Part shown: one piece after another, positions 1 through 64,000 of the stretch
Layout: every line of letters starts with the position of its first letter
Position numbering within the stretch: the first letter of the stretch is position 1
Assembly (NCBI GenBank): GCA_902628525.1
Contig: CACOMZ010000004.1
Span: 1-64,000, forward strand
Source: an uncultured Pelagibacteraceae bacterium
Lineage (GTDB): Bacteria > Pseudomonadota > Alphaproteobacteria > Pelagibacterales > Pelagibacteraceae
Direction of reading: 5' to 3'
DNA: 64,000 bases
The notes under the pieces: model-generated
What the model saw: only the letters and a program-made list of their open reading frames with translations
Databases searched by the model: none
Told to the model about the DNA's origin: nothing
Position numbers and translations under genes: made by a program

Positions 1-2
1 GC

Positions 3-323
3 TCAAAAAAATTTCATGTATCGCCATTTATCGAAATGGATTGTAATTATTTTTTTAGAATATTAAATCCAGGAGATAAGTTATCTGTTGTCATAGATCA
101 ATATGATCAAGACGGCAAAATTCTGTTTGCATCTCAAGATGGTAAAAAATCTGACTTAACAAGTAAAAATTTAATGAATTCTTATCTAAAACATCCTTTG
201 ATGACATTTAAAATAATTTCTGCGATACATTTTGAAGCGTTTAAATTGTGGATTAAAGGAATTACATTGCCGTTATATATACAAGAGTTAATCATTAAGG
301 TTTTTCAGCATTTCAATAGATGA
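3..323 (+). CDS. DUF1365 family protein, C-terminal part (5' end outside window)
   Basis: Frame is open to the window edge (..KKFHVSPFIEMDCNYFFRILNPGDKL..), matching the DUF1365 pattern KxFHVSPF..M..Y.FR; sits next to an FAD amine-oxidase-like gene as is common for this family. Confidence 0.8.
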   Translation, partial: SKKFHVSPFIEMDCNYFFRILNPGDKLSVVIDQYDQDGKILFASQDGKKSDLTSKNLMNSYLKHPLMTFKIISAIHFEAFKLWIKGITLPLYIQELIIKVFQHFNR

Positions 324-1526
324 TTTTATTCCATCTTCATGAAATCCGTAACCAAAATAACTTCCACAAAAAAGCAAATCTTGTTTATTTTGAATTTTAA
401 CAAGCTCAGATTGAGCATCTAGGGCTTTTTGATCATAATAAGGATGTGTAAATTTAACTTTCCTCAATATTTTCTTCTTATCAATTTCAAAGTAAGGATT
501 TAGAGTTAAGAAAATATTTTGATCACATTTTAAGTTTTGAAGTAAATTTAACCAGTACGTAATTGAATTTTTCTGTAAATTTTTGTCATTTATTGAGGAG
601 TTCCATGAGGACCAAGCCTTTTTATTTTTTGGCATTGCACGTTTATCTGTGTGAACATAAGCGATATTTTCTTTGTAACTAAAATTTGAAAGAATTTTTT
701 CTTCATCTTCTGTGGGATTTTCAATTAATTTTAAGGACACGTCAGCATGTGTTGCTAATACTACCTTATCATAATCAAAGAATTCACTAGCGCCACCATA
801 ATACAAATCTATACCTGAAGATTTTCTTTTAATTTTAGTAACTTCATAATTTTTAAAATATTCACCGCTTATTTGTGAAATTATTTTACTGACGTAAGTT
901 CTACTTCTATTTGATACAGTGTACCACTGAGGTCTATTTTTTAATTTAAACAATCCATGATTTTGAAAAAATTTTATAAAAAAAAGAATTGGCATTTTAC
1001 TTGCCTCGTAAGGAGGCATAGACCAAATTGCAGATACCATCGGTATAATATGATAATCAATAAATGTTTTTGATAACTTATTCTTTTCTAAATATTCACC
1101 TAAAGTAATTTTTTCATTGGAAATTTTAGCTTGATCATTTTTTTTATAAAATTTGATTATATCAAAAAACATTTTTAAGAATTTAATATTAAATAAATTT
1201 AATTTATTTGAAAAAATACCGCCTAATCCCTTTCCACAATATTCAAAATTTGAATTATCTACTGAAACTGAAAAAGACATGTTGCTTTTTTCTATTTCAA
1301 TATCATTTTCTTCAAAGAAATTTTTTAAATTTGGGTAAGTTTTAAAATTAAAAACAATAAATCCAATATCTACTGAAACTTTTTTTTCCTCTATTAACAA
1401 ATCAATAGTATGCGAATGGCCTCCAAAGTGATCCTCCTTTTCAAAAAGATCTACATGGTGTTTTTTTGATAAATAATATGCTGCACTTAATCCAGAAATA
1501 CCCGACCCAACAACAGCAATTTTCAT
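288..1526 (-). CDS. FAD/NAD(P)-binding amine-oxidase-like protein
   Basis: N-terminal Rossmann motif MKIAVVGSGISGLSAAYYLSKKH; C-terminal GSYFGYGFHEDGIKS; partner of DUF1365. Confidence 0.85.
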   Translation of the reverse strand: MKIAVVGSGISGLSAAYYLSKKHHVDLFEKEDHFGGHSHTIDLLIEEKKVSVDIGFIVFNFKTYPNLKNFFEENDIEIEKSNMSFSVSVDNSNFEYCGKGLGGIFSNKLNLFNIKFLKMFFDIIKFYKKNDQAKISNEKITLGEYLEKNKLSKTFIDYHIIPMVSAIWSMPPYEASKMPILFFIKFFQNHGLFKLKNRPQWYTVSNRSRTYVSKIISQISGEYFKNYEVTKIKRKSSGIDLYYGGASEFFDYDKVVLATHADVSLKLIENPTEDEEKILSNFSYKENIAYVHTDKRAMPKNKKAWSSWNSSINDKNLQKNSITYWLNLLQNLKCDQNIFLTLNPYFEIDKKKILRKVKFTHPYYDQKALDAQSELVKIQNKQDLLFCGSYFGYGFHEDGIKSSIEMLKNLND

Positions 1527-1532
1527 TAAATA

Positions 1533-4403
1533 TTATGCTGCATCTTCTTTAAACTCATCCATGCTTGGACAAGTACAAAAAATATTTTTGTCTCCATATA
1601 CGTTATCAACTCTTGCAACTGGAGGCCAAAATTTGTTTGCTTTCAAAAATTTTGATGGATAAGCAGCTTCTTGTCTTGAATATTTATGATCCCACTCATC
1701 TGAAGCTAATTCTAAATCAGTGTGTGGAGCATTTTTAATTGGATTGTCAACTTTATCAAATGTACCTGCCTTGATCATATCTATTTCTGATTTAATACTA
1801 ATTAAAGTATCACAAAATCTATCAAGTTCAGATAGGCTCTCACTTTCCGTGGGTTCAATCATCATTGTACCAGCAACTGGCCAAGACATTGTTGGTGCAT
1901 GAAAACCATAATCAATCAATCTTTTAGCTATATCCTCTTCAGTTATACCTGTTTCACTTTTAATCGATCTAATATCAATTATACATTCATGAGCTACATT
2001 TCCATTTGAGCCTTTATAAAGAATTGGATAATGATCTTTAAGTCTATGAGCTATATAATTTGCATTTAATATTGCAATTTGAGTAGCTAATTTTAGACCT
2101 TGAGACCCCATCATTTTAATATACATCCAAGAAATTGATAAAATACTTGAACTGCCCCATGGTGCTGCTGAAACAGCCCCTATTCCTGTGGCAGGTCCAC
2201 AATCTTTAACAACTGGGTGATTAGGAAGGTAAACTTGTAAATGTCTTTTACAAGCAATTGGTCCCATACCTGGCCCTCCACCACCATGTGGAATACAAAA
2301 TGTTTTATGTAAGTTTATGTGACAAACATCTGGACCAAAATTTCCAGGTCTTGCTATACCAACGAGTGCATTTAAATTTGCACCATCCATATAAACTTGA
2401 CCACCATGTTTATGAATTAACTCACATATATCTGTAATTTTTTCTTCAAATACTCCATGAGTAGACGGGTATGTGACCATTAAGGCTCCAAGATTTTCTG
2501 AATGCATTTCTGCTTTTTTCTTTAAATCCTCAAAATCTACATTTCCATCTTTATCACAATTAACAACCACAACTTTCATCCCAACCATTTGGGCACTTGC
2601 TGGATTTGTTCCATGCGCAGAGCTTGGAATTAAACAAATATTTCTATTTTCTTCGCCTCTGTCTAAATGATACTTTCTAATCACCATTAATCCTGCATAT
2701 TCTCCTTGAGCACCCGCGTTCGGTTGAAGTGAAACTCCAGAAAAACCAGTAATTGATCTTAACCAATTTTTAAGATCAGTGAACAAATCTCTGTATCCCT
2801 CCATCTGCTCAATAGGCACAAACGGATGTGGTTCAGCCAATTCTCTCCATGAAATAGGTATCATTTCTGCTGTAGCATTTAATTTCATTGTACATGAACC
2901 AAGTGCAATCATAGTTCTGTTAAGAGCTATATCTTTATCCTCTAATTTTTTTAAATATCTAAGCATCTCAGTTTCTGAATGATATGAATTAAACACAGGA
3001 TGTTCTAAATATTTTGAGGTTCTTAATAAGTTTTTTGGTAGGTTGGGTAAACTTACTGTTGGATCTTCTTTTTTAATTGACTCTGCTGCATTAAAAATTT
3101 TTAACAGTTGATTAACTCTATAAACATTTTTCTTTTCATCGAAAGATACTGATAGCATTTCAGAATTTACTTTTCTGATATTTACTTTTTGATCTAACGC
3201 ATTGTTATAAATTTGATCGGTTTTGTCTTTTGTAACAATTGTGACTGTATCAAAGAAATGATCAGAATAAATTTCATATCCTGATTGCTTTAATTTATCT
3301 GAAAAGTTTTTAGCTAGTTGAGAAACTCTTTCAGCAATGGTTCTAATACCTTCTGGACCATGATAGATAGCATATGCTGCTGATACAATTGCCAATAAAG
3401 CTTGAGCAGTACAAATATTGCTTGTAGCCTTGTCTCTTCTTATATGTTGTTCTCTAGTTTGTAATGATAGTCTATATGCTTTGTTTCCATGCCTATCAAC
3501 AGAGACTCCTACAATTCTCCCCGGCATTGATCTTTTATACTCATCTTTAGTTGCAAAGAACGCTGCATGAGGTCCGCCGTAGCCCATTGGAATTCCAAAT
3601 CTTTGAGAGCTTCCTACAGCAATATCTGCTCCCAGTTCTCTTGGTGTTTTTAACTTGGCAAGTGCTAATAAATCACAGGCTAATATTGCTTTACCATTTT
3701 TTTTATGAATTTTACTTATTGCTTCACTAGGATCTTTTATATCACCTAATGTTCCAGGATATTGTAATATACCACATACTAAATCTTCTTTTAATTGATC
3801 CAATACTTTATCTTCATCACCAATAAGTACTTTTAATCCCATTGGCTCTGCTCTAGTTTGAATTACATCTATTGTTTGTGGATGACAGTTTTCTGAAACA
3901 AAAACTAAATTACTGTCTTTTTTGTTTAATCTATGACTTAATCCCATCGCCTCTGCAGCTGCAGTTCCTTCATCTAATAAAGATGCATTTGCAATATCCA
4001 TTCCTGTGAAATCAACTATCATCTGCTGGAAGTTGAGCAGCATTTCCAATCTACCTTGAGCTACCTCGGGCTGATAAGGTGTATAAGAAGTATACCAACC
4101 TGGATTTTCTAAAATATTTCTTAAAATTACGTAAGGTGTGTAAGTTCCGTAATAGCCCATACCTATAAAGTTAGAATAAATTTGATTTTTTTTTGATATT
4201 GCTTTTAATTTTCTTAATGCTTCGTATTCCGAATTTGACTCACCAATATTTAACTCATCTTTTAATTGGATTTTTTCTGGAACTGTATTTTTGATTAAAT
4301 CATCTAGAGATTTGTAATTAAGTTCCTTAAGCATTTTATTTTGATCCTCATCTGATGGTCCAATGTGTCTTTTTAAAAAATCTTTTTGTGAATTATGTAA
4401 CAT
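1533..4403 (-). CDS. gcvP: Glycine dehydrogenase (decarboxylating), P protein
   Basis: 956 aa; PLP-site motif HINLHKTFCIPHGGGGPGMGP; adjacent gcvH and gcvT. Confidence 0.97.
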   Translation of the reverse strand: MLHNSQKDFLKRHIGPSDEDQNKMLKELNYKSLDDLIKNTVPEKIQLKDELNIGESNSEYEALRKLKAISKKNQIYSNFIGMGYYGTYTPYVILRNILENPGWYTSYTPYQPEVAQGRLEMLLNFQQMIVDFTGMDIANASLLDEGTAAAEAMGLSHRLNKKDSNLVFVSENCHPQTIDVIQTRAEPMGLKVLIGDEDKVLDQLKEDLVCGILQYPGTLGDIKDPSEAISKIHKKNGKAILACDLLALAKLKTPRELGADIAVGSSQRFGIPMGYGGPHAAFFATKDEYKRSMPGRIVGVSVDRHGNKAYRLSLQTREQHIRRDKATSNICTAQALLAIVSAAYAIYHGPEGIRTIAERVSQLAKNFSDKLKQSGYEIYSDHFFDTVTIVTKDKTDQIYNNALDQKVNIRKVNSEMLSVSFDEKKNVYRVNQLLKIFNAAESIKKEDPTVSLPNLPKNLLRTSKYLEHPVFNSYHSETEMLRYLKKLEDKDIALNRTMIALGSCTMKLNATAEMIPISWRELAEPHPFVPIEQMEGYRDLFTDLKNWLRSITGFSGVSLQPNAGAQGEYAGLMVIRKYHLDRGEENRNICLIPSSAHGTNPASAQMVGMKVVVVNCDKDGNVDFEDLKKKAEMHSENLGALMVTYPSTHGVFEEKITDICELIHKHGGQVYMDGANLNALVGIARPGNFGPDVCHINLHKTFCIPHGGGGPGMGPIACKRHLQVYLPNHPVVKDCGPATGIGAVSAAPWGSSSILSISWMYIKMMGSQGLKLATQIAILNANYIAHRLKDHYPILYKGSNGNVAHECIIDIRSIKSETGITEEDIAKRLIDYGFHAPTMSWPVAGTMMIEPTESESLSELDRFCDTLISIKSEIDMIKAGTFDKVDNPIKNAPHTDLELASDEWDHKYSRQEAAYPSKFLKANKFWPPVARVDNVYGDKNIFCTCPSMDEFKEDAA

Positions 4404-4783
4404 TAGCTAGCGCTCTCCTTTGCAAATTTATCGTATTCTTCTTTATTCATAAGACTATCCATTTCAGATTGGTCTTTCATTTTAAGTTTAAAAAACCATG
4501 CTGAACCCTCTGGATCTTCATTAATTTTAGAGGGATCATCTACAATAGCTTGATTAGTATCTACTACTTCACCACTGACAGGAGTATAAACATCACTAGC
4601 AGCTTTTGTAGATTCTACCACGCCTGCAGTACCATCTTTTTCAACATTAGATCCTTTTTCAGGAAGTTCTGCAAAAACTATATCGCCAAGCATTTCTGTT
4701 GCATGCTTTGTGATTCCTATTGTGGCTACATCTCCTTCCAAAGTAATCCACTCGTGTTCTTTTGAAAACTTTACTTCACTCAT
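4403..4783 (-). CDS. gcvH: Glycine cleavage system H protein
   Basis: Lipoyl-domain signature [21 protein letters not shown]. Confidence 0.97.
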
Positions 4784-5886
4784 TAATTTACTCCCTTCAC
4801 ATAACTTTTTTTATAAAATGGTAATTCACAAACATTTGCTGGATATTTTTTTCCTCGTACTTCAAGTAAAATTCTAGTGTCAACTTTTGAAAAGTCTTTA
4901 TCAACATAACCCATTGCAATAGGTCCGTTTACACTTGGCCCAAATGTTCCACTAGTTATCTCACCAATTTGCGCATCTTTGTCATCAAATATTTTTGTTT
5001 TTTCTCTAGCAATTAATCTACCTTCAGGTTTAATTCCTACTCTTACTTGTTTTGCTCCATCTTGCATTTGGTTTATAATTTTTTGTGATCCAATAAAACC
5101 TCCATTTGATAATCTCGATTTTGAGATTGCCCATTTAAGGTTTGCCTCAACCGGAGTTTTATTAATATCTAATTCGTGACCATATAAACATAATCCTGCT
5201 TCTAATCTCAAGGTATCTCTTGCCCCAAGTCCTATAAGTTGTGCTCCTTTTTTCATTAGATTTAACACAAATTTTTCTGCTTTATTGTTAGAAATTGAAA
5301 TTTCAAATCCATCCTCCCCAGTATAACCTGATCTTGTAACAAATAATTTTTGATTATCAGAATCAAACCAATTTCCAGTCATAAAATTAAGCTGGTCGAC
5401 CCCATTTACAATTGAGTTTAAAATTTCAACAGACTTAGGTCCCTGAATTGCTATTAAAGATCTATTGTTGTCTAAATCCATTTTAAATTTTGTACCTAGT
5501 AAATTGGATAAAATCTCAAAATCTTTATCTTTACATGCAGCATTTAGAATAATTAAATATCCTTCATCAATTTTAGTTATAATCAGATCATCATAAATTC
5601 CAGCATCCTCGTTCATTAAAAAACTATACTTAGAGCTATTTAGTTTTAGATTTTTTAAATCTAAGGGAAAAATTTTTTCTAATTCCTCTGTTAGGCTATG
5701 ATCACCGTATATAAATAATTGACCCATATGAGATACATCAAATATTCCAGAATGTGTTCTTGTAAATTTATGCTCTTCAATAATGCCTTTGCTATACTGT
5801 ATAGGCATTTCATAACCAGCAAATTCAACAAACTTAGCTTTATGAATTTGATGAAGTTGATTTAACGAAGTTTTTTTAATTTCCAT
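4783..5886 (-). CDS. gcvT: Aminomethyltransferase, T protein
   Basis: [27 protein letters not shown].., [13 protein letters not shown]; start of the gcvTHP operon. Confidence 0.96.
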
Positions 5887-5900
5887 ATTAACTCTTCTAT

Positions 5901-6046
5901 GCCCCCTCTGTCTTGGTGCCTGAGAGATTTGCTCCGTCGGCGAGAATAATTCTCTTTCCAGAGTTAATATGTACGGTCCTTTTGCCTGAGAGTTTCCGGG
6001 GTGGTTGCTCCTTCGGCGCTACAGATGTAGTCTCTCCCGTAAGAGA
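5901..6046 (-). promoter_or_regulatory. Tandem glycine riboswitch (two aptamers) upstream of gcvT
   Basis: Minus strand reads GGGAGAGAC...GCGCCGAAGGAGCAA...AACTCTCAGGCAAAAGGACCG then a second GCCGACGGAGCAAATCTCTCAGGCACCAAGACAGAGG. Aptamer I P1 pairs 5972-5976/6037-6041; aptamer II P1 pairs 5906-5910/5959-5963. Confidence 0.96.
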
Positions 6047-6079
6047 ATTTATAACACATTTAAAATATTAATGTAAAAT

Positions 6080-6952
6080 TTATTTAGCAAATTTTTTAAT
6101 TAATAATGGTGATAAAAATTGAATAACTACAGCAGTTATAACGACGGCACCACCAATTAAAACTGAAAGTGGGGCATTCTCATTTGCAAACATCCATGCC
6201 CAAAAAGGTCCTAAAACAGCTTCTGTTAACATAATTATCCCAACAAATGCAGAGGGGGTTGACCTTGCCCCAATTGTTATAAATATAAATCCTAACCCAA
6301 CTTGAAAAAAACCTGCCATAAAACCGAGGAGTACATCATTGGATGAGACAAAAATGCTAGGCGACATAAACAAACCTATTAAAGTTGCAAAAATTCCAGC
6401 AACAAGTTGTAAGGGTATCATGTCAACTTTAGGATATTTTCTAACAATTAAAATTAAAATTGCAAAAGAGATCGGCATAATAAATGCAACAAGATTTCCA
6501 GTCATTTGTCCTGTTGTTAAAGAATTCCCAAGCATTACAATTATTCCAGCAACTGCTAAAACGATACATGTCAATGTTAGTTTTGAAATTTTTTCTTTTA
6601 AAAATACATAACCAAAAATTGCAAGAAATAATGCTTGGGTTTGAATTATAAAATTTGTATTTGCTACTGTAGTTTCATACATAGCAAATACATAGCTAGC
6701 AAAACCAATAGATAAAATTATGCCTCCAACTAGACCTGGTATTCCAGATTTAACAATAGCACCAAAAATATTTCCTTTATAATTAAAAAATAAAAAAATT
6801 ATTATAACTCCAGTAAAAAAAAGTGATCTCCAAAATAATATTTGCCAAAGAGTTGAGCCTTCAAAAGATTTAACTATTAAACCACCAAAACTTAAAGCAC
6901 ATGCTCCAAAAAAAACTAAAAAAGGTCCAGGTATTTTTGACAAAATTTTCAT
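6080..6952 (-). CDS. EamA/DMT family transporter
   Basis: Multi-TM protein of 290 aa with two-repeat EamA architecture (QTQALFLAIFGYVFLKEKIS). Confidence 0.85.
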   Translation of the reverse strand: MKILSKIPGPFLVFFGACALSFGGLIVKSFEGSTLWQILFWRSLFFTGVIIIFLFFNYKGNIFGAIVKSGIPGLVGGIILSIGFASYVFAMYETTVANTNFIIQTQALFLAIFGYVFLKEKISKLTLTCIVLAVAGIIVMLGNSLTTGQMTGNLVAFIMPISFAILILIVRKYPKVDMIPLQLVAGIFATLIGLFMSPSIFVSSNDVLLGFMAGFFQVGLGFIFITIGARSTPSAFVGIIMLTEAVLGPFWAWMFANENAPLSVLIGGAVVITAVVIQFLSPLLIKKFAK

Positions 6953-7896
6953 TAAATTTGTGATAGCAGATTTTTAGTCTCCATTTCATATAACTTAAAT
7001 AAAGTTTCTGCATCAGACAAATTGATCTCTTTAAATTTTATTTTTGAGCCAGGTGACATTTGTACTAATCGATCATAATCAACACTGGCAACAACACCTA
7101 TTTTAGGATACCCGCCAACAGTTCCATGGTCTGAAAGCATAATAATAGGGTTTCCATCAGCAGGAACCTGAATAACACCTTTAATTAAACCTTCAGACTT
7201 AATATTAGTATTAACAATATTTTCAATTTTTGAGCCTTCTAGTCTCATTCCCATTCGATCAGACAATTTTGATATTGTAAATTCACTATCATAAAATAAT
7301 TTTTTTCCGTCCTCAGAAAAGTAATTAAAGTTAGTTCCTTTTATAACCCTTATATTTTCTATTTTAGTATTTACGTAATTAATTTTTTTTATATCTTGAT
7401 TAGAATTTATTTTTTTAAGATAAATTTTCTGACCCTCTTTAAATTTTTTTCCATCGTTAGCCCCAATATTAGCTTTTGTGTTTATAGAACAACTATTCCA
7501 CTGATATTTTATATCAAGGTCTCCACCTATAGCTAAATATCCGTAAACTGATTTATTAGTCGAAATGATATTTATTTCATCTCCACTTTCAATTTTATAA
7601 CTTTGATAACAATTACCCTGAATTTCGTTATCTTTTTTTTTTATGGAAAAAATTACATCTCCAGAAATAGCTAAATTAATTTTTTTCCCAAAATATTTCA
7701 TATGAGGGCCTTGATAAGCAAACTCAATGACAGCTGAATTTAGATTGTTGTTAACCAATTTATTTGCAATAAGAAAATTCCTATTATCCATTGCTCCACT
7801 AAACGGTATACCAATATGATAAAGATGATCTCTTCCTTTGTCTTGAAAAGTACTGTTAACTCCAGGTCTAATTATATTAAAATAGTTTTTACTCAT
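6952..7896 (-). CDS. pxpC: 5-oxoprolinase subunit C / biotin-dependent carboxyltransferase-like
   Basis: RPGVNSTFQDKGRDHLYHIGIPFSGAMD..; ..SDHGTVGGYPKIGVV. Confidence 0.88.
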   Translation of the reverse strand: MSKNYFNIIRPGVNSTFQDKGRDHLYHIGIPFSGAMDNRNFLIANKLVNNNLNSAVIEFAYQGPHMKYFGKKINLAISGDVIFSIKKKDNEIQGNCYQSYKIESGDEINIISTNKSVYGYLAIGGDLDIKYQWNSCSINTKANIGANDGKKFKEGQKIYLKKINSNQDIKKINYVNTKIENIRVIKGTNFNYFSEDGKKLFYDSEFTISKLSDRMGMRLEGSKIENIVNTNIKSEGLIKGVIQVPADGNPIIMLSDHGTVGGYPKIGVVASVDYDRLVQMSPGSKIKFKEINLSDAETLFKLYEMETKNLLSQI

Positions 7897-8563
7897 TAAA
7901 ATTTCTATATTGATCTAAAGTTATTTCTTTAAAAACGACTGTATCACCAGCGTTAATTAGATTTGGACTATCTTCTTTTAAACTATCAAATACATCAACA
8001 GGAGTATTTCCTAAAATATTCCAACCACCTGGGCTTTCAAAAGTATAAATATTAGCAAATTGCTCTGTTAATCCAACAGATCCCTTAGGAACTTTTACTC
8101 TTGGTGTCTCCAAACGCTGAGCTCTCATATTTTCATCTAAATCACCTAGAAAAGGCATGCCAGCAATAAATCCTGTCATATAACAAAAATATTCCTTATC
8201 AAAAAAATTCATAAAAATTTTTTGTTTGCTCAAATTTAGTATTTTCTCTAATCGATTTATATCTAAAGAAAAATTTTCATGACAGCAAACTGGAATTTCT
8301 ATTTTTTTTGAATTCGTTATTTTGGCATCCTCTACATTTAGATTCTCAATAAATTTTTTTACCTTATTAAAATTTGTGATTTTAAGATCAAAAGAGATGA
8401 TTAATTTATTATAGGATGGAGTTAAATTATTTATTCCCTCAAATTTTTGATCTTTAATATTATAAAAATATTTTATTACTCTTGAATTAGTTGATTTATT
8501 TACATCATCACCAAAATCACAATAAAGCGCAGCATCACCAAGATTTGATATATTTTTTATCAT
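7889..8563 (-). CDS. pxpB: 5-oxoprolinase subunit B
   Basis: FIAGMPFLGDLDENMRAQRLETPRVKVPKGSVG..ESPGGWNILGNTP. Confidence 0.88.
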   Translation of the reverse strand: MIKNISNLGDAALYCDFGDDVNKSTNSRVIKYFYNIKDQKFEGINNLTPSYNKLIISFDLKITNFNKVKKFIENLNVEDAKITNSKKIEIPVCCHENFSLDINRLEKILNLSKQKIFMNFFDKEYFCYMTGFIAGMPFLGDLDENMRAQRLETPRVKVPKGSVGLTEQFANIYTFESPGGWNILGNTPVDVFDSLKEDSPNLINAGDTVVFKEITLDQYRNFNE

Positions 8564-8590
8564 GCCATGTTATAATGAAAAAATAGAACT

Positions 8591-9370
8591 ATGGAAATTA
8601 ATATAAACTGTGATTTAGGAGAAAAATCGAAACATCACTCAAATAAATATGACCCAGATTTACTAGGAATAGTTAATTCTGCTAATGTAGCTTGTGGATA
8701 TCATGCTGGAGATATGGAAACGATGCACCAAGTTGTACAAATTTCCAAGAAAAATAAAGTAAGCATTGGGGCACATCCATCATTCAGAGATCCAGAAAAT
8801 TTTGGTAGAGAGCGAATGAATTTATCATCCTCAGAAATTAAAAAATTAATTTTTGAACAATATGATATTTTACAAAATGTTTCTGTTCAGCATGGCTGTA
8901 AAGTAACACATATCAAACCTCATGGTGCCTTGAATAATATGGCATGTGAAGATATAGAATTAGCAACAACATTAGCCGAAGCTATAAATGCTATAAGTAA
9001 AGACTTAATATATTTGGTACCAACTGGTTCTAAAATGGAAATAGCAGCAAAAAAAATGAATATGAAAATAGCATGTGAAATATTTGCTGACAGAAATTAT
9101 GAAGACGATGGCAACCTAGTCTCTAGAAAAAAACCCCATGCATTAATTACAGATCCAAAAGAAGCTCAAAAACACGTGTTAAATATGGTAAAAAATCAGT
9201 CACTTAATTGTCACAGTGGAAAGCAGATACCTTGTGAAATAGACTCTGTATGCATACATGGAGATAACGCTAGTTCGCTTGCTACAGCTAAATCTATTAA
9301 AGAAAACCTGGTAGAAAATGGGCTAGTATTAAAACCTTTAACACATATGGAGAAATTTCTAAATGATTAA
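8591..9370 (+). CDS. pxpA: 5-oxoprolinase subunit A (LamB/YcsF family)
   Basis: INCDLGEKSKHHSNKYDPDLLGIVNSANVACGYHAGD; VCIHGDNASS. Confidence 0.92.
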   Translation: MEININCDLGEKSKHHSNKYDPDLLGIVNSANVACGYHAGDMETMHQVVQISKKNKVSIGAHPSFRDPENFGRERMNLSSSEIKKLIFEQYDILQNVSVQHGCKVTHIKPHGALNNMACEDIELATTLAEAINAISKDLIYLVPTGSKMEIAAKKMNMKIACEIFADRNYEDDGNLVSRKKPHALITDPKEAQKHVLNMVKNQSLNCHSGKQIPCEIDSVCIHGDNASSLATAKSIKENLVENGLVLKPLTHMEKFLND

Positions 9371-9851
9371 AAAACTATTTGTGATCATGTTTTTAACATT
9401 AATCACAACCAATTCTTTTGCGGCAGGATCAGACTCTTCTTCTTCTTCAAAAGTAAAATCTAATTACGATAAAGCAGTAGAGGCAATTAAATTTGCTAAA
9501 AAATACGAAGCAAAAGGAAAACTTGAAAAAGCAAAAAAAAGATATGCAAAAGCTCAAAAACTACTTTTAAAATCTAACTCAGAAAAACCTAATAAAGCTG
9601 ACACTTTAAATTATTTGGGTTTCACTACAAGAAAACTTGGTGATTATGAAAATGGTGAAAAATACTATCTACAAGGACTAGAGATTGAACCAAATCATAT
9701 AGGTATAAACGAGTATTTAGGTGAGCTATATGTTGCTACAAATAGATTAAATTTAGCAAATGAAAGATTAAATATATTGGAAGGATGTAACTGTGATGAG
9801 TATGCACAGTTAAAAGGAATAATTGAAGGTACTAAAAAATCCAAATATTAA
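9363..9851 (+). CDS. Secreted TPR-repeat protein
   Basis: Signal peptide [24 protein letters not shown]-like [32 protein letters not shown]. Confidence 0.75.
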
Positions 9852-9856
9852 TTTAT

Positions 9857-10642
9857 ATGCTTGATATTCAAGATCCGGCTGAAGCAAGAAAAGTTATAAG
9901 AGAAAATAAATATACTAATCAAACAGCTGGGTCTGCAAGCAAATACGTCCAAGGCAATCTTTGTATCTTACCAAGCAAGTACGCCATGGACTTTGCAGCT
10001 TTTTGTCAGAAGAATCCAAAACCGTGTCCACTGATTGGTTTTGGAACTAAAGGAGATCCCTCTTTAAAAGATTTAGGTGATATTGATATTAGAACAGATG
10101 TTCCTCAGTATAGAGTTTGGGAAAAAGGTAAATTAGTGGACGAGCCTTATGATATTAAAAAATATTGGAGTGAAGATTTAACTACCTTCGTACTTGGTTG
10201 TTCTATGTCATTTGAGTTACCATTAATTGAAGCCGGAATACCTATACAGCACATAGAAAATAATACTATCGTACCAATGTATAGAACCTCAATAGATTGT
10301 AAACCAGCGGGAAAATTTTCTGGGAAACTTGTTGTATCTATGAGACCATTAAATGCAAATGATACGATAAAATCAATTCAGATTAGTTCAAGATTTCCAG
10401 CCGTTCATGGCGCACCAATACATTTAGGCAATCCAGATGAAATAGGTATAAAAGATATTATGAAACCAGAGTATGGTGACCCTCCAAGAACAATAAAGAA
10501 TAATGAAATTCCTGTTTTTTGGGCTTGTGGTGTAACTCCCCAATCAGTTTTAGAAAATTCAAAACCTGATTTTTGTATAACTCATAGTCCTGGGAAAATG
10601 CTTATAACTGATAAGCTAAACAGCGATTTAGCTGCGTTTTAA
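9857..10642 (+). CDS. DUF1445 family putative hydro-lyase (D-glutamate cyclase-like)
   Basis: [52 protein letters not shown]. Confidence 0.88.
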
Positions 10643-11353
10643 TTAATTACCTAGAAAGATTTTTGTTACTTTTTCATTATCAATGAGATCTTCTGATTTA
10701 CCATCTATAACTAATCTTCCACTTTCAAGTACATAACCTCGATCAGCCATACTTAGTGCGAGTCTAACATTTTGCTCTACAAAAAGTATTGAAATACCCT
10801 CTTGCACAATATTTTTAAATATTTTGATTAAATCCTTCATAACCATTGGTGATAATCCTAAAAAAGGTTCATCAACCATTAATAATTTTGGTAAACCCAT
10901 CATACCCCTTGCAATTGCAAGCATTTGCTGCTCACCGCCTGACATAGTTTTTGCTAACTGATCTGATCTAGTTTCTAGTTTTGGAAAAATTTTATATATT
11001 TTTTTTAACGATTGATTTATTTGATCCTTAGCTTTTGGATGCCAGGCTCCAAGCTGTAAATTTTGTTTTACTGTTAGGTGGGGAAAAACTCTTCTTCTTT
11101 CAAGGACATGTGATATACCTAATTCGGTTCTCTTAAAAGTTGGGATATTAGAAATCAATTTATTTTCAAAATTAATTTTACCATTCCTGTGTTCTACTAA
11201 ATTACTAATAGTATTTAATATTGTGCTTTTACCCGATCCATTGGGCCCAAGAAGAGCAACCATTTCTGCTTTTTCTACATTTATTGAAACATCCCAAATA
11301 ACTTGAAAGTCATCATACAAAACATCTATATTTTTAATATCAAGCAGCATCAA
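10643..11353 (-). CDS. livF: ABC transporter ATP-binding protein (LivF type)
   Basis: Walker A GPNGSGKST, signature MSGGEQQM; LivFGMH gene order. Confidence 0.9.
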   Translation of the reverse strand: MMLLDIKNIDVLYDDFQVIWDVSINVEKAEMVALLGPNGSGKSTILNTISNLVEHRNGKINFENKLISNIPTFKRTELGISHVLERRRVFPHLTVKQNLQLGAWHPKAKDQINQSLKKIYKIFPKLETRSDQLAKTMSGGEQQMLAIARGMMGLPKLLMVDEPFLGLSPMVMKDLIKIFKNIVQEGISILFVEQNVRLALSMADRGYVLESGRLVIDGKSEDLIDNEKVTKIFLGN

Positions 11354-12062
11354 AAGTTCCTAAATAAGCATCTATTACCTGTTTATTTTTTTGAATCTCT
11401 TTTGGGGGACCAAATGCTATTCTTTGCCCTTGATCCAGAGCTAAAACATTATCGGAAATTTCCATTATTATATTAATGTTGTGCTCAATAGTAATTATAG
11501 TTACTCCTGTTTTTTTTAGTTTTTTAATAAGCTCAACTAATCCAGGAATTGTTTTTTGATCTACACCACCCGTGACTTCATCCATTAAAAGTAGTTTTGG
11601 CTCTATGGCCATGGCTCTAGCCATCTCTAATCTTTTTCTTTGTCCAGTAGATAGCTCTTTTGCAAAGTGATGCCTTTTTTCGACTAAATCGACAAAATCA
11701 ATTATTTCAAGAGCCTTATCTCTAGCTCTTTTAATATTTTTTTCTTTAACAAATGCACCGATCATAACATTTTCAAGTAAAGTTTGATCAGCAAAAGGTT
11801 TAAGTTTTTGAAAAGTTCTTCCAACGCCTAAATTACTAATTTTATCTGGACTCAATCCAAAAATATTTTTTTCAAAAAATTGTACTTTTCCATTATCTGC
11901 TTTTGTGTAACCAGTAATTAAATCAAATAAAGTTGATTTTCCTGCACCGTTAGGCCCTATTATTCCAAGTATGGTGCCTTGTTCAACATCAAATGAAATA
12001 TTATCGTTTGCTTTAATTCCCCCAAAAGATCTACTTAAATTTTCAACTGATAATATTTTCAT
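11340..12062 (-). CDS. livG: ABC transporter ATP-binding protein (LivG type)
   Basis: GPNGAGKSTLFDLITGY; STGQRKRLEMARA. Confidence 0.9.
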   Translation of the reverse strand: MKILSVENLSRSFGGIKANDNISFDVEQGTILGIIGPNGAGKSTLFDLITGYTKADNGKVQFFEKNIFGLSPDKISNLGVGRTFQKLKPFADQTLLENVMIGAFVKEKNIKRARDKALEIIDFVDLVEKRHHFAKELSTGQRKRLEMARAMAIEPKLLLMDEVTGGVDQKTIPGLVELIKKLKKTGVTIITIEHNINIIMEISDNVLALDQGQRIAFGPPKEIQKNKQVIDAYLGTFDAA

Positions 12063-13072
12063 CTTTGTTTCTTTCTTTCTAAGATATCCTTCGGAATAAA
12101 AGATATAAGTCCATTGGGTCTAAAAATACATATGATCATCAATATTAAACCATAAAAGATTAAATCTACCGCCCCACCAGTACCTCCTAAATAAATTCTT
12201 GAGTATTCTGAAATGGGAATAAGTATAGAGGCTCCAATAATTGGGCCCCATACATTTCCTATTCCTCCAAGCACTGTGATTAGTAAAACTATTATTGATA
12301 TCTCAATATTAAAAACTCTATCTGGATCAATAATTAAAATATATTGAGCAAATAAACTGCCCATTGGTGCCATGATCATTGCTGAAATTACATATGCAAT
12401 AATTTTATAATTTGAAACATTAATACATAGACTTAATGCAGCTTGTGGATCATCTCTTACAGCTCTAAGTCTATAGCCTAATTTTGATCTACTTAAGAGC
12501 CAAACTACAAAAAAAGTAATTAGAAAAAAAATTAAAAAAACATAGTAATAAGGGACTTTACTGCTATGAAATTGAAGAGCGATCCAAGAATCTTCTGGTG
12601 TCATTGTAACCCATAATCCTGATGCTGCTCCAACTAGATCCCATCTTTGAAAAACTACTTGAAAACTTATTCCTATTAATAATGTTGCAATTGCAAAATA
12701 ATGACCACTTAAACGTAGCATTGGTATACCAATTAATATTGCAAATATTCCAGAAATAAACATTCCAAAAAATATACTTATCCATGGAGTGATTCCATAT
12801 TGCATATAAAAAAATGAGGTGGCATATGCACCAATACCAAAAAAGGCACCATGTCCTAAACTTATTTGTCCTGAGAAGCCAGCTATTACGTTCCATGATT
12901 GGGCCATAACAGCGTGCATAAAAATCATTATGAATAAATGTAGGTAAAAAGAATTTAATCCAAATAATGGGAGTGTAAACAGAAGCACAACTAAAGCACA
13001 AACAATAGATATTACCTTGTTGTTGGTGTTCCAAAGTGGTTCAGATTTCGCAGCTATTAATTTACTTTCCAT
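12059..13072 (-). CDS. livM: Branched-chain amino acid/amide-type ABC permease (LivM type)
   Basis: Multi-TM; AQSWNVIAGFSGQISLGHGAFFGIGAY motif. Confidence 0.9.
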   Translation of the reverse strand: MESKLIAAKSEPLWNTNNKVISIVCALVVLLFTLPLFGLNSFYLHLFIMIFMHAVMAQSWNVIAGFSGQISLGHGAFFGIGAYATSFFYMQYGITPWISIFFGMFISGIFAILIGIPMLRLSGHYFAIATLLIGISFQVVFQRWDLVGAASGLWVTMTPEDSWIALQFHSSKVPYYYVFLIFFLITFFVVWLLSRSKLGYRLRAVRDDPQAALSLCINVSNYKIIAYVISAMIMAPMGSLFAQYILIIDPDRVFNIEISIIVLLITVLGGIGNVWGPIIGASILIPISEYSRIYLGGTGGAVDLIFYGLILMIICIFRPNGLISFIPKDILERKKQR

Positions 13073-13938
13073 TAGTACCTACCAAACAGTCCTTGTGGTT
13101 TATAAATTACAACTAGTAAATAAATCACAAAAACATATAAAAGTTTAAAGGATGGATCTATTAGAAGACCGCCCAAAGATTCTACTAATCCAATTATTAC
13201 TCCAGCATATAGGCACCCAATAATACTTCCAAATCCTCCTAGAGCTACAGCAACAAAAGCAAACAAGGCAAAATTAATACCAACATCGGTAAATATGAAA
13301 AAATAGTTTGCCATCATTCCACCTGCGACTCCCACACAGCCAAGACCTATTGCCCAACCGATTGCAAACATTTTATTAGATGGAATTCCTAAAACTTCTG
13401 CAGCATGCCTATCTTGAGCTGTAGCTTGAAGAGCAAGTCCTGTTTCAGTTTTTGTAACAAATAAATATAGTCCAATAAACGCAAGTAAACACACAAGACT
13501 TGCAAAAAGTTGTGGTTGTCCAATAAACACTGAGCCCACTTCAATTCGACCTTCTAGCAATGGTTTATCAACATTTCTGAAATCTGGTGTCCATAATAAT
13601 TGAGCTATTGATCTTATAAAAATAGATAACCCAAAAGTTGCGCATATTTGGATTAACATTTTAGCTCTTAAAATATATCTAATTAAAAAATAATGTGTCA
13701 GTATTCCGCAAAAAGCTAAGAGTAATATTGTTATTGGTATAGAAAAAAGTGGATCTAAACCGAATAGAGACCAGAGCCAAAAAGAAGAAAACATAGAAAG
13801 CATTAAGTGTTCTCCGTGTGCGAAGTTGACTATCTCCATTAATCCAAAGATTAAACTCAAGCCTGCTGCAATTAATGCATAAATCAAACCCATCATTAAT
13901 CCAGTAACTATCGCTTGAAGAATAATTTCAGATGTCAT
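13072..13938 (-). CDS. livH: Branched-chain amino acid/amide-type ABC permease (LivH type)
   Basis: Multi-TM; LSLIFGLMEIVNFAHGEHLML motif. Confidence 0.9.
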   Translation of the reverse strand: MTSEIILQAIVTGLMMGLIYALIAAGLSLIFGLMEIVNFAHGEHLMLSMFSSFWLWSLFGLDPLFSIPITILLLAFCGILTHYFLIRYILRAKMLIQICATFGLSIFIRSIAQLLWTPDFRNVDKPLLEGRIEVGSVFIGQPQLFASLVCLLAFIGLYLFVTKTETGLALQATAQDRHAAEVLGIPSNKMFAIGWAIGLGCVGVAGGMMANYFFIFTDVGINFALFAFVAVALGGFGSIIGCLYAGVIIGLVESLGGLLIDPSFKLLYVFVIYLLVVIYKPQGLFGRY

Positions 13939-14095
13939 TTCATTAAATTAATTATTTAAATATAGACAATTATTTATTAAATAAACACATCTAAAGTGCA
14001 ATATATCTTATCTGCTTTTAAAAAGTAAATTATTGAATTGATTTATTATTTAGTATTAAAATGTTCTTTTAAAAAACAAATACGAGGGGAAATAA

Positions 14096-15352
14096 ATGAG
14101 AAAATTAATTCTTACAGTATTCACATTTTTATCATTAGTTTGTGCGCCAGTATTAAGTTACGCACAGGATGTTAAGATTGGAGTACTATATCCACTAACC
14201 GGGCCTGTGGCTCAAGTTGGTAAAGACGCAGTTGCTGCTGTAAAAACTGCTTTGGATATTATTAACAACAGCCACAGCATTCCTGGTATGCCACTAGCTA
14301 AAGATGCTGGCTTAAAAGGTTTAGGTGGTGGAAAAATATCCATCGTTGTTGGTGATCATGGAGGAAAACCTGATGTAGGTGTAGGTGAAACAGAAAAAAT
14401 GTTAAATTCTGATAAGGTTCATGCAATGTTTGGAGCTTATTATTCATCTGTGACTGGTGCAGCAAGCCAAGTTTCTGAAAGAGCAGGAATACCATGGGTA
14501 AATGGAGAATCTACTTCTCCTAAACTAACTACAAGAGGTTTCAAATATTTCTTTAGAGTTACTCCACATGATGGTGAATTCACTCAATTAATGTTTGAGT
14601 TTATGAATGACTTTAACAAAAAAAATAATAACAAATTAAATACAGTTGGAATTATTCATGAAGATACTCTTTGGGGTTCAGATAGTGGTGGAACACAAGA
14701 TAAAATGGCTAAAGACCAAGGATACAAAGTTATTGAAAAAATTAGCTATAAGGCAAAAACAACAACTTTGAGTTCTGAGGTTCAAAGATTGAAAGCAAAA
14801 AATCCAGATGTATTATTGCCTTCTTCTTATACCGCTGATGCTTATTTATTCTTAAATACTGCTAAAGAGTTAGATTACAATCCAAAACTTTTAGTGGCAC
14901 AAAACGCTGGTTATACAGATCCTAAATTTATAGATACAATGGGAAGTAAAGCTGAAGGTGTGATCACTAGATCTCCTTTTAATACTGACCTTGCTAAAAC
15001 TATTCCAATGATTGGAACAGTAAATGATATCTTCAAAACACATTCTGGTGGAAGAGATTTATCAGATGTTCCTGCAAGAGCGTTTACTGGATTTATGGCT
15101 TTAGCGAATGCAATTAATAATGCAGGATCTACTGATCCAGAGAAAATCAGACAAGCTTTGGTTAATTTAGACATGTCATCAGAATCTTTAATTGTTCCTT
15201 ACAGAGGAATAAAATTTGGCTCTGATGGTCAAAACGAAAAGACTAGAGGTATTTTAATGCAAGTTCAAAATGGAAAATATTGTACAGTATACCCATTTGA
15301 GTTAGCAGCTTGTAAACTTAAATATCCAATGCCTACTTGGTCTGAAAGATAA
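14096..15352 (+). CDS. ABC transporter periplasmic substrate-binding protein (type 1, Liv/urea/amide class)
   Basis: Signal peptide then VKIGVLYPLTGPVAQVGKDAVAAVK; divergent from livHMGF. Confidence 0.88.
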   Translation: MRKLILTVFTFLSLVCAPVLSYAQDVKIGVLYPLTGPVAQVGKDAVAAVKTALDIINNSHSIPGMPLAKDAGLKGLGGGKISIVVGDHGGKPDVGVGETEKMLNSDKVHAMFGAYYSSVTGAASQVSERAGIPWVNGESTSPKLTTRGFKYFFRVTPHDGEFTQLMFEFMNDFNKKNNNKLNTVGIIHEDTLWGSDSGGTQDKMAKDQGYKVIEKISYKAKTTTLSSEVQRLKAKNPDVLLPSSYTADAYLFLNTAKELDYNPKLLVAQNAGYTDPKFIDTMGSKAEGVITRSPFNTDLAKTIPMIGTVNDIFKTHSGGRDLSDVPARAFTGFMALANAINNAGSTDPEKIRQALVNLDMSSESLIVPYRGIKFGSDGQNEKTRGILMQVQNGKYCTVYPFELAACKLKYPMPTWSER

Positions 15353-15368
15353 AATATTATTAAATTTT

Positions 15369-15398
15369 AAAAGGCGATCAAAAAAATGATCGCCTTTT
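15369..15398 (+). terminator. Rho-independent terminator
   Basis: aaaaggcgatca-aaaaaa-tgatcgcctttt, 12-bp stem with T-rich tail, just after the substrate-binding protein gene. Confidence 0.9.
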
Positions 15399-15453
15399 AT
15401 TTATTAATAGAATTTATTGAAATATTCAAAATTTAAAATATTATTAAATTATC

Positions 15454-16065
15454 TTGATTGAAGAACTCATCATATTAACTAATATTATATTTATCACTAT
15501 GATTTTGACAGCTGATAATGCTGTAATTGTTGGTTCTATTGCTTCAAATTTTGTCCCAAAAAATAGAAAACAAATAATTCTATGGGGTGTAATAGGAGCA
15601 TTTGTTTTTAAAATTATATTTGCAGTCTTTGCAACGTTTTTATTTGAATTTTATTTTATAAAGATTTTAGGTGGTCTTTTATTAATTTGGATTGTCAACG
15701 ATTTAAGGAAAGATTTACTAGATATTAAAAAAATAAAAACCTCTACAAAAAAAATTAAGGAACCTTCTTTTATTAGCAGTATTGGTAAAGTTTTATTTGC
15801 CGATATCATGATTAGTTTTGATAACGTAATAGGTGTGGTTGCCGCATCAAAAGGATATTTTGGATATATGATTTTTGGATTACTATTATCTGTCGTTTTA
15901 ACAGGTGCTTTAGCAACAGTTATGGCCAATTACATCAAAAAACACATATGGATAGCTTATGTTGGCTTGATATTTATTTTGTTTGTAGGTCTTCAATTAG
16001 TAATAGGTGGATTGGTTGATTTAGAAATACTTAGAATAAATGAGGATTTTAAAAAGTACTTTTAA
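15454..16065 (+). CDS. TerC family integral membrane protein
   Basis: Multi-TM with LTADNAVIVGSIA and FADIMISFDNVIGVVAA; TTG start. Confidence 0.83.
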   Translation: MIEELIILTNIIFITMILTADNAVIVGSIASNFVPKNRKQIILWGVIGAFVFKIIFAVFATFLFEFYFIKILGGLLLIWIVNDLRKDLLDIKKIKTSTKKIKEPSFISSIGKVLFADIMISFDNVIGVVAASKGYFGYMIFGLLLSVVLTGALATVMANYIKKHIWIAYVGLIFILFVGLQLVIGGLVDLEILRINEDFKKYF

Positions 16066-16839
16066 TTAATAAGAATGTTTTTTACTTGGAAATTTATTTT
16101 TTCTTACATCTTTTGAGTAATTAGATATTGCCATAGAAATTTCTTTCCTAATATTTAAATATTTTCTAACAAATTTATAGTCTATCGGATTTAATCCAAT
16201 TAAATCGTCAAAAACTAAAATTTGACCATCACAATATTTTGAAGCTCCTATTCCGATTGTTGGAATATTAATACTTCTAGTAATAATTTTAGCTAAAGAA
16301 GTTTCAATGCATTCTAATACAATTGAGAATACTCCAGCTTTTTCCAATAATTGAGATTCTTGTAAGATTTTATCTCTCTCAATTTTTTGTTTTCCTTTAA
16401 ATTTAAAAGTTTTATCTGATTGGGGAAGTAATCCCAAATGTCCCATTACAGGAATTTTATTTTTGATTAATGTTTTTACTACTTTATAAATTTTTTTTCC
16501 TCCCTCTAATTTGACAGCATCACATTTTGTTTGAGAAATTATTTTTTTTGCGTTCTTTAATGCTTCTTTAGAATTTCGATAGGTATTATGTGGCATATCA
16601 ACAACCATTAAAGCTTTTTTAATCCCCTTTCTTACACTTTTTGAATGTTCAATCATCATGTCGATAGACACTTCTCTTGTTGATTTATAATTGTATAAAA
16701 CAGATCCTAGTGAATCTCCTACAAGAACTATATCGCAGTGATTATCTAAAATTGATGCAATATTTTTTGAATAAGCGGTTAAACTTACAATCTTTTGTTT
16801 ATTTTTTTTTTTTATTAAATCTAAAATTTTTTTTTTCAT
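16066..16839 (-). CDS. panB: 3-methyl-2-oxobutanoate hydroxymethyltransferase
   Basis: LVGDSLGSVLYNYKST..; VKLEGGKKI; GHLGLLPQS; IGIGASKYCDGQILVFDDLIG. Confidence 0.92.
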   Translation of the reverse strand: MKKKILDLIKKKNKQKIVSLTAYSKNIASILDNHCDIVLVGDSLGSVLYNYKSTREVSIDMMIEHSKSVRKGIKKALMVVDMPHNTYRNSKEALKNAKKIISQTKCDAVKLEGGKKIYKVVKTLIKNKIPVMGHLGLLPQSDKTFKFKGKQKIERDKILQESQLLEKAGVFSIVLECIETSLAKIITRSINIPTIGIGASKYCDGQILVFDDLIGLNPIDYKFVRKYLNIRKEISMAISNYSKDVRKNKFPSKKHSY

Positions 16840-16843
16840 CGAC

Positions 16844-17263
16844 TTACCAAGAGCCGGTGTTTTCCATTGACGCCCAAGGTTCTTTGGGTTCTAAATTTCC
16901 CTCTTGAAGTATTTCTATTGATATTTTGTCAGGTGACCTGATAAAAGCCATATGGCCATCTCTAGGTGGTCTATTAATAGTATAACCCATATCCATTAAT
17001 CTTTGACAGGTTTCATAAATATTATCTACTCTATAAGCTAAATGTCCGAAATTTCTTGAGCCCTCTCCTAGTTCATCGCCATCCCAATTATACGTAAGTT
17101 CTATTTCTGCTTTCTCATCATTTGGAGCTGCAAGAAATATAAGTGTATATCTACCCTTTTCATTTTCCATCCTTCTTGTTTCTTTTAAACCAAGACCTTT
17201 ACAAAAAAACCTTAAAGACTCATCTACATCTTTTATTCTAATCATTGTATGCAAATATTTCAT
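16844..17263 (-). CDS. gloA: Lactoylglutathione lyase (VOC superfamily)
   Basis: MKYLHTMIRIKDVDESLRFFCKGLGLKETRR..GRYTLIFLAAP..ELTYNW. Confidence 0.88.
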   Translation of the reverse strand: MKYLHTMIRIKDVDESLRFFCKGLGLKETRRMENEKGRYTLIFLAAPNDEKAEIELTYNWDGDELGEGSRNFGHLAYRVDNIYETCQRLMDMGYTINRPPRDGHMAFIRSPDKISIEILQEGNLEPKEPWASMENTGSW

Positions 17264-17285
17264 AAGCTTAAGTTATAATTAAAAA

Positions 17286-18848
17286 CTACTCTAATTCAAT
17301 AGTGCTTGGAGGCTTCGATGATACATCGTACACAACTCTATTTATGCCCCTTATGCTGTTAACTATTTTATTTGATATAGTTTGCATAAAAGACTTCTTA
17401 AAGTCATAATAATCTGCTGTCATTCCATCTTCAGAAGTAATTGCCCGTAACAGACATAAATATTCATAAGTTCGATTATCTCCCATTACACCAACAGTTT
17501 TTACGGGAAGCAATGCAGCATAAGCTTGCCAAATTTTATGATAAAGATTATTTTCCTTTAAGGCTCTTATAAAATAATAATCAGCTTCTTTTAAAATTTT
17601 AATTTTTTCGTTAGTAATTATGCCTGGAATTCTAATAGCTAATCCTGGTCCAGGAAAAGGATGTCTTGAAATAATTTCTTTTGATAAATTTAATTCTAAT
17701 CCTAATTTTCTTACCTCATCTTTGAATAGAAATTTTAATGGTTCAACGAGTTTTAAGTTCATTTTTTTTGGTAGTCCTCCAACATTATGGTGAGATTTTA
17801 TTTTAGAAGTTTGACTACCAGTGACTGATTTACTTTCAATCAAATCTGGATAAAGGGTTCCTTGTGCTAAAAATTTTACATTTTTTATTTTTTTTGCATA
17901 ACGTTCAAATATTTTGATAAAAAGTTTTCCAATTATTTTTCTTTTTTTTTCTGGATCAGAAACATTTTTTAATTTTTTTAAAAATTCCTTTTCAGCATTT
18001 ACAGAAATTAAATTAATTCTTAGACGCTTCTTAAAGGTTTGGACAACCTGAATTTCTTCATTTTTTCGTAAAAGACCAGTATTAACAAAGATACAATAAA
18101 GTTTTTTTCCAATAGCCTTATTTAATAATTGTGCAACAACGCTGCTATCAACACCGCCAGATAATGCGCAAATAACTTTATTATTTCCAACAGTATTTTT
18201 TATATCTTTTATAAGTTGTTTTTTTTGGTCTTTAGAAGACCAATTTTTCTTAATTTTACATATTAAAAAAATAAAATTGCTAATTATTTTTTTTCCATCT
18301 TCTGTGTGTGTTACTTCAGGATGAAATTGAACACCATAATAATTTTTTATATTATTCTCAACAATTGCAAATTTTGAATTTGCGCTTGATGCAATTACTT
18401 TAAAATTTCTTGGAAGTTTTGAAACTTGATCGGCATGACTCATCCATACCTTTTTTATTTTTTTATTACTAAAAAATTTATTAATTAATAGACTATCTTT
18501 TTTTTTATGAATATTAGCTAAACCAAATTCCCTATGTTTTGATTGTTTCACAGTTCCACCATTGAGCTTTGATAGAATTTGATGCCCAAAACAAATGCCT
18601 AAAATAGGAATATTTAATTTTAAAATTTTTTTATCGAATGAAAACTTATTTTTTTGATTAACATTAAGTGGACCGCCAGATAAAACAATTCCTTTAATGC
18701 TATTGTTAATATATTTTGCGTTTATTTTCTTGTGACTTACTATCTCTGAAAAAACCCCTAATTCTCTTATTCTTCTTGCTATTAACTGCGTAAATTGAGA
18801 GCCAAAATCTATAATTAATATTTTATCTAAACTTTGATCAAGACTCAT
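17286..18848 (-). CDS. guaA: GMP synthase (glutamine-hydrolysing)
   Basis: GATase GICFGHQ, PP-loop [11 protein letters not shown]-terminus PPSTIELE. Confidence 0.96.
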
Positions 18849-19278
18849 TATTTTCAGGTTGAATATTCTTTAATGAATCTTGAATTTTTTTATTTTCATT
18901 ACACAATTTATTACAAACTTTTGAAAATCTTTCAGAAAGATCTTTGACTTTTTCATAATTTGATTTTTCCAAAGCTATTTGCATCATCATTAGAATGGCA
19001 TCTTCATTATTTGGTTCAATTAAAAGTGTTGTTTCTAAATTATATTCCTCTTTTCTTTGATCTTTTTCATATTTATAAATTTTTGCTAAATATAAATATG
19101 AATTAGCATCATTTGGGTTAAAGACTATATTTCTTTCAAATAAAAAACGTGCGTCTTGATATTTTTCTTGATTGTAAAGTTCTAAAGCTTGATTAAAAAA
19201 ATTCTCCTTACTGGTAGCAATACTTTTTACACAAATAGTGAAAAAAATTATTAAGCTTAATTTTGTTAATTTATTCAT
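18838..19278 (-). CDS. Secreted TPR-like protein
   Basis: Signal-like N-terminus; [40 protein letters not shown]; lies between guaB and guaA. Confidence 0.65.
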
Positions 19279-19283
19279 TAGTA

Positions 19284-20354
19284 TTAATTCTCATCTTTAA
19301 TAATATCAACATTGTGAACCATACTCTCATAAAATCCAGCTTTCGTAATTTTAACAAACTGAGGTTTATTTCTTAATTTTATTATATTATTTGATCCAAG
19401 ATATCCCATAGATGATTTAAGTCCACCAATCAACTTATAAATAACTTTTCCAACTTCACCTTTATATTTTACAAAACCTTCAACTCCCTCAGGAACATAT
19501 TTTGATGTATCTTTTTGTTTTTTTTGAAAATATCTATCTGCCGATCCTTTATTCATTGCACCAACAGAACCCATGCCCCTAAAACTTTTTAATAATTGAC
19601 CATTTTTTTTTATTAATTTACCAGGAGCTTCATCAGTTCCCGCAAACAATGAGCCTATCATTATAGCGTCAGCTCCAGCTGCAAATGCTTTAGCTAAATC
19701 TCCAGAATATTTTATTCCACCGTCAGATATTATTTTGATATTTTTATTTTTTAATTTGCTTCTTACTGACAAAATTGCACTTAATTGAGGAACACCAATA
19801 CCTGCAACCAACCTAGTTGTGCAAATAGATCCTGGTCCAATTCCAATTTTAATAATATCTACACCTAATTTAATAAGAAATTTTGCAGCTTCTGGTGTAG
19901 CTATATTTCCTGCACATAAAGTAATTTTATTGCTTTTAATTCTTTTGATATATTTAATTATCTCAGCTACTTTTTTTGTATGTCCATGTGCAGTGTCTAC
20001 TACAATTAAATCTACACCTTCTCTAAGAATTTTTTTTGCCCTTAAAAATTCATTTGGCCCTGCGCCTACAGCAGCACCAACTAGTAATTTTTGTTTTTTT
20101 ACTTTTTTAATTTCTAATAATTGTTTATCAACATTTAAGTTTCTATGAATAACTCCTATTCCACCTGCTTTAGCGATTGCTATTGCCATTTTACTCTCTG
20201 TAACAGTATCCATAGCAGATGATAAAAGTGGGATTCTCAGCTTTAAATTTTTTGATAAATTTACACTTGTATCTGCTTCAGACGGTAATATTTCTGAATA
20301 CTTTGGAGCTAGTGTAACATCATCAAAGGTAAGTGCTTCTTTTATTGAAATCAT
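19284..20354 (-). CDS. guaB: IMP dehydrogenase, short form without CBS (Bateman) domain
   Basis: 356 aa; [21 protein letters not shown], catalytic loop [44 protein letters not shown] runs straight into [10 protein letters not shown]. Confidence 0.94.
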
Positions 20355-20391
20355 AACCTTATATAGACGATTCTTTTTAATTTTAAAGTCT

Positions 20392-21003
20392 CTATCTAAT
20401 TTTATGACAAATAATAAAACTTTCTTTTGAGTCTTTTCTGCTAGATTTGGGTTTAAAAACCTTTACTGCTTTAAAATATTTTTTACCTTCTGCGACGATT
20501 TCGTTAAACGTGCCACCCATAAAAATTTTAGATATAAAAAAAGCATTATCGGCCATAATATCTTTAGCAAAAAACATAGCCTCCTTACACAGTTCTCCTG
20601 TTTGAATAGAGTCTATGTTTTTGATACCAGTAGTATCTACTGCCATATCTGACATTACGACATCAACCTTTCCATTCAAGTTTTTTTTTATTTCATTTTG
20701 TGTTTTATCTTCAGTAAAATCTCCTTGAATCTGAATACTATTACCAATTGGTTCCATTTTTTTTAGATCAACTGATATAATTTTTCCATTTTTTGCAGTC
20801 TTAATTGCATATTGTGACCAACTGCCTGGAGCTGCCCCAATATCAATTATTGAAATACCACCTTTAAAAATTTTAAATTTTTCATTGATCTCAATTAATT
20901 TATAAGCGGAACGAGCTCTATATCCCTCTAATTTAGATTTCCTTACATAAATATCTCTACGTTGCTTATTGACCCAGTTTTTAGAGATTTTATTTTTTTT
21001 CAA
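20392..21003 (-). CDS. rlmE: 23S rRNA 2'-O-methyltransferase (FtsJ/RlmE)
   Basis: RSAYKLIEINEKF..IIDIGAAPGSWSQYA..VDVVMSDMA. Confidence 0.9.
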   Translation of the reverse strand: MKKNKISKNWVNKQRRDIYVRKSKLEGYRARSAYKLIEINEKFKIFKGGISIIDIGAAPGSWSQYAIKTAKNGKIISVDLKKMEPIGNSIQIQGDFTEDKTQNEIKKNLNGKVDVVMSDMAVDTTGIKNIDSIQTGELCKEAMFFAKDIMADNAFFISKIFMGGTFNEIVAEGKKYFKAVKVFKPKSSRKDSKESFIICHKIR

Positions 21004-21915
21004 TTAATTACTGAACCTCAAACTTTTATTAACAACTGTACCTTTAAGAGTTTTAATATCAATCTTAATTTCTTTATTCAATCTCATATCTTTATTATCT
21101 TTCCAGATACCCGCTGCTAAATGCATAATACCAATTTTATTATTAGGAAGGTATGGTTCTACGAAAGTGTTATTTTGTTCATCAAATTTAGGTAACAAAT
21201 TACTTGTTATCCAATTACAATTTAATGGAAGAAATTCAGTTTCAACATTATCTATATAAACAGACATATTCATTGCTAACTGTTCTGATCCAAATATTTC
21301 ACCACCTTTTAAAGTTTGCTTTAAGTTTTGTTGCCAAGAATTCCAAGAACTTGAATTTTTTTCCAGTGAAAACACACCAATGTTTATATGTGGAGCAAAA
21401 GCTAGCTTTCGGGCTTTGTCTAAACTAATATTTGATTTAATAGCGTGTTTAAAATTTTGAGACTTTATTAAAGCTAGTTTTCCAAAAATCCAATTTACTT
21501 TAGAAGTAATTTTATAACCTGGTCCTATAGTTTGTGTTATTCCTAATTTTCCCTGATCACATGCTTTAAAATGAAGCTCAACACTTTTCCAGTCATTTAC
21601 CCAGGCATCGCAATCAATCCACATATATTTTTCATATTTAGGAAAATATTTAGGTAAGAAAGCTCTGGAAACTTGACTTTTTAACCACTCGCGACCTTTG
21701 ATTTTACTCTCAGCAACTTCAATGTCCCACTCCGCAGATTTAATTTCATCTACTTTATTTGATAATTCTTTTTTTTGTTCGTCAGATAGTCCGGCATCTA
21801 AAATGCAGATTGCAATTTCATTACTTTCTTGAAATCTTTTAATAGAGTTAATTAATTCAGTTAATAGTGGATAATAATTGGAGTCAGCTAGAGAGACAAT
21901 AGCTTTTTTTTTCAT
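21004..21915 (-). CDS. Glycosyltransferase (GT8-like nucleotide-sugar transferase)
   Basis: MWIDCDAWVNDW (DxD-like); HINIGVFSLEKN; glycosyltransferase-like layout. Confidence 0.6.
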   Translation of the reverse strand: MKKKAIVSLADSNYYPLLTELINSIKRFQESNEIAICILDAGLSDEQKKELSNKVDEIKSAEWDIEVAESKIKGREWLKSQVSRAFLPKYFPKYEKYMWIDCDAWVNDWKSVELHFKACDQGKLGITQTIGPGYKITSKVNWIFGKLALIKSQNFKHAIKSNISLDKARKLAFAPHINIGVFSLEKNSSSWNSWQQNLKQTLKGGEIFGSEQLAMNMSVYIDNVETEFLPLNCNWITSNLLPKFDEQNNTFVEPYLPNNKIGIMHLAAGIWKDNKDMRLNKEIKIDIKTLKGTVVNKSLRFSN

Positions 21916-22724
21916 TACAAAATATCTTCAAGATCATCATCTTCATCTTTAAAGTTTTGATCTTCGTTTTCTTTTTTCAATTTTTGATAATGAAAAAAAC
22001 TTACTGGAATTGCCACTAAGTACAATATTGCACTTATTGAAATAACATTAAAAGGATAAACTAATAAAAGTCCAAAAAATGATACTATTCCAAATAATAG
22101 AAAAATTGTTGTTCGTCTTTGAATCACAATCTTTTTAAAAGAGTAACTTGGAAATTTACTAATAAGCAAAAGAGAAGTGGAAATGAAGAAAATCGGAACA
22201 ACAATCTTATAATTGATTTCTAAAAATTGTAAACTTGACATGCTAAAAATTAGAGGAGTTAAAACTAGTATACCTCCAGCAGGAGATGGAACTCCTTCAA
22301 AAAAATTATCTTTCCATGAAGGTGCTTGGCCAGTATTAATATTAAATCTGGCTAGCCTTAGTGCTACACAAATCACATAAATAAGACACAGTAACCATCC
22401 AAATCTTCCTAATTCATTTAATTTCCAGAAATACATTATAAATGCAGGGGCCACTCCAAAGCTTATCATGTCAGTCAATGAGTCTAATTCTTTACCAACT
22501 TTTGATGTTCCTTTGATTAATCTTGCAATTCTTCCGTCTAAACCATCTATTACAGCTGCTAAAATAATTGCTACTACTGCAAACTCAAATCTTCCATCTA
22601 ATGCAAATCTAATTGAAGTAAGCCCAATACAAACTCCAATTAGTGTTAACATATTCGGTAAAATAACTCTTGCGTTATTTTTTTTTTCACTAATAACTTT
22701 GAGATTATTTTTTGGTTGTTCCAT
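21915..22724 (-). CDS. pssA: CDP-diacylglycerol-serine O-phosphatidyltransferase
   Basis: CDP-alcohol phosphotransferase motif DGLDGRIARLIKGTSKVGKELDSLTDMISFGVAP. Confidence 0.93.
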   Translation of the reverse strand: MEQPKNNLKVISEKKNNARVILPNMLTLIGVCIGLTSIRFALDGRFEFAVVAIILAAVIDGLDGRIARLIKGTSKVGKELDSLTDMISFGVAPAFIMYFWKLNELGRFGWLLCLIYVICVALRLARFNINTGQAPSWKDNFFEGVPSPAGGILVLTPLIFSMSSLQFLEINYKIVVPIFFISTSLLLISKFPSYSFKKIVIQRRTTIFLLFGIVSFFGLLLVYPFNVISISAILYLVAIPVSFFHYQKLKKENEDQNFKDEDDDLEDIL

Positions 22725-22726
22725 AA

Positions 22727-23374
22727 TTAATTTTTAGCAATTAAAGTTTCTCCTGAAATTGCTGTTTGACCAACTTTTACTAATGGTTCATAATTTTCAT
22801 AGTAAACATCTGCTCGACTTCCAAATCTAATCATACCAATTCTTTCTCCTTGGCTGAGCTCTTGGTTCTTATTTGTTTCACAAACAATTCTTCTTGCAAC
22901 TAAACCTGCTATCTGAACAACTATAATATCATTTCCATGCTTATCTTTTATTTGATAATAATTTCTCTCATTATCTTCACTTGCTTTGTCCAAAGATGCA
23001 TTTAAAAATTTACCTGGTTTATATAAAATTTCCTCGACAATACCTGAACAAGGGGTTCTATTTACATGACAGTCAAAGACATTCATAAAAATACTAATTT
23101 TTTTAAATTTTTTATTTTCTAAATTAAGTTCTTTTGGACCATCTACCTCCTCAACTTTAATTACTTCTCCATCTGCTGGGCTTACTAAGTAACTATCGTC
23201 TCCTATAATTATTCTTTCAGGATCTCTAAAGAAATAATAGACCCAAATAGTTAATAATAATCCTATTAATCCTAAAAAATTATTTATGATTAAAAATATG
23301 ATAGTTATAAAAACAGCTATAACTATAAACTTGTATCCCTCAGTGTGGATTTTTGGAAATATCTTACTAAACAT
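22727..23374 (-). CDS. psd: Phosphatidylserine decarboxylase, short form
   Basis: SPADGEVIKVEEV; MNVFDCHVNRTPCSG; GMIRFGSRADVY. Confidence 0.93.
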   Translation of the reverse strand: MFSKIFPKIHTEGYKFIVIAVFITIIFLIINNFLGLIGLLLTIWVYYFFRDPERIIIGDDSYLVSPADGEVIKVEEVDGPKELNLENKKFKKISIFMNVFDCHVNRTPCSGIVEEILYKPGKFLNASLDKASEDNERNYYQIKDKHGNDIIVVQIAGLVARRIVCETNKNQELSQGERIGMIRFGSRADVYYENYEPLVKVGQTAISGETLIAKN

Positions 23375-23450
23375 ATTCTTCTATTTGATAATTTTCGATT
23401 AATATGTATATAAAATGATCAAATTCAATTAATAAGATAATTTTTATTTA

Positions 23451-24665
23451 ATGAGCAAAATCAACGTAAAAAACCCAGTAGTTGAACTGGATGGTGATGA
23501 AATGACTCGAATTATATGGGAGTTCATAAAAAATAAGCTCATTTTACCTTATATTAATCTTGGTATTGAGTATTACGATTTAGGTATGAAAAGTAGAGAC
23601 AATACTGATGATCAAATCACAATTGACTCGGCTAATGCTATTAAGAAAATTGGTGTTGGTATCAAATGTGCAACCATAACCCCTGATGAGGCAAGGGTTG
23701 AAGAATTTGGTTTAAAAAAAATGTGGAGATCACCTAATGGCACAATAAGAAACATTATTGGAGGAACTGTTTTTAGAGAGCCAATTATTTGTAAAAATAT
23801 TCCTAAACTAGTCCCTTCATGGACAGATCCAGTTATTATTGGACGACACGCATTTGGAGATCAATATAGAGCAACAGATTTTAAGGTTCCTGGTAAAGGG
23901 AAAATGGAAGTAAAATGGACTTCTGAAGACGGAAAAGAAGAAATAAAATATGAAGTATTTAACTTCACTGGCCCAGGTGTTGCTCTTTCAATGTATAATT
24001 TAGACAAATCTATTCAAGATTTTGCAAGATCTTGCTTTAGCTATGGCTTGATTAAAAAATGGCCAGTTTACATGTCAACGAAAAATACAATTCTTAAAAA
24101 ATATGATGGAAGATTTAAAGATATTTTTGAGGAAATATTTGAGAATGAATACAAAAAAGAATTTGAAAAAAATAATCTAACTTATGAACATAGATTAATT
24201 GATGACATGGTTGCATGTGCAATGAAATGGAGTGGAAAATATATTTGGGCATGCAAAAATTACGATGGAGATGTTCAGTCAGATACAATGGCTCAAGGCT
24301 ATGGCTCATTAGGTTTAATGACCAGTACTCTTTTAACTCCAGATGGAAAAGTAATGGAAGCAGAAGCGGCTCATGGCACAGTAACTAGACATTACAGAAT
24401 GCACCAACAAGGAAAGGAAACCTCTACTAATCCTATAGCGTCAATTTTTGCATGGACCAGAGGACTTGCTCATAGAGGAAAGTTAGACAGCAATCAAGAT
24501 TTAATTAATTTTTCGCAAACGCTCGAAAAAGTTTGTATTGAATGTGTTGAAAATGGTTCTATGACAAAAGATTTGGCGATCTTGGTTGGTCCAAATAGTA
24601 AATTTTTAACAACAAATCAATTTTTAGATGAAATTGATGGTAATTTAAAAAAAAAATTAAATTAA
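23451..24665 (+). CDS. icd: Isocitrate dehydrogenase (NADP-dependent)
   Basis: [48 protein letters not shown]. Confidence 0.96.
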
Positions 24666-27323
24666 AGTCTTTAGCTTTTTAAAAGCTTCGTCTATTTTTG
24701 ATTGATCTTGACCACCTGCTTGAGCAAAGTCTTTTCTTCCACCTCCACCTTTTCCACCAATTATTTCAGAACCTAGTTTTACAAATTGAACAGCATCAAA
24801 TTTGGTTGTTAGGTTATCAGTAATTCCTACTGCTAGTCCAACTTTATCATCTTTACTTGCAAAAACGATTACTATTCCTTCATTCAATTCTTTCTTTCCA
24901 TTATCAACTAATTTTCTTAAATCTTTTGGAGGTAAATCTTGGATTTTTTGAAATCTGACTTTAATATTATTTATAATCTCATCATTAATAATATTTCTAG
25001 ATTTATCTCCTAAAACATTTTTCACACTTAATTGCTCCAATTGTCTAGACAGGTCTTTTATAGAACCTTTTAAATCTTTGTTTTGAAGATTTGGTTTTCC
25101 ACCTAGTTTAATAATTTTAGAAGAAAGCTCATTTATCATTTCCTCATCTTTTTGAACTGATAATGAGGATAATTTTTCCTTATTTTGAATATAATCTTCC
25201 AACTGTTTATCTCTCAAGGCTTCTACTCTTCTAACGCCTGCAGCAATTGAGGATTGGCTAATTGTTTTAAATTTGCCAATATCACCAGTGTTTTTTACAT
25301 GAGTTCCACCACAAAGCTCTGTAGAAAAATATGTATTTTCCTCTTTACCCATTGAAACAACTCTTACTTCTTCACCATATTTTTCCCCAAAAAAAGCAAG
25401 TGCTCCCTTTTCTATAGCTGCTTTTGGAGTCATAATTCTTGTTGTTACTTCAGTACTGCTAGTAACGTATTCATTAACTATTTTGTCAATTTTTACTAAT
25501 TCGTCGTTTGATATTGGTTTCATGTGACTAAAATCAAATCTTAAACGATCTGGTGCAACAAGTGAGCCTTTTTGCATAACGTGTTTTCCTAATGTTCTTC
25601 TTAAAGACTCGTGTAGTAAATGTGTTGCTGAATGATAAGCCTTAAGATTGCCTCTTCTTTCTTCATCAATCTTCATTTCAACAACGTCGTTAATTTTAAT
25701 TTCACCATTTTTCAATGTTCCATAGTGAACAAATAAATCACCAAGTTCTTTTTGAGTGTCAGTTACTTCAAATACAAAATCTCCTACTGATATTTTTCCT
25801 GTATCACCAAGTTGGCCACCTGACTCTCCATAAAAAGGTGTTTGGTTAGTTATAATTGCTCCTTCCTCACTTCCAGATAATTTTTCAGTTTCTTTATTGT
25901 CTTTTACAATTGATAAAACTATCCCTTCTGATCTATTAAATTCATAACCTAAAAATTCTGTTGGACCTACTCTATCTTTAATACCAAACCAAATTTGTTC
26001 TTGTGAACTATCACCTGAACCTTTCCAGTTCTTTTTAGCAAGTTCTTTACTTTTTTTCATTAGTTCATCAAATTTATCCTGATCGACTGTTAAAGATTTA
26101 TTTTTTAGAATATCTTCTGTTAAATCTAACGGGAAACCGTATGTGTCATATAGTTTAAATGCTACTTCTCCTGGCAAAACTTTTTCAATCTTATTTATTT
26201 CGTCATTAAGAATTTTTATTCCTCTATCGAGTAGAACTAAAAATTTTTCTTCTTCCATTTTTAAAGTTTCTTTAATTAAAGTTTCTGATCTTTCTAATTC
26301 TGGATAATTACCCTTCATTTCTTCTTTAAGAGAATCAAAAATTTTATTAAAAACTGGTTCTTTAGAACCAAGTAAATGTGAATGTCTCATACCTCTTCTC
26401 ATTATTCTTCTAAGCACATATCCTCTTCCTTCATTTGATGGAAGAACACCCTCTGCCAAAAGAAAAGAGCTTGCTCTTAGGTGATCTGCAATTACTCTAA
26501 AACTTGAGATATTATTTTCATTCAATTTTACTTTTGTAAATTCTGAAATTGAAGCAATTAATTTTTTAAAATGATCTGTTTCATAATTATCATGTGTCCC
26601 TTGTAATAAAGCTGCAATTCTCTCTAAACCCATTCCAGTATCAACTGATGGTTTTGGAAGATTAATTCTTTTATCTTTTGAAACTTGTTCAAATTGCATA
26701 AATACTAAATTCCAAATTTCGATAAACCTGTCTCCATCTTCATCTTTGGTTCCAGGTAATCCTCCTGGTAAATGATCGCCGTGATCAAAAAAGATTTCAG
26801 AACAAGGTCCACATGGTCCAGTTTCACCCATAGACCAGAAATTATCTGAGGTTGCTATTCTGATTATTCTATCATCGCTAAAACCCGCGATTTTCTTCCA
26901 AAAATTGAATGCTTCATCATCTTCATGAAAAACAGTTACATAAAGCCGATTTTTATCTATTCCAAAATCTTTGGTAATTAAATCCCAAGCATAATGAATT
27001 GCTTGTTCTTTAAAATAATCTCCAAAAGAAAAATTGCCCAACATTTCAAAGAATGTATGGTGCCTAGGCGTATAACCCACATTTTCTAAATCGTTGTGCT
27101 TACCACCTGCCCTTACACATTTTTGTGAAGTAGTCGCTCTTACATATTCTCTTTTTTCCAATCCTGTGAATACATTTTTAAATTGAACCATTCCTGAATT
27201 AGCAAACATTAATGTTGGATCATTATTTGGAACCAAATTGCTGGAGTCCACAATTTTATGATCATTCTTTTCAAAATACTTTAAGAAAGTATTTCTTATT
27301 TCGTTGAGTGTTTTGTCTGCCAT
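24657..27323 (-). CDS. alaS: Alanyl-tRNA synthetase
   Basis: 888 aa; [15 protein letters not shown]; editing domain [47 protein letters not shown]. Confidence 0.98.
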
Positions 27324-27372
27324 ATTTTTAAAATACAGCTTTTTTATTTTATGTCTAGATACAGTAAGGGAA

Positions 27373-27399
27373 AAAAGGCGCTTAATTTAAGCGCCTTTT
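27373..27399 (-). terminator. Rho-independent terminator of recA
   Basis: Near-perfect palindrome aaaaggcgcttaa-t-ttaagcgcctttt. Confidence 0.88.
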
Positions 27400-27417
27400 A
27401 TTAATAAAGATGACCTA

Positions 27418-28572
27418 TTAATTCTTTTTTGATGGAGGAGTAGCTTCTGCTTTATCAGCCTCTTCTTTTTCAGCTACTTTCTTTTCTTTTTCCAATTTTT
27501 CAGGATCAATTGGATTTCCTTCTATTTTCTTAGAAATCACACCTGCTTTTTCTCTAATTGCCATTTCAATCTCTGCAGCAACTTTAGGATTTTGAGCTAA
27601 ATAAGTCTTAGCATTCTCTCTACCTTGACCAATCTTCTCACCTTTATAAGCATACCAAGCACCTGATTTTTCAATTATATCTGCTTTGGAACCAAGATCG
27701 ACTAGTTCACCCATCTTGCTAATTCCTCTTCCATACATCAAGTCAAATTCAACAACTTTAAACGGTGGTGCAACTTTATTCTTAACTACTTTCACTCTTG
27801 TAGAGTTACCAATAATTTCATCTTTATCTTTGATGGCACCAATTCTTCTAATATCCATTCTTACAGACGAGTAAAACTTAAGTGCGTTACCACCTGATGT
27901 TGTTTCTGGACTTCCGAACATAACTCCAATTTTCATTCTGATTTGGTTAATGAAAATCATCATCGTATTTGTATTTGATATTGAACCAGTTAATTTTCTT
28001 AATGCCTGACTCATCAATCTTGATTGAAGACCAACATGATGATCTCCCATCTCGCCTTCAATTTCAGCTTTAGGAGTTAAAGCTGCAACAGAGTCGATAA
28101 CAATTACTGAAATAGAGCCTGATTTTACTAGTGTATCAGCGATTTCTAAAGCTTGTTCACCAGTATCTGGCTGTGAAATTAAAAGTTCTTCTGTATTCAC
28201 ACCTAATTTTTTTGCATACACTGGATCTAATGCATGCTCTGCATCAACAAATGCACAAATGCCTCCAGATTTTTGAGCTTCAGCAACAACTTGTAATGCT
28301 AATGTTGTTTTTCCAGATGACTCTGGTCCGTAAACTTCAATAATTCTTCCTTTTGGTAATCCGCCTATACCTAAAGCTAAATCAAGACTTAAAGATCCCG
28401 TGGATACTGACTCAATATCCATAGCTCTTTTTTCGCCAAGCTTCATTACAGAACCTTTTCCAAAATTATCTGTAATCTGAGCTATTGCAGCATCTAGTGC
28501 TTTGTTCTTTTCTTTAACGTCCATTTCTTGATCTTTAGTAGATTTAATTACTTTTAGGTTACTTTTCGTCAT
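27418..28572 (-). CDS. recA: Recombinase A
   Basis: [48 protein letters not shown]. Confidence 0.98.
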
Positions 28573-28621
28573 TTTTTGCCTCTTTTTTTGTATTTTTTAA
28601 CAGTCGAATCATAAAATAAAT

Positions 28622-28636
28622 GTACACATTTTGTTC
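28622..28636 (-). promoter_or_regulatory. Putative SOS box upstream of recA (one mismatch)
   Basis: Minus strand GAAC-AAAATGT-GTAC, one mismatch from the alphaproteobacterial GAAC-N7-GAAC box, 50 bp upstream of the recA ATG. Confidence 0.5.
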
Positions 28637-28679
28637 TCATTAGCAATATATTTATTAATTTTGATAAAAAAAGATCGAA

Positions 28680-29978
28680 TTATTTTAGATTTAGATAATC
28701 GCTATTAAGTAAACCAACAGATTTTAATACTCTATATTGAGACAATAAATAGCTTCTTTCAGCTTCAGCCAGATTTATTTTTGCATTAATTAAACTTGAT
28801 CTTGATTGCAAAACGTCAAAAGTTGATCTGCCTGATCCACTTTCATACTCAAAACTAATACCTTCAGTTGCAATTTCAGCTGCTTTAACTTGAGATTGCA
28901 CAGCTTGTAAAAAGCTTCTTGAGGATTGTAAAGTTGACCAAGATGAAGTTACTGATTGTGTATTATTTTTCTGAGCGTTCTCTAATAATAATCTTTTCAT
29001 GCCCTTAGCTTGAAGATTTTTGCTTACATTAGATTTATTTTTTCCACCAAATTGAAAAGGCCAAGAAACAGTGGCTTGTAAAACATCTTTTTCTCTTTCG
29101 TCATAAGTTGCACTTAAATCGTCTGTATAAGTTCTCTCTAATGAAATCTTTGCTGTTGGAGAAAGATCAGATCTTGCAATTTTTACATCTAATTCTGACT
29201 GTCCGTATTCTATTTCAGCAATAATTAATTCTGGACTTTTTTGTAAAGATATTTTCTTTGCTTCACTTAAATTTTTTGGAATAGATACGTTAGCATTGTA
29301 TATTTTTTTTAAATTTTCTTTTGCAGCTATAACCCCAATTACATTCTCATAATTTAATTTACTTGTTACTATATTATTTTGAGCTTCAATATACCTTGCT
29401 TGAGCGCCTGCTAGAGATGATTGAGATTGTGCTAAATCAGATGCTGTGATTTGCCCCCTACTTAATCTTGCATTATCTAATTCAAATTGTCTTTGAAGTA
29501 AGTTTACATTTTCTTCATTTATATTTAGTTTTTCATAAGCCAAAATTAACCCTGTATAAGCTTCTATTGCTCTCAAGAAAATCTCTTGTTCTTTTTTAAC
29601 TAATTTTGCTTCAGTTAGATTTAATCCTAATTTACTTTTTTCATATTCTGTTTTTCTTCCACTACCATCAAGTAATGTTTGCTCAAGTTTAATTGAAGAA
29701 GTCATTGTATCAGTATCAGTAATAGATGCATCTCCCCCACTTTGATTTGTAAGTTCATTAGTCTCTTCAAAATTTTTTGTTCCTGATAAAGTTAAAGTAG
29801 GTAATAAGTCACTTCTCGACATATTGATTACCTCTTTTTGAATTTCTAAGTTTTTTCTTTCTGCTTGAAGCTCAAGATTGTTATCAAAAGTTTGTTTTAA
29901 TGCTTCTTTTAAAGTTGCAGAAAAAGCGCTTAATGGAAAAATTAATATACAAAATATTATTAATGAGAATTTTTTCAT
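28680..29978 (-). CDS. tolC: TolC family outer-membrane efflux protein
   Basis: Signal peptide, coiled-coil outer-membrane factor layout, SSRSFLQAVQSQVKAAEIATEGISFEYESGSGRSTFDVLQSRSSLINA. Confidence 0.88.
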   Translation of the reverse strand: MKKFSLIIFCILIFPLSAFSATLKEALKQTFDNNLELQAERKNLEIQKEVINMSRSDLLPTLTLSGTKNFEETNELTNQSGGDASITDTDTMTSSIKLEQTLLDGSGRKTEYEKSKLGLNLTEAKLVKKEQEIFLRAIEAYTGLILAYEKLNINEENVNLLQRQFELDNARLSRGQITASDLAQSQSSLAGAQARYIEAQNNIVTSKLNYENVIGVIAAKENLKKIYNANVSIPKNLSEAKKISLQKSPELIIAEIEYGQSELDVKIARSDLSPTAKISLERTYTDDLSATYDEREKDVLQATVSWPFQFGGKNKSNVSKNLQAKGMKRLLLENAQKNNTQSVTSSWSTLQSSRSFLQAVQSQVKAAEIATEGISFEYESGSGRSTFDVLQSRSSLINAKINLAEAERSYLLSQYRVLKSVGLLNSDYLNLK

Positions 29979-30901
29979 TTGTTATATTTTATTGTTTTAA
30001 TTTGGTGGTTACTATTTAAATTTAATATAATTGTAGAATATTTTGGCGCATATTTAAACATGTTCTGTGTAATTCTTTGATAAGTTTGCATAAAATTAAT
30101 TACATCGCCTTTACTCATGATTTTGTGATTAGATTTTTTCTTTGTTTTTAACCATAACTTGTTTTCCTGCTTCATCCTCCACTTTTGCAATAAACTAAAG
30201 TTTTTTGCTTTTAAATAAATTAAACAATTTAATTGTGAATATAACTTTTTATATGAAGTTTTTAATTGGTTATTTACATATTTTCTCCAAATAAGTTTTT
30301 TATCATTTACTCTTTCGAGTGAATTGATTGCTTTTTTTAATGTATTAGAATTCTCTGATCTGGCACCTACACACCAACCTTCAAATATAATTACATCGGG
30401 TCTTTGCTTGATATTATACCAATTTTTTTTTGGAAATCGGTCATCAATAGCTTTATTAAATTTAGGAATTTTGATTTTTCTAAAATTTTTAATTTTTGCT
30501 TGTCTAAAAAAATCTAACATGATTTTGATATCATGTGTTCCTGGAACTCCTCTAGTCATCAACATTTGATGTATTTTTTTTGATAATCTATATCTTTCTT
30601 TTCTCGTTTTATAAAAATCATCAATAGAAACTTTAAAAACTTTAAGTTTAAAATATTTTTCTAATATTATTTTTAGAATTGAACTAATAGTTGTTTTTCC
30701 TGTTCCTTGACCACCTGCTAAACCAACAAGGTATGGTTTTCTATTATTGGCTTTTTTTGCAATCCAAAAACATATTGGAATTAAAAATTTTTTAAGCATC
30801 CCCTCTTTATTAATAAATTTTTCTTTCGGAGTTTCTTGTGATTTAATAAATTTTACACAATCTCTTTTAACTTTTTCAAAACACTCAGCAGCTAATTTCA
30901 T
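29975..30901 (-). CDS. P-loop kinase, D-glycerate 3-kinase-like
   Basis: YLVGLAGGQGTGKTTISSILKIIL; SIDDFYKTRKER; RGVPGTHDI; IIFEGWCVGARS. Confidence 0.78.
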   Translation of the reverse strand: MKLAAECFEKVKRDCVKFIKSQETPKEKFINKEGMLKKFLIPICFWIAKKANNRKPYLVGLAGGQGTGKTTISSILKIILEKYFKLKVFKVSIDDFYKTRKERYRLSKKIHQMLMTRGVPGTHDIKIMLDFFRQAKIKNFRKIKIPKFNKAIDDRFPKKNWYNIKQRPDVIIFEGWCVGARSENSNTLKKAINSLERVNDKKLIWRKYVNNQLKTSYKKLYSQLNCLIYLKAKNFSLLQKWRMKQENKLWLKTKKKSNHKIMSKGDVINFMQTYQRITQNMFKYAPKYSTIILNLNSNHQIKTIKYNK

Positions 30902-30908
30902 TTAATTT

Positions 30909-31274
30909 CTATTTTTTCTGATCCATTGGATGATTGAGACCATCAAAGAATATAACATCTTTTAAATCTTCTACCTTTACTTCATCTACACATCCTAAAT
31001 TAATTCCTGTCATCGCTGGAGCACTTCTTGGATTGTGGTGAGTATAAATTCCACATTCAATACAAAAGTAATGATTTGCCACTTTGGTATGATACTGATA
31101 AAGTTTTAATTTATCTTGTCCTTTTGTAACTTTAAAATCTTCATTTTTAACCATTCCCATAGTTGCATTTTTTCTTTTACAAATAGAACAATTACATTTG
31201 ACAATTTTCGCTAATTCTTTAATTGTACCTTTAACTTCAGCTTCGACAGCACCACAATGACAATTTAATTTCAT
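30909..31274 (-). CDS. GFA family (Gfa-like, Zn/Cys-rich) protein
   Basis: CHCGAVEAEV; CNCSICKRKN; HYFCIECGIYTHHNPRS. Confidence 0.88.
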   Translation of the reverse strand: MKLNCHCGAVEAEVKGTIKELAKIVKCNCSICKRKNATMGMVKNEDFKVTKGQDKLKLYQYHTKVANHYFCIECGIYTHHNPRSAPAMTGINLGCVDEVKVEDLKDVIFFDGLNHPMDQKK

Positions 31275-31286
31275 ATAACTCCTTTT

Positions 31287-31736
31287 TTATTTTAAAACAC
31301 TTTTTGCTGCAATCTTATTTCCGTCTAAGTCACGAACATATCCGTAATAATTTCCGTCTTTTCTTATACCTGGCGCCCCCTCATCAGTTGCTCCTTTCGA
31401 AATTGCAATCTCATAAAATTTTTCTACTGCTTCTTTTGACTCTGCTAACAATGTTATTTGTGATCCATTACCCATAGTTGCTGGTTTACCATTTACTGGG
31501 TTGGTTATATAAAATATTACTTTTTCTGGATCGCTTAAATGAGCATAACCAATATATTTTTCTGTAGTTAGTATTTTTTTTAACTTTAAAGGTTCAAATG
31601 CAGCATCATATAGCTCGCTTGATTTTTTATAATCATTAGAACCAACCATTACAAAATCTAAAATACTCATAATTAAATTAAAATTTATATAACTTAATAA
31701 CCAACTTAAACTACTAGTGGTTGAAGTTATCCACAA
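31287..31736 (-). CDS. VOC family (glyoxalase-like) protein
   Basis: ILDFVMVGSNDYKKSSELYDAAFEPL; YYGYVRDLDGNKIAA. True start is probably an internal Met (MSILDFVMVG). Confidence 0.8.
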   Translation of the reverse strand: MWITSTTSSLSWLLSYINFNLIMSILDFVMVGSNDYKKSSELYDAAFEPLKLKKILTTEKYIGYAHLSDPEKVIFYITNPVNGKPATMGNGSQITLLAESKEAVEKFYEIAISKGATDEGAPGIRKDGNYYGYVRDLDGNKIAAKSVLK

Positions 31737-31842
31737 GCATACAAAATATAGTTTCGATGTTCACGTTTTGATTCACTTTTGATTCAGTTACAGACTCAAA
31801 ATACAACCTCTTGAGTGTATTCAATAAATAGGCTATAAATTA

Positions 31843-31857
31843 GAACAAAACAAGAAC
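31843..31857 (+). promoter_or_regulatory. SOS box (LexA-type operator) abutting the umuD start codon
   Basis: Exact GAAC-AAAACAA-GAAC; upstream TTGAGT (31811-31816)-17 nt-TATAAA (31834-31839). Confidence 0.8.
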
Positions 31858-32253
31858 ATGAAACTAACAATCCCTTATTATTTACATAAAGCAGGCGCTG
31901 GTTTTCCTTCCCCTGCCACTGATTATATCGAAGAAGATATTGATCTAAACATGCACTTAATAAGAAATGTTCCAGCAACTTTCATCATCAGAGTTCAAGG
32001 TAAATCTATGGTCGATGTTGGTATTAATGATGGAGACTTATTGGTGGTTGATAAAAGTTTAAAGCCAAAAAACTTTTCAACTGTGATTGCAAATGTTCAT
32101 GACGAACTTGTTGTTAAAACTTTAGTTCAAGAAAGAGATAAAAAATTTTTAACCTCTGGATCTAAAGAATTTTCTGACAGAATTTTAATTAACGAAGAAC
32201 AAGATATTTTTATTTGGGGAGTTGTTACTTATGTCATCCATTCTACGTACTAA
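31858..32253 (+). CDS. umuD: UmuD-like S24 self-cleaving protein
   Basis: [53 protein letters not shown]. Confidence 0.93.
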
Positions 32254-33508
32254 AAAAATAGCATTAATTGATTGTAATTCTTTTTATGTTTCTTGTGAGC
32301 GATTATTTAATCCTAAAATAAGAAGAAAACCAGTTGTTGTCTTATCTAATAATGATGGTTGTATTATTTCAAGATCAAATGAAGCAAAAGCATTAGGAAT
32401 TAAGATGGGCGAACCTTATTTTAAAGCAAAAGATATTATTATTAAAAATAAAGTTGAAGTATTTTCTTCAAACTATTCTTTATATGGAGATTTATCTAGA
32501 AGGGTAATGCGAACACTTAAAAGATTTAATTCAGAAATAGAAGTCTATTCTATTGATGAAGCTTTTTTAGATTTATCAAATTTTCCAGATCAAGATGTAG
32601 AAAAGGTTGGAAAAGAAATTAGAGAAACAGTTTTGCAATGGACTGGTATTCCAACAAGTATTGGAATAGCAAAAACGAAAACTTTAAGTAAAGTTGCAAA
32701 TCATATTGCAAAGAAAAAACAATCAGGGGTAACAAGCTTAATTGGAATAGAAAACCTAGATCCTATTTTAGAAAAAGTAGAAATCAATGATGTCTGGGGT
32801 GTTGGAAGACAATTGACTAAGTTTTATAAAAAACATGGGATTTACAATGCCAAACAGTTGAAAAATAAATCTAATACCTGGATTAAAAAATCATCAAATG
32901 TTTTAAGTTCGAGAACAGCAATGGAGCTTAGAGGAGTTTCTTGTATAGGTTTAGAGACAACTACCACTAAAAGAAAGAGCTGTGTTGTTTCAAGATCATT
33001 TGGCAAAAGAATTGAAACATTTCAAGAATTAAAAGAAGCAGTTGCAAATTATTGTTTAAATGCTTCTGAAAAAATTAGGTCAGAGTCTTTAGTTGCAAAA
33101 GCAATTACAGTATTTGTTAGAACTAGTCCTTTCCAAAGAAACTTTGGATATTACTCAAATGCAAAGACAGTTGATTTTCCTATTGCAACAAACAATAGTA
33201 TTGAAACAGTTAAGACAGCGGTTGCAATACTTGAGAGTATTTTTAAAAATGGTTATCGTTATCAAAAAGCAGGTGTGATGCTTACAGGATTGTCGAATGC
33301 AAGTGACAAAACAAATTTATTTACATCTGAGAAAGATGAAAAAATAAATAGCTTAATGAGATCAATTGATAATACCAATCACCGATATGGAAGATCTACT
33401 TTAAGTGTTGCAAGTGCTGGAGTTCATAAAAAATGGAATATGCGAAGGCAATATTCTTCTAAAATTGATACAGCTGACTTTTATTGTTTGCCCACTATTA
33501 GGGCTTGA
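32231..33508 (+). CDS. umuC: Y-family DNA polymerase V subunit UmuC
   Basis: [30 protein letters not shown]; start adjusted to MSSILRTKK (track ORF begins at 32222). Confidence 0.94.
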
Positions 33509-33538
33509 TTTATCTAGCTTTTTTAATAAAAAAGAGGC

Positions 33539-33760
33539 ATGCAAAACCAAGAAATAGTTAAAATAATTGAAAACCTTAAAGGCCGAAAAAATTACGAGGA
33601 AAAAAGAGCCGCTAAATTAGGTTTTGCTTCTCTTTATGATTACTTTGAAGACAAGATTTCAAAGAAACAAAAGGCTCTTGAAGACGAACAAAAAGAATTA
33701 GAAGCTGCAAAAGCTGACGATCAGCCAAAAGCTGCTAAAAAAAGCTGCGGTTGCTGCTAA
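33539..33760 (+). CDS. Small coiled-coil protein with Cys-rich C-terminus (..KKSCGCC)
   Basis: 73 aa; ORF starts 31 nt after umuC on the same strand; charged helix followed by SCGCC tail. Confidence 0.6.
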   Translation: MQNQEIVKIIENLKGRKNYEEKRAAKLGFASLYDYFEDKISKKQKALEDEQKELEAAKADDQPKAAKKSCGCC

Positions 33761-33770
33761 TCAAAATTAA

Positions 33771-34784
33771 TCAAAAAGGTCTTGGATTTTGTGGATAGCC
33801 AAGATTTTCACAGGTTGCTGGTTTATCACCCTCACCAGATGGAATACACTTACTAACAGATATTGCTCCATGAACTTGAGAGTTATTAGTTAGTTGATTG
33901 ATAATTTCATCACAACCACTCCATAAATCATCACATTTATCTGCTTTTCCAACATTAGAATAACGAATGACCGCATCTTTAATTTCTAAACCTTGATCAG
34001 TAGCATCTGTCATATAATTTCTATAAGGCCCAAATTTAAATCTTACTTTACTTGCTCCTCCTAAGACATCCCCAAAATAACTAGATCTTAACTTTCCATC
34101 AATCCATAAATGTAAAAATCCATCTTTAGCCCATTTTGCATTAATTAATAAATTTACCCATTTCCCTCTTAAAGGAGAAAATCTATCATCAAGGTGAACC
34201 ACATAACCATCAAAATAGTATTGTTCTCCAGCCTCATTTGGTGCAGCTTTATAATTTGGTCCATTAAATATCCATATAATACTATTATTATTTATATTTA
34301 GTCCAGGTCCTACGGCCTTTTCTCCTTCCTTTCCGTAAATCATTTTAAAATCAAATAAAGACAAATTGTGCTTAGATGTATTTATATTTTTCGGAATGAA
34401 ATAGCCAACTCGATACCATTTAGTTTTTCCTTTTTTAGTTGTGTATTTTTTGGGTTCATGAATTTGGAAACGCTGAGCGAAACCTGGTCTTCCCCATCTG
34501 TTCCAATCGTACTTGTGGCCTATATCAGAATAACTTAATTTAAATTCAATTCCTTTTTCTGCAACGCCCATATTATCCTCAAGATTATCGAAAAATTTAT
34601 AAAGTCCAGGTCGATTAGGAACATTTCTACTATTAAATTCCATTTTATTGTCTGATTGAGCTTTAAGAACGTAAAAAGCAAAATCTTTTTTTTCTTTTTT
34701 AGTCATTTTTGATTTGAAATCACCTGAGTAAGATTGTGATGGAAGCAAAAGAAGAGATAGAAGAATAATTAAAATTTTTTTCAT
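33771..34784 (-). CDS. Secreted polysaccharide-lyase-like protein (heparin lyase I-like jelly roll)
   Basis: Signal peptide MKKILIILLSLLLLPSQSYS; WYRVGYFIPKN..GKWVNLLINAKWAKDGFLHLWIDGKLRSSYFG..FKFGPYRNYM. Confidence 0.75.
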   Translation of the reverse strand: MKKILIILLSLLLLPSQSYSGDFKSKMTKKEKKDFAFYVLKAQSDNKMEFNSRNVPNRPGLYKFFDNLEDNMGVAEKGIEFKLSYSDIGHKYDWNRWGRPGFAQRFQIHEPKKYTTKKGKTKWYRVGYFIPKNINTSKHNLSLFDFKMIYGKEGEKAVGPGLNINNNSIIWIFNGPNYKAAPNEAGEQYYFDGYVVHLDDRFSPLRGKWVNLLINAKWAKDGFLHLWIDGKLRSSYFGDVLGGASKVRFKFGPYRNYMTDATDQGLEIKDAVIRYSNVGKADKCDDLWSGCDEIINQLTNNSQVHGAISVSKCIPSGEGDKPATCENLGYPQNPRPF

Positions 34785-34785
34785 T

Positions 34786-36027
34786 TTACTTTGAAATTAA
34801 CATTGGGTGTAATGTAAATACTCTAGATGGCTCAGATTTAATTTTTGGTAAATATTTATTATTAAAAGTATCGTTGTATTTTTTCATAATTACATCTGAA
34901 TTTTTATAATCTGGAAATTTGCTTATATATACTATCAAATAAGTTGAAGATTTAATAAAGCTTTTTGATGGTTTTTCAATTGATCCCCATCGATCACCCC
35001 CGTCTGGACACGAGATTGCATATATTTGATTTGTTTTGGAGGGATCCATTATTCCTTTGATTACAAAATCTGCTCCGTTATGTAAACTTCTATTATCCAC
35101 ATTATAATTAAATAAATCTCGTCCCGTTGCATCCTTTAATAGAGAGGCCATCATTAAAAGATATCCATAACTATCAGCATTATATTTTAAACCCATACCA
35201 CTTCTTTGAGTATCTATAGGAAAACTACCATCTGGTCGCATATCATTGACTGCAAGCTTAACCACATCAATTGAATGTTGCACTGCTTTCAAGTCATTAA
35301 CCATTAATCCCCAAATCATAGTAATATAAGAAGTTAAATAAGCTTTATTATCTTGCCTATCCTTCCATCTACTTTTTGCAACTTTCTTTACTAAATTATT
35401 TAACCAAGGTCCTAAAATCTTTCTTTCTTCTGCATCAAACTTATCCGCAATAACAGCTGTTGTTGTTAAGATTGAATTTATTAAAACCATCATTTGCCAA
35501 TCGACAGGTTTTTTTCCCCATGAAACATTAATACCCTTTCTTAGAGCATCTTTTTGAGCCCAATCTAATAATACGGTTTTAATTTTATCTATGTTTTCCT
35601 CATTATTACTAGCTCTTCCTGCATATGCTGCCTCTTGAAAATAATTCATTGCAAAATTAGCTTCTGCTACTTCCTCACCGTAACTTTCATCTAGTTTTAT
35701 TTTCTCAAGTGGTTTTGGAGCTCTACTTAAATTTAGCTTATGCTTATCTTCATTAGATAATTTGTAGAAAGGTGATATCCATTTGTTTTTAATAAAATAT
35801 TCTTCTTTTTGTTTAATTAATTTATATCCAAAACCTTCACCATAAGTTGGGTGCTCAAAACACTCTTTTGCTTTATTGTAAGCATTCCATAAAGCTTTTG
35901 TTTTACTTTTTGATAAAACCTTTTTAGGTTTTGAGGTTAAATCTAAATCTTTATAATTATCAATACTTTTTGCACAAGCAACTTGTGAAAATATTAAAAT
36001 ATAAAAAATAATTAATATTTTTTTCAT
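34786..36027 (-). CDS. Secreted alginate-lyase-family-like (alpha-toroid) protein
   Basis: Signal peptide; KKPVDWQMMVLINSILTTTAVIAD..NLVKKVAKSRWKDRQDNKAYLTSYITMIWGLMVND..MRPDGSFPIDTQRSGMGLKYNADSYGYLLMMASLL. Confidence 0.72.
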   Translation of the reverse strand: MKKILIIFYILIFSQVACAKSIDNYKDLDLTSKPKKVLSKSKTKALWNAYNKAKECFEHPTYGEGFGYKLIKQKEEYFIKNKWISPFYKLSNEDKHKLNLSRAPKPLEKIKLDESYGEEVAEANFAMNYFQEAAYAGRASNNEENIDKIKTVLLDWAQKDALRKGINVSWGKKPVDWQMMVLINSILTTTAVIADKFDAEERKILGPWLNNLVKKVAKSRWKDRQDNKAYLTSYITMIWGLMVNDLKAVQHSIDVVKLAVNDMRPDGSFPIDTQRSGMGLKYNADSYGYLLMMASLLKDATGRDLFNYNVDNRSLHNGADFVIKGIMDPSKTNQIYAISCPDGGDRWGSIEKPSKSFIKSSTYLIVYISKFPDYKNSDVIMKKYNDTFNNKYLPKIKSEPSRVFTLHPMLISK

Positions 36028-36028
36028 G

Positions 36029-37306
36029 TTAATTAATAGGTGTTAAAATTACTTTAACATTTTCAGTTTTTTTTTCATAATTTTCGAGAATACCTAAGCC
36101 TTCGTAATGAGAAGATTTATTCTCTAACATTATTGTAATATTAGAGGGATCATCAGTATCTAAATCTAATTTACCTTCAATTTCTAGGTTATCTTGGTGT
36201 TGTTTAAGTTTAATATTTTTTCGATATTTATCTGAAATAATTTTGCTTGAGCCTAATTTCTCAAAAAAAAATTTACCGTTTTTAATATTAATCTTATCGG
36301 AAACTATAAACTCATCCTTAATTATTTTTTTTGTTTCTTTATTAATATCAACCCAGTACCAACTTAGTTTGTATCTTCCCTCAATATTTAAATTTGTTGT
36401 AGGTAGATTTTTACAGTCATGAAATAAAGCTGCTTTCTTACATTTTTTTCCACTTTTAAAAGCATCATAATAAACAACTTGAGTTTCTACAGTTTTAAAC
36501 CTTTTTCCATTATAAATGCCAAACCTAAAACTAGGTCCCATTTTTTTTCCATCTTTTTTTCTTTTAAGTGATTTTCCAATCGTTTTACCTTTTGATTGAT
36601 AAACTTTTTTATCATTAATCCATAAATGAATGAAGCCATCTTCTTTTCCAGTCCAATTTACATTAAGTAAAAAGTCATGCCACTTATTATGTATTTCAGG
36701 ATAAGGTATAATTACTTTATTTACATAACCTCCACATTTTTCAACACCATCTTTAACCAATAATACTCCTTCGGGATCTAAATGAAAAAGCAATGGAATC
36801 TCTGGGCAATCTTCATCAAAACCAGAAGAGTTAATTCTATCTAATTGCTCAATGTAAGCAGTAGGCATTTTAAATTGCCCCAAAATTGTATAAGCGGGTT
36901 TAATATGATTTGTACCTTCTGGAATATACATAGACCACGCATACCAAACATTTCCAACATGTCCTTTTGCATTTTTTGGATAAGCTCCATCAAATGAAAC
37001 TTCACTTCTTCCCGCTTTGTTAGGTCTATCGCAATCACGTCGATGACAATCACCATCTCTCATCTCAAAACGTAATGAATATTTTCCATCTCTAACAATT
37101 TTTGTTTCATATCTTAAGTTCCAAGGATTAGGAGCAATTCTTCCATGAGTTTCTATTTTTCCCCACACTCCTGTTTTCTCAGGCCACTTAATAAATTTTA
37201 AATGTTTAAAAACATAATTTTCATCTAAGTATTTTTTTGGAGGATCTTTTGCTTGTGCAGATAAGGATAAAATTAAAATAGATAATATAAATAAAATTTT
37301 TTTCAT
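36029..37306 (-). CDS. Secreted heparin lyase I-like polysaccharide lyase
   Basis: RYETKIVRDGKYSLRFEMRDGDC..RSEVSF; WYAWSMYIPEG; HDFLLNVNWTGKEDGFIHLWINDKKVYQSKG; FRFGIYNG; extra C-terminal region. Confidence 0.75.
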   Translation of the reverse strand: MKKILFILSILILSLSAQAKDPPKKYLDENYVFKHLKFIKWPEKTGVWGKIETHGRIAPNPWNLRYETKIVRDGKYSLRFEMRDGDCHRRDCDRPNKAGRSEVSFDGAYPKNAKGHVGNVWYAWSMYIPEGTNHIKPAYTILGQFKMPTAYIEQLDRINSSGFDEDCPEIPLLFHLDPEGVLLVKDGVEKCGGYVNKVIIPYPEIHNKWHDFLLNVNWTGKEDGFIHLWINDKKVYQSKGKTIGKSLKRKKDGKKMGPSFRFGIYNGKRFKTVETQVVYYDAFKSGKKCKKAALFHDCKNLPTTNLNIEGRYKLSWYWVDINKETKKIIKDEFIVSDKINIKNGKFFFEKLGSSKIISDKYRKNIKLKQHQDNLEIEGKLDLDTDDPSNITIMLENKSSHYEGLGILENYEKKTENVKVILTPIN

Positions 37307-37315
37307 ATAACTAAT

Positions 37316-38305
37316 TTAATTAGACTCAAGTCTTCTTAATTTTCTTTTTAATTTCTTTATTTTCTTTGAAATTTCAGCATCATAATTTTTTTTAGCTTTT
37401 GCAGTTAAAACAGCAATTTCGTCTTGAATTAATTCAGCTTCACTTTTTTTAATCTCAGTTTCGAGTTTATAATCTAATTCTAAACTTTTTTCTGATTTAC
37501 CAAATCTGATTTTATCATAATAAACAACCGTTGTTCCTCCGTCTCTACCTAATTCCCATATACGGTCTAGCCAGTTCCTATAGACGCCAATCTTTATGTT
37601 TGCTTTTAGATTTTTTGCATAAAAAGTTGGACCTTGATAATCATAAATCATTTTACCATCAGCCCATATTTTATAATAACCATTATCTTTATGAGACCAG
37701 TTAGCATTGACGACAATATCTGTCCATTTACCTATTACATCTACACTTTTACTCTCCTCCCAATCAGCTACTGCATTGAAAAAAGTATATTTACCATCAC
37801 CGTGATCAAAATTTGCAAGCTGCTGATATCCAGTTCCATCGTTGTGATCAAATTGAAATAACTTCAAACTTGAAGGACTTAAAAATTCTTGTCCTTCAGG
37901 AATATAAATTGACCAGGCATACCATTTTTTACCTTTATAAAATTTTTTTGTACCCATCTCTGCTCTTTCAGACTTACCATTTGTCCTTTCGCAATCATTG
38001 TTGGGTTGATTTTCATTAGCTAATTCTTTCTTATCAAATGAACCCCAACACTCACCTGGTCTAACTTCAAACCTAAGACTTAATTTACCATCTCTGACAG
38101 GATGACCATCCTCTTTAGATACAATTTGAATCTGATGATCTAAACCTTTCGTTCTTATGCTTACTTGCCAAACGCACCCTGTACCTTTTGATATATCTTT
38201 TGGTAAACAGAATTGTTCGTCTTTTTGATCTGAAATTGATTTTGCATTAACTGGTATATTCCAAAATAAAAATAGACCAAAAAAAGTTAATAAAATTTTT
38301 TTCAT
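37316..38305 (-). CDS. Secreted heparin lyase I-like polysaccharide lyase
   Basis: RDGKLSLRFEVRPGECWG; KWYAWSIYIPEGQEF; GKWTDIVVNANWSHKDNGYYKIWADGKMIYDYQGP; IKIGVYRNW. Confidence 0.78.
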   Translation of the reverse strand: MKKILLTFFGLFLFWNIPVNAKSISDQKDEQFCLPKDISKGTGCVWQVSIRTKGLDHQIQIVSKEDGHPVRDGKLSLRFEVRPGECWGSFDKKELANENQPNNDCERTNGKSERAEMGTKKFYKGKKWYAWSIYIPEGQEFLSPSSLKLFQFDHNDGTGYQQLANFDHGDGKYTFFNAVADWEESKSVDVIGKWTDIVVNANWSHKDNGYYKIWADGKMIYDYQGPTFYAKNLKANIKIGVYRNWLDRIWELGRDGGTTVVYYDKIRFGKSEKSLELDYKLETEIKKSEAELIQDEIAVLTAKAKKNYDAEISKKIKKLKRKLRRLESN

Positions 38306-39256
38306 TTAATTAAATAAAGTATCTACCTCAATTTTCTGGCTCTCTAATTTTTCACAACTGTAACCTAGTTGTTCTAATTTAAGTTTTGAGCATTTTTTTT
38401 TAGCATATCTAATTTCATCATAATAATTTATTTGTGTATGTGGATGAACACCGTCCTCTGCCATTCTATATATTCCAAATTGCATTGCTGAATTATTGCT
38501 CCATTCTTTTCTTTCATTAGGTGGTTTTATAGGTCCTTGATAATGGTAAACCAGTTTGCCATTGATCCACATTTTCAGATACCCGCTATCTTTTGAAGTA
38601 TAGTTAACATTCATTATGACATCATTCCATTTATCGAATAATTCATTTCTATCCATAATTTTGACGTTAGCATTCTCTTTCCAGCTAACTGAACAACCAT
38701 CATTACCTTTCGCGTTTTTTTTTTTATAAATTTCTGGTGCATTACAAGCCGTACGTCTTTGCCAATAAAGACCTTCTGGCCTTAGATCGGTATTAAACAT
38801 TGGTGCCCAATCACCGTCATTATGGATTTGCCAAATTGAATTATGGCCCTCAAATGGAGTATCAAATTTTTCTACATACCAAGAGATCGTATGCCAAACA
38901 TTTCCATTAAAAGTAAAAATTTTATCTATATTAGAGGGTAACAATTCATATCTTTCAGATCCAAAAGGGCCATTATTACAATCATCCCATCTTTTAGATG
39001 TTTTACCGCAACTTCCACTTCTTAATTCAAATCTTAAGGCAGTCTTTCCATACCTTACATTGTCAGTTATTTCTTGAATTGCGTAAGGCTTCCAATGTTC
39101 CATTATATAACTGAACTTCCATTTATGCGGCCACTTATAAAATACATCCCCTTTTGTTTTTATTACTCTATTTTTTTTGATTTTTAATGTGTTTGACTCT
39201 GCTGGAATGCTCCAGAATATACTTAAACTAAAAAATATTAATAAAATTTTTTTCAC
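38306..39256 (-). CDS. Secreted heparin lyase I-like polysaccharide lyase (start refined to GTG at 39256)
   Basis: VRYGKTALRFELRSGSCG; WHTISWYVEKF; DKWNDVIMNVNYTSKDSGYLKMWINGKLVYHYQGP; MQFGIYRM; signal peptide begins VKKILLIFFSLSIFWSIPAES, so the track start at 39298 is over-extended. Confidence 0.78.
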   Translation of the reverse strand: MKKILLIFFSLSIFWSIPAESNTLKIKKNRVIKTKGDVFYKWPHKWKFSYIMEHWKPYAIQEITDNVRYGKTALRFELRSGSCGKTSKRWDDCNNGPFGSERYELLPSNIDKIFTFNGNVWHTISWYVEKFDTPFEGHNSIWQIHNDGDWAPMFNTDLRPEGLYWQRRTACNAPEIYKKKNAKGNDGCSVSWKENANVKIMDRNELFDKWNDVIMNVNYTSKDSGYLKMWINGKLVYHYQGPIKPPNERKEWSNNSAMQFGIYRMAEDGVHPHTQINYYDEIRYAKKKCSKLKLEQLGYSCEKLESQKIEVDTLFN

Positions 39257-40563
39257 TATCCTCCAAAAGCAACTTGACTTGAATAATGAACATAACATCC
39301 ATCTTCATGCTTATCAGTACATTTTTTCATAGCATCTTCAATAGCTTGCTCTTTACTGTCTGTTCTAACTTTAATTAAAACTTTTTCATCTAATTTATTT
39401 TTTACTATAGCGATATACTCAAATTTTTTTTTAGCTTTTTTTTTTGTATCAATCCATTTTCCTGGATAAACGCATTTGTTATCAATCAAAGCCCATCTTG
39501 CAGTAAAATTTTTATTTTTCTCATTTTTAATAAACTTCTTAACATTTTTATTAGCAAATATTTTTTCAGTTAATTTTGAGTCTTTATAAGCATAAAGATA
39601 TGCTGGAACCCAAGAATAAGTTGGATTATCAATAATTTGCTTTTTATAATCTCCAATAGCTGATTTATTTTTTTTAGCCCAAGGATAAATTAGACTATTA
39701 TCTAAATCTGCATCTAGCATAAATTCAACTGCTCTGTGTATTTTATCATTAAATTTTTCATTAAATGGGTCTCGCTCAGAGTCTTTTAATAAATATGCTA
39801 AAAACATTATAATATTTAATGTTCTTCCAGTATAGAAAATAGCTCTACTCCCTCTCGCTGCTTCAACTGGTAGTACAATATGTTTATCATTTAAAATCTC
39901 AAATTCTTTATCTAAATATTTATTAAATATTTTTTCACCTTTAGATAAAAGTTTCTCGTCTTCAAAAATACCTCCAGCTAAAATAAAACTTCTTGCAGAA
40001 TTTAAACTATGATTATTTAGACCTTGAGGTCTTCTTGAAACATCGTTCTTCTTCACTGATTTGATTGCCCATTTTTTAATTAATTGATTTGTCTTTTTTT
40101 CAATAGGAATTTTTTCTTTAGCTACCCAGTAAGCAAACAAGACATGGCTTAAAATATGATTATTAATAAATGTTGCTTCATACCAATCATTATTATCTGG
40201 TCCCCCATAGTTTTTCATTATTGCTTTATTTTCTGCTAAATATTTGGCGTGCTGAACTATTTTTTCACATATTTTTTTGTCACCTAGTAAACAAGACATA
40301 GATGCCTCTCTATATCTTGTTTCTATCCAATATATATTTTTTAAAAGACCTTCTTCTCGATAGGTTGCTCCACTTTCAAATTTAAAGTCTAACTTAAGTT
40401 TTATAAATGTATTTTTGTAAACATCATAATCCATATTTGAAAAACGATTTTTTTTGGGTGCACTACATTCACCAGTTGCTCTATCAAGATTAAAACTTTT
40501 TGCCTGAACACTTGAGTTTGAAAATAAAATTGTAAATAAAATTAATAAAAATATTTTTTTCAT
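39256..40563 (-). CDS. Secreted alginate-lyase-like (alpha-toroid) protein with C-terminal DUF4189-like segment
   Basis: Signal peptide; GGPDNNDWYEATFINNHILSHVLFAYWVAKEKI..RRPQGLNNHSLNSARSFILAG; C-terminus YIAIVKNKLDEKVLIKVRTDSKEQAIEDAMKKCTDKHEDGCYVHYSS. Confidence 0.65.
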   Translation of the reverse strand: MKKIFLLILFTILFSNSSVQAKSFNLDRATGECSAPKKNRFSNMDYDVYKNTFIKLKLDFKFESGATYREEGLLKNIYWIETRYREASMSCLLGDKKICEKIVQHAKYLAENKAIMKNYGGPDNNDWYEATFINNHILSHVLFAYWVAKEKIPIEKKTNQLIKKWAIKSVKKNDVSRRPQGLNNHSLNSARSFILAGGIFEDEKLLSKGEKIFNKYLDKEFEILNDKHIVLPVEAARGSRAIFYTGRTLNIIMFLAYLLKDSERDPFNEKFNDKIHRAVEFMLDADLDNSLIYPWAKKNKSAIGDYKKQIIDNPTYSWVPAYLYAYKDSKLTEKIFANKNVKKFIKNEKNKNFTARWALIDNKCVYPGKWIDTKKKAKKKFEYIAIVKNKLDEKVLIKVRTDSKEQAIEDAMKKCTDKHEDGCYVHYSSQVAFGG

Positions 40564-40604
40564 GTATTTGTAATTAACATTGAAAATTTATAATGACTTC
40601 CTCT

Positions 40605-41567
40605 TTATTGTTTCATTTTTATTTCGGGTAATGGCTTATTCCATTTAATTGATTTAGAAATTTTTTTACCATGTGTTTTATCCCTCCAGGAGCTTTTTTT
40701 AAACCTTACGTGGGAAATTGAATCTTTTTTATCTGATGAGTAAGAGCATTTATCTTGACTCAATATTTCTTCACATTTATCGCTAAATCCAAATTCTTTT
40801 ACTGTTACTGATTGAGTTGGGATTGTTTCTAAAGACATTTGCTCAAGCCATCTATAGAAACCCCACTTAAAAGTATACCCATTTCCTATTGTGAAATTAG
40901 GGCCATAAACCTCAAAAATTCTTTTATCATCAAGCCATCCTATAATTTCACCGTTTTCTTTTTTTGAAGCCAAAATTTTAAGGCTTAGAGTTCTATAATC
41001 TTTATAATCTTTGACATAACCAAGATAAAATTTATACCCAATTTTATCAAAATTAGTATTGTCTGGATCTCCTTGGAGATAAAATACTTCTTTTGTAAAA
41101 TTTATCTGATGAGCAAGTCGATTATCAGAATATTGGAATTTCATCCATGGTAACAGCCTAGAATTACCCTTGTTAGCAATTACTTGAAATAAAGAACCAC
41201 CTAAATTATTTTTAATTGGAAATTCATTTAATTTAAATTTGTATTTTACATAAACTGGTTTTTTAAATTTTCTAGGTTTTTTTGCATTTGCCATCTCCCA
41301 TCTCTGATTTCTCTCGCCAGTTCTTCCCCAATCATCTTTATGTCCTTTAAACTTTGTATCCAGAGTAATTTTAATAGCTTTTCCATTTTCATCTTCAACA
41401 ATTGATAGAGCCTTTTTTTTAGATATTGATCTAGTATCATTTACTAGCTCTTTTTTTGCTTTACCGATTAAAATCTCTTTTTTTAAAAATTTGTAAGGAT
41501 TGTCCTTTGAATAAGAAACATTTGATGACAGTAAAGTTAAAATAATAATTATGAAAATTTTCTTCAT
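40605..41567 (-). CDS. Secreted heparin lyase I-like polysaccharide lyase (divergent copy)
   Basis: Signal peptide; GERNQRWEMANAKK; YVKYKFKLNEFPIKNNLGGSLFQV; WLDDKRIFEVYGPNF; FKWGFYRWLEQ. Confidence 0.68.
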   Translation of the reverse strand: MKKIFIIIILTLLSSNVSYSKDNPYKFLKKEILIGKAKKELVNDTRSISKKKALSIVEDENGKAIKITLDTKFKGHKDDWGRTGERNQRWEMANAKKPRKFKKPVYVKYKFKLNEFPIKNNLGGSLFQVIANKGNSRLLPWMKFQYSDNRLAHQINFTKEVFYLQGDPDNTNFDKIGYKFYLGYVKDYKDYRTLSLKILASKKENGEIIGWLDDKRIFEVYGPNFTIGNGYTFKWGFYRWLEQMSLETIPTQSVTVKEFGFSDKCEEILSQDKCSYSSDKKDSISHVRFKKSSWRDKTHGKKISKSIKWNKPLPEIKMKQ

Positions 41568-41577
41568 TTACCTTTTT

Positions 41578-41625
41578 TTATATTAGAAGAAAAATTAATG
41601 GAATAACAACAAACAATTTTTTCAT
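41578..41625 (-). CDS. Orphan 15-codon signal-peptide-like ORF (MKKLFVVIPLIFLLI*)
   Basis: Read by hand on the minus strand; 5' of the 320-aa lyase-like gene; no mature domain follows. Confidence 0.3.
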   Translation of the reverse strand: MKKLFVVIPLIFLLI

Positions 41626-41743
41626 ATTTTAAATTTTTTAAAACGTTTGTTGTCCCTTGATTTAAAAGTCAGCACAACCAGACTTTGTATAATTAATATT
41701 AACTATTAAGATTGTGATGTCAATTGTAAGAGTTAGTGTTAAT

Positions 41744-42760
41744 TTAGAATTCTAAGATTTTTTTAGATCCATCACTGTATGTAAATTCTACTTGTTTTTT
41801 TGAAATACTTTTTATTGATGTAAATCCATCATATTCAGCAATGAATTCATTTAATTTCTTTCTACCTTTTTTGCTCATTTTTTTTCCTGGAGCATTCACA
41901 CCAACATCAATAATTAATTCTGCTCCATTTAAAAATGCTTTTACCCAAGCTTTGACTGGAGCACCACAAGTCATAGCTTCAGTTAACCATATAGGTTTAT
42001 TGACATCTGCACTTTTTAATAAGGCTGCAAATTCATCTACCCAAAGCTCTCTATCACACTGTCCATCTGGACCACTTATATGGTGGATATTTGCGATATC
42101 AAAATGATCTTTGATTTTTGGCAAAGCAGATTTCCAAAATTTTTTGCTTTCTGGAAACATTCCTGCAGCACCTGCCATTACAATCACTGCATCTGGCTGC
42201 TTTTCCTTAATTACCTTAGAAGAAAAATTAAATATTTCTACAAAGTCTTCCTCACTTCCTTTAAAGAACATTTTAAATTCTGGTTCGTTCATAATATCCC
42301 AATATATAATTGGTTTAGTTAAACCAGGCATATCATTTGCACCATCTCCATCATAACGATCAACTAATTGTAAAAGAAAGTTTTTGTAGTCATCCATGGA
42401 GCAAGGTTTACTAAGATACTTTGTAAATTTTTTTCCAAAAGGACTTCTTGCTTTTTTTCTTTTACAAGATTTTTGCTCCCAATTAGCGTGAGGCCAGATA
42501 GTAGCTAAAATTGTTTGATTGTGTTCTTGAGCATAAACAACATATTTGTCTGCCTCTTCCCAAGTAAACGTTCCTTTTTCTTTTTCGATGTGGTTCCAAA
42601 TAAAAGGTCCTGGATGAGGTCTAACCCATTGACCATCTTTACCTCGCATTTTCTCATCACGCATTTCGGTTAACTCTCCAAATCTAGAGTTTGCAAATGA
42701 TGTATTTGAAATCAGGTTTAAAAAAACAAGTAATAAAATAAATCTAATATACATTTTCAT
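41744..42760 (-). CDS. Secreted clan GH-A-like (TIM-barrel) glycoside hydrolase
   Basis: Signal peptide; acid/base-like IIYWDIMNEPEF and nucleophile-like PIWLTEAMTCG; family not determinable by eye. Confidence 0.68.
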   Translation of the reverse strand: MKMYIRFILLLVFLNLISNTSFANSRFGELTEMRDEKMRGKDGQWVRPHPGPFIWNHIEKEKGTFTWEEADKYVVYAQEHNQTILATIWPHANWEQKSCKRKKARSPFGKKFTKYLSKPCSMDDYKNFLLQLVDRYDGDGANDMPGLTKPIIYWDIMNEPEFKMFFKGSEEDFVEIFNFSSKVIKEKQPDAVIVMAGAAGMFPESKKFWKSALPKIKDHFDIANIHHISGPDGQCDRELWVDEFAALLKSADVNKPIWLTEAMTCGAPVKAWVKAFLNGAELIIDVGVNAPGKKMSKKGRKKLNEFIAEYDGFTSIKSISKKQVEFTYSDGSKKILEF

Positions 42761-42762
42761 TA

Positions 42763-45228
42763 TTATTTAGGATCTGGACCTGGACCTGGATCACCTGGAG
42801 GAGGGGCACCTGGTTGACCTGGAGTACCTGGACCTGCTGGATCACCTGGAGCGCCTGGACCTCCCATTGCTCCTTCAACAGCTCCACCAATATCACCCAT
42901 GGCACCGCCCATGCCGCCCATGTCACCGCCCATCGGACCCATGTCTCCCATTGGACCGCCTTCAGGACCGCCCATCGGACCCATGTCTCCCATTGGACCC
43001 ATATCTCCTGGACCAGCTGGACCTCCAGCCATTGCACCTGCCATAGCTCCACCCATTGTTCCAGTCATTCCATCTTGCATAGCGCCTCCCATGGCTTTAC
43101 CCATTTCGCCTTCGCCCATGCCTTCCATTCCCATTGCTGCTCCCATTGCATGAGAACCCATAGCTGAGGCTGCTGCTCCTTGAGCAGCCATAGCTGATCC
43201 CATTGCGGCACCTGCTAATCCTCCTGCTCCTTCAGCTGCCATTGCAGCACCTGCTACGTTTCCAATTGCTGCTCCTGGGTCAACTCCTGTTCCCATTGCA
43301 GCAGAGACTTGTCCTAAATTCATTCCACCTTTCATGCCACCTTCTAATCCTTCAGGTGTTCCACCCATAATGTCTCCTAATTTTGCACCTTCAGGACTTC
43401 CCGCTAAGCCCATGCTTGCTGCCATTTCTGGATTCATTTGTGAGTCTAAATTCATTTCTCCCATTCCAACCATTCCACCACTCATCGCTGCTAGACCCAT
43501 ATCGCCACCTTCCATACCCATGGCTCCACTTAATCCTTTCATTCCTTCAGCTCCCATTGCAGCCATCGTTCCTTGATTGACTAATCCAACTTCCATCATA
43601 TCTCCCATTTGACCAGCTGATAAATTTCCAGACTTAGCCATTTCCGCAACACCTTTAATTGCTTTACTACCTAACCCAGCAACGTTAGTTGACATAATTG
43701 TTGATACATCCATACCTGCAATTCCAGCTGCACCCATACTTGCTACCATTCCAGGAGTTAAACCTGTTTGCATTGCCATATCAGCCATTCCTAATTTGTC
43801 CATTTCTCCAACTTCCATTCCTGTCATGTTTGCCATTGCCTCACCCATGTCAGCTTTAGACATATTTTCCATAACTCCACCCATCATTGTACCTGCTGGA
43901 TTATTTGGATCTAATGCTAAACCCATACCTACAGCAGTCATTCCTTCAGGTGGTGCCATTGCACCAGGTAATCCACCGGCTAAAGATGGTTTTGCCATTA
44001 CCATTGCACCCATCATCATTCCAGATTCACTTATATTTTCTGGCATTTCTAAAGCTTCAGGTGCAGTCATATTATTTGCAAAAGAGTCCTTCATCTCCAT
44101 ACCTTTTTGAATAGCGTTCTGTTCTTTTGGTGCTTTACCAGATATGGCTTGACTTATCATTCCAACTGTTCCTGACATTGCAGAAGTTATTCCAACATCT
44201 GGATTAGCAAATGCTGTTTGCAATGTTTGAGCCATTTGATCCATTCCCATCTCTTGCATTGCTTTTCCAATTTCTTGCATTCCCTCTATACCACCCATGC
44301 CTTCTGCCATTTCAGTCATGCCTTCCATCCCGATACTTGTCTCCATACTTTTCATCATTTCTTCGCCCATACCTTTTGCACTCATCGTGGCTACTATTGC
44401 ACCAGTCATTGATTGACCCATTTGGCCCATCGTGTCAGGATTAGCTGCTAAGGTTTCTAGTGCAGCAGTTGCGGCTCCAACTGGTAATGCGTTTAATGCT
44501 CCTGCCATCATTGCTGGATTCATTCCCATTTCGGCAACATTCATTGAAGCAAAATCTCCTGGGTTAAAATTCGCCATATCAAAATTAGCTGAACCAGTTA
44601 TAGCTTCCATATCGACTAAACCTGATTTTGATAACCCTTCCATGGCAGCACCCATCCCAATACCTTGAGCATCTAGAGATCCCATCATTCCTTTTGCATC
44701 AAATCCAGCAGCACCTAGAGCGTTCATCTGCCCTGCCATTTTTTGTAAAGAGACAACTTTTCCAGCACCCATTTGGCCAGCAATACTTGACAAAGCCGCC
44801 ATTTCTTCTGGAGAAAAATCATTTGCAAAATCTATTCCTGTCATGTCTAAAGCTGTTGGGTCTGGAATGGCACCTAGAGCCATATCAGTAACGCCTTCAA
44901 CTAGAGACATTGCCTGAACTGCAGAGGTAATATCTCCTTTTTCTAAACTTTTTGTAGCAAATTCCATTGCGCTCTCTGCTTGAGCTATAGATACATCTAA
45001 AGCTTTTCCTATATCACTTTTTGCTTGGCCTAAAGCTTCTGTTGCACCTGAAATATTTTCAGCAACCTTACTTGCATCTGCTGCTAATTGATCTGCTGCA
45101 GCTTGAGCTGAATTTCCTGCTGCTTCTGAAATTCCTGACATAGCAGCTATATCATTTGCCTTAACAGAAAAGTTTAGGAATAAAAAAAATAATAAAAAAA
45201 TTTTAATTACAATTCTCAAAATTATCAA
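42763..45228 (-). CDS. Secreted Met/Gly/Ala-rich protein with collagen-like C-terminus, unknown function
   Basis: Hydrophobic N-terminus MIILRIVIKIFLLFFLFLNFSVKA; about 115 Met by hand count in 821 aa; C-term GPAGPGDMGPMGDMGPMGGPEGGPMGDMGPMGG..GPGAPGDPAGPGTPGQPGAPPPGDPGPGPDPK; TTG start overlapping the upstream TGA. Confidence 0.85.
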   Translation of the reverse strand: MIILRIVIKIFLLFFLFLNFSVKANDIAAMSGISEAAGNSAQAAADQLAADASKVAENISGATEALGQAKSDIGKALDVSIAQAESAMEFATKSLEKGDITSAVQAMSLVEGVTDMALGAIPDPTALDMTGIDFANDFSPEEMAALSSIAGQMGAGKVVSLQKMAGQMNALGAAGFDAKGMMGSLDAQGIGMGAAMEGLSKSGLVDMEAITGSANFDMANFNPGDFASMNVAEMGMNPAMMAGALNALPVGAATAALETLAANPDTMGQMGQSMTGAIVATMSAKGMGEEMMKSMETSIGMEGMTEMAEGMGGIEGMQEIGKAMQEMGMDQMAQTLQTAFANPDVGITSAMSGTVGMISQAISGKAPKEQNAIQKGMEMKDSFANNMTAPEALEMPENISESGMMMGAMVMAKPSLAGGLPGAMAPPEGMTAVGMGLALDPNNPAGTMMGGVMENMSKADMGEAMANMTGMEVGEMDKLGMADMAMQTGLTPGMVASMGAAGIAGMDVSTIMSTNVAGLGSKAIKGVAEMAKSGNLSAGQMGDMMEVGLVNQGTMAAMGAEGMKGLSGAMGMEGGDMGLAAMSGGMVGMGEMNLDSQMNPEMAASMGLAGSPEGAKLGDIMGGTPEGLEGGMKGGMNLGQVSAAMGTGVDPGAAIGNVAGAAMAAEGAGGLAGAAMGSAMAAQGAAASAMGSHAMGAAMGMEGMGEGEMGKAMGGAMQDGMTGTMGGAMAGAMAGGPAGPGDMGPMGDMGPMGGPEGGPMGDMGPMGGDMGGMGGAMGDIGGAVEGAMGGPGAPGDPAGPGTPGQPGAPPPGDPGPGPDPK
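42925..42999 (-). repeat. Two perfect 33-bp direct repeats, 42-bp period, in the collagen-like coding region
   Basis: accgcccatcggacccatgtctcccattggacc at 42925-42957 and 42967-42999. Confidence 0.95.
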
Positions 45229-45887
45229 TTACCCTCCTCAATTTTCTCTTGTGCTTTTATAGTAGCAGCTCTTTGTGCATTTACTTTTGCAGTTGCAATT
45301 TGTTTTTTTAAATTTGCTAAAACTGCTGCGCGCTCTGCTATTTCAGGTGTTAATTTTTTTGCCTTCTTTTTCTTTTTCTTTTTATTTTTTTTATGGGCAG
45401 CATAAAGCATTTTACCTGTTGCCCAGAATTTTAGAACTGCCTCTGATGATTTAGCTTTTGGTGAGATGTTTAAGCTCATTCTCATGGCCTCTCTTCCTTT
45501 TTTAATACCTTCTAATGTTTCAACACTTGCGTTTTTGTCATTAAGCATCTCATTAAATAAAGCTTCAAAATAAGCCATGTCTCTGATCATGTGATGTTGA
45601 TATTTATTTAACTCACCTTTTCCTTTAACAAATCTTTGATAAACTTTTCTTCCAGCTTCACCTTGCTTTTGTTTACTTTTAATTAAGCTTTCATGAAACA
45701 TTCCCTCAGGGTAATCAATTTCTTCATATATAAATGCTTCTGGTCTTTCGCTTATTGGCCAGTCTTTTAGCTTCTCGTACTTTTTACAATAAGTACAATC
45801 TTTCTCTTTTTCTTTTTTTGCAGCTTCTAAATTTTGATTTGTAAAAAATATTATTATGAAAATAATAAATAAATTAAATATATTTAT
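45225..45887 (-). CDS. Secreted Lys-rich protein with N-terminal CxxC, unknown function; probable non-canonical start
   Basis: Track ORF 45225..45701 extends in frame upstream to INIFNLFIIFIIIFFTNQNLEAAKKEKEKDCTYCKKYEKLKDWPISERPEAFIYEEIDYPEG-MFHES..; no ATG/GTG/TTG/CTG in the extension. Confidence 0.6.
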   Translation of the reverse strand: MNIFNLFIIFIIIFFTNQNLEAAKKEKEKDCTYCKKYEKLKDWPISERPEAFIYEEIDYPEGMFHESLIKSKQKQGEAGRKVYQRFVKGKGELNKYQHHMIRDMAYFEALFNEMLNDKNASVETLEGIKKGREAMRMSLNISPKAKSSEAVLKFWATGKMLYAAHKKNKKKKKKKAKKLTPEIAERAAVLANLKKQIATAKVNAQRAATIKAQEKIEEGN

Positions 45888-46083
45888 GGCAGATTTACTG
45901 CCAAACTCGCCTGGCTAAACCTTTCATACTTAGACTCTATTCTTATATTAAAAGTAAAAAAAGAAATCTTTTTTAGGTCAATATTAGCTTTTTAAATTTT
46001 TATTCAATTAAAACGAGTATTTAAATATTTATTTTTTTTATGCAAATTAATCTAAATAATTTAAAAATCCTAAGAACCAGAAT

Positions 46084-47238
46084 TTATGTTTTAAATAATT
46101 TATCAGATAAATTTTGTAGTTTTTCTCCCCAAAAAACTTCTTTTTGAATTCTTTTAAAATCAATATCAAATACTGTTGCCATTGCAGATGCATAAATTGA
46201 TCTTGCATCGATCGTTGAATTTAAATCTCTTCCTTCAAATAATTCTTTTTTTTTCAAACCTGGCCAATCAGTATATATGTCTGATTTTTTTATTAAACCG
46301 CCACTCATAAGAACTGCTGTTCCATAACCATGCTCAGTACCATTGCTACTATTCTGTTTAATTGTTCTTCCAAATTCTGTTAGTGTTAGCACAAGAGTAT
46401 TTTCAAACTCGTTTCCCATCGAAGCTTCAAGTCCTTTTAAAATTCTATCGTATTCTTTTAAACAATCTGCATGAGCCCCATCTGTTGCACCTTGGGCAGC
46501 ATGAGTGTCAAAACCACCCACCTCAAAAACTGCTACTCTAGGTCCGTCAATTTTTGCTAATTGTTTGCCTGCTTTAAGAGATAATGCTGAATTTTCTGTA
46601 TAGCCATAACCTCCATCTTTCCTGCTTCTAATTACTTTAAGTGTTTCACTTAAATGTGTTTCTGAATGACTATCAAATTCATTATTTATTAACTCTAAAA
46701 TATCTTTCGCAGGCATTGCTTTTCCAACAGGGAAATAATTATCATTCATTGGAACCCCTCTAATTAATAATGGCATTGGCAATGATAAAGCTAAGCCATT
46801 GCCAGTTAACCCTGCTAACTTCATTCCCCTTCCTAGCCATCCTGTTTTAATTGAATATGGAATTTTTCCTCCAGACTGCATTAAATTTTGTCCATCAAAA
46901 TGAGAACGTCCTGTATATGGAATACTGGTTGCATGAACTGCAGATGCTAAATTTTTATCCCATAAAATTTTAAAAGTTTGTAAAGCAGGATGAAGGTCGA
47001 AATCTGAGGTTAAAGAGAATGTTTTATCAAGATTAATTTTACTTCTAAGTTTTTCAAATTTTTTATCACCCTTTACTGGGATTGCGCATAGTCCATCCAT
47101 TCCTCCCTCAAGCATTATAATTACCAGATTTTTTTTTGGACCAGTACTTGCAAAAGAAGGTAATCCAAAACCTGCAAAATATAATGAAGTCACGGCTGTT
47201 GTTTTAAGAAAATCTCTTCTGTTAATTTCTAATTTCAT
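46084..47238 (-). CDS. DUF1501 protein (alkaline phosphatase/sulfatase-like superfamily) with Tat signal
   Basis: Twin-arginine start MKLEINRRDFLKTTAVTSLYF; NLVIIMLEGGMDGL; VAVFEVGGFDTHAAQ; LVLTLTEFGRTIKQNSSNGTEHGYG. Confidence 0.9.
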   Translation of the reverse strand: MKLEINRRDFLKTTAVTSLYFAGFGLPSFASTGPKKNLVIIMLEGGMDGLCAIPVKGDKKFEKLRSKINLDKTFSLTSDFDLHPALQTFKILWDKNLASAVHATSIPYTGRSHFDGQNLMQSGGKIPYSIKTGWLGRGMKLAGLTGNGLALSLPMPLLIRGVPMNDNYFPVGKAMPAKDILELINNEFDSHSETHLSETLKVIRSRKDGGYGYTENSALSLKAGKQLAKIDGPRVAVFEVGGFDTHAAQGATDGAHADCLKEYDRILKGLEASMGNEFENTLVLTLTEFGRTIKQNSSNGTEHGYGTAVLMSGGLIKKSDIYTDWPGLKKKELFEGRDLNSTIDARSIYASAMATVFDIDFKRIQKEVFWGEKLQNLSDKLFKT

Positions 47239-48668
47239 GCTTTTAAAAAATCTGGATGATTAAACAACAAAACTTGTTTGTCGCTAAGGTTATTTTTTTT
47301 ATTTAGGTAAGACATAATTTTTTTTGGATTATCAAAGTTTTTTTCTACAATCTTATAAAAGAATTCATTATTATTATTTTTAGGCTTATTAAAAAGATAA
47401 CTTTCTTTTGCATAAACTAACCGTCTTATTAAAAGTTCTGGTGACAACCAATCATTTGAAATGTCTGACCAACCATTTGGTTGCTTTGCTTTATATGGAT
47501 GATGTCCAATTCTTTTTAGTAAACGCTCAGGATATCTTTGACCTCTAGTTGGCTTGTTTCCTAATTCATATAAATCCATCAAAGTAGAACTTGGAGGCCA
47601 TTGTAAATCTGAAATTTTAGCAACTTGGATAAACCAATTTTCTGGGTTTTGAAATTTTTTATATTTATCATTATATTCAAAAGCAACTTTTATAGCGGCT
47701 TTGTGGATCTCAGTTAAATGACCGTCAGATTTTTTAAAAGCATCGATAATTGGTTTTTTCATCTCTTTTGTTGGTTCGTCTGTAATTAAATACCTACATA
47801 ATCTTTCAGCAACAAAATCCCTGCAATTTGGATGATTAACAAGATCTTTGATTACGGCTGATAATGCCTTTTTTCCTCTTTTGTATTCTTTTCCTAAAAC
47901 TTTTTTCTTACCAGGCTGATGATATTCTGAATTAAACCAAATATCTCCTGTCTCTAAATGTTTTTTACTCCATCGTCTTTGCCAACCAGTCATTATATAT
48001 GCTAATTGAATTATATCTTCTTGAGTGTATCCGGCTTCAGGAGACACTGTATGAAGCTCTAAAAGTTCTCTAGCATGATTTTCATTAATTGTTGCAGGTT
48101 CTTTTTTTTTCCTTCTCCAATCTTTAAAAGCTGTAGCACTTTTGGGGCCGGCACTTTCACTGTTATCTAAATGATGTATCATTGCCCAAGAAGTCGTAAC
48201 GTCATAAACCATTTTTTCAAAAGTTTGATTTAAATTTGGTCTAATTATTTCTCTTTGATAAGGGCCTGTTGAATATTGGGGCAGAAAATCTTTATCACTT
48301 ATAGTAAAAAAATTTCCCCAAAACATCCATAACTTTGTCAAAACTGGGCTTTGACTATTGATTGCCTCATTATGTCTAACAGTTATCTCTAAGGACTCCC
48401 AAAATTTTTGACCAGTTTTATGCCTAAGAAGGTCTCGGTGTGTTTTATAAAGAATTTTACTATCTTTATACTTTTTTCTTAAAACTTTTCTATCAGTGTA
48501 AACCCATTCTCTATACAGGAGCCTTAACTCTTTTTCAGAATTTAATCTACCTTTCCAAGATAATTTTGGTACATTGTTTAGCTGATTAAGGGCCCAATTT
48601 AACGGGTCTGATGGTACCTCCTCATTAGGACCAATTCCAAAAGCAACTTTTCTGAAAAAACTTTTCAT
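47235..48668 (-). CDS. DUF1800 family protein
   Basis: ENHARELLELHTVSPEAGYTQEDIIQLAYIMTGW; HHPYKAKQPNGWSDISNDWLSPELLIRRL; ATG overlaps with the DUF1501 gene. Confidence 0.9.
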   Translation of the reverse strand: MKSFFRKVAFGIGPNEEVPSDPLNWALNQLNNVPKLSWKGRLNSEKELRLLYREWVYTDRKVLRKKYKDSKILYKTHRDLLRHKTGQKFWESLEITVRHNEAINSQSPVLTKLWMFWGNFFTISDKDFLPQYSTGPYQREIIRPNLNQTFEKMVYDVTTSWAMIHHLDNSESAGPKSATAFKDWRRKKKEPATINENHARELLELHTVSPEAGYTQEDIIQLAYIMTGWQRRWSKKHLETGDIWFNSEYHQPGKKKVLGKEYKRGKKALSAVIKDLVNHPNCRDFVAERLCRYLITDEPTKEMKKPIIDAFKKSDGHLTEIHKAAIKVAFEYNDKYKKFQNPENWFIQVAKISDLQWPPSSTLMDLYELGNKPTRGQRYPERLLKRIGHHPYKAKQPNGWSDISNDWLSPELLIRRLVYAKESYLFNKPKNNNNEFFYKIVEKNFDNPKKIMSYLNKKNNLSDKQVLLFNHPDFLKA

Positions 48669-48686
48669 ACCCTTTTGCTATTTATA

Positions 48687-49559
48687 TCACTTTATATTTT
48701 CGATATCATGTATATTTGATAAAGAATTATTAAATTCCTCATAATTTTCTCTCAACGCTAGGCTTGAAATTGAATAAATCATTATCAATAATAAAATTAA
48801 AGGTACCATGGTTATAATCGATGCATTACTTTTAATTAATAAAATATAAAAAATTATAAAAAGAGCTGAACGAATTAAAACAGTTTTTCTAAAAACACTT
48901 ATAATTGAAAGTGAATGTTTTAATAAATTAAAAAAACTCATCTTTGATGGTCCAAAATATCTTTTTGCTCTAATAGATGGCATTGAAATTAAATCTTTTT
49001 CAATTTTTTTTAATGAGCCAGAAAAACTATTCCATGTTGCTTTTTCCTCTAGCATTTTTTTTACTGTTGATTTTGAAAGACAAGTAAAATTTCCAAATTT
49101 GATTGATTTGCCAGTAAAAGCTAAAGTCAAAAACTTATGGAATTGATAACATATTTTAAAAAATACACTTTCTGATCTTTTAACTCTTTCACCAACAATT
49201 GATTTATCTCCTGATTCTCTTGATATTTTTATAAAATCTTTTATTTCTTGAGGTCTATCTTCTCCATCTCCATCCATTGGAATCACATAATCGAAATCTT
49301 TTTTTTCATAAATATATTTTAGCCCCGATGCAATGCACCTAGTATGCCCTCTATTTTGTTTCATGTTTATTAGCTGAATAGATTTGATATTTTCGACATT
49401 TGGGTAATTATCAACAATCTGTTCTGACGAAGCATCATTAATAATAACAAGAGATATTTCTGAGTCTAAGTCTTTTACTTCACTATTTATATGATCAATT
49501 AATAATTTTAACGATTTTCTGTCATTATAAATTGGAATTAAAATTATATATTTCATCAA
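48687..49559 (-). CDS. GT2 family glycosyltransferase (DPM1/polyprenyl-phosphate type)
   Basis: YIILIPIYNDRKSLKLLIDHI; FDYVIPMDGDGEDRP; C-terminal TM helices. Confidence 0.85.
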   Translation of the reverse strand: MMKYIILIPIYNDRKSLKLLIDHINSEVKDLDSEISLVIINDASSEQIVDNYPNVENIKSIQLINMKQNRGHTRCIASGLKYIYEKKDFDYVIPMDGDGEDRPQEIKDFIKISRESGDKSIVGERVKRSESVFFKICYQFHKFLTLAFTGKSIKFGNFTCLSKSTVKKMLEEKATWNSFSGSLKKIEKDLISMPSIRAKRYFGPSKMSFFNLLKHSLSIISVFRKTVLIRSALFIIFYILLIKSNASIITMVPLILLLIMIYSISSLALRENYEEFNNSLSNIHDIENIK

Positions 49560-50882
49560 CTACTTTGATCCTACACAAACATTATCGAGACACATATAAT
49601 ATTCCAATTCACCTAGTTTTTCTTTTTTAATATTTCCTTCCCAAACTGGTCTTGATTTTAAATGATATGATAAATTTCCTGCATTCCATTCATCCCCCAA
49701 AACTACATTTATTGGTGAGTTAAATTGCTGATCCCAGGCATATTGAGTTTTTATTGCAATCTCTTTACCTTGGTAATCAGTTCTTTTATCATCTTTGGAA
49801 ATTGAAACATAAGCATAAAGTGCAGGTGACAGAAAAAATAAAAAAATAAATCCAAACATAAAATGTTTTAATTTTTTAATATTAATTTGGGCTTGAAGCA
49901 AATAAACAAATAGTGTCCCTATAAATAAATAAAAAGGAGGCATCCACATTGTTCTTATTTTAGATCCAGTAAATAAAGATGTTAAAAAAATCAAAAAAAT
50001 TGGTAAAATATTAATCGCTAACAAAAAAAGACATTTTTTATCTTTAAGGTTTAAATTAAATTTAATTTTTTTTATTAATATCCATATTAAGATTAAAAAA
50101 GGAATTAATATTCCTATTTGTTTGAGTAAAAATGTTAAAGGAAACTTTATATGATGATGAAAGCTTGAAACTTCCATTCCAGTTCTTGTTAATCCATAAG
50201 TAATCGTTATAAAATCATTATTATTTAACCAAATTAAATGTGGAACTAGGACAACTAAAAAAATTTCTATAGCTAATAAATATTTAAAATCGAATTTTCT
50301 CTCTTTTTTTATGAAAATTAAAAAAATAAATAAAAAACTTATAGAAACTAACAAATATATAAATAAGTATTTTGATAAAAAACCAATTGCAGCAAAAAAT
50401 CCAACAAACAAACAATCTAAAAATTCAATTTCTTTTTTACTATAAATTTTCCAAGAATAATAAACTGTTAGTGACCAAAAAGGTAACTGGCAAATATTCA
50501 CGTTAAATTCTGGACTAGTAAAATTAAAAAAATAAATTGACTCAATAAGAAAAACTGAAATTAAACTTAATAAATTATTTTTTAGAATTTCTTTAGACAG
50601 TTTAAAAACATAATAAAAAGAAATAATTACAAAAATTTGACTTAGTAGATAAAACGCCCAATCCTGTGAACCAAAAATTTGAAAAAAAACTTCCGGAAAA
50701 AAAGCACTCATCGGTGGATGTTTATTAAAACCCCAATCTAAATTACTTCCCCAAGCTAAAGCTTCGATTACATCTAATGGCAAATTATGATTGGTAAGTG
50801 ATGGAATCAAAGTCCAAAAAATTAGATGTGTTGTAACAAAAATATAAAAAACATTATCTATATTTTTGTTATTAATGGTCAT
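49560..50882 (-). CDS. ArnT/PMT-like integral membrane glycosyltransferase
   Basis: Multi-TM; LPLDVIEALAWGSNLDWGFNKHPPMSAFFPEVFFQIFG; coupled to the GT2 gene. Confidence 0.83.
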   Translation of the reverse strand: MTINNKNIDNVFYIFVTTHLIFWTLIPSLTNHNLPLDVIEALAWGSNLDWGFNKHPPMSAFFPEVFFQIFGSQDWAFYLLSQIFVIISFYYVFKLSKEILKNNLLSLISVFLIESIYFFNFTSPEFNVNICQLPFWSLTVYYSWKIYSKKEIEFLDCLFVGFFAAIGFLSKYLFIYLLVSISFLFIFLIFIKKERKFDFKYLLAIEIFLVVLVPHLIWLNNNDFITITYGLTRTGMEVSSFHHHIKFPLTFLLKQIGILIPFLILIWILIKKIKFNLNLKDKKCLFLLAINILPIFLIFLTSLFTGSKIRTMWMPPFYLFIGTLFVYLLQAQINIKKLKHFMFGFIFLFFLSPALYAYVSISKDDKRTDYQGKEIAIKTQYAWDQQFNSPINVVLGDEWNAGNLSYHLKSRPVWEGNIKKEKLGELEYYMCLDNVCVGSK

Positions 50883-50960
50883 TTATAATTGTTTATAACA
50901 ATTAAGCTCGCTTGACACCCATATTTTGCTGAATATACTGCCAAAATTCAAAATTCAACT

Positions 50961-51476
50961 ATGCCTAAGACTACTAAAGTAAAAAAAAAAGTCGTTAAAT
51001 CTAAAAAAAAAATTGTTAGCAAACCAAAAAAAATTGCTGCCAAAGATATTTCTAAACCATTGGTAAAAATTTCAAAAAATTATATGCCAAAAGAAACCGA
51101 AAAATATATGTGTGAAAAGCACAAAGTGTTTTTTAGAATAAAACTAACTGAATGGAAAAAAGAATTAATAAAAGCTAATAATGAAGCTCTTTATAATGGA
51201 AGCATGGACGACAATAATATTTCAGCTGATATTGTCGATCAAGCAAGCTCTTATATTGATAAAAACGTAGAAATGAAAGCTATCAATAGACAAATTAAAT
51301 TGATTTCAGAAATTGATAAAGCTTTAATGAGAATAAGAGAAGATACATACGGTTACTGTTTAGATACAGCAGAACCCATTGGTCTTAAAAGATTAATGGC
51401 AAGACCAGTTGCAAAATATACTATCGCTGCACAAGAAAAACATGAAAAAGATGAAAAAGTTCACGCAGACGACTAA
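50961..51476 (+). CDS. dksA: DksA family RNA polymerase-binding transcription factor
   Basis: IREDTYGYCLDTAEPIGLKRLMARPVAKYTIAAQEKHEKDEKVHADD. Confidence 0.9.
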   Translation: MPKTTKVKKKVVKSKKKIVSKPKKIAAKDISKPLVKISKNYMPKETEKYMCEKHKVFFRIKLTEWKKELIKANNEALYNGSMDDNNISADIVDQASSYIDKNVEMKAINRQIKLISEIDKALMRIREDTYGYCLDTAEPIGLKRLMARPVAKYTIAAQEKHEKDEKVHADD

Positions 51477-51478
51477 AA

Positions 51479-51595
51479 ATGAGAAAAAAAAATTCTAAGC
51501 AAAATTCAATCTCATTTCTTTTTGCAAAGAAATATATTTATTTTTATTATCCTTTTTTTTGGATTTTATTGCTATTATATTTATTTCTTAAATGA
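51479..51595 (+). CDS. Small single-TM protein (38 aa)
   Basis: Hand translation MRKKNSKQNSISFLFAKKYIYFYYPFFWILLLLYLFLK*; 2 nt after the dksA stop. Confidence 0.45.
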   Translation: MRKKNSKQNSISFLFAKKYIYFYYPFFWILLLLYLFLK

Positions 51596-51687
51596 ACAAA
51601 AAATTAATTTTAATTATTATAGTAATAGTTGCTATTGAATTTTCGGGTTATGGAATACTAAGTACCCTTTACAGGTTTTTTGGATAA
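51592..51687 (+). CDS. Small single-TM protein (31 aa)
   Basis: Hand translation MNKKLILIIIVIVAIEFSGYGILSTLYRFFG*; ATGA overlap with the preceding mini-ORF. Confidence 0.45.
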   Translation: MNKKLILIIIVIVAIEFSGYGILSTLYRFFG

Positions 51688-51690
51688 ATT

Positions 51691-52317
51691 TTAAAGTTTT
51701 GGTATCTTGGCATCCTTATTCATGAAACTATAACCTTTAATAACTGCTTCACGATCAGCTATTTCTAAATACCATCTAGACAGGTTATTATAATTCTTTA
51801 ATCCTATATCATGCCACTCATGTCTTGCCATCCAAGGCCATGTTGCAATATCTGCAATTGTATAATCGGAACCAGCAAGAAATTGAGAGTTATTTAATCT
51901 AGCATCTAATTCTCCATAAATTCTTTTAGTAATCTTAAAATATCTTTCCTCACCAAATTCACTTTTTCCTGGGTTATAATGATGAAACTGATGATGTTGA
52001 CCTATCATCGGGCCCACAGTTCCCATCTGTGCCATTAGCCATTGATTAATAGTAATTCTATCTTTTTCATTATAAAATTTTTTACTTTTATCACCAAGAT
52101 ACATAAGTATTGCACCTGACTCGAAAATACTCTCATTATTATCATGATCTATTATAACTGGAATTTTTCCAAAAGGGCTTATCTTTAAAAACTCTGGTTT
52201 GAATTGCTCATCTTGACTAATATCAATTTTGGTTACTTTGTATTTGTAACCTATCTCCTCTAGCATGATACTAATTTTCCACCCATTAGGTGTATTGGCG
52301 GAAAAAAGCTCAATCAC
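51691..52317 (-). CDS. Glutathione S-transferase family protein
   Basis: ELFSANTPNGWKISIMLEEIGYKY..; SPFGKIPVIIDHDN; YTIADIATWPW. Confidence 0.9.
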   Translation of the reverse strand: MIELFSANTPNGWKISIMLEEIGYKYKVTKIDISQDEQFKPEFLKISPFGKIPVIIDHDNNESIFESGAILMYLGDKSKKFYNEKDRITINQWLMAQMGTVGPMIGQHHQFHHYNPGKSEFGEERYFKITKRIYGELDARLNNSQFLAGSDYTIADIATWPWMARHEWHDIGLKNYNNLSRWYLEIADREAVIKGYSFMNKDAKIPKL

Positions 52318-53329
52318 TTTTTACACCAAGTCTATCTTTAATAGTTTTAGAAGATGTTGTGAATTCAAATCTATATTTTTCATTAGGTCTTGCTAATTTA
52401 AAGCAGGCTCTGGCTGCAAGAGCTCCCTCGTGAAATCCAGATAAAATAAGTTTTAGTTTTCCTGGATAAGAGCATATATCGCCAACAGCGTATATTCCTT
52501 TTTGATTGGTCTCAAATTTTTCGGTATCTACAGCTACTGTTTTTTTATCAATATTAAGACCCCACTCAGCTATTGGACCAAGCTGCATAATTAGACCAAA
52601 AAACCCTAATACAAAATCTGTTTTGATTGTTTTTATTTCTTTGCTGTCGTGTTTAATCTCTATGCTTTCTAAATTATTTTCACCAACCACATTTGTTAGT
52701 TGGTATTTAGTATAAAGATTAATTTTTCCAGATTTTGCAAGCTCATGAACCTTATCAACAGTGGCTTGAGCACCTCTGAAATCTTCTCTTCTATGAATTA
52801 AATTAACATGAGATTTTTTAGATAGCTCAACAGCCCAATCTAAAGCACTGTCTCCACCACCAAATATTGAGACCGTTTTCCCTTCAAATACTGTTTTATC
52901 TTTTACAGAGTAATAAATTGACTTATTTTCAAATTTTTCACATTCTTTTACAGGAAATTTACGAGGCTCAAAAGAGCCAACCCCACCAGCTATTATAACA
53001 TTAGGAGTTAAAAATATTTTGCCATGGTTAGTTTTTACAAACCAATTATCTCCTTCTTTTTTTACCTCATCAACTCTTTCACTTAAATGAGTTTTGATAT
53101 TAAAAGGTTTGATTTGATTTATTAAATTATTTGTAAGTTCTTCACCAGTACATTCTGGAACAGCTGGAATATCATAAATTGGTTTATCAGGATAAAGTTC
53201 TATACATTGACCACCAATTTTATCGAGATTATCAACAATTTCACAATCAAGGCCAATTAATTTTAGTTGATGTGCTGTAAACAAACCTGTTGGTCCTGCT
53301 CCAATTATTAATGCGTCTGTTTTATTCAT
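52310..53329 (-). CDS. Ferredoxin-NADP reductase, thioredoxin-reductase-like type
   Basis: ALIIGAGPTGLFTAHQLKLIGLDCEIVDNLDKIGGQCIELYPDKPIYDIPAVP; GGGDSALDWA; GIYAVGDICSYPGKLKLILSGFHE. Confidence 0.88.
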   Translation of the reverse strand: MNKTDALIIGAGPTGLFTAHQLKLIGLDCEIVDNLDKIGGQCIELYPDKPIYDIPAVPECTGEELTNNLINQIKPFNIKTHLSERVDEVKKEGDNWFVKTNHGKIFLTPNVIIAGGVGSFEPRKFPVKECEKFENKSIYYSVKDKTVFEGKTVSIFGGGDSALDWAVELSKKSHVNLIHRREDFRGAQATVDKVHELAKSGKINLYTKYQLTNVVGENNLESIEIKHDSKEIKTIKTDFVLGFFGLIMQLGPIAEWGLNIDKKTVAVDTEKFETNQKGIYAVGDICSYPGKLKLILSGFHEGALAARACFKLARPNEKYRFEFTTSSKTIKDRLGVKSD

Positions 53330-53649
53330 TAGCTTTGTTTTGAAGGTATATTTACTATAAGACCGTCTAACTCATCAGAAATCGTAATTTGACAACTTAG
53401 TCGACTATTTTTTTTTGGCTCAAATGCCATATCTAACATATCTTCTTCCCCATCATCTTTTGATGGAAGCTTATCAAACCAATCATCACTTATATACACG
53501 TGACATGTCGCACAAGCCATACCACCTCCACAATCAGCATCTATACCTGGCACATCATTTTGAACTGCACCTTCCATGACAGTAAGTCCATTTTGTACAT
53601 CAACTGAATAGATTTGATTGTCATGTGTAACGTAATTTATTTTTGCCAT
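53329..53649 (-). CDS. 2Fe-2S ferredoxin
   Basis: [17 protein letters not shown] ... RLSCQI, adrenodoxin-like Cys pattern. Confidence 0.92.
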
Positions 53650-53673
53650 TGATTAAGATATATGTACTTAAAA

Positions 53674-53712
53674 AAAAAGGGCAAGTATGTCTAAACATAC
53701 CTGCCCTTTTTA
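53674..53712 (-). terminator. Rho-independent terminator of the proteorhodopsin gene
   Basis: GGGCAaGTATGT-ctaa-ACATACcTGCCC stem flanked by A/T runs. Confidence 0.88.
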
Positions 53713-53731
53713 AATTTTCTAAGTAAAACTA

Positions 53732-54505
53732 CTACTTAGCTCTTTTTCCGCTTGAACTAGTTGCAGCAGCCCAGATTACTAGACCGAATGCAATTTTGTT
53801 AATGAAGTCAGCTAAGTTGTATACGACGTTAAGTGAGTTTGCATCTACACCACCAGTTAGGTAACCAAATACATAACCTAATGGGTAAATTGCCCAACCT
53901 ACTGTAACAATCATTCTCATAGCACCAAAAGCTGTTACAAGAGCTTTGTTGCCACTTTTAGCTGCAGCTTTACCAGCTTCACCTGAGAATATTTCATATA
54001 GAATGTATATCCAACCTGCCATTCCAATAATGAAACCTAGTGTAGCATTAATATATCCTGCTTCACCTAAGTATCCACCGATAAGCATTACTAATGAACC
54101 GATTAACAATCTCCAGAACATTCCAGAGTTTGCTTTACCGATAGCTGCTAGAATTAAGTAAAATTCTACCATCTGTAAAGGCACAGTGATTAACCAGTCA
54201 ATGTATCTGTAAACAGTTGGCGAGTCACCAGTAGATACCCATACTTCTCTCATGTACATGTAGTGTATGAATGCAATACCAGTTACTAGACCAGCAACAA
54301 TAACTGATGTTCTCCAGCCTGATGCGACGTTGCCCGCTTCCATGAAAAAGAAAGCAGTAGCTGCTAACATTCCCATAGAGATAACCCAGAATGAAATTCC
54401 TACGAAGTCATCTTGCATCAACATCGTTGCGTCTGCTGCAATAGCTATACCTGAAAAACCGATCAAGGCCATAGCTGCTAAAGCAAACAGTTTAAGTTTT
54501 TTCAT
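53732..54505 (-). CDS. Proteorhodopsin, blue-tuned (Gln at the spectral-tuning position)
   Basis: YRYIDWLITVPLQMVEFYLIL (Asp acceptor, Gln111 = GPR position 105, Glu donor); ADFINKIAFGLVIW retinal Lys; HYMYMREVW. Confidence 0.97.
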   Translation of the reverse strand: MKKLKLFALAAMALIGFSGIAIAADATMLMQDDFVGISFWVISMGMLAATAFFFMEAGNVASGWRTSVIVAGLVTGIAFIHYMYMREVWVSTGDSPTVYRYIDWLITVPLQMVEFYLILAAIGKANSGMFWRLLIGSLVMLIGGYLGEAGYINATLGFIIGMAGWIYILYEIFSGEAGKAAAKSGNKALVTAFGAMRMIVTVGWAIYPLGYVFGYLTGGVDANSLNVVYNLADFINKIAFGLVIWAAATSSSGKRAK

Positions 54506-54536
54506 AAAAAACTCCCTCTTCGTTAGTTTTTATTTT

Positions 54537-54552
54537 TAGTTTATATAAACTA
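54537..54552. promoter_or_regulatory. 16-bp perfect palindrome in the proteorhodopsin upstream region
   Basis: TAGTTTATATAAACTA, about 32 bp upstream of the PR ATG. Confidence 0.45.
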
Positions 54553-54716
54553 GACTTAAGTTACCCTAAGCCAATTTCGTGGTTAAATAGCAAATTAAAT
54601 TAGATAAATGAAGACTTAATTGTGACTTATTCTCATTGATTTTACTTAATTTTTAAAATTAAATACAATTTACAAGTTAAAAATCAAAAAAAACAAGGAA
54701 TTCGAATCAATTTTTT

Positions 54717-56618
54717 ATGCCAAGTAAGTTTCAAGAAATTTATGAAAATTCTATAAATAACCCTGAAAAATTTTGGCAAGAAGCATCTAAAGATATATTT
54801 TGGTTTAAAGAACCAACGAAAATTTTAGATAAATCTAATCCTCCATTTTATAAATGGTTTGAAGATGGCGTCACAAATACGTGTTACAACGCTCTAGACA
54901 TTCATATTGACCAAGGTAGAGGCAAAAAAACAGCACTAATATACGATAGTCCTATCACAGGAAACAAAAGTCATTTAAGTTATGAAGAGCTAAGATCAAA
55001 AGTTTCAAAATTTGCAGGAGCCTTAAGAGCACAAGGCACTGAAAAGGGCGATAGAGTAATAATTTATATGCCAATGATACCAGAAGCAGTAATTGCAATG
55101 CTCGCTTGCGCGAGGATTGGTGCAATTCATTCTGTTGTATTTGGAGGTTTTGCCTCAAATGAGCTTGCAAGCAGAATAGACGATAGTAAAGCAAAGTTAT
55201 TAGTGACGGCTTCATGTGGTTTCGAGCCAGGAAGAACGGTTGAATACAAACCTCTTGTGGATGAAGCTGTTAAAATAGCTAATCATAAAATTGAAAAAAT
55301 GATTTTATTCCAAAGACCTGGTCATGAGGTCAAATTAAGTTCTTCTGATGAGGTTAGTTGGGAGGAAGTGGTCTCCAACGCTAAAGATGCTGACTGTGTT
55401 GAGATGAACTCGAATGAATATGCGTATATCTTGTATACATCAGGTACAACTGGAACTCCAAAAGGTATTGTAAGAGATATTGGTGGTCACATAGTTGCTC
55501 TCAAATGGACAATGAAAAACATCTATAACATTGAAAGAGATGATGTTTGGTGGTCTGCTAGTGATATTGGTTGGATTGTTGGACACTCTTACATTGTTTA
55601 TGCACCTTTATTTAAAGGATGCACTACAGTTTTGTTTGAAGGTAAACCTGTTGGCACTCCAGATGCAGGAGCTTTTTGGAAAATTATTTCAGAATATAAA
55701 GTAAAATCACTATTCACTGCTCCAACAGCTTTTAGAGCTATAAAGAAAGAGGATCCGGAAGGAAAGTTTTTCTCAAAATATGACTTAAGCAATTTTGAAA
55801 GCTTATTTTTAGCCGGAGAAAGAGCAGATCCAGATACAATTAAATGGGCTGAGAATTTACTTAAAGTTCCTGTAATAGATCATTGGTGGCAAACAGAAAC
55901 TAGCTGGGCAATAAGCTCAAATTGCACTGGAATTGAAATGATGAAAACAAAATACGGTTCAGCTTGTAAAGCAGTTCCTGGATATGATGTAAAAATCATA
56001 AAACCAGATCAATCTCTTGCAAAACCAAACGAGATGGGTGACATAGTTGTAAAACTTCCTTTGCCTCCAGGCACGTTCCCGACATTGTGGAATGCAGACC
56101 AAAGATATAAAGAAAATTATATGTCTAATTATGAAGGTTACTATCAAACATATGATGCAGGTCATATCGATGATGATGGATATATATGGATTATGTCTAG
56201 AACTGATGACATTATAAATGTAGCAGGTCATAGATTATCAACAGGTGCAATTGAAGAAGTATTGTCCGAACATCAATCTGTTGCAGAATGTGCAGTACTT
56301 GGAATTGCAGATAAATTAAAAGGTCAATTACCTATTGGTTTAGTAGTTTTAAAATCTGGCGTTGATAAAGATAACGACATTATATCTAAAGAATGTGTGC
56401 AAATGGTTAGGGATAAAATTGGACCAGTTGCTGCATTTAAAGTTGTAATTGTTATTAAAAGATTACCAAAAACAAGATCAGGAAAAATCTTAAGAGGTAC
56501 AATAAGAAAAATTGCGGATGGTGCTGATTATAAGGTACCACCTACAATAGACGATCCTTCAATTCTAACAGAGATCACTGAGGATTTAGTTAATCACAAA
56601 ATTTTAAATAATGGTTAA
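54717..56618 (+). CDS. prpE: Propionyl-CoA synthetase (acyl-CoA synthetase family)
   Basis: YILYTSGTTGTPKGIVRDIGGH; DHWWQTETSWAI; PKTRSGKILRGTIRKIADG. Confidence 0.9.
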   Translation: MPSKFQEIYENSINNPEKFWQEASKDIFWFKEPTKILDKSNPPFYKWFEDGVTNTCYNALDIHIDQGRGKKTALIYDSPITGNKSHLSYEELRSKVSKFAGALRAQGTEKGDRVIIYMPMIPEAVIAMLACARIGAIHSVVFGGFASNELASRIDDSKAKLLVTASCGFEPGRTVEYKPLVDEAVKIANHKIEKMILFQRPGHEVKLSSSDEVSWEEVVSNAKDADCVEMNSNEYAYILYTSGTTGTPKGIVRDIGGHIVALKWTMKNIYNIERDDVWWSASDIGWIVGHSYIVYAPLFKGCTTVLFEGKPVGTPDAGAFWKIISEYKVKSLFTAPTAFRAIKKEDPEGKFFSKYDLSNFESLFLAGERADPDTIKWAENLLKVPVIDHWWQTETSWAISSNCTGIEMMKTKYGSACKAVPGYDVKIIKPDQSLAKPNEMGDIVVKLPLPPGTFPTLWNADQRYKENYMSNYEGYYQTYDAGHIDDDGYIWIMSRTDDIINVAGHRLSTGAIEEVLSEHQSVAECAVLGIADKLKGQLPIGLVVLKSGVDKDNDIISKECVQMVRDKIGPVAAFKVVIVIKRLPKTRSGKILRGTIRKIADGADYKVPPTIDDPSILTEITEDLVNHKILNNG

Positions 56619-56943
56619 AACATATTTATTTCTTGCAGGTGCAGTATTTTTTGAAGTTGCTGGAACTATGTTATTACCTATAACTCAAAATTTTACAAAA
56701 CTAATGCCAACTGCTGCTCTTGCATTCTTTTATCTTTGTGCTTTCTATCTTTTAACTTTTGTAGCAGATAAGATTCCTATCGCTATTATGTATGCGACAT
56801 GGAGTGGTCTTGGAATTTTTACAATTGCAATTCTCGGCTATATATTCTTTAAACAAACTTTAGCTTGGCAAGCAATATTAGGATTATTTTTAATTGTGAT
56901 TGGTATAATTTTAGTAAATAGTTTTACCGGAAAGCTTAGCTAA
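56611..56943 (+). CDS. Small multidrug resistance (SMR) family transporter
   Basis: 110 aa, four TM; LAGAVFFEVAGTMLLPIT; AIMYATWSGLGIFTIAILGYIFFKQTL. Confidence 0.9.
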   Translation: MVKTYLFLAGAVFFEVAGTMLLPITQNFTKLMPTAALAFFYLCAFYLLTFVADKIPIAIMYATWSGLGIFTIAILGYIFFKQTLAWQAILGLFLIVIGIILVNSFTGKLS

Positions 56944-58243
56944 ACTGCAAAGGGGTTCCGTCAGGATCGCCTAAAATTTTTCCATCCTGCATTTTAATTT
57001 TTCCAGCAATAATTGTATGGGTAGGTGTTCCTTTAAATTTAAATCCATTAAAAGGTGACCATTTACATTTGCTTTCTATATTTTCATTTTTAATTTCAAT
57101 TGTTTTGTTCATATCTACAATAGTAAAGTCAGCATCATAACCTTCTTTAATAAATCCTTTATTTTTTATTCCAAAAATTTTCACTGGATTTTCACAAACA
57201 AAATTCATCAATTGGTTTAGTGATAATTTTCCATCATTAATATGATTTAACATTACAGGCATTAAAGTTTGAACTCCTGGCATCCCTGAGGGAGTATTTG
57301 GATATACCTTATCCTTATTCTCTTTTAAATGGGGGGCATGATCTGACCCAATTGTATCATTCAAGTTGTTTCTCACTCCGTACCATAATCTATCGTAATG
57401 AGATTTATCTCTGAGTGGTGGGTTCATCTGAGCATAAGTTCCTAGTTTGTCATAACAATCTGGAGCATAAAGAGTTAAATGTTGTGGGGTAATCTCAAAC
57501 GTAATGTTTCCTTTATGTTGAGATAAAAAATCTATTTCCTCTTTTGTAGTAATATGAAGCACATGAGCTTTTTTATTGTGCTTTTCTGCAATTCGTACAA
57601 TTCTTCTAGTAGATGCTATAGCGCATTCTGCACTTCTCCATACAGGATGCGTATGTACGTCACCATCTTTAATTAATTTTTTATTAACTTTCAGAATTGA
57701 CTCATCTTCAGAATGAACTGCTACGACTTTTGATGCATTTTGAAAAACTTTATTTATGTCATCTTCTTCAGCAACTAACAGATTTCCAGTTGAAGATCCT
57801 GCAAAAAGTTTTATTCCACAGCACCCTTCCAAACCTTCGAGGCTTGCTAGATCATCTGCATTATTTGCAGTTGCTCCAAAATAAAAAGCATAGTTGCAAT
57901 ACATTCTATTTTTAGCAAGATCTAACTTTCTTTGAAACTCTTTCATATTAGCTGTTGGTGGATTCGTATTTGGCATTTCAAATACACTGGTTATTCCTCC
58001 TACAATAGCTGCTTTACTTCCTGAGTGAAGATCCTCCGTATCAGTTGATCCGGGTTCTCTAAAATGTGTTTGGGTATCAATGCAACCAGGCAATACTGTG
58101 TGACCTTCTGCATTTATTATATCTTTTGCTTCCTCTGAAATTTGTCCAATCTGCTGAATTTTTCCATCTTTTATAGCAACATCAACATTTTTTAATTCAC
58201 CGGCGATGTAGCATTGTCCGTTTTTAATTATAAGATCTAACAT
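56936..58243 (-). CDS. pyrC: Dihydroorotase
   Basis: VLPGCIDTQTHFREPGSTDTEDLHSGSKAAIVGGIT; GSDHAPHLKENKDKVYPNTPSGMPGVQTLMP. Confidence 0.9.
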   Translation of the reverse strand: MLDLIIKNGQCYIAGELKNVDVAIKDGKIQQIGQISEEAKDIINAEGHTVLPGCIDTQTHFREPGSTDTEDLHSGSKAAIVGGITSVFEMPNTNPPTANMKEFQRKLDLAKNRMYCNYAFYFGATANNADDLASLEGLEGCCGIKLFAGSSTGNLLVAEEDDINKVFQNASKVVAVHSEDESILKVNKKLIKDGDVHTHPVWRSAECAIASTRRIVRIAEKHNKKAHVLHITTKEEIDFLSQHKGNITFEITPQHLTLYAPDCYDKLGTYAQMNPPLRDKSHYDRLWYGVRNNLNDTIGSDHAPHLKENKDKVYPNTPSGMPGVQTLMPVMLNHINDGKLSLNQLMNFVCENPVKIFGIKNKGFIKEGYDADFTIVDMNKTIEIKNENIESKCKWSPFNGFKFKGTPTHTIIAGKIKMQDGKILGDPDGTPLQFS

Positions 58244-58286
58244 TTTAAGAAAATGTTATTATATTACATCCTAAAATTAATCAATT

Positions 58287-59174
58287 ATGAATATTAAAAA
58301 CGTTTATATTTTAGATGACAGAGCAATTCTTTATATTAATGGAGACGATTCAAAAGAGTTTCTTCAAAATCTTATCAGTAACGATATAAACAAAGTAAGC
58401 GATGTAAAAACTTGTTTTAGTTCATTGCTTACACCCCAAGGTAAATTTTTATATGAATTTATAATCCTAAAACATAAGTCTGGGTATATTTTAGATTGTG
58501 AAAAACCTCAGGTAGAGGAATTATTCAGACAATTATCTTTGTATAAGCTAAGATCAAAAGTTGAAATTCTTAATTTAAGTAACGAATTTGTTGTAGCGGC
58601 ATTTTCTCATGAAAAATTCTTAACTTTTGATGAAGCAAAAGACCAACCTGGTTATACAATTAAATATAGAGAAGATCCAATATTTTTAGATCCAAGAAAT
58701 AAAAAACTAGGTGCTAGATTAATTATCAATCTAGAAAAACTTTATTTATCCTTAAAAAAACTAGATCTTCATGATGCAAACTTGAAAGAGTATTATTCAT
58801 TAAGCCATAAACTTGGAATTGTCCCAAAAGATTTAAATAAATTACAGAATAAATTATTTGGTATTGAGTGTAATTTTGAGGAATTAAATGGAATAGATTT
58901 TAAAAAAGGCTGCTATGTAGGACAAGAAAATACAGCAAGGATAAAACTAAAAAACAAACTTTCAAAAAGACTATTTCCAATACATGTAATTAATGGAAAA
59001 CTTTATGAAGGAGAAAGTATTTATAATAATCAAATAGAGATAGGAAAGGTATTAATTGACAATGATTACCCTTTTGCTTTAATAAAATTTTTGGATAAAA
59101 ATTTTAATGAAAAAGTAAATTTTAATACCAAGGAAGCTTACATAAGTATCAGAAAACCTGACTGGATCAATTAA
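58287..59174 (+). CDS. ygfZ: YgfZ/GcvT-like folate-binding Fe-S repair protein
   Basis: GIDFKKGCYVGQENTARIK signature. Confidence 0.9.
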   Translation: MNIKNVYILDDRAILYINGDDSKEFLQNLISNDINKVSDVKTCFSSLLTPQGKFLYEFIILKHKSGYILDCEKPQVEELFRQLSLYKLRSKVEILNLSNEFVVAAFSHEKFLTFDEAKDQPGYTIKYREDPIFLDPRNKKLGARLIINLEKLYLSLKKLDLHDANLKEYYSLSHKLGIVPKDLNKLQNKLFGIECNFEELNGIDFKKGCYVGQENTARIKLKNKLSKRLFPIHVINGKLYEGESIYNNQIEIGKVLIDNDYPFALIKFLDKNFNEKVNFNTKEAYISIRKPDWIN

Positions 59175-59186
59175 AATGAATTAATT

Positions 59187-59272
59187 TGGTGCGGTCGGAG
59201 AGACTCGAACTCTCATGGACAAAATCCACACGGCCCTCAACCGTGCCTGTCTACCAATTTCAGCACGACCGC
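59187..59272 (-). tRNA. tRNA-Leu (anticodon GAG), CCA encoded
   Basis: Minus strand GCGGTCGTGCTGAAATTGGTAGACAGGCACGGTTGAGGGCCGTG...GAGTTCGAGTCTCTCCGACCGCACCA; 7-bp acceptor stem, loop TTGAGGG. Confidence 0.96.
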
Positions 59273-59327
59273 AATATGCCTCATAATAAATGAATGACAA
59301 TTATCTTTCAAATTGCTAAAATATTTA

Positions 59328-60317
59328 ATGGAATTTACACAAGAAGTAAGAAAAGCAACAGATCCTATTTATCAAAAGATTTCAAAAATAATGCCAGAGA
59401 TAGAGTGGTCTGTGCATGCACCTTATATTCATCGGATTAATCAATTAAAAAAAAAGAAGAATGCAATCATTCTTGCACATAATTATCAAACTCCTGAAAT
59501 TTATCATGGCATATCAGATGTTGCTGCTGACTCTTTAGCTCTTGCAATAGAAGCATCAAAAACGAGTGCAGATATAATTGTTATGGCAGGAGTTCATTTC
59601 ATGGCAGAAACTTCAAAATTGATGAGTCCAGAAAAAAAAGTTTTGCTTCCTGATATGGGCGCAGGTTGTTCATTATCATCGTCAGTAACAGGTAAAGACG
59701 TAAGACTTCTAAAGGAAAAATATCCAGGCGTCCCTGTTGTTTCATACGTAAACACCTCAGCTGATGTTAAGGCAGAAACAGACATTTGTTGTACATCTGC
59801 AAATGCAGTTAAAATCGTAGAATCTTTAGGTGTTAAAAAAGTTATATTTTTACCGGACGACTACCTAGCAAAATATGTTGCATCTCAAACAAATGTAGAA
59901 ATTATTGCTTGGAAGGGAATATGCATGGTTCACGACCAATTTAATGAAAAAGAAATACATGATATTAGAAAAAATAATCCTGGAATTAAAATCATAGCAC
60001 ATCCAGAATGTCCTCCAGAAGTAATCAAAGCAAGTGACTTTGCTGGATCAACTGGTGGTATGATTGACTATGTAAAAAACAATCAACCTAAAAAAGTTAT
60101 GATGGTCACTGAATGTTCGATGAGTGATAATATTCAAGTTGAAAATCCTAATGTAGAATTTATTAGACCGTGTAACCTTTGCCCTCATATGAAAAAAATC
60201 ACCCTTCCAAAAATATTAGATTGTTTAGAAAATGAGACTGGTGAAATAATAATGGATAAAGAGACAATTGAAAAAGCTAGAATTCCTGTTGAAAGAATGG
60301 CTGCAATCGGCAGATAA
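59328..60317 (+). CDS. nadA: Quinolinate synthase A
   Basis: AIILAHNYQTPEIYHGISDVAADSLALA; VMAGVHFMAETSKLMSPEKKVLLPDMGAGCSL; ATG start preferred over the track's upstream TTG. Confidence 0.95.
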   Translation: MEFTQEVRKATDPIYQKISKIMPEIEWSVHAPYIHRINQLKKKKNAIILAHNYQTPEIYHGISDVAADSLALAIEASKTSADIIVMAGVHFMAETSKLMSPEKKVLLPDMGAGCSLSSSVTGKDVRLLKEKYPGVPVVSYVNTSADVKAETDICCTSANAVKIVESLGVKKVIFLPDDYLAKYVASQTNVEIIAWKGICMVHDQFNEKEIHDIRKNNPGIKIIAHPECPPEVIKASDFAGSTGGMIDYVKNNQPKKVMMVTECSMSDNIQVENPNVEFIRPCNLCPHMKKITLPKILDCLENETGEIIMDKETIEKARIPVERMAAIGR

Positions 60318-60321
60318 CTAA

Positions 60322-61155
60322 GTGCCCAAAATAAAACTCAGTAAAGAATTTATAAGAAGCACTGTAAAGCTAGCATTAAATGAAGATCTTTATCCTTTGG
60401 GAGATATTACCACAAGTTTAGTTGATAATGATCAAATTGTAACAGCAAAATTAATTTCAAATCAAAATGCAATTGTTGGAGGATTACTATTTGCAAAACA
60501 AACTTTTGCATTAATTGACAATAAAATAAAATTTATTATTAAGAAACAAGACGGTTCTAGAACTAGAAATGGTAATATAGTTGCTATTATTAAAGGAAAA
60601 GCAAAAAATATTCTAATTGCTGAAAGAGTAGCTTTAAATTTTTTGTCTCATATATCAGGTATAGCAACTAAAACAAACGAATTTGTAAAATTGGCTGGAA
60701 GAAAAACAAAAATTTGCTGTACGAGAAAAACAATTCCAAATTTAAGAGTTATTCAAAAATATGCTGTTAAATTAGGAGGTGGCATAAATCATAGATTTAA
60801 TTTAAGTGATGAATATTTAATTAAAGATAATCATATCGCGAGCTCGAATTTAAGAACTTTAGTAATTAAAGCTGTTAAAAACAAAAAAAGGAAAAAAATT
60901 ACGGTAGAAGTTGATACAATCAAACAACTTAAATCAATTTTAGGTTTAAAATTTAATACAGTTTTGCTTGATAATATGAATATAAAAAATTTAAGCGAAA
61001 GTGTAAAAATTGCAAAAAAATATTATGAAACAGAGGCTTCAGGCAATGTTACTAAAAAGACTGTGAAAGCTATTGCGTCTACTGGGGTTAACAGAATTTC
61101 TGTAGGAAGCATTACACACAGCGCGCCTGCAGTTGACTTTAAGTTAGAATTCTAA
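60322..61155 (+). CDS. nadC: Nicotinate-nucleotide pyrophosphorylase
   Basis: ALNFLSHISGIATKTNEFV; CCTRKTIPNLRVIQKYAVKLGGGINHRFNLSDEYLIKDNHI. Confidence 0.95.
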   Translation: MPKIKLSKEFIRSTVKLALNEDLYPLGDITTSLVDNDQIVTAKLISNQNAIVGGLLFAKQTFALIDNKIKFIIKKQDGSRTRNGNIVAIIKGKAKNILIAERVALNFLSHISGIATKTNEFVKLAGRKTKICCTRKTIPNLRVIQKYAVKLGGGINHRFNLSDEYLIKDNHIASSNLRTLVIKAVKNKKRKKITVEVDTIKQLKSILGLKFNTVLLDNMNIKNLSESVKIAKKYYETEASGNVTKKTVKAIASTGVNRISVGSITHSAPAVDFKLEF

Positions 61156-61523
61156 TTTACAAATTTTGAAAGATCTGGCTTAAAATAATTTGGACCTTTC
61201 ATTACTTTTCCAGTTTCATTGTAAATAGGATTTCCATTTTCGTCTAACTTACTCATATTAGAATTCTGAACTTCATCAAAACATTTGTCTAAGTCAATTC
61301 CAAATGCATGTCCTGCCCCATAGGTTACATATAATATATCTGTAAGCGCATCAGCCACTTCTAATAAATCCTTATTTTTCATAGCTTCTGTAAGCTCCTC
61401 CAATTCCTCTTTAATAAGATCTATTCTTAATTTATTTATTTTTTCAGTACTAAATGATGGTTTAGTTTTAACTTCTTGACCAAAAGTTTTCATGAAAGTA
61501 CCAACTTTGCTAAAATTCGACAT
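61152..61523 (-). CDS. MazG-like/phosphoribosyl-ATP pyrophosphohydrolase-like protein
   Basis: RIDLIKEELEELTEAMKNKDLLEVADALTDILYVTYGAGHAFG. Confidence 0.82.
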   Translation of the reverse strand: MSNFSKVGTFMKTFGQEVKTKPSFSTEKINKLRIDLIKEELEELTEAMKNKDLLEVADALTDILYVTYGAGHAFGIDLDKCFDEVQNSNMSKLDENGNPIYNETGKVMKGPNYFKPDLSKFVN

Positions 61524-61590
61524 AATGCTCCTATATGTTTTTAAAAATTTATTGTATGTTAATAATTATTTGTTACTTAAAAATTAATCA

Positions 61591-62979
61591 ATGAAATTAA
61601 GAAAAGAATTTGACAGTATTGGAAGTATAAATGTCCCAAATAATAAATATTGGGGAGCATCTACTCAAAGATCTAATAAATATTTTAATATTGGAAAAAT
61701 TTTAGTTAATATTTCAATTATTAAATCAATAGCCATTATCAAAAGGTCTGCTGCAATTGTTCATCGTAAAGATAAACTAATTGAACATAAGATTTCAAAA
61801 GCAATAGTAAAAGCATCTGATGAGGTAATTAAAGGTAAAATGGATGATAATTTTCCATTAAAGGTTTGGCAAACTGGTTCTGGAACCCAAACAAATATGA
61901 ACGTGAATGAGGTAATTGCAAACAGAGCTATTGAAATTTTAGGGAGAAAAAAAGGTACTAAAAAACCAGTTCATCCAAATGACCATGTGAATAAATCTCA
62001 ATCTACAAATGATGTATTTCCTACTGCAATGCACATTTCTATTGCTAAAGAGACAATAAGTAAAATGTTACCAAATTTAAAAATTTTAGAAAAAGCACTT
62101 AAGAAAAAATCGAATGAATTTAAAAATATTGTTAAAATTGGAAGAACCCATCTTCAAGATGCAACTCCTCTTTCTTTAGGTCAAGAATTTTCTGGATATC
62201 ATTTTCAAATTAAGAAAAGTATTGAAAGAATAGAATATGCATTAAGGGAGATTTTATATCTTGCTCAGGGAGGTACTGCTGTTGGAACAGGAATAAACTC
62301 AAAAAAAAATTTTGATAAAAAAATCATTAATGAGATTGCAAATTTCACAAAAATTAAATTTAAACCAGCGGTAAATAAATTTGCAGAACTAGCTGCTCAC
62401 GACTCTATAGTTAATTTTTCAGGGGCATTAAATACTTGCGCTGTAGCATTAATGAAAATTTCTAATGATATCCGATTTTTGGGTTCAGGTCCTAGAGCTG
62501 GCTACGGTGAATTAATATTACCAGAAAATGAACCTGGCTCATCGATAATGCCAGGAAAAGTAAATCCCACTCAATGTGAGGCTGTTACAATGGTTTGTGT
62601 AAAAGTTATTGGCAATCATAATGGTATAACGATGGCTGGTTCCCATGGTCATTTTGAATTAAATGTTTTTAAGCCATTAATCGCACATAACATTCTACAA
62701 TCGATTGATTTGATTGCTGATAGCACAAAAAATTTTTCCCTATATTGTGTGAATGGTATTAAAGCAAACAAGAAAAAAATTCAGGAGCATTTAGATAATT
62801 CATTAATGCTTGTCACGGCTCTGGCCCCGCATATTGGATACGATAATGCTGCTAAAATAGCTAAAACTGCACTAAAAAATAATACAACACTTAAACATGA
62901 AGCTATAAAAACGGGTCTAATAAGTGAGTCAGACTATAAAAGAATTGTAGATCCAAAAAAGATGATTTACCCATCATAA
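61591..62979 (+). CDS. fumC: Fumarate hydratase class II
   Basis: KVWQTGSGTQTNMNVNEVIANRA; GSSIMPGKVNPTQCEA. Confidence 0.96.
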   Translation: MKLRKEFDSIGSINVPNNKYWGASTQRSNKYFNIGKILVNISIIKSIAIIKRSAAIVHRKDKLIEHKISKAIVKASDEVIKGKMDDNFPLKVWQTGSGTQTNMNVNEVIANRAIEILGRKKGTKKPVHPNDHVNKSQSTNDVFPTAMHISIAKETISKMLPNLKILEKALKKKSNEFKNIVKIGRTHLQDATPLSLGQEFSGYHFQIKKSIERIEYALREILYLAQGGTAVGTGINSKKNFDKKIINEIANFTKIKFKPAVNKFAELAAHDSIVNFSGALNTCAVALMKISNDIRFLGSGPRAGYGELILPENEPGSSIMPGKVNPTQCEAVTMVCVKVIGNHNGITMAGSHGHFELNVFKPLIAHNILQSIDLIADSTKNFSLYCVNGIKANKKKIQEHLDNSLMLVTALAPHIGYDNAAKIAKTALKNNTTLKHEAIKTGLISESDYKRIVDPKKMIYPS

Positions 62980-64000
62980 TTTTCTAAAGACTCATTTAAT
63001 AATTTTTTAAAGTAAATTTTATTTTGCAGATCATCACTTTTTATCGAAATATTTCTTAATATTTCTGTTATTTTCTCATTTGAATTTCCATCAATCCTAA
63101 CATCATAAATATTTATTACTTTTTGATCAAAATTATAACTAAAATTCAAATTAATTTTTTTTATTTGTTTTCTTAAATTTTTTGGACTTTGTAAAAATCT
63201 ATATATCTCATTATTGTTTATAATATTTATTTGAGTATTTGCATCTAATATCAATTCACCGTCTTTGATATAGATTAAACTATCAAAAAATCTAAAGTTT
63301 GCTTTATTTTTCCAATCTAGTTGTGTACCATCTATATCAATAAGACCCTCTTGAATTTTCGACTTCAATGAAATATTAACAAAATTACTATAATCTAAAA
63401 TTTTTTTTGCATTTAAATCTAAATTAAAACTAATATTTTTATTATTTAAAATACCTGTTTTTAATAATTGAGGAATAATAGTATTAGAATTTAATATATA
63501 AAAAATATTTAGTTCATCAGTATTTCCTCTTAAATTGGAGTAAAAAGGTTTAAAAAATAATTGCCCATCATATGAAAATCTATAATCATCTTTTTTATCA
63601 AAATAATTAAATGTAAATAAATTTTTTTTCTTTTTATAATTAAGGATACTTTTAAAATTATTTAATGATATATTTGCAGTACCTAACTTAGTTTCATTTT
63701 TGTAGAAATGTTGATTTTCTAAGAAAATTCTTAATAAATTGAAATCTAATTTTGTATTTACTATTTGCTTGTCTCTATCATTAAATATTTCTATGGAGTA
63801 AGGTATATTAAATAATTCGTTATCAGAATAAAGAAAATTAATTAGATTTTTTTCATTAAAGTAATATTTCATTTCAGAAATTTTATTTATAAATAGAACT
63901 TCTCTTTCAATACTACTAAAAAAGATATTACTATTTTTTATTTCCAATGTAGTATTTAAAAAGTTATTATCTAGTATGTCTATAAAAAAATTATAATTAT
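62967..64000 (-). CDS. AsmA-like/large envelope protein, C-terminal part (5' end outside window)
   Basis: Frame stays open past the track TTG start to the window edge; beta-rich repeats, NISLNNFKSILNYKKKKNLFTFNYFDKKDDYRFSYDG. Confidence 0.5.
   Translation of the reverse strand, partial: NYNFFIDILDNNFLNTTLEIKNSNIFFSSIEREVLFINKISEMKYYFNEKNLINFLYSDNELFNIPYSIEIFNDRDKQIVNTKLDFNLLRIFLENQHFYKNETKLGTANISLNNFKSILNYKKKKNLFTFNYFDKKDDYRFSYDGQLFFKPFYSNLRGNTDELNIFYILNSNTIIPQLLKTGILNNKNISFNLDLNAKKILDYSNFVNISLKSKIQEGLIDIDGTQLDWKNKANFRFFDSLIYIKDGELILDANTQINIINNNEIYRFLQSPKNLRKQIKKINLNFSYNFDQKVINIYDVRIDGNSNEKITEILRNISIKSDDLQNKIYFKKLLNESLENYDG

Follow-up and report, generated by a model that had tools for sequence, protein, structure and literature searches.

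SAR11 bacteria are usually seen as small-molecule specialists with streamlined genomes. The described SAR11 loci closest to the one treated here are HVR1-4 and the O-chain cluster, in which variable content lies between conserved flanks, recombination occurs, and many of the functions are surface or exported ones (PMC2217521, PMC11898729). The O-chain cluster is flanked by rRNA genes, and SAR11 has no known capsule (PMC11898729). Elsewhere, bacterial chitin synthases share operons with DUF1501/DUF1800 pairs (PMC5122149). In a Pelagibacteraceae genome, the umuC-dksA interval, studied within a window of 64,000 nucleotides (the whole stretch of DNA analysed), displays the same conserved flanks, variable content and recombination, and is probably best explained as a flexible Pelagibacteraceae island in which a fixed envelope core is joined by a swapped cargo of exported proteins. 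Its features are as follows.

31858..33508, plus strand, lexA/umuD-like gene and umuC, conserved left flank of the island
33539..33760, plus strand, CCsmall, small Cys-tailed protein, a frequent convergent gene between cargo and umuC
33771..34784, minus strand, PLa, PF14099 lyase-like, D-F-K variant (8e-9)
34786..36027, minus strand, AL1, PF05426 alginate-lyase-like, His of N-N-H replaced (2e-17; aligned to the 7fhu group)
36029..37306, minus strand, PLb, PF14099 lyase-like, Q-x-K variant (Q-F-K) (3e-30)
37316..38305, minus strand, PLc, PF14099 lyase-like, Q-x-D variant (Q-F-D) (1e-23)
38306..39256, minus strand, PLd, PF14099 lyase-like, canonical R-x-E and Q-x-H (5e-21), start probably the GTG at 39256
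39256..40563, minus strand, AL2, PF05426 alginate-lyase-like, full N-N-H/R/Y (2e-10; aligned to 7fhz)
40605..41567, minus strand, PLe, PF14099 lyase-like, Q-x-I variant (Q-V-I) (2e-8)
41744..42760, minus strand, GH-A/GH10-like exported protein (PF00331, 20.3 bits, below the cutoff of 22.1)
42763..45228, minus strand, Met-rich protein of 821 aa with 114 Met and no Cys, Trp or Tyr, with signal peptide and collagen-like tail
45225..45914, minus strand, CxxC/Lys-rich exported protein, in frame +1 relative to the leader ATG and lacking a canonical start
45910..45927, minus strand, invariant leader ATGAAAGGTTTAGCCAGG of the CxxC gene, with candidate +1 frameshift site GCC_AGG_C
46084..47238, minus strand, DUF1501, predicted Tat-exported, core gene 4 (PF07394, 1e-23)
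47235..48668, minus strand, DUF1800, core gene 3 (PF08811, 2e-71)
48687..49559, minus strand, GT2, ArnC/GtrB-like polyprenyl-phosphate sugar synthase, core gene 2 (PF00535, 4e-13)
49560..50882, minus strand, PMT_2 (ArnT-like) membrane glycosyltransferase, core gene 1 (Pfam PF13231, 5e-30)
50961..51476, plus strand, dksA, conserved right flank

The fourteen consecutive minus-strand genes reported in the first-pass annotation are indeed present at 33771-50882, and Pfam profiles matched the families it had named (five PF14099, two PF05426, DUF1800, DUF1501, Glycos_transf_2 and PMT_2). The gaps, described there as a few bases, are mostly 0-41 bp, but two longer breaks coincide with evolutionary module borders: 176 bp separate 40605-41567 from the gene before it in transcription order, and about 156 bp lie ahead of the CxxC leader. 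A promoter-like TTGACA-16-TAATAT lies at 41723-41696, inside the 176-bp gap, in a scan whose matches overall did not exceed those in shuffled sequences. Pfam revealed no integrase among the block genes, the single tRNA in the window, at 59187, is not at an island border, and PADLOC matched no defence system. A phage origin was rejected: no viral contig was found to encode relatives of PLa, the Met-rich protein, the GH-like protein or DUF1800.

The constant part of the island was defined in 80 SAR11 loci, which come from related strains so that counts are not independent; in 72 of them all four core genes are in view. PMT, GT2, DUF1800 and DUF1501 are strictly contiguous in 66 of these 72, which is more than chance, and PMT adjoins dksA in 62/62. 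The PMT_2 protein has nine predicted hydrophobic segments; GT2 has two predicted C-terminal TM segments and ArnC (9hwj, 2e-13) as its nearest solved structure, with a score of 63.9 bits against the NCBIfam ArnC equivalog, for which the cutoff is 529. DUF1800 adjoins DUF1501, which carries the Tat signal of the pair: an RRxF motif is found in 76/76 homologues, as are TEFGRT and GT[ED]HG. Signal peptides, said to be present in most of the block, hold for the exported enzymes but not for DUF1800, where neither a hydrophobic N-terminus nor a signal peptide occurs in any of 77 homologues. A PDB sequence search with DUF1800, DUF1501 and PMT gave no meaningful match, and the AlphaFold model of DUF1800 (pLDDT 47) was too poor for a fold search. 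Envelope glycan modification is a role that suits this combination of an ArnC/ArnT-like pair and DUF1800/DUF1501.

Everything from the core towards umuC is, in the same 80 loci, cargo that is gained, lost or swapped: lyases, urease, sulfatase/TRAP, FG-GAP proteins, or nothing. Of the 45 loci closed to umuC, 10 are without cargo, 12 have urease alone, and the rest hold mixtures (PL, AL, GHA, FG-GAP and others); a bare core is found in the complete genome G012. All 34 PL, 8 AL, 17 GHA and 5 Met-rich genes lie on the core strand. PLa is the commonest lyase cargo, with 20 homologues at the umuC-dksA site, and 39 homologues of CCsmall were found. Exchange between strains is evident from divergence: PLa is 98% identical to the copy in locus L127 (dS 0.05), whereas umuC and DUF1800 in the same comparison have dS of 0.27 and 1.43, and AL2 is 93% identical to its copy in genome G024 (dS 0.19), against a DUF1800 dS of 1.30. 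The cargo is under purifying selection, with dN/dS of 0.03-0.23.

PF14099 genes also occur singly, either inside the his operon or next to ribosomal genes. Among 197 sampled genomes of the order, PF14099 occurs in 70 (~36%), DUF1800 in 31 and both in 17; thus the cargo needs no core, and the co-occurrence, slightly above chance (odds ratio 2.6, p 0.023), leaves room for some functional link. The proposal that the block is a single system building, remodelling or shedding a self-made glycan is therefore not supported; synteny shows a constant four-gene core with independently varying cargo. The block had been expected to be gained or lost as a unit between umuC and dksA; the core is constant and contiguous, but the lyases are largely scattered independently.

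For the chemistry, cellular location and benefit of these proteins we infer the following scheme. The GT2 enzyme would charge a lipid carrier with sugar, the ArnT-like membrane enzyme would move the sugar from the carrier in the periplasm, and the Tat-exported DUF1501 protein with its DUF1800 partner would act on the envelope. Following the core in the direction of transcription, cargo genes enter, leave and move between strains through recombination, singly or as short cassettes that mostly encode exported proteins; in the studied genome this cargo comprises the CxxC/Met-rich/GH-like module and seven polyuronate-lyase-like proteins. The point of the locus would be cargo variation, not a fixed pathway.

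The catalytic residues of PL5 alginate lyases are N-H, R and Y. The two PF05426 proteins score 64.4 and 41.3 bits (curated cutoff 22.2) and the five PF14099 proteins 34.7-105.9 bits (curated cutoff 29.9). The latter had been called heparin-lyase-I-like; all five belong to the family, but the only solved relative found is the glucuronan lyase 2zzj (PL20; E 2e-15), not heparinase I, so that they are better read as PL20-like. Among them, PLd alone has all the active-site strand residues R-x-E, Q-x-H and G-x-Y, and in the whole set full canonical residues are kept only in PLd and AL2, with substitutions in PLa, PLb, PLc, PLe and AL1. Since five of the seven are substituted, some may be inactive or act otherwise. 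That most have lost catalysis and serve as glycan-binding proteins or decoys nevertheless appears quite improbable: orthologues share the replacements that leave each of the five without a canonical catalytic residue (D-F-K in PLa, Q-F-K in PLb), but 2zzj itself carries Q-F-I at the Q-x-H position, implying that Q-x-H is dispensable for lyase activity, and PLd and AL2 are canonical. The seven proteins bear Sec-type signals and probably act as periplasmic or surface enzymes that cleave acidic, uronate-rich glycans.

Whose glycans these might be was considered in two ways. The lyases could break uronate-rich algal or bacterial oligosaccharides entering via porins, with ordinary transporters importing the unsaturated products as a cheap added carbon source. 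The predicted export, the intact N-N-H/R/Y of one PL5-like enzyme, the rapid cargo gain and loss, which fits niche adaptation, and the addition of sulfatase and TRAP genes to some islands speak for such foraging, as does a PF07940 heparinase II/III-type gene elsewhere in the genome. That gene, however, is near-universal in the genus (18/23) and hence not lyase-linked, and the TRAP cassette, with FAH, VOC and FAD monooxygenase genes, looks aromatic from its sequence. The lyases are not accompanied by genes for sugar transport, sugar kinases or monomer catabolism; as had been claimed, Pfam detects no TonB/SusCD-like receptor, sugar kinase or monomer catabolism among the block genes, which, lacking outer-membrane receptor and sugar catabolism genes, do not form a polysaccharide utilisation locus. 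A GH88 unsaturated-uronyl hydrolase occurs in 1/61 genomes, and a TonB receptor is absent from the studied genome (68% complete) and 22/23 same-genus genomes searched. Foraging is thus a doubtful, though conceivable, explanation. That the block serves to remodel or shed the cell's own surface glycan, be it O-chain or glycoprotein, perhaps as a way of altering phage receptors, seems unlikely. The core resembles envelope glycosylation, the lyases share its strand, import genes are absent, and DUF1800 and PF14099 weakly co-occur; but the lyases come and go irrespective of the core and turn up in his or ribosomal operons, and both the position of the O-chain cluster elsewhere and the want of a known capsule (PMC11898729) count against it. 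Synteny does not favour the idea.

The CxxC, Met-rich and GH-like genes form a rare module, present in few strains, in which the GH-like gene directly follows the Met-rich gene wherever the latter is present. The hydrolase can be called GH-A-like only, as its GH10 match is below cutoff. Nine Met-rich homologues have 107-119 Met and none contains Cys, Trp, Tyr or Arg; the protein had no Pfam or NCBIfam match, and its AlphaFold model (pLDDT 35) was too poor for a fold search. No canonical start codon lies in frame with the CxxC gene, and the leader ATGAAAGSTTTAGCCAGG, invariant and shifted by one frame, precedes every homologue seen (9/397 order genomes); together these suggest programmed +1 frameshifting at GCC_AGG_Y. 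Shift site and out-of-frame coding sequence are conserved in all homologues seen. Pooled pN/pS is 1.56 between leader and signal peptide (11 columns only) and 0.13 in the mature part, and GCC-AGG codon pairs, at one observed against 3.0 expected, are too few to judge depletion. The leader had no Rfam match even at E 5. A hairpin, GGCAG/CTGCC, was rejected as an essential feature: it shows one compensatory change, is not above shuffles, and is lost in L143, L144 and L147.

SAR11 is known to depend on reduced sulfur (PMC5069961), in which the Met-rich protein is a costly investment. Tentatively, and with the odds against it, the module may be a new SAR11 system in which the CxxC protein is made only via the +1 frameshift at GCC_AGG_Y five codons in, and the Met-rich protein, exported, helical and free of Cys, Trp, Tyr and Arg, acts as sacrificial oxidant sink or Met-based surface matrix in a cell unable to reduce sulfate. 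With its small size, the leader is a candidate site of +1 recoding in bacteria.

That PF14099 genes occur in 70/197 order genomes, often several at a time, and are traded is unexpected for SAR11. If the lyases are active, they connect the ocean's most abundant heterotrophs with acidic glycans, whether in seawater or on their own surface. A fixed core with ever-changing exported enzymes implies that even minimal cells keep a swappable extracellular toolkit, and the umuC-dksA locus provides a defined place for testing what is gained from exported enzymes.

The island differs from HVR1-4 in its umuC-dksA site, which is absent from the available portions of the HTCC1062 HVR gene lists, and from both HVR1-4 and the O-chain cluster in keeping a fixed core and adding exported hydrolases rather than O-chain synthesis genes. 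As in the chitin-synthase pairs (PMC5122149), DUF1800 adjoins a Tat-type DUF1501 with a GT2 beside it and is horizontally mobile, but the GT2 here is short, ArnC-like and partnered by PMT_2, and is not a chitin synthase. The combination of a GT2 bearing two C-terminal TM segments with a GT-C membrane transferase recalls ArnC-ArnT and GtrB-GtrC, although the island GT2 falls below the ArnC equivalog cutoff. The seven lyase-like proteins share sequence families with the PL20 glucuronan lyase 2zzj and the PL5 alginate lyases (7fhu group, A1-III), from which they depart in low identity and several active-site substitutions. Finally, the GCC_AGG_Y leader site resembles the +1 sites of Ty1 (CUU_AGG_C) and Ty3 (GCG_AGU_U) (PMC5009743) in its Ala codon without a tRNA of its own, its slow AGG, and a next base, C or U, that gives Gly GGC/GGU as the +1 codon, whereas, unlike them, it is bacterial, lies at codons 5-6 of the gene, and is a candidate only.

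The 14 minus-strand genes listed by the first-pass annotation (33771-50882) are borne out by the gene map of the window. In transcription order, Pfam gives PMT_2 (PMT), GT2, DUF1800, DUF1501, CxxC, Met-rich, a GH-like protein whose GH10 match is sub-threshold, and seven lyase-like proteins; CxxC and Met-rich have no assigned family. The lyase families proposed earlier held up in the HMM check, with five proteins matching PF14099 and two PF05426:

40605 (PLe), 38306 (PLd), 37316 (PLc), 36029 (PLb) and 33771 (PLa), minus strand: PF14099 proteins (Pfam)
39256 (AL2) and 34786 (AL1), minus strand: PF05426 proteins (Pfam)

A PDB search with a profile of the PF14099 proteins returned glucuronan lyase 2zzj as its sole match, and the PDB matches of the PF05426 proteins are PL5-type lyases. 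Active-site residue sets are canonical in PLd and AL2 and of a substituted class in the other lyase-like proteins. The signal peptides noted for most of the block are found as Sec-type N-terminal signals on all lyases, the GH-like protein and Met-rich, and as a Tat motif on DUF1501 (76/76 homologues), but not on DUF1800, for which no signal peptide was found in 77 homologues.

Synteny across SAR11 divides the block in two: a core that is kept together between umuC and dksA, and a cargo that differs from locus to locus, so that the block is only in part the unit it was proposed to be. A DUF1800 profile scan gave 181 relatives, of which the best 80 loci, all labelled SAR11 and nearly all from Pelagibacteraceae, were compared. 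In their gene maps the PMT-GT2-DUF1800-DUF1501 core is constant, the flanks are identical in kind and gene content varies on the umuC side. The core is strictly contiguous in 66/72 loci whose maps include all four of its genes, and PMT adjoins dksA in 62/62. Among the 45 loci closed to umuC, 10 have no cargo, 12 have a urease operon only, and the remainder carry PF14099, PF05426, GH-like or FG-GAP proteins or unknowns. PF14099 genes are present in 27 of the 80 loci, GH-like in 17, a cassette of sulfatase and TRAP genes in 14, PF05426 in seven and Met-rich in five. The two long intergenic gaps in the window (176 bp upstream of 40605-41567 and about 156 bp upstream of the CxxC leader) coincide with borders between core, Met-rich module and lyase set.

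Urease is the cargo found most often at the site, as a complete operon in about 33/80 loci (e.g. L037:3381-8217), and urease has been reported in a SAR11 genus (PMC12636525). In the 14 sulfatase loci (among them L058:12613 onwards and L039) the sulfatase is accompanied by FAH, VOC and FAD-monooxygenase genes and by a TRAP pair on the opposite strand, a set that has the look of a cassette for aryl sulfates or aromatic acids. Some islands (L131, L152 and L153) have two DUF1800-matching genes, L153 also two DUF1501 genes, possibly tandem cores; the L152 island appears split. A small protein with a CGCC C-terminus (33539-33760), convergent to the cargo, is kept in 39 loci as the umuC-side border. 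The SAR11_0636 sRNA (RF01827; 31719-31808) adjoins the left flank, and a glycine riboswitch lies at 5964-6049. A literature search of incomplete coverage found no paper on the umuC-dksA locus; the table of hypervariable regions for HTCC1062 covers other sites (PMC2217521), and the SAR11 O-chain cluster is located at the rRNA genes (PMC11898729).

Between the window and L127, dS is 0.05 for PLa, 0.27 for umuC and 1.43 for DUF1800; AL2 and its copy in genome G024 give 0.19, with 1.30 for DUF1800. This pattern is one of cargo exchange between strains. In the nearest relative (L056, DUF1800 93% identical) the cargo past the GH-like gene is largely different from that of the window. Since dN/dS is about 0.03 to 0.23 across tested cargo pairs, the cargo is maintained rather than decaying.

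The proposal that the block may build, remodel or shed a self-made glycan is made less likely by PF14099 genes that stand alone in housekeeping operons, which count against a dedicated glycan-assembly operon. Both the window's own genome (L048:9663-10580, G000:C3) and L052 have such a gene between hisH and hisA. In L054 it follows hisF, in L044 it comes directly after rpoA and a single 147-aa gene, and in L049 its neighbours are maf and aroE. Among 197 genomes of the order, PF14099 occurs in 70, DUF1800 in 31 and both in 17 (Fisher odds ratio 2.6, p 0.023). The probable site of action of the lyase-like proteins is the periplasm or the cell surface, since no secretin was found in carriers such as G000, G001, G004, G024 and G031. 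GH88 does not accompany them (1/61 genomes). Nor do TonB receptors, whose absence was noted earlier for the block: none was found in the window's own genome, where absences are weak because it is 68% complete, and the firmer figure for the genus is 1/23 genomes.

For the core, GT2 has ArnC as its nearest match and carries two hydrophobic segments at its C-terminus, and PMT has nine predicted; judged from these features, the pair fits a scheme in which a lipid carrier would be charged with sugar, followed by periplasmic transfer. DUF1501, a member of the Pfam alkaline-phosphatase clan, keeps the motifs TEFGRT and GT[ED]HG in 76/76 homologues. The signal-less DUF1800 could, speculatively, partner it in the cytoplasm or be carried out with it as a Tat hitchhiker. 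The adjacency of the two in SAR11 resembles the DUF1501/DUF1800 pairs that accompany chitin synthases of other bacteria (PMC5122149).

CxxC, Met-rich and GH-like follow one another in this order in the window, as they do in all other loci observed to carry Met-rich. The exported Met-rich protein (42763-45228) has 114 Met in 821 aa and lacks Cys, Trp and Tyr; in nine further sequences the Met count is 107-119, and past the signal none of them contains Cys, Trp, Tyr or Arg. The SAR11 background is 2.4% for Met, 1.0% for Cys, 1.8% for Trp, 3.8% for Tyr and 3.4% for Arg. Met columns are 85% invariant, a conservation equal to that of Gly, and Met spacings of 3-4 are in excess, which suggests helices. 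Across 337 genomes sampled from the whole class, Met-rich turned up in its own genome only; the CxxC leader occurs in 9/397 genomes of the order. The start of the CxxC gene comprises:

45910-45927, minus strand: invariant CxxC leader ATGAAAGSTTTAGCCAGG, one frame off the CDS
45225-45914, minus strand: CxxC CDS

After a TAG the CxxC frame stays open to its end, and it offers no ATG, GTG or TTG ahead of the signal peptide. Immediately upstream, all homologues carry ATGAAAGSTTTAGCCAGG (one variant has ATGATA), whose frame ends at a stop within 6-10 codons, the CDS being in the +1 frame. An invariant leader one frame off, together with the lack of a canonical start, suggests that CxxC is made by programmed +1 frameshifting at GCC_AGG_Y. 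Alternatively, CxxC may use a non-AUG start, or the leader may be an RNA regulator; selection on the first CxxC codons is not coding-like, which speaks against frameshifting. Both codons of the putative shift site are rare (GCC 3.2 and AGG 3.4 per 1000). In the complete relative G012, 30 tRNA loci were scanned (two further tRNA genes lie outside the scan): Ala has UGC only, Arg has UCU, ACG and UCG, and no tRNA-Arg CCU was seen among the 30. With its rare GCC and AGG, and no cognate tRNA seen for either in that scan, the candidate CxxC site resembles the +1 sites of Ty1 and Ty3 (PMC5009743).

Follow-up and report, generated by a model that had tools for sequence, protein, structure and literature searches.

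The 64,000-nucleotide stretch of DNA analysed here (the window) carries two adjoining genes for secreted proteins which, judged by sequence comparison, make up a hitherto undescribed module of two genes that occurs in SAR11 alone. Gene 2 (42763..45228, -), recognised from its ORF, composition, orthologues and dN/dS, encodes an 821-aa secreted Met/Gly/Ala-rich protein. Gene 1 (45225..45914, -) encodes a small basic secreted partner and is open in the +1 frame, with no ATG, GTG or TTG before its signal peptide. We are highly confident of the anatomy of the module, namely a gene pair, natural fusions of its two members, a conserved head and a variable arm. A preliminary description of this DNA overlooked the partner gene and its unusual start as well as the conserved head domain of gene 2. 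What it had observed was partly confirmed and its interpretation is partly supported.

The gene pair and its relatives

Gene 2 is a real, conserved gene under strong purifying selection, since its dN/dS against six sister genomes is 0.07–0.11 and its reading frame, for which disruption in the sister genomes was looked for, is unbroken in all six. Its start codon in the ORF list of the window is TTG. Met accounts for 114 of the 821 residues (115 with the initiator, in line with the original hand count of about 115; 13.9%), Gly for 156 (19%) and Ala for 137 (17%), so that these three make up 50% of the protein. Cys, Trp and Tyr are missing over the whole length, there is one His, and the single Arg lies in the signal region; the earlier remark that none of Cys, Trp, Tyr and Arg occurs past that region therefore holds. 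The net charge is –60 for gene 2 and +19 for gene 1. The signal peptide (residues 1–24; 45157..45228, -), which overlaps the gene 1 stop (TTGA), was read by eye as Sec-like: a hydrophobic N-terminus is followed by KA/ND, and this pattern is conserved in the alignment. Searches of gene 2 against Pfam, NCBIfam and PDB sequences gave no family match, in keeping with the first impression that it belongs to no recognised family; the best PDB sequence match is a designed filament at a non-significant E of 0.06. Sliding profile-profile comparison of the alignment found no internal repeats above 60% probability in gene 2, and no anchor, barrel or known exporter domain was found in the module.

Gene 1, whose span including the zero-frame start is 45225-45927 (-), lies directly upstream of gene 2 with an overlap of 4 bases (TTGA, comprising the gene 1 stop and the gene 2 start). 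Its product is laid out as a CxYC motif followed by a conserved helical domain. The head domain of gene 2 (residues 38–201; 44626..45117, -) is common to secreted SAR11 proteins with unrelated C-termini; the window protein matches the head model at E 5e-64, its own sequence being part of that model. Weak matches to residues 50–191 lead to secreted proteins of 320–1650 aa, which have a gene 1 relative upstream wherever the flank is readable, except for L021, where the upstream ORF was set aside as unrelated. Searched for with profiles, gene 1 and the gene 2 head turn up at the same places, and the gene 1 homologue is either directly upstream of gene 2 or fused to it. Natural fusions, with both halves in one ORF, are L072 (916 aa) and L064, L066–L068 and L079 (591–717 aa).

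For residues 1–400 of the L072 fusion, an AlphaFold model (35 rows) reached a pLDDT of 87.7 and a pTM of 0.84. Its strand segments number just two, at 175–178 in the gene 1 half and at 308–311 in the head half, and in this prediction they can therefore pair only with each other. The gene 1 protein and the gene 2 head are thus predicted by the model to fold as one helical unit. No fold match of the module models was obtained at E<=0.001 in PDB or viral libraries; isolated weak matches of the helical domains in Pfam, PADLOC and PHROG contradicted one another, and we took them as coiled-coil noise.

More than 40 full-frame relatives of gene 2 occur in SAR11 genomes. A search of 397 genomes of the family yielded 13 relatives with 33–94% identity over most of the length, and the 44 gene 2 loci in named records are all from Pelagibacteraceae, mostly from single-cell genomes. 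Strong gene 1 matches are present in 32 of 397 genomes of the order, or about 8% of the SAR11 genomes sampled, while weak ones (E 1e-4 to 1e-3) were regarded as unrelated and left out. No module members were found in 237 other genomes of the class. Single-sequence queries of viral contigs and phage records returned no relatives either, and a phage origin was rejected on this ground. The module sits at different chromosomal sites in different genomes. In some single-cell or draft genomes gene 1 is broken or cut short mid-gene (L118:4239-5001, L131:4257-4953 and L038:9906-10490), which may reflect either decay or sequencing error.

A candidate frameshift at the start of gene 1

The start of gene 1 is a candidate programmed +1 frameshift, an assignment that we consider probable from the conserved arrangement of frames. 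No ATG, GTG or TTG stands in frame ahead of the signal peptide in the gene 1 copies of the window and its subclade. The zero-frame start (45895..45927, -) reads ATG AAA GGT TTA GCC AGG CGA GTT TGG CAG TAA (MKGLARRVWQ*) and contains the candidate shift site TTA GCC AGG (45910..45918, -). This site is invariant in 18 of 18 distinct sequences, a set that was itself selected by the motif TTA GCC AGG and comprises the window together with L080-L082, L084-L087, L090-L094, L096, L097, L099, L108 and L131. All 18 have an upstream ATG in another frame, then the motif, and then gene 1 in the +1 frame as the main ORF, which has no start of its own. The distance from ATG to TTA is 9, 12 or 21 nt, a multiple of three every time, and a stop closes the zero frame 6–13 codons in, at a position that varies between sequences and in four cases directly follows AGG.

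In an unselected list all start-less gene 1 copies (excluding contig-end cuts and mid-gene breaks) have the motif, and copies without it start with an ordinary ATG. A pattern search of 201 genomes of the genus returned six copies of the motif, each of them at a gene 1 start. GCC and AGG are both rare in this genome (3.7 and 3.2 per 1000 codons, respectively), and an invariant shift sequence with a rare A-site codon was found in the motif-selected set as well as in the unselected list. In the gene 1 tree the motif-bearing sequences form one weakly supported clade (88/71), and so appear to have one origin, with the motif kept despite much flanking change.

A non-canonical start of gene 1 was considered and rejected. 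Most copies have no ATG, GTG or TTG before the signal, and in L028/L080 even the ATT lies inside the hydrophobic core; on these grounds a frameshift fits better. It should be noted that tRNA-Arg(CCU) was not among the tRNAs found in G218, for which the tRNA list is incomplete, and that Rfam gave no element at the gene 1 start. The window and several relatives have a short inverted repeat, TGGCAG-TAAAT-CTGCCA, just past the candidate shift site (~45885-45905, -). One member (L081/L103) shows a matched change on both sides of the repeat (GGTAG/CTACC), and it is absent from other members.

Programmed +1 frameshift sites are known from yeast Ty3 (GCG-AGU-U) and Ty1 (CUU-AGG-C) and from bacterial prfB. 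Like these, gene 1 has a zero-frame start, a short zero-frame ORF and a long +1-frame ORF, and in its putative site likewise an AG-N codon comes after an invariant Ala codon (GCC-AGG-C/U). Unlike Ty1 and Ty3 it is bacterial, and unlike prfB it is another gene, with the candidate shift only a few codons past the start. If real, the gene 1 frameshift would be a rare bacterial case, the shift sequence of which invites comparison with Ty3 and Ty1.

Arm, tail and the place of methionine

Beyond the head, gene 2 consists of a Met/Gly/Ala-rich arm (residues 202–740; 43009..44625, -) and a Gly/Pro/Met-rich tail (residues 741–821; 42766..43008, -) with interrupted Gly-X-Y. The full-length AlphaFold model is poor (pLDDT 46.7, pTM 0.43), and for this reason we claim for the fold of the arm nothing further than short helices, predicted at low confidence. 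Long amphipathic helices were rejected, as the signal at period 3.6 is weak (z 2.1) and the strongest one is at 4.5. The tail is fast evolving, with a dN/dS of 0.30 over the last 80 residues versus 0.03–0.09 for the rest of gene 2; within the Met-rich clade the value for the arm is 0.04–0.09. Between paralogues the arms are unrelated and include tandem repeats (L071, L073), long coiled coils with Cys pairs (L037, L039, L043), short tails (L042, L075) and the Met-rich arm. The arm of L071 (L071:5852-7696) is made of ~10 tandem copies of a ~36-aa unit (TGTWKDELSP...GFSDAEIRD), and this unit matches the Pfam Decapeptide repeat PF25296 among many spurious models.

Four distinct Met-poor orthologues of the window protein (L036, L070, L076, L128), with 3% Met and 7–8% Gly, retain the same architecture as the Met-rich gene 2. 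When the 103 Met columns are followed in three Met-poor orthologues, the 283 filled cells contain Leu 80, Ile 73, Met 46 and Val 36 times, so that one of these four residues is present in 235 of them (83%). Since the Met columns are occupied in this way, Met in the arm appears to be mainly a structural hydrophobic residue that fills packing positions. Among Met-rich members, on the other hand, 113 Met-majority columns hold 1655 Met cells versus ~100 with Ile, Leu or Val. The MxxM and MGxM spacings, first described as frequent, were overstated: compared with shuffles there is only a mild excess of Met-Met pairs at spacing 3 (22 pairs, z=1.8) and at spacing 4 (26 pairs, z=2.8), and a deficit at spacings 1 and 2.

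The side chains of gene 2 contain 0.11 N and 2.05 C per residue, the lowest values of the 25 window proteins measured, compared with 0.18–0.21 N and ~2.5 C in the Met-poor orthologues, and sulfur is raised by the exchange. In the gene 1 tree the Met-rich and Met-poor orthologues fall in one well-supported clade with an unresolved root. Because all outgroups of this clade are Met-poor, the tree suggests that Met-richness is the derived state. Orthologues that share one architecture but have 3% or 14% Met amount to a natural experiment on the usefulness of methionine.

Possible functions and genomic neighbourhood

Our best guess for the function of the module is a secreted scaffold or spacer with a flexible arm, a tentative reading that we put just short of an even chance. 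Genes 1 and 2 would form a SAR11-specific two-protein secreted module, both proteins of which are presumably exported via Sec to the periplasm or the cell surface. The gene 1 protein and the gene 2 head would pack together, and the head would hold the long arm. In the window's clade the arm would consist of ~540 residues of short Met/Gly/Ala helices and end in a flexible Gly/Pro tail, with Met replacing the Leu, Ile and Val of relatives as a flexible hydrophobic packing residue. Met, Gly and Ala together would give a long acidic arm that is very cheap in N and C, at a cost paid in reduced sulfur. Such an arm could be a matrix scaffold or a spacer, probably one that in this clade operates together with the adjacent glycan enzymes. 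The adjacency of the pair, the fusions, the confident fusion model and the constancy of the head over unrelated arm types support a scaffold, as do the residue exchange at the Met columns, the low side-chain N and C, the net charges of the two proteins and the strong purifying selection. The absence of glycan genes beside the pair in other clades speaks against it, as do the poor full-length model of gene 2 and the failure to find an anchor, barrel or exporter domain; the cost argument leaves the existence of Met-poor orthologues unexplained. The fuller proposal is a SAR11 secreted complex in which gene 1 is made via a +1 frameshift (TTA-GCC-AGG) and gene 2 has exchanged almost every aliphatic packing residue for Met, giving an N- and C-cheap and possibly redox-tunable arm. 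We regard it as possible but, taken as a whole, doubtful. If true, it would bring to light a new +1 frameshift gene in bacteria besides prfB and a novel means of building a long secreted scaffold under nutrient limitation. Some SAR11 keep a strongly conserved secreted protein with 114 Met despite their dependence on outside reduced sulfur.

Other explanations take methionine itself as the purpose of the arm. Bacterial Met-rich copper proteins (the CueO insert, PcoE/SilE, CopA motifs) either combine Met with His or belong to cupredoxin or small periplasmic folds and are encoded next to copper genes. Gene 2 resembles them in being secreted and Met-rich, and its 114 Met and the mild excess of spacings 3 and 4 could suit the putative Cu(I)/Ag(I)-binding protein of the preliminary description. 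However, it has neither the Met/His mix nor such a fold, the mildly enriched spacings suit helices equally well, and its Met positions exchange with Leu, Ile and Val, as copper ligands should not. With one His, no Cys, no copper-family domain and no copper gene nearby (the neighbours are glycan, TRAP/ABC and housekeeping genes), copper binding is very improbable. In a redox-responsive protein the arm would change between a packed or condensed form and a soluble one as its Met is oxidised to sulfoxide, or it would take up oxidants sacrificially in the periplasm or outside the cell. This reading fits the Met-majority columns, as they stay Met beyond the needs of simple hydrophobicity. There is also a precedent, since the Met-rich low-complexity domain of yeast Pbp1 reportedly senses redox state. 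Gene 2 shares with Pbp1/ataxin-2 a long Met-rich low-complexity stretch in which Met may act as a flexible, oxidisable hydrophobic residue, but Pbp1 is a cytosolic eukaryotic condensate protein without homology to gene 2, which is secreted and has a conserved head and a partner. The one test made of the earlier idea of an oxidant sink gave it no support: the periplasmic Met-sulfoxide reductase MsrP does not track gene 2, as 3 of the 8 carrier genomes lack it and 6 of the 7 non-carriers have it. No redox gene adjoins the pair and orthologues with 3% Met exist, so a redox role seems unlikely to us. MsrP, found in most SAR11 genomes tested, is missing in the second Met-rich subclade (G242, G152, G392). 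A secreted or periplasmic store of nutrients that SAR11 lacks, namely reduced sulfur in the form of Met together with Gly and Ala, would agree with the half of gene 2 made of these residues. SAR11 has no assimilatory sulfate reduction (PMC5069961), and pyruvate, glycine and methionine are added to its culture media (PMC6775983). We see in this a curious coincidence, as a store would need no position-by-position conservation, the same architecture is kept in Met-poor orthologues, and the partner protein and glycan genes are left unexplained; a reserve is quite improbable.

The remaining alternatives concern the variable C-terminal part. An adhesin, decoy or secreted antagonist with a constant head and a hypervariable arm, used for phage or grazer evasion, for target binding or as a toxin-like two-component system, would account for the wholesale replacement of arms between paralogues, for the patchy presence of the module and for its different chromosomal sites. 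At the same time the arm is strongly conserved rather than diversifying within the Met-rich clade, and PADLOC, PHROG and fold searches gave no match above chance level. The module shares with polymorphic toxins a constant N-terminal and a variable C-terminal part, but no small variable toxin domain or variable downstream immunity gene was found: the genes downstream are GH10-like or unrelated and are not paired to arm type, and the partner is conserved and upstream. We give this explanation a low, though not negligible, probability. A collagen-like fibre built by a Gly-X-Y tail, as in Scl and BclA (PF01391), is hardly credible. The Pro/Gly-rich C-terminus, with some Gly-X-Y, is there as first described, and runs in relatives reach 6–29 triplets (29 in L035). 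The longest unbroken run in the window protein, however, has 6 triplets and lies outside the tail, Met-poor orthologues have 3–4, the length and register of the tail are not conserved, and Pfam including the collagen model PF01391 gave no match to E 0.1 for the window protein, L028, L033 and L035. What stands of the 'collagen-like' tail is thus a Gly/Pro-rich segment with short, interrupted triplets.

The scaffold reading, already proposed in the preliminary description as a fibrous surface scaffold for co-encoded glycan machinery, remains the best guess, with its link to glycan genes only partial. A secreted GH10-like glycoside hydrolase (41744..42760, -) lies 2 nt downstream of gene 2 and is a conserved neighbour in part of the clade. 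DUF1501 and DUF1800 genes (46084..48668, -) lie upstream and are neighbours only in the window's subclade, where a glycosyltransferase family 2 gene and a PMT_2 (PF13231) membrane protein (48687..50882, -) are conserved neighbours as well. Across relatives, the GH10-like gene is directly downstream of gene 2 in two subclades, the window's and a second one, and not in others; it is mainly in the window's subclade that the pair has DUF1800, DUF1501, glycosyltransferase 2, PMT_2, sulfatase and polysaccharide lyases as neighbours; and other relatives carry the gene pair with neither the GH10-like gene nor the DUF1800/DUF1501/glycosyltransferase block. The constant unit is the gene pair, not the glycan block. 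Downstream of gene 2 the window also has a run of secreted polysaccharide-lyase-like genes (PF14099, PF05426; 33771..41567, -), which is unexpected for SAR11. Known RNA elements in the window are the SAR11_0636 sRNA and a glycine riboswitch, at 31719-31808 and 5964-6049.
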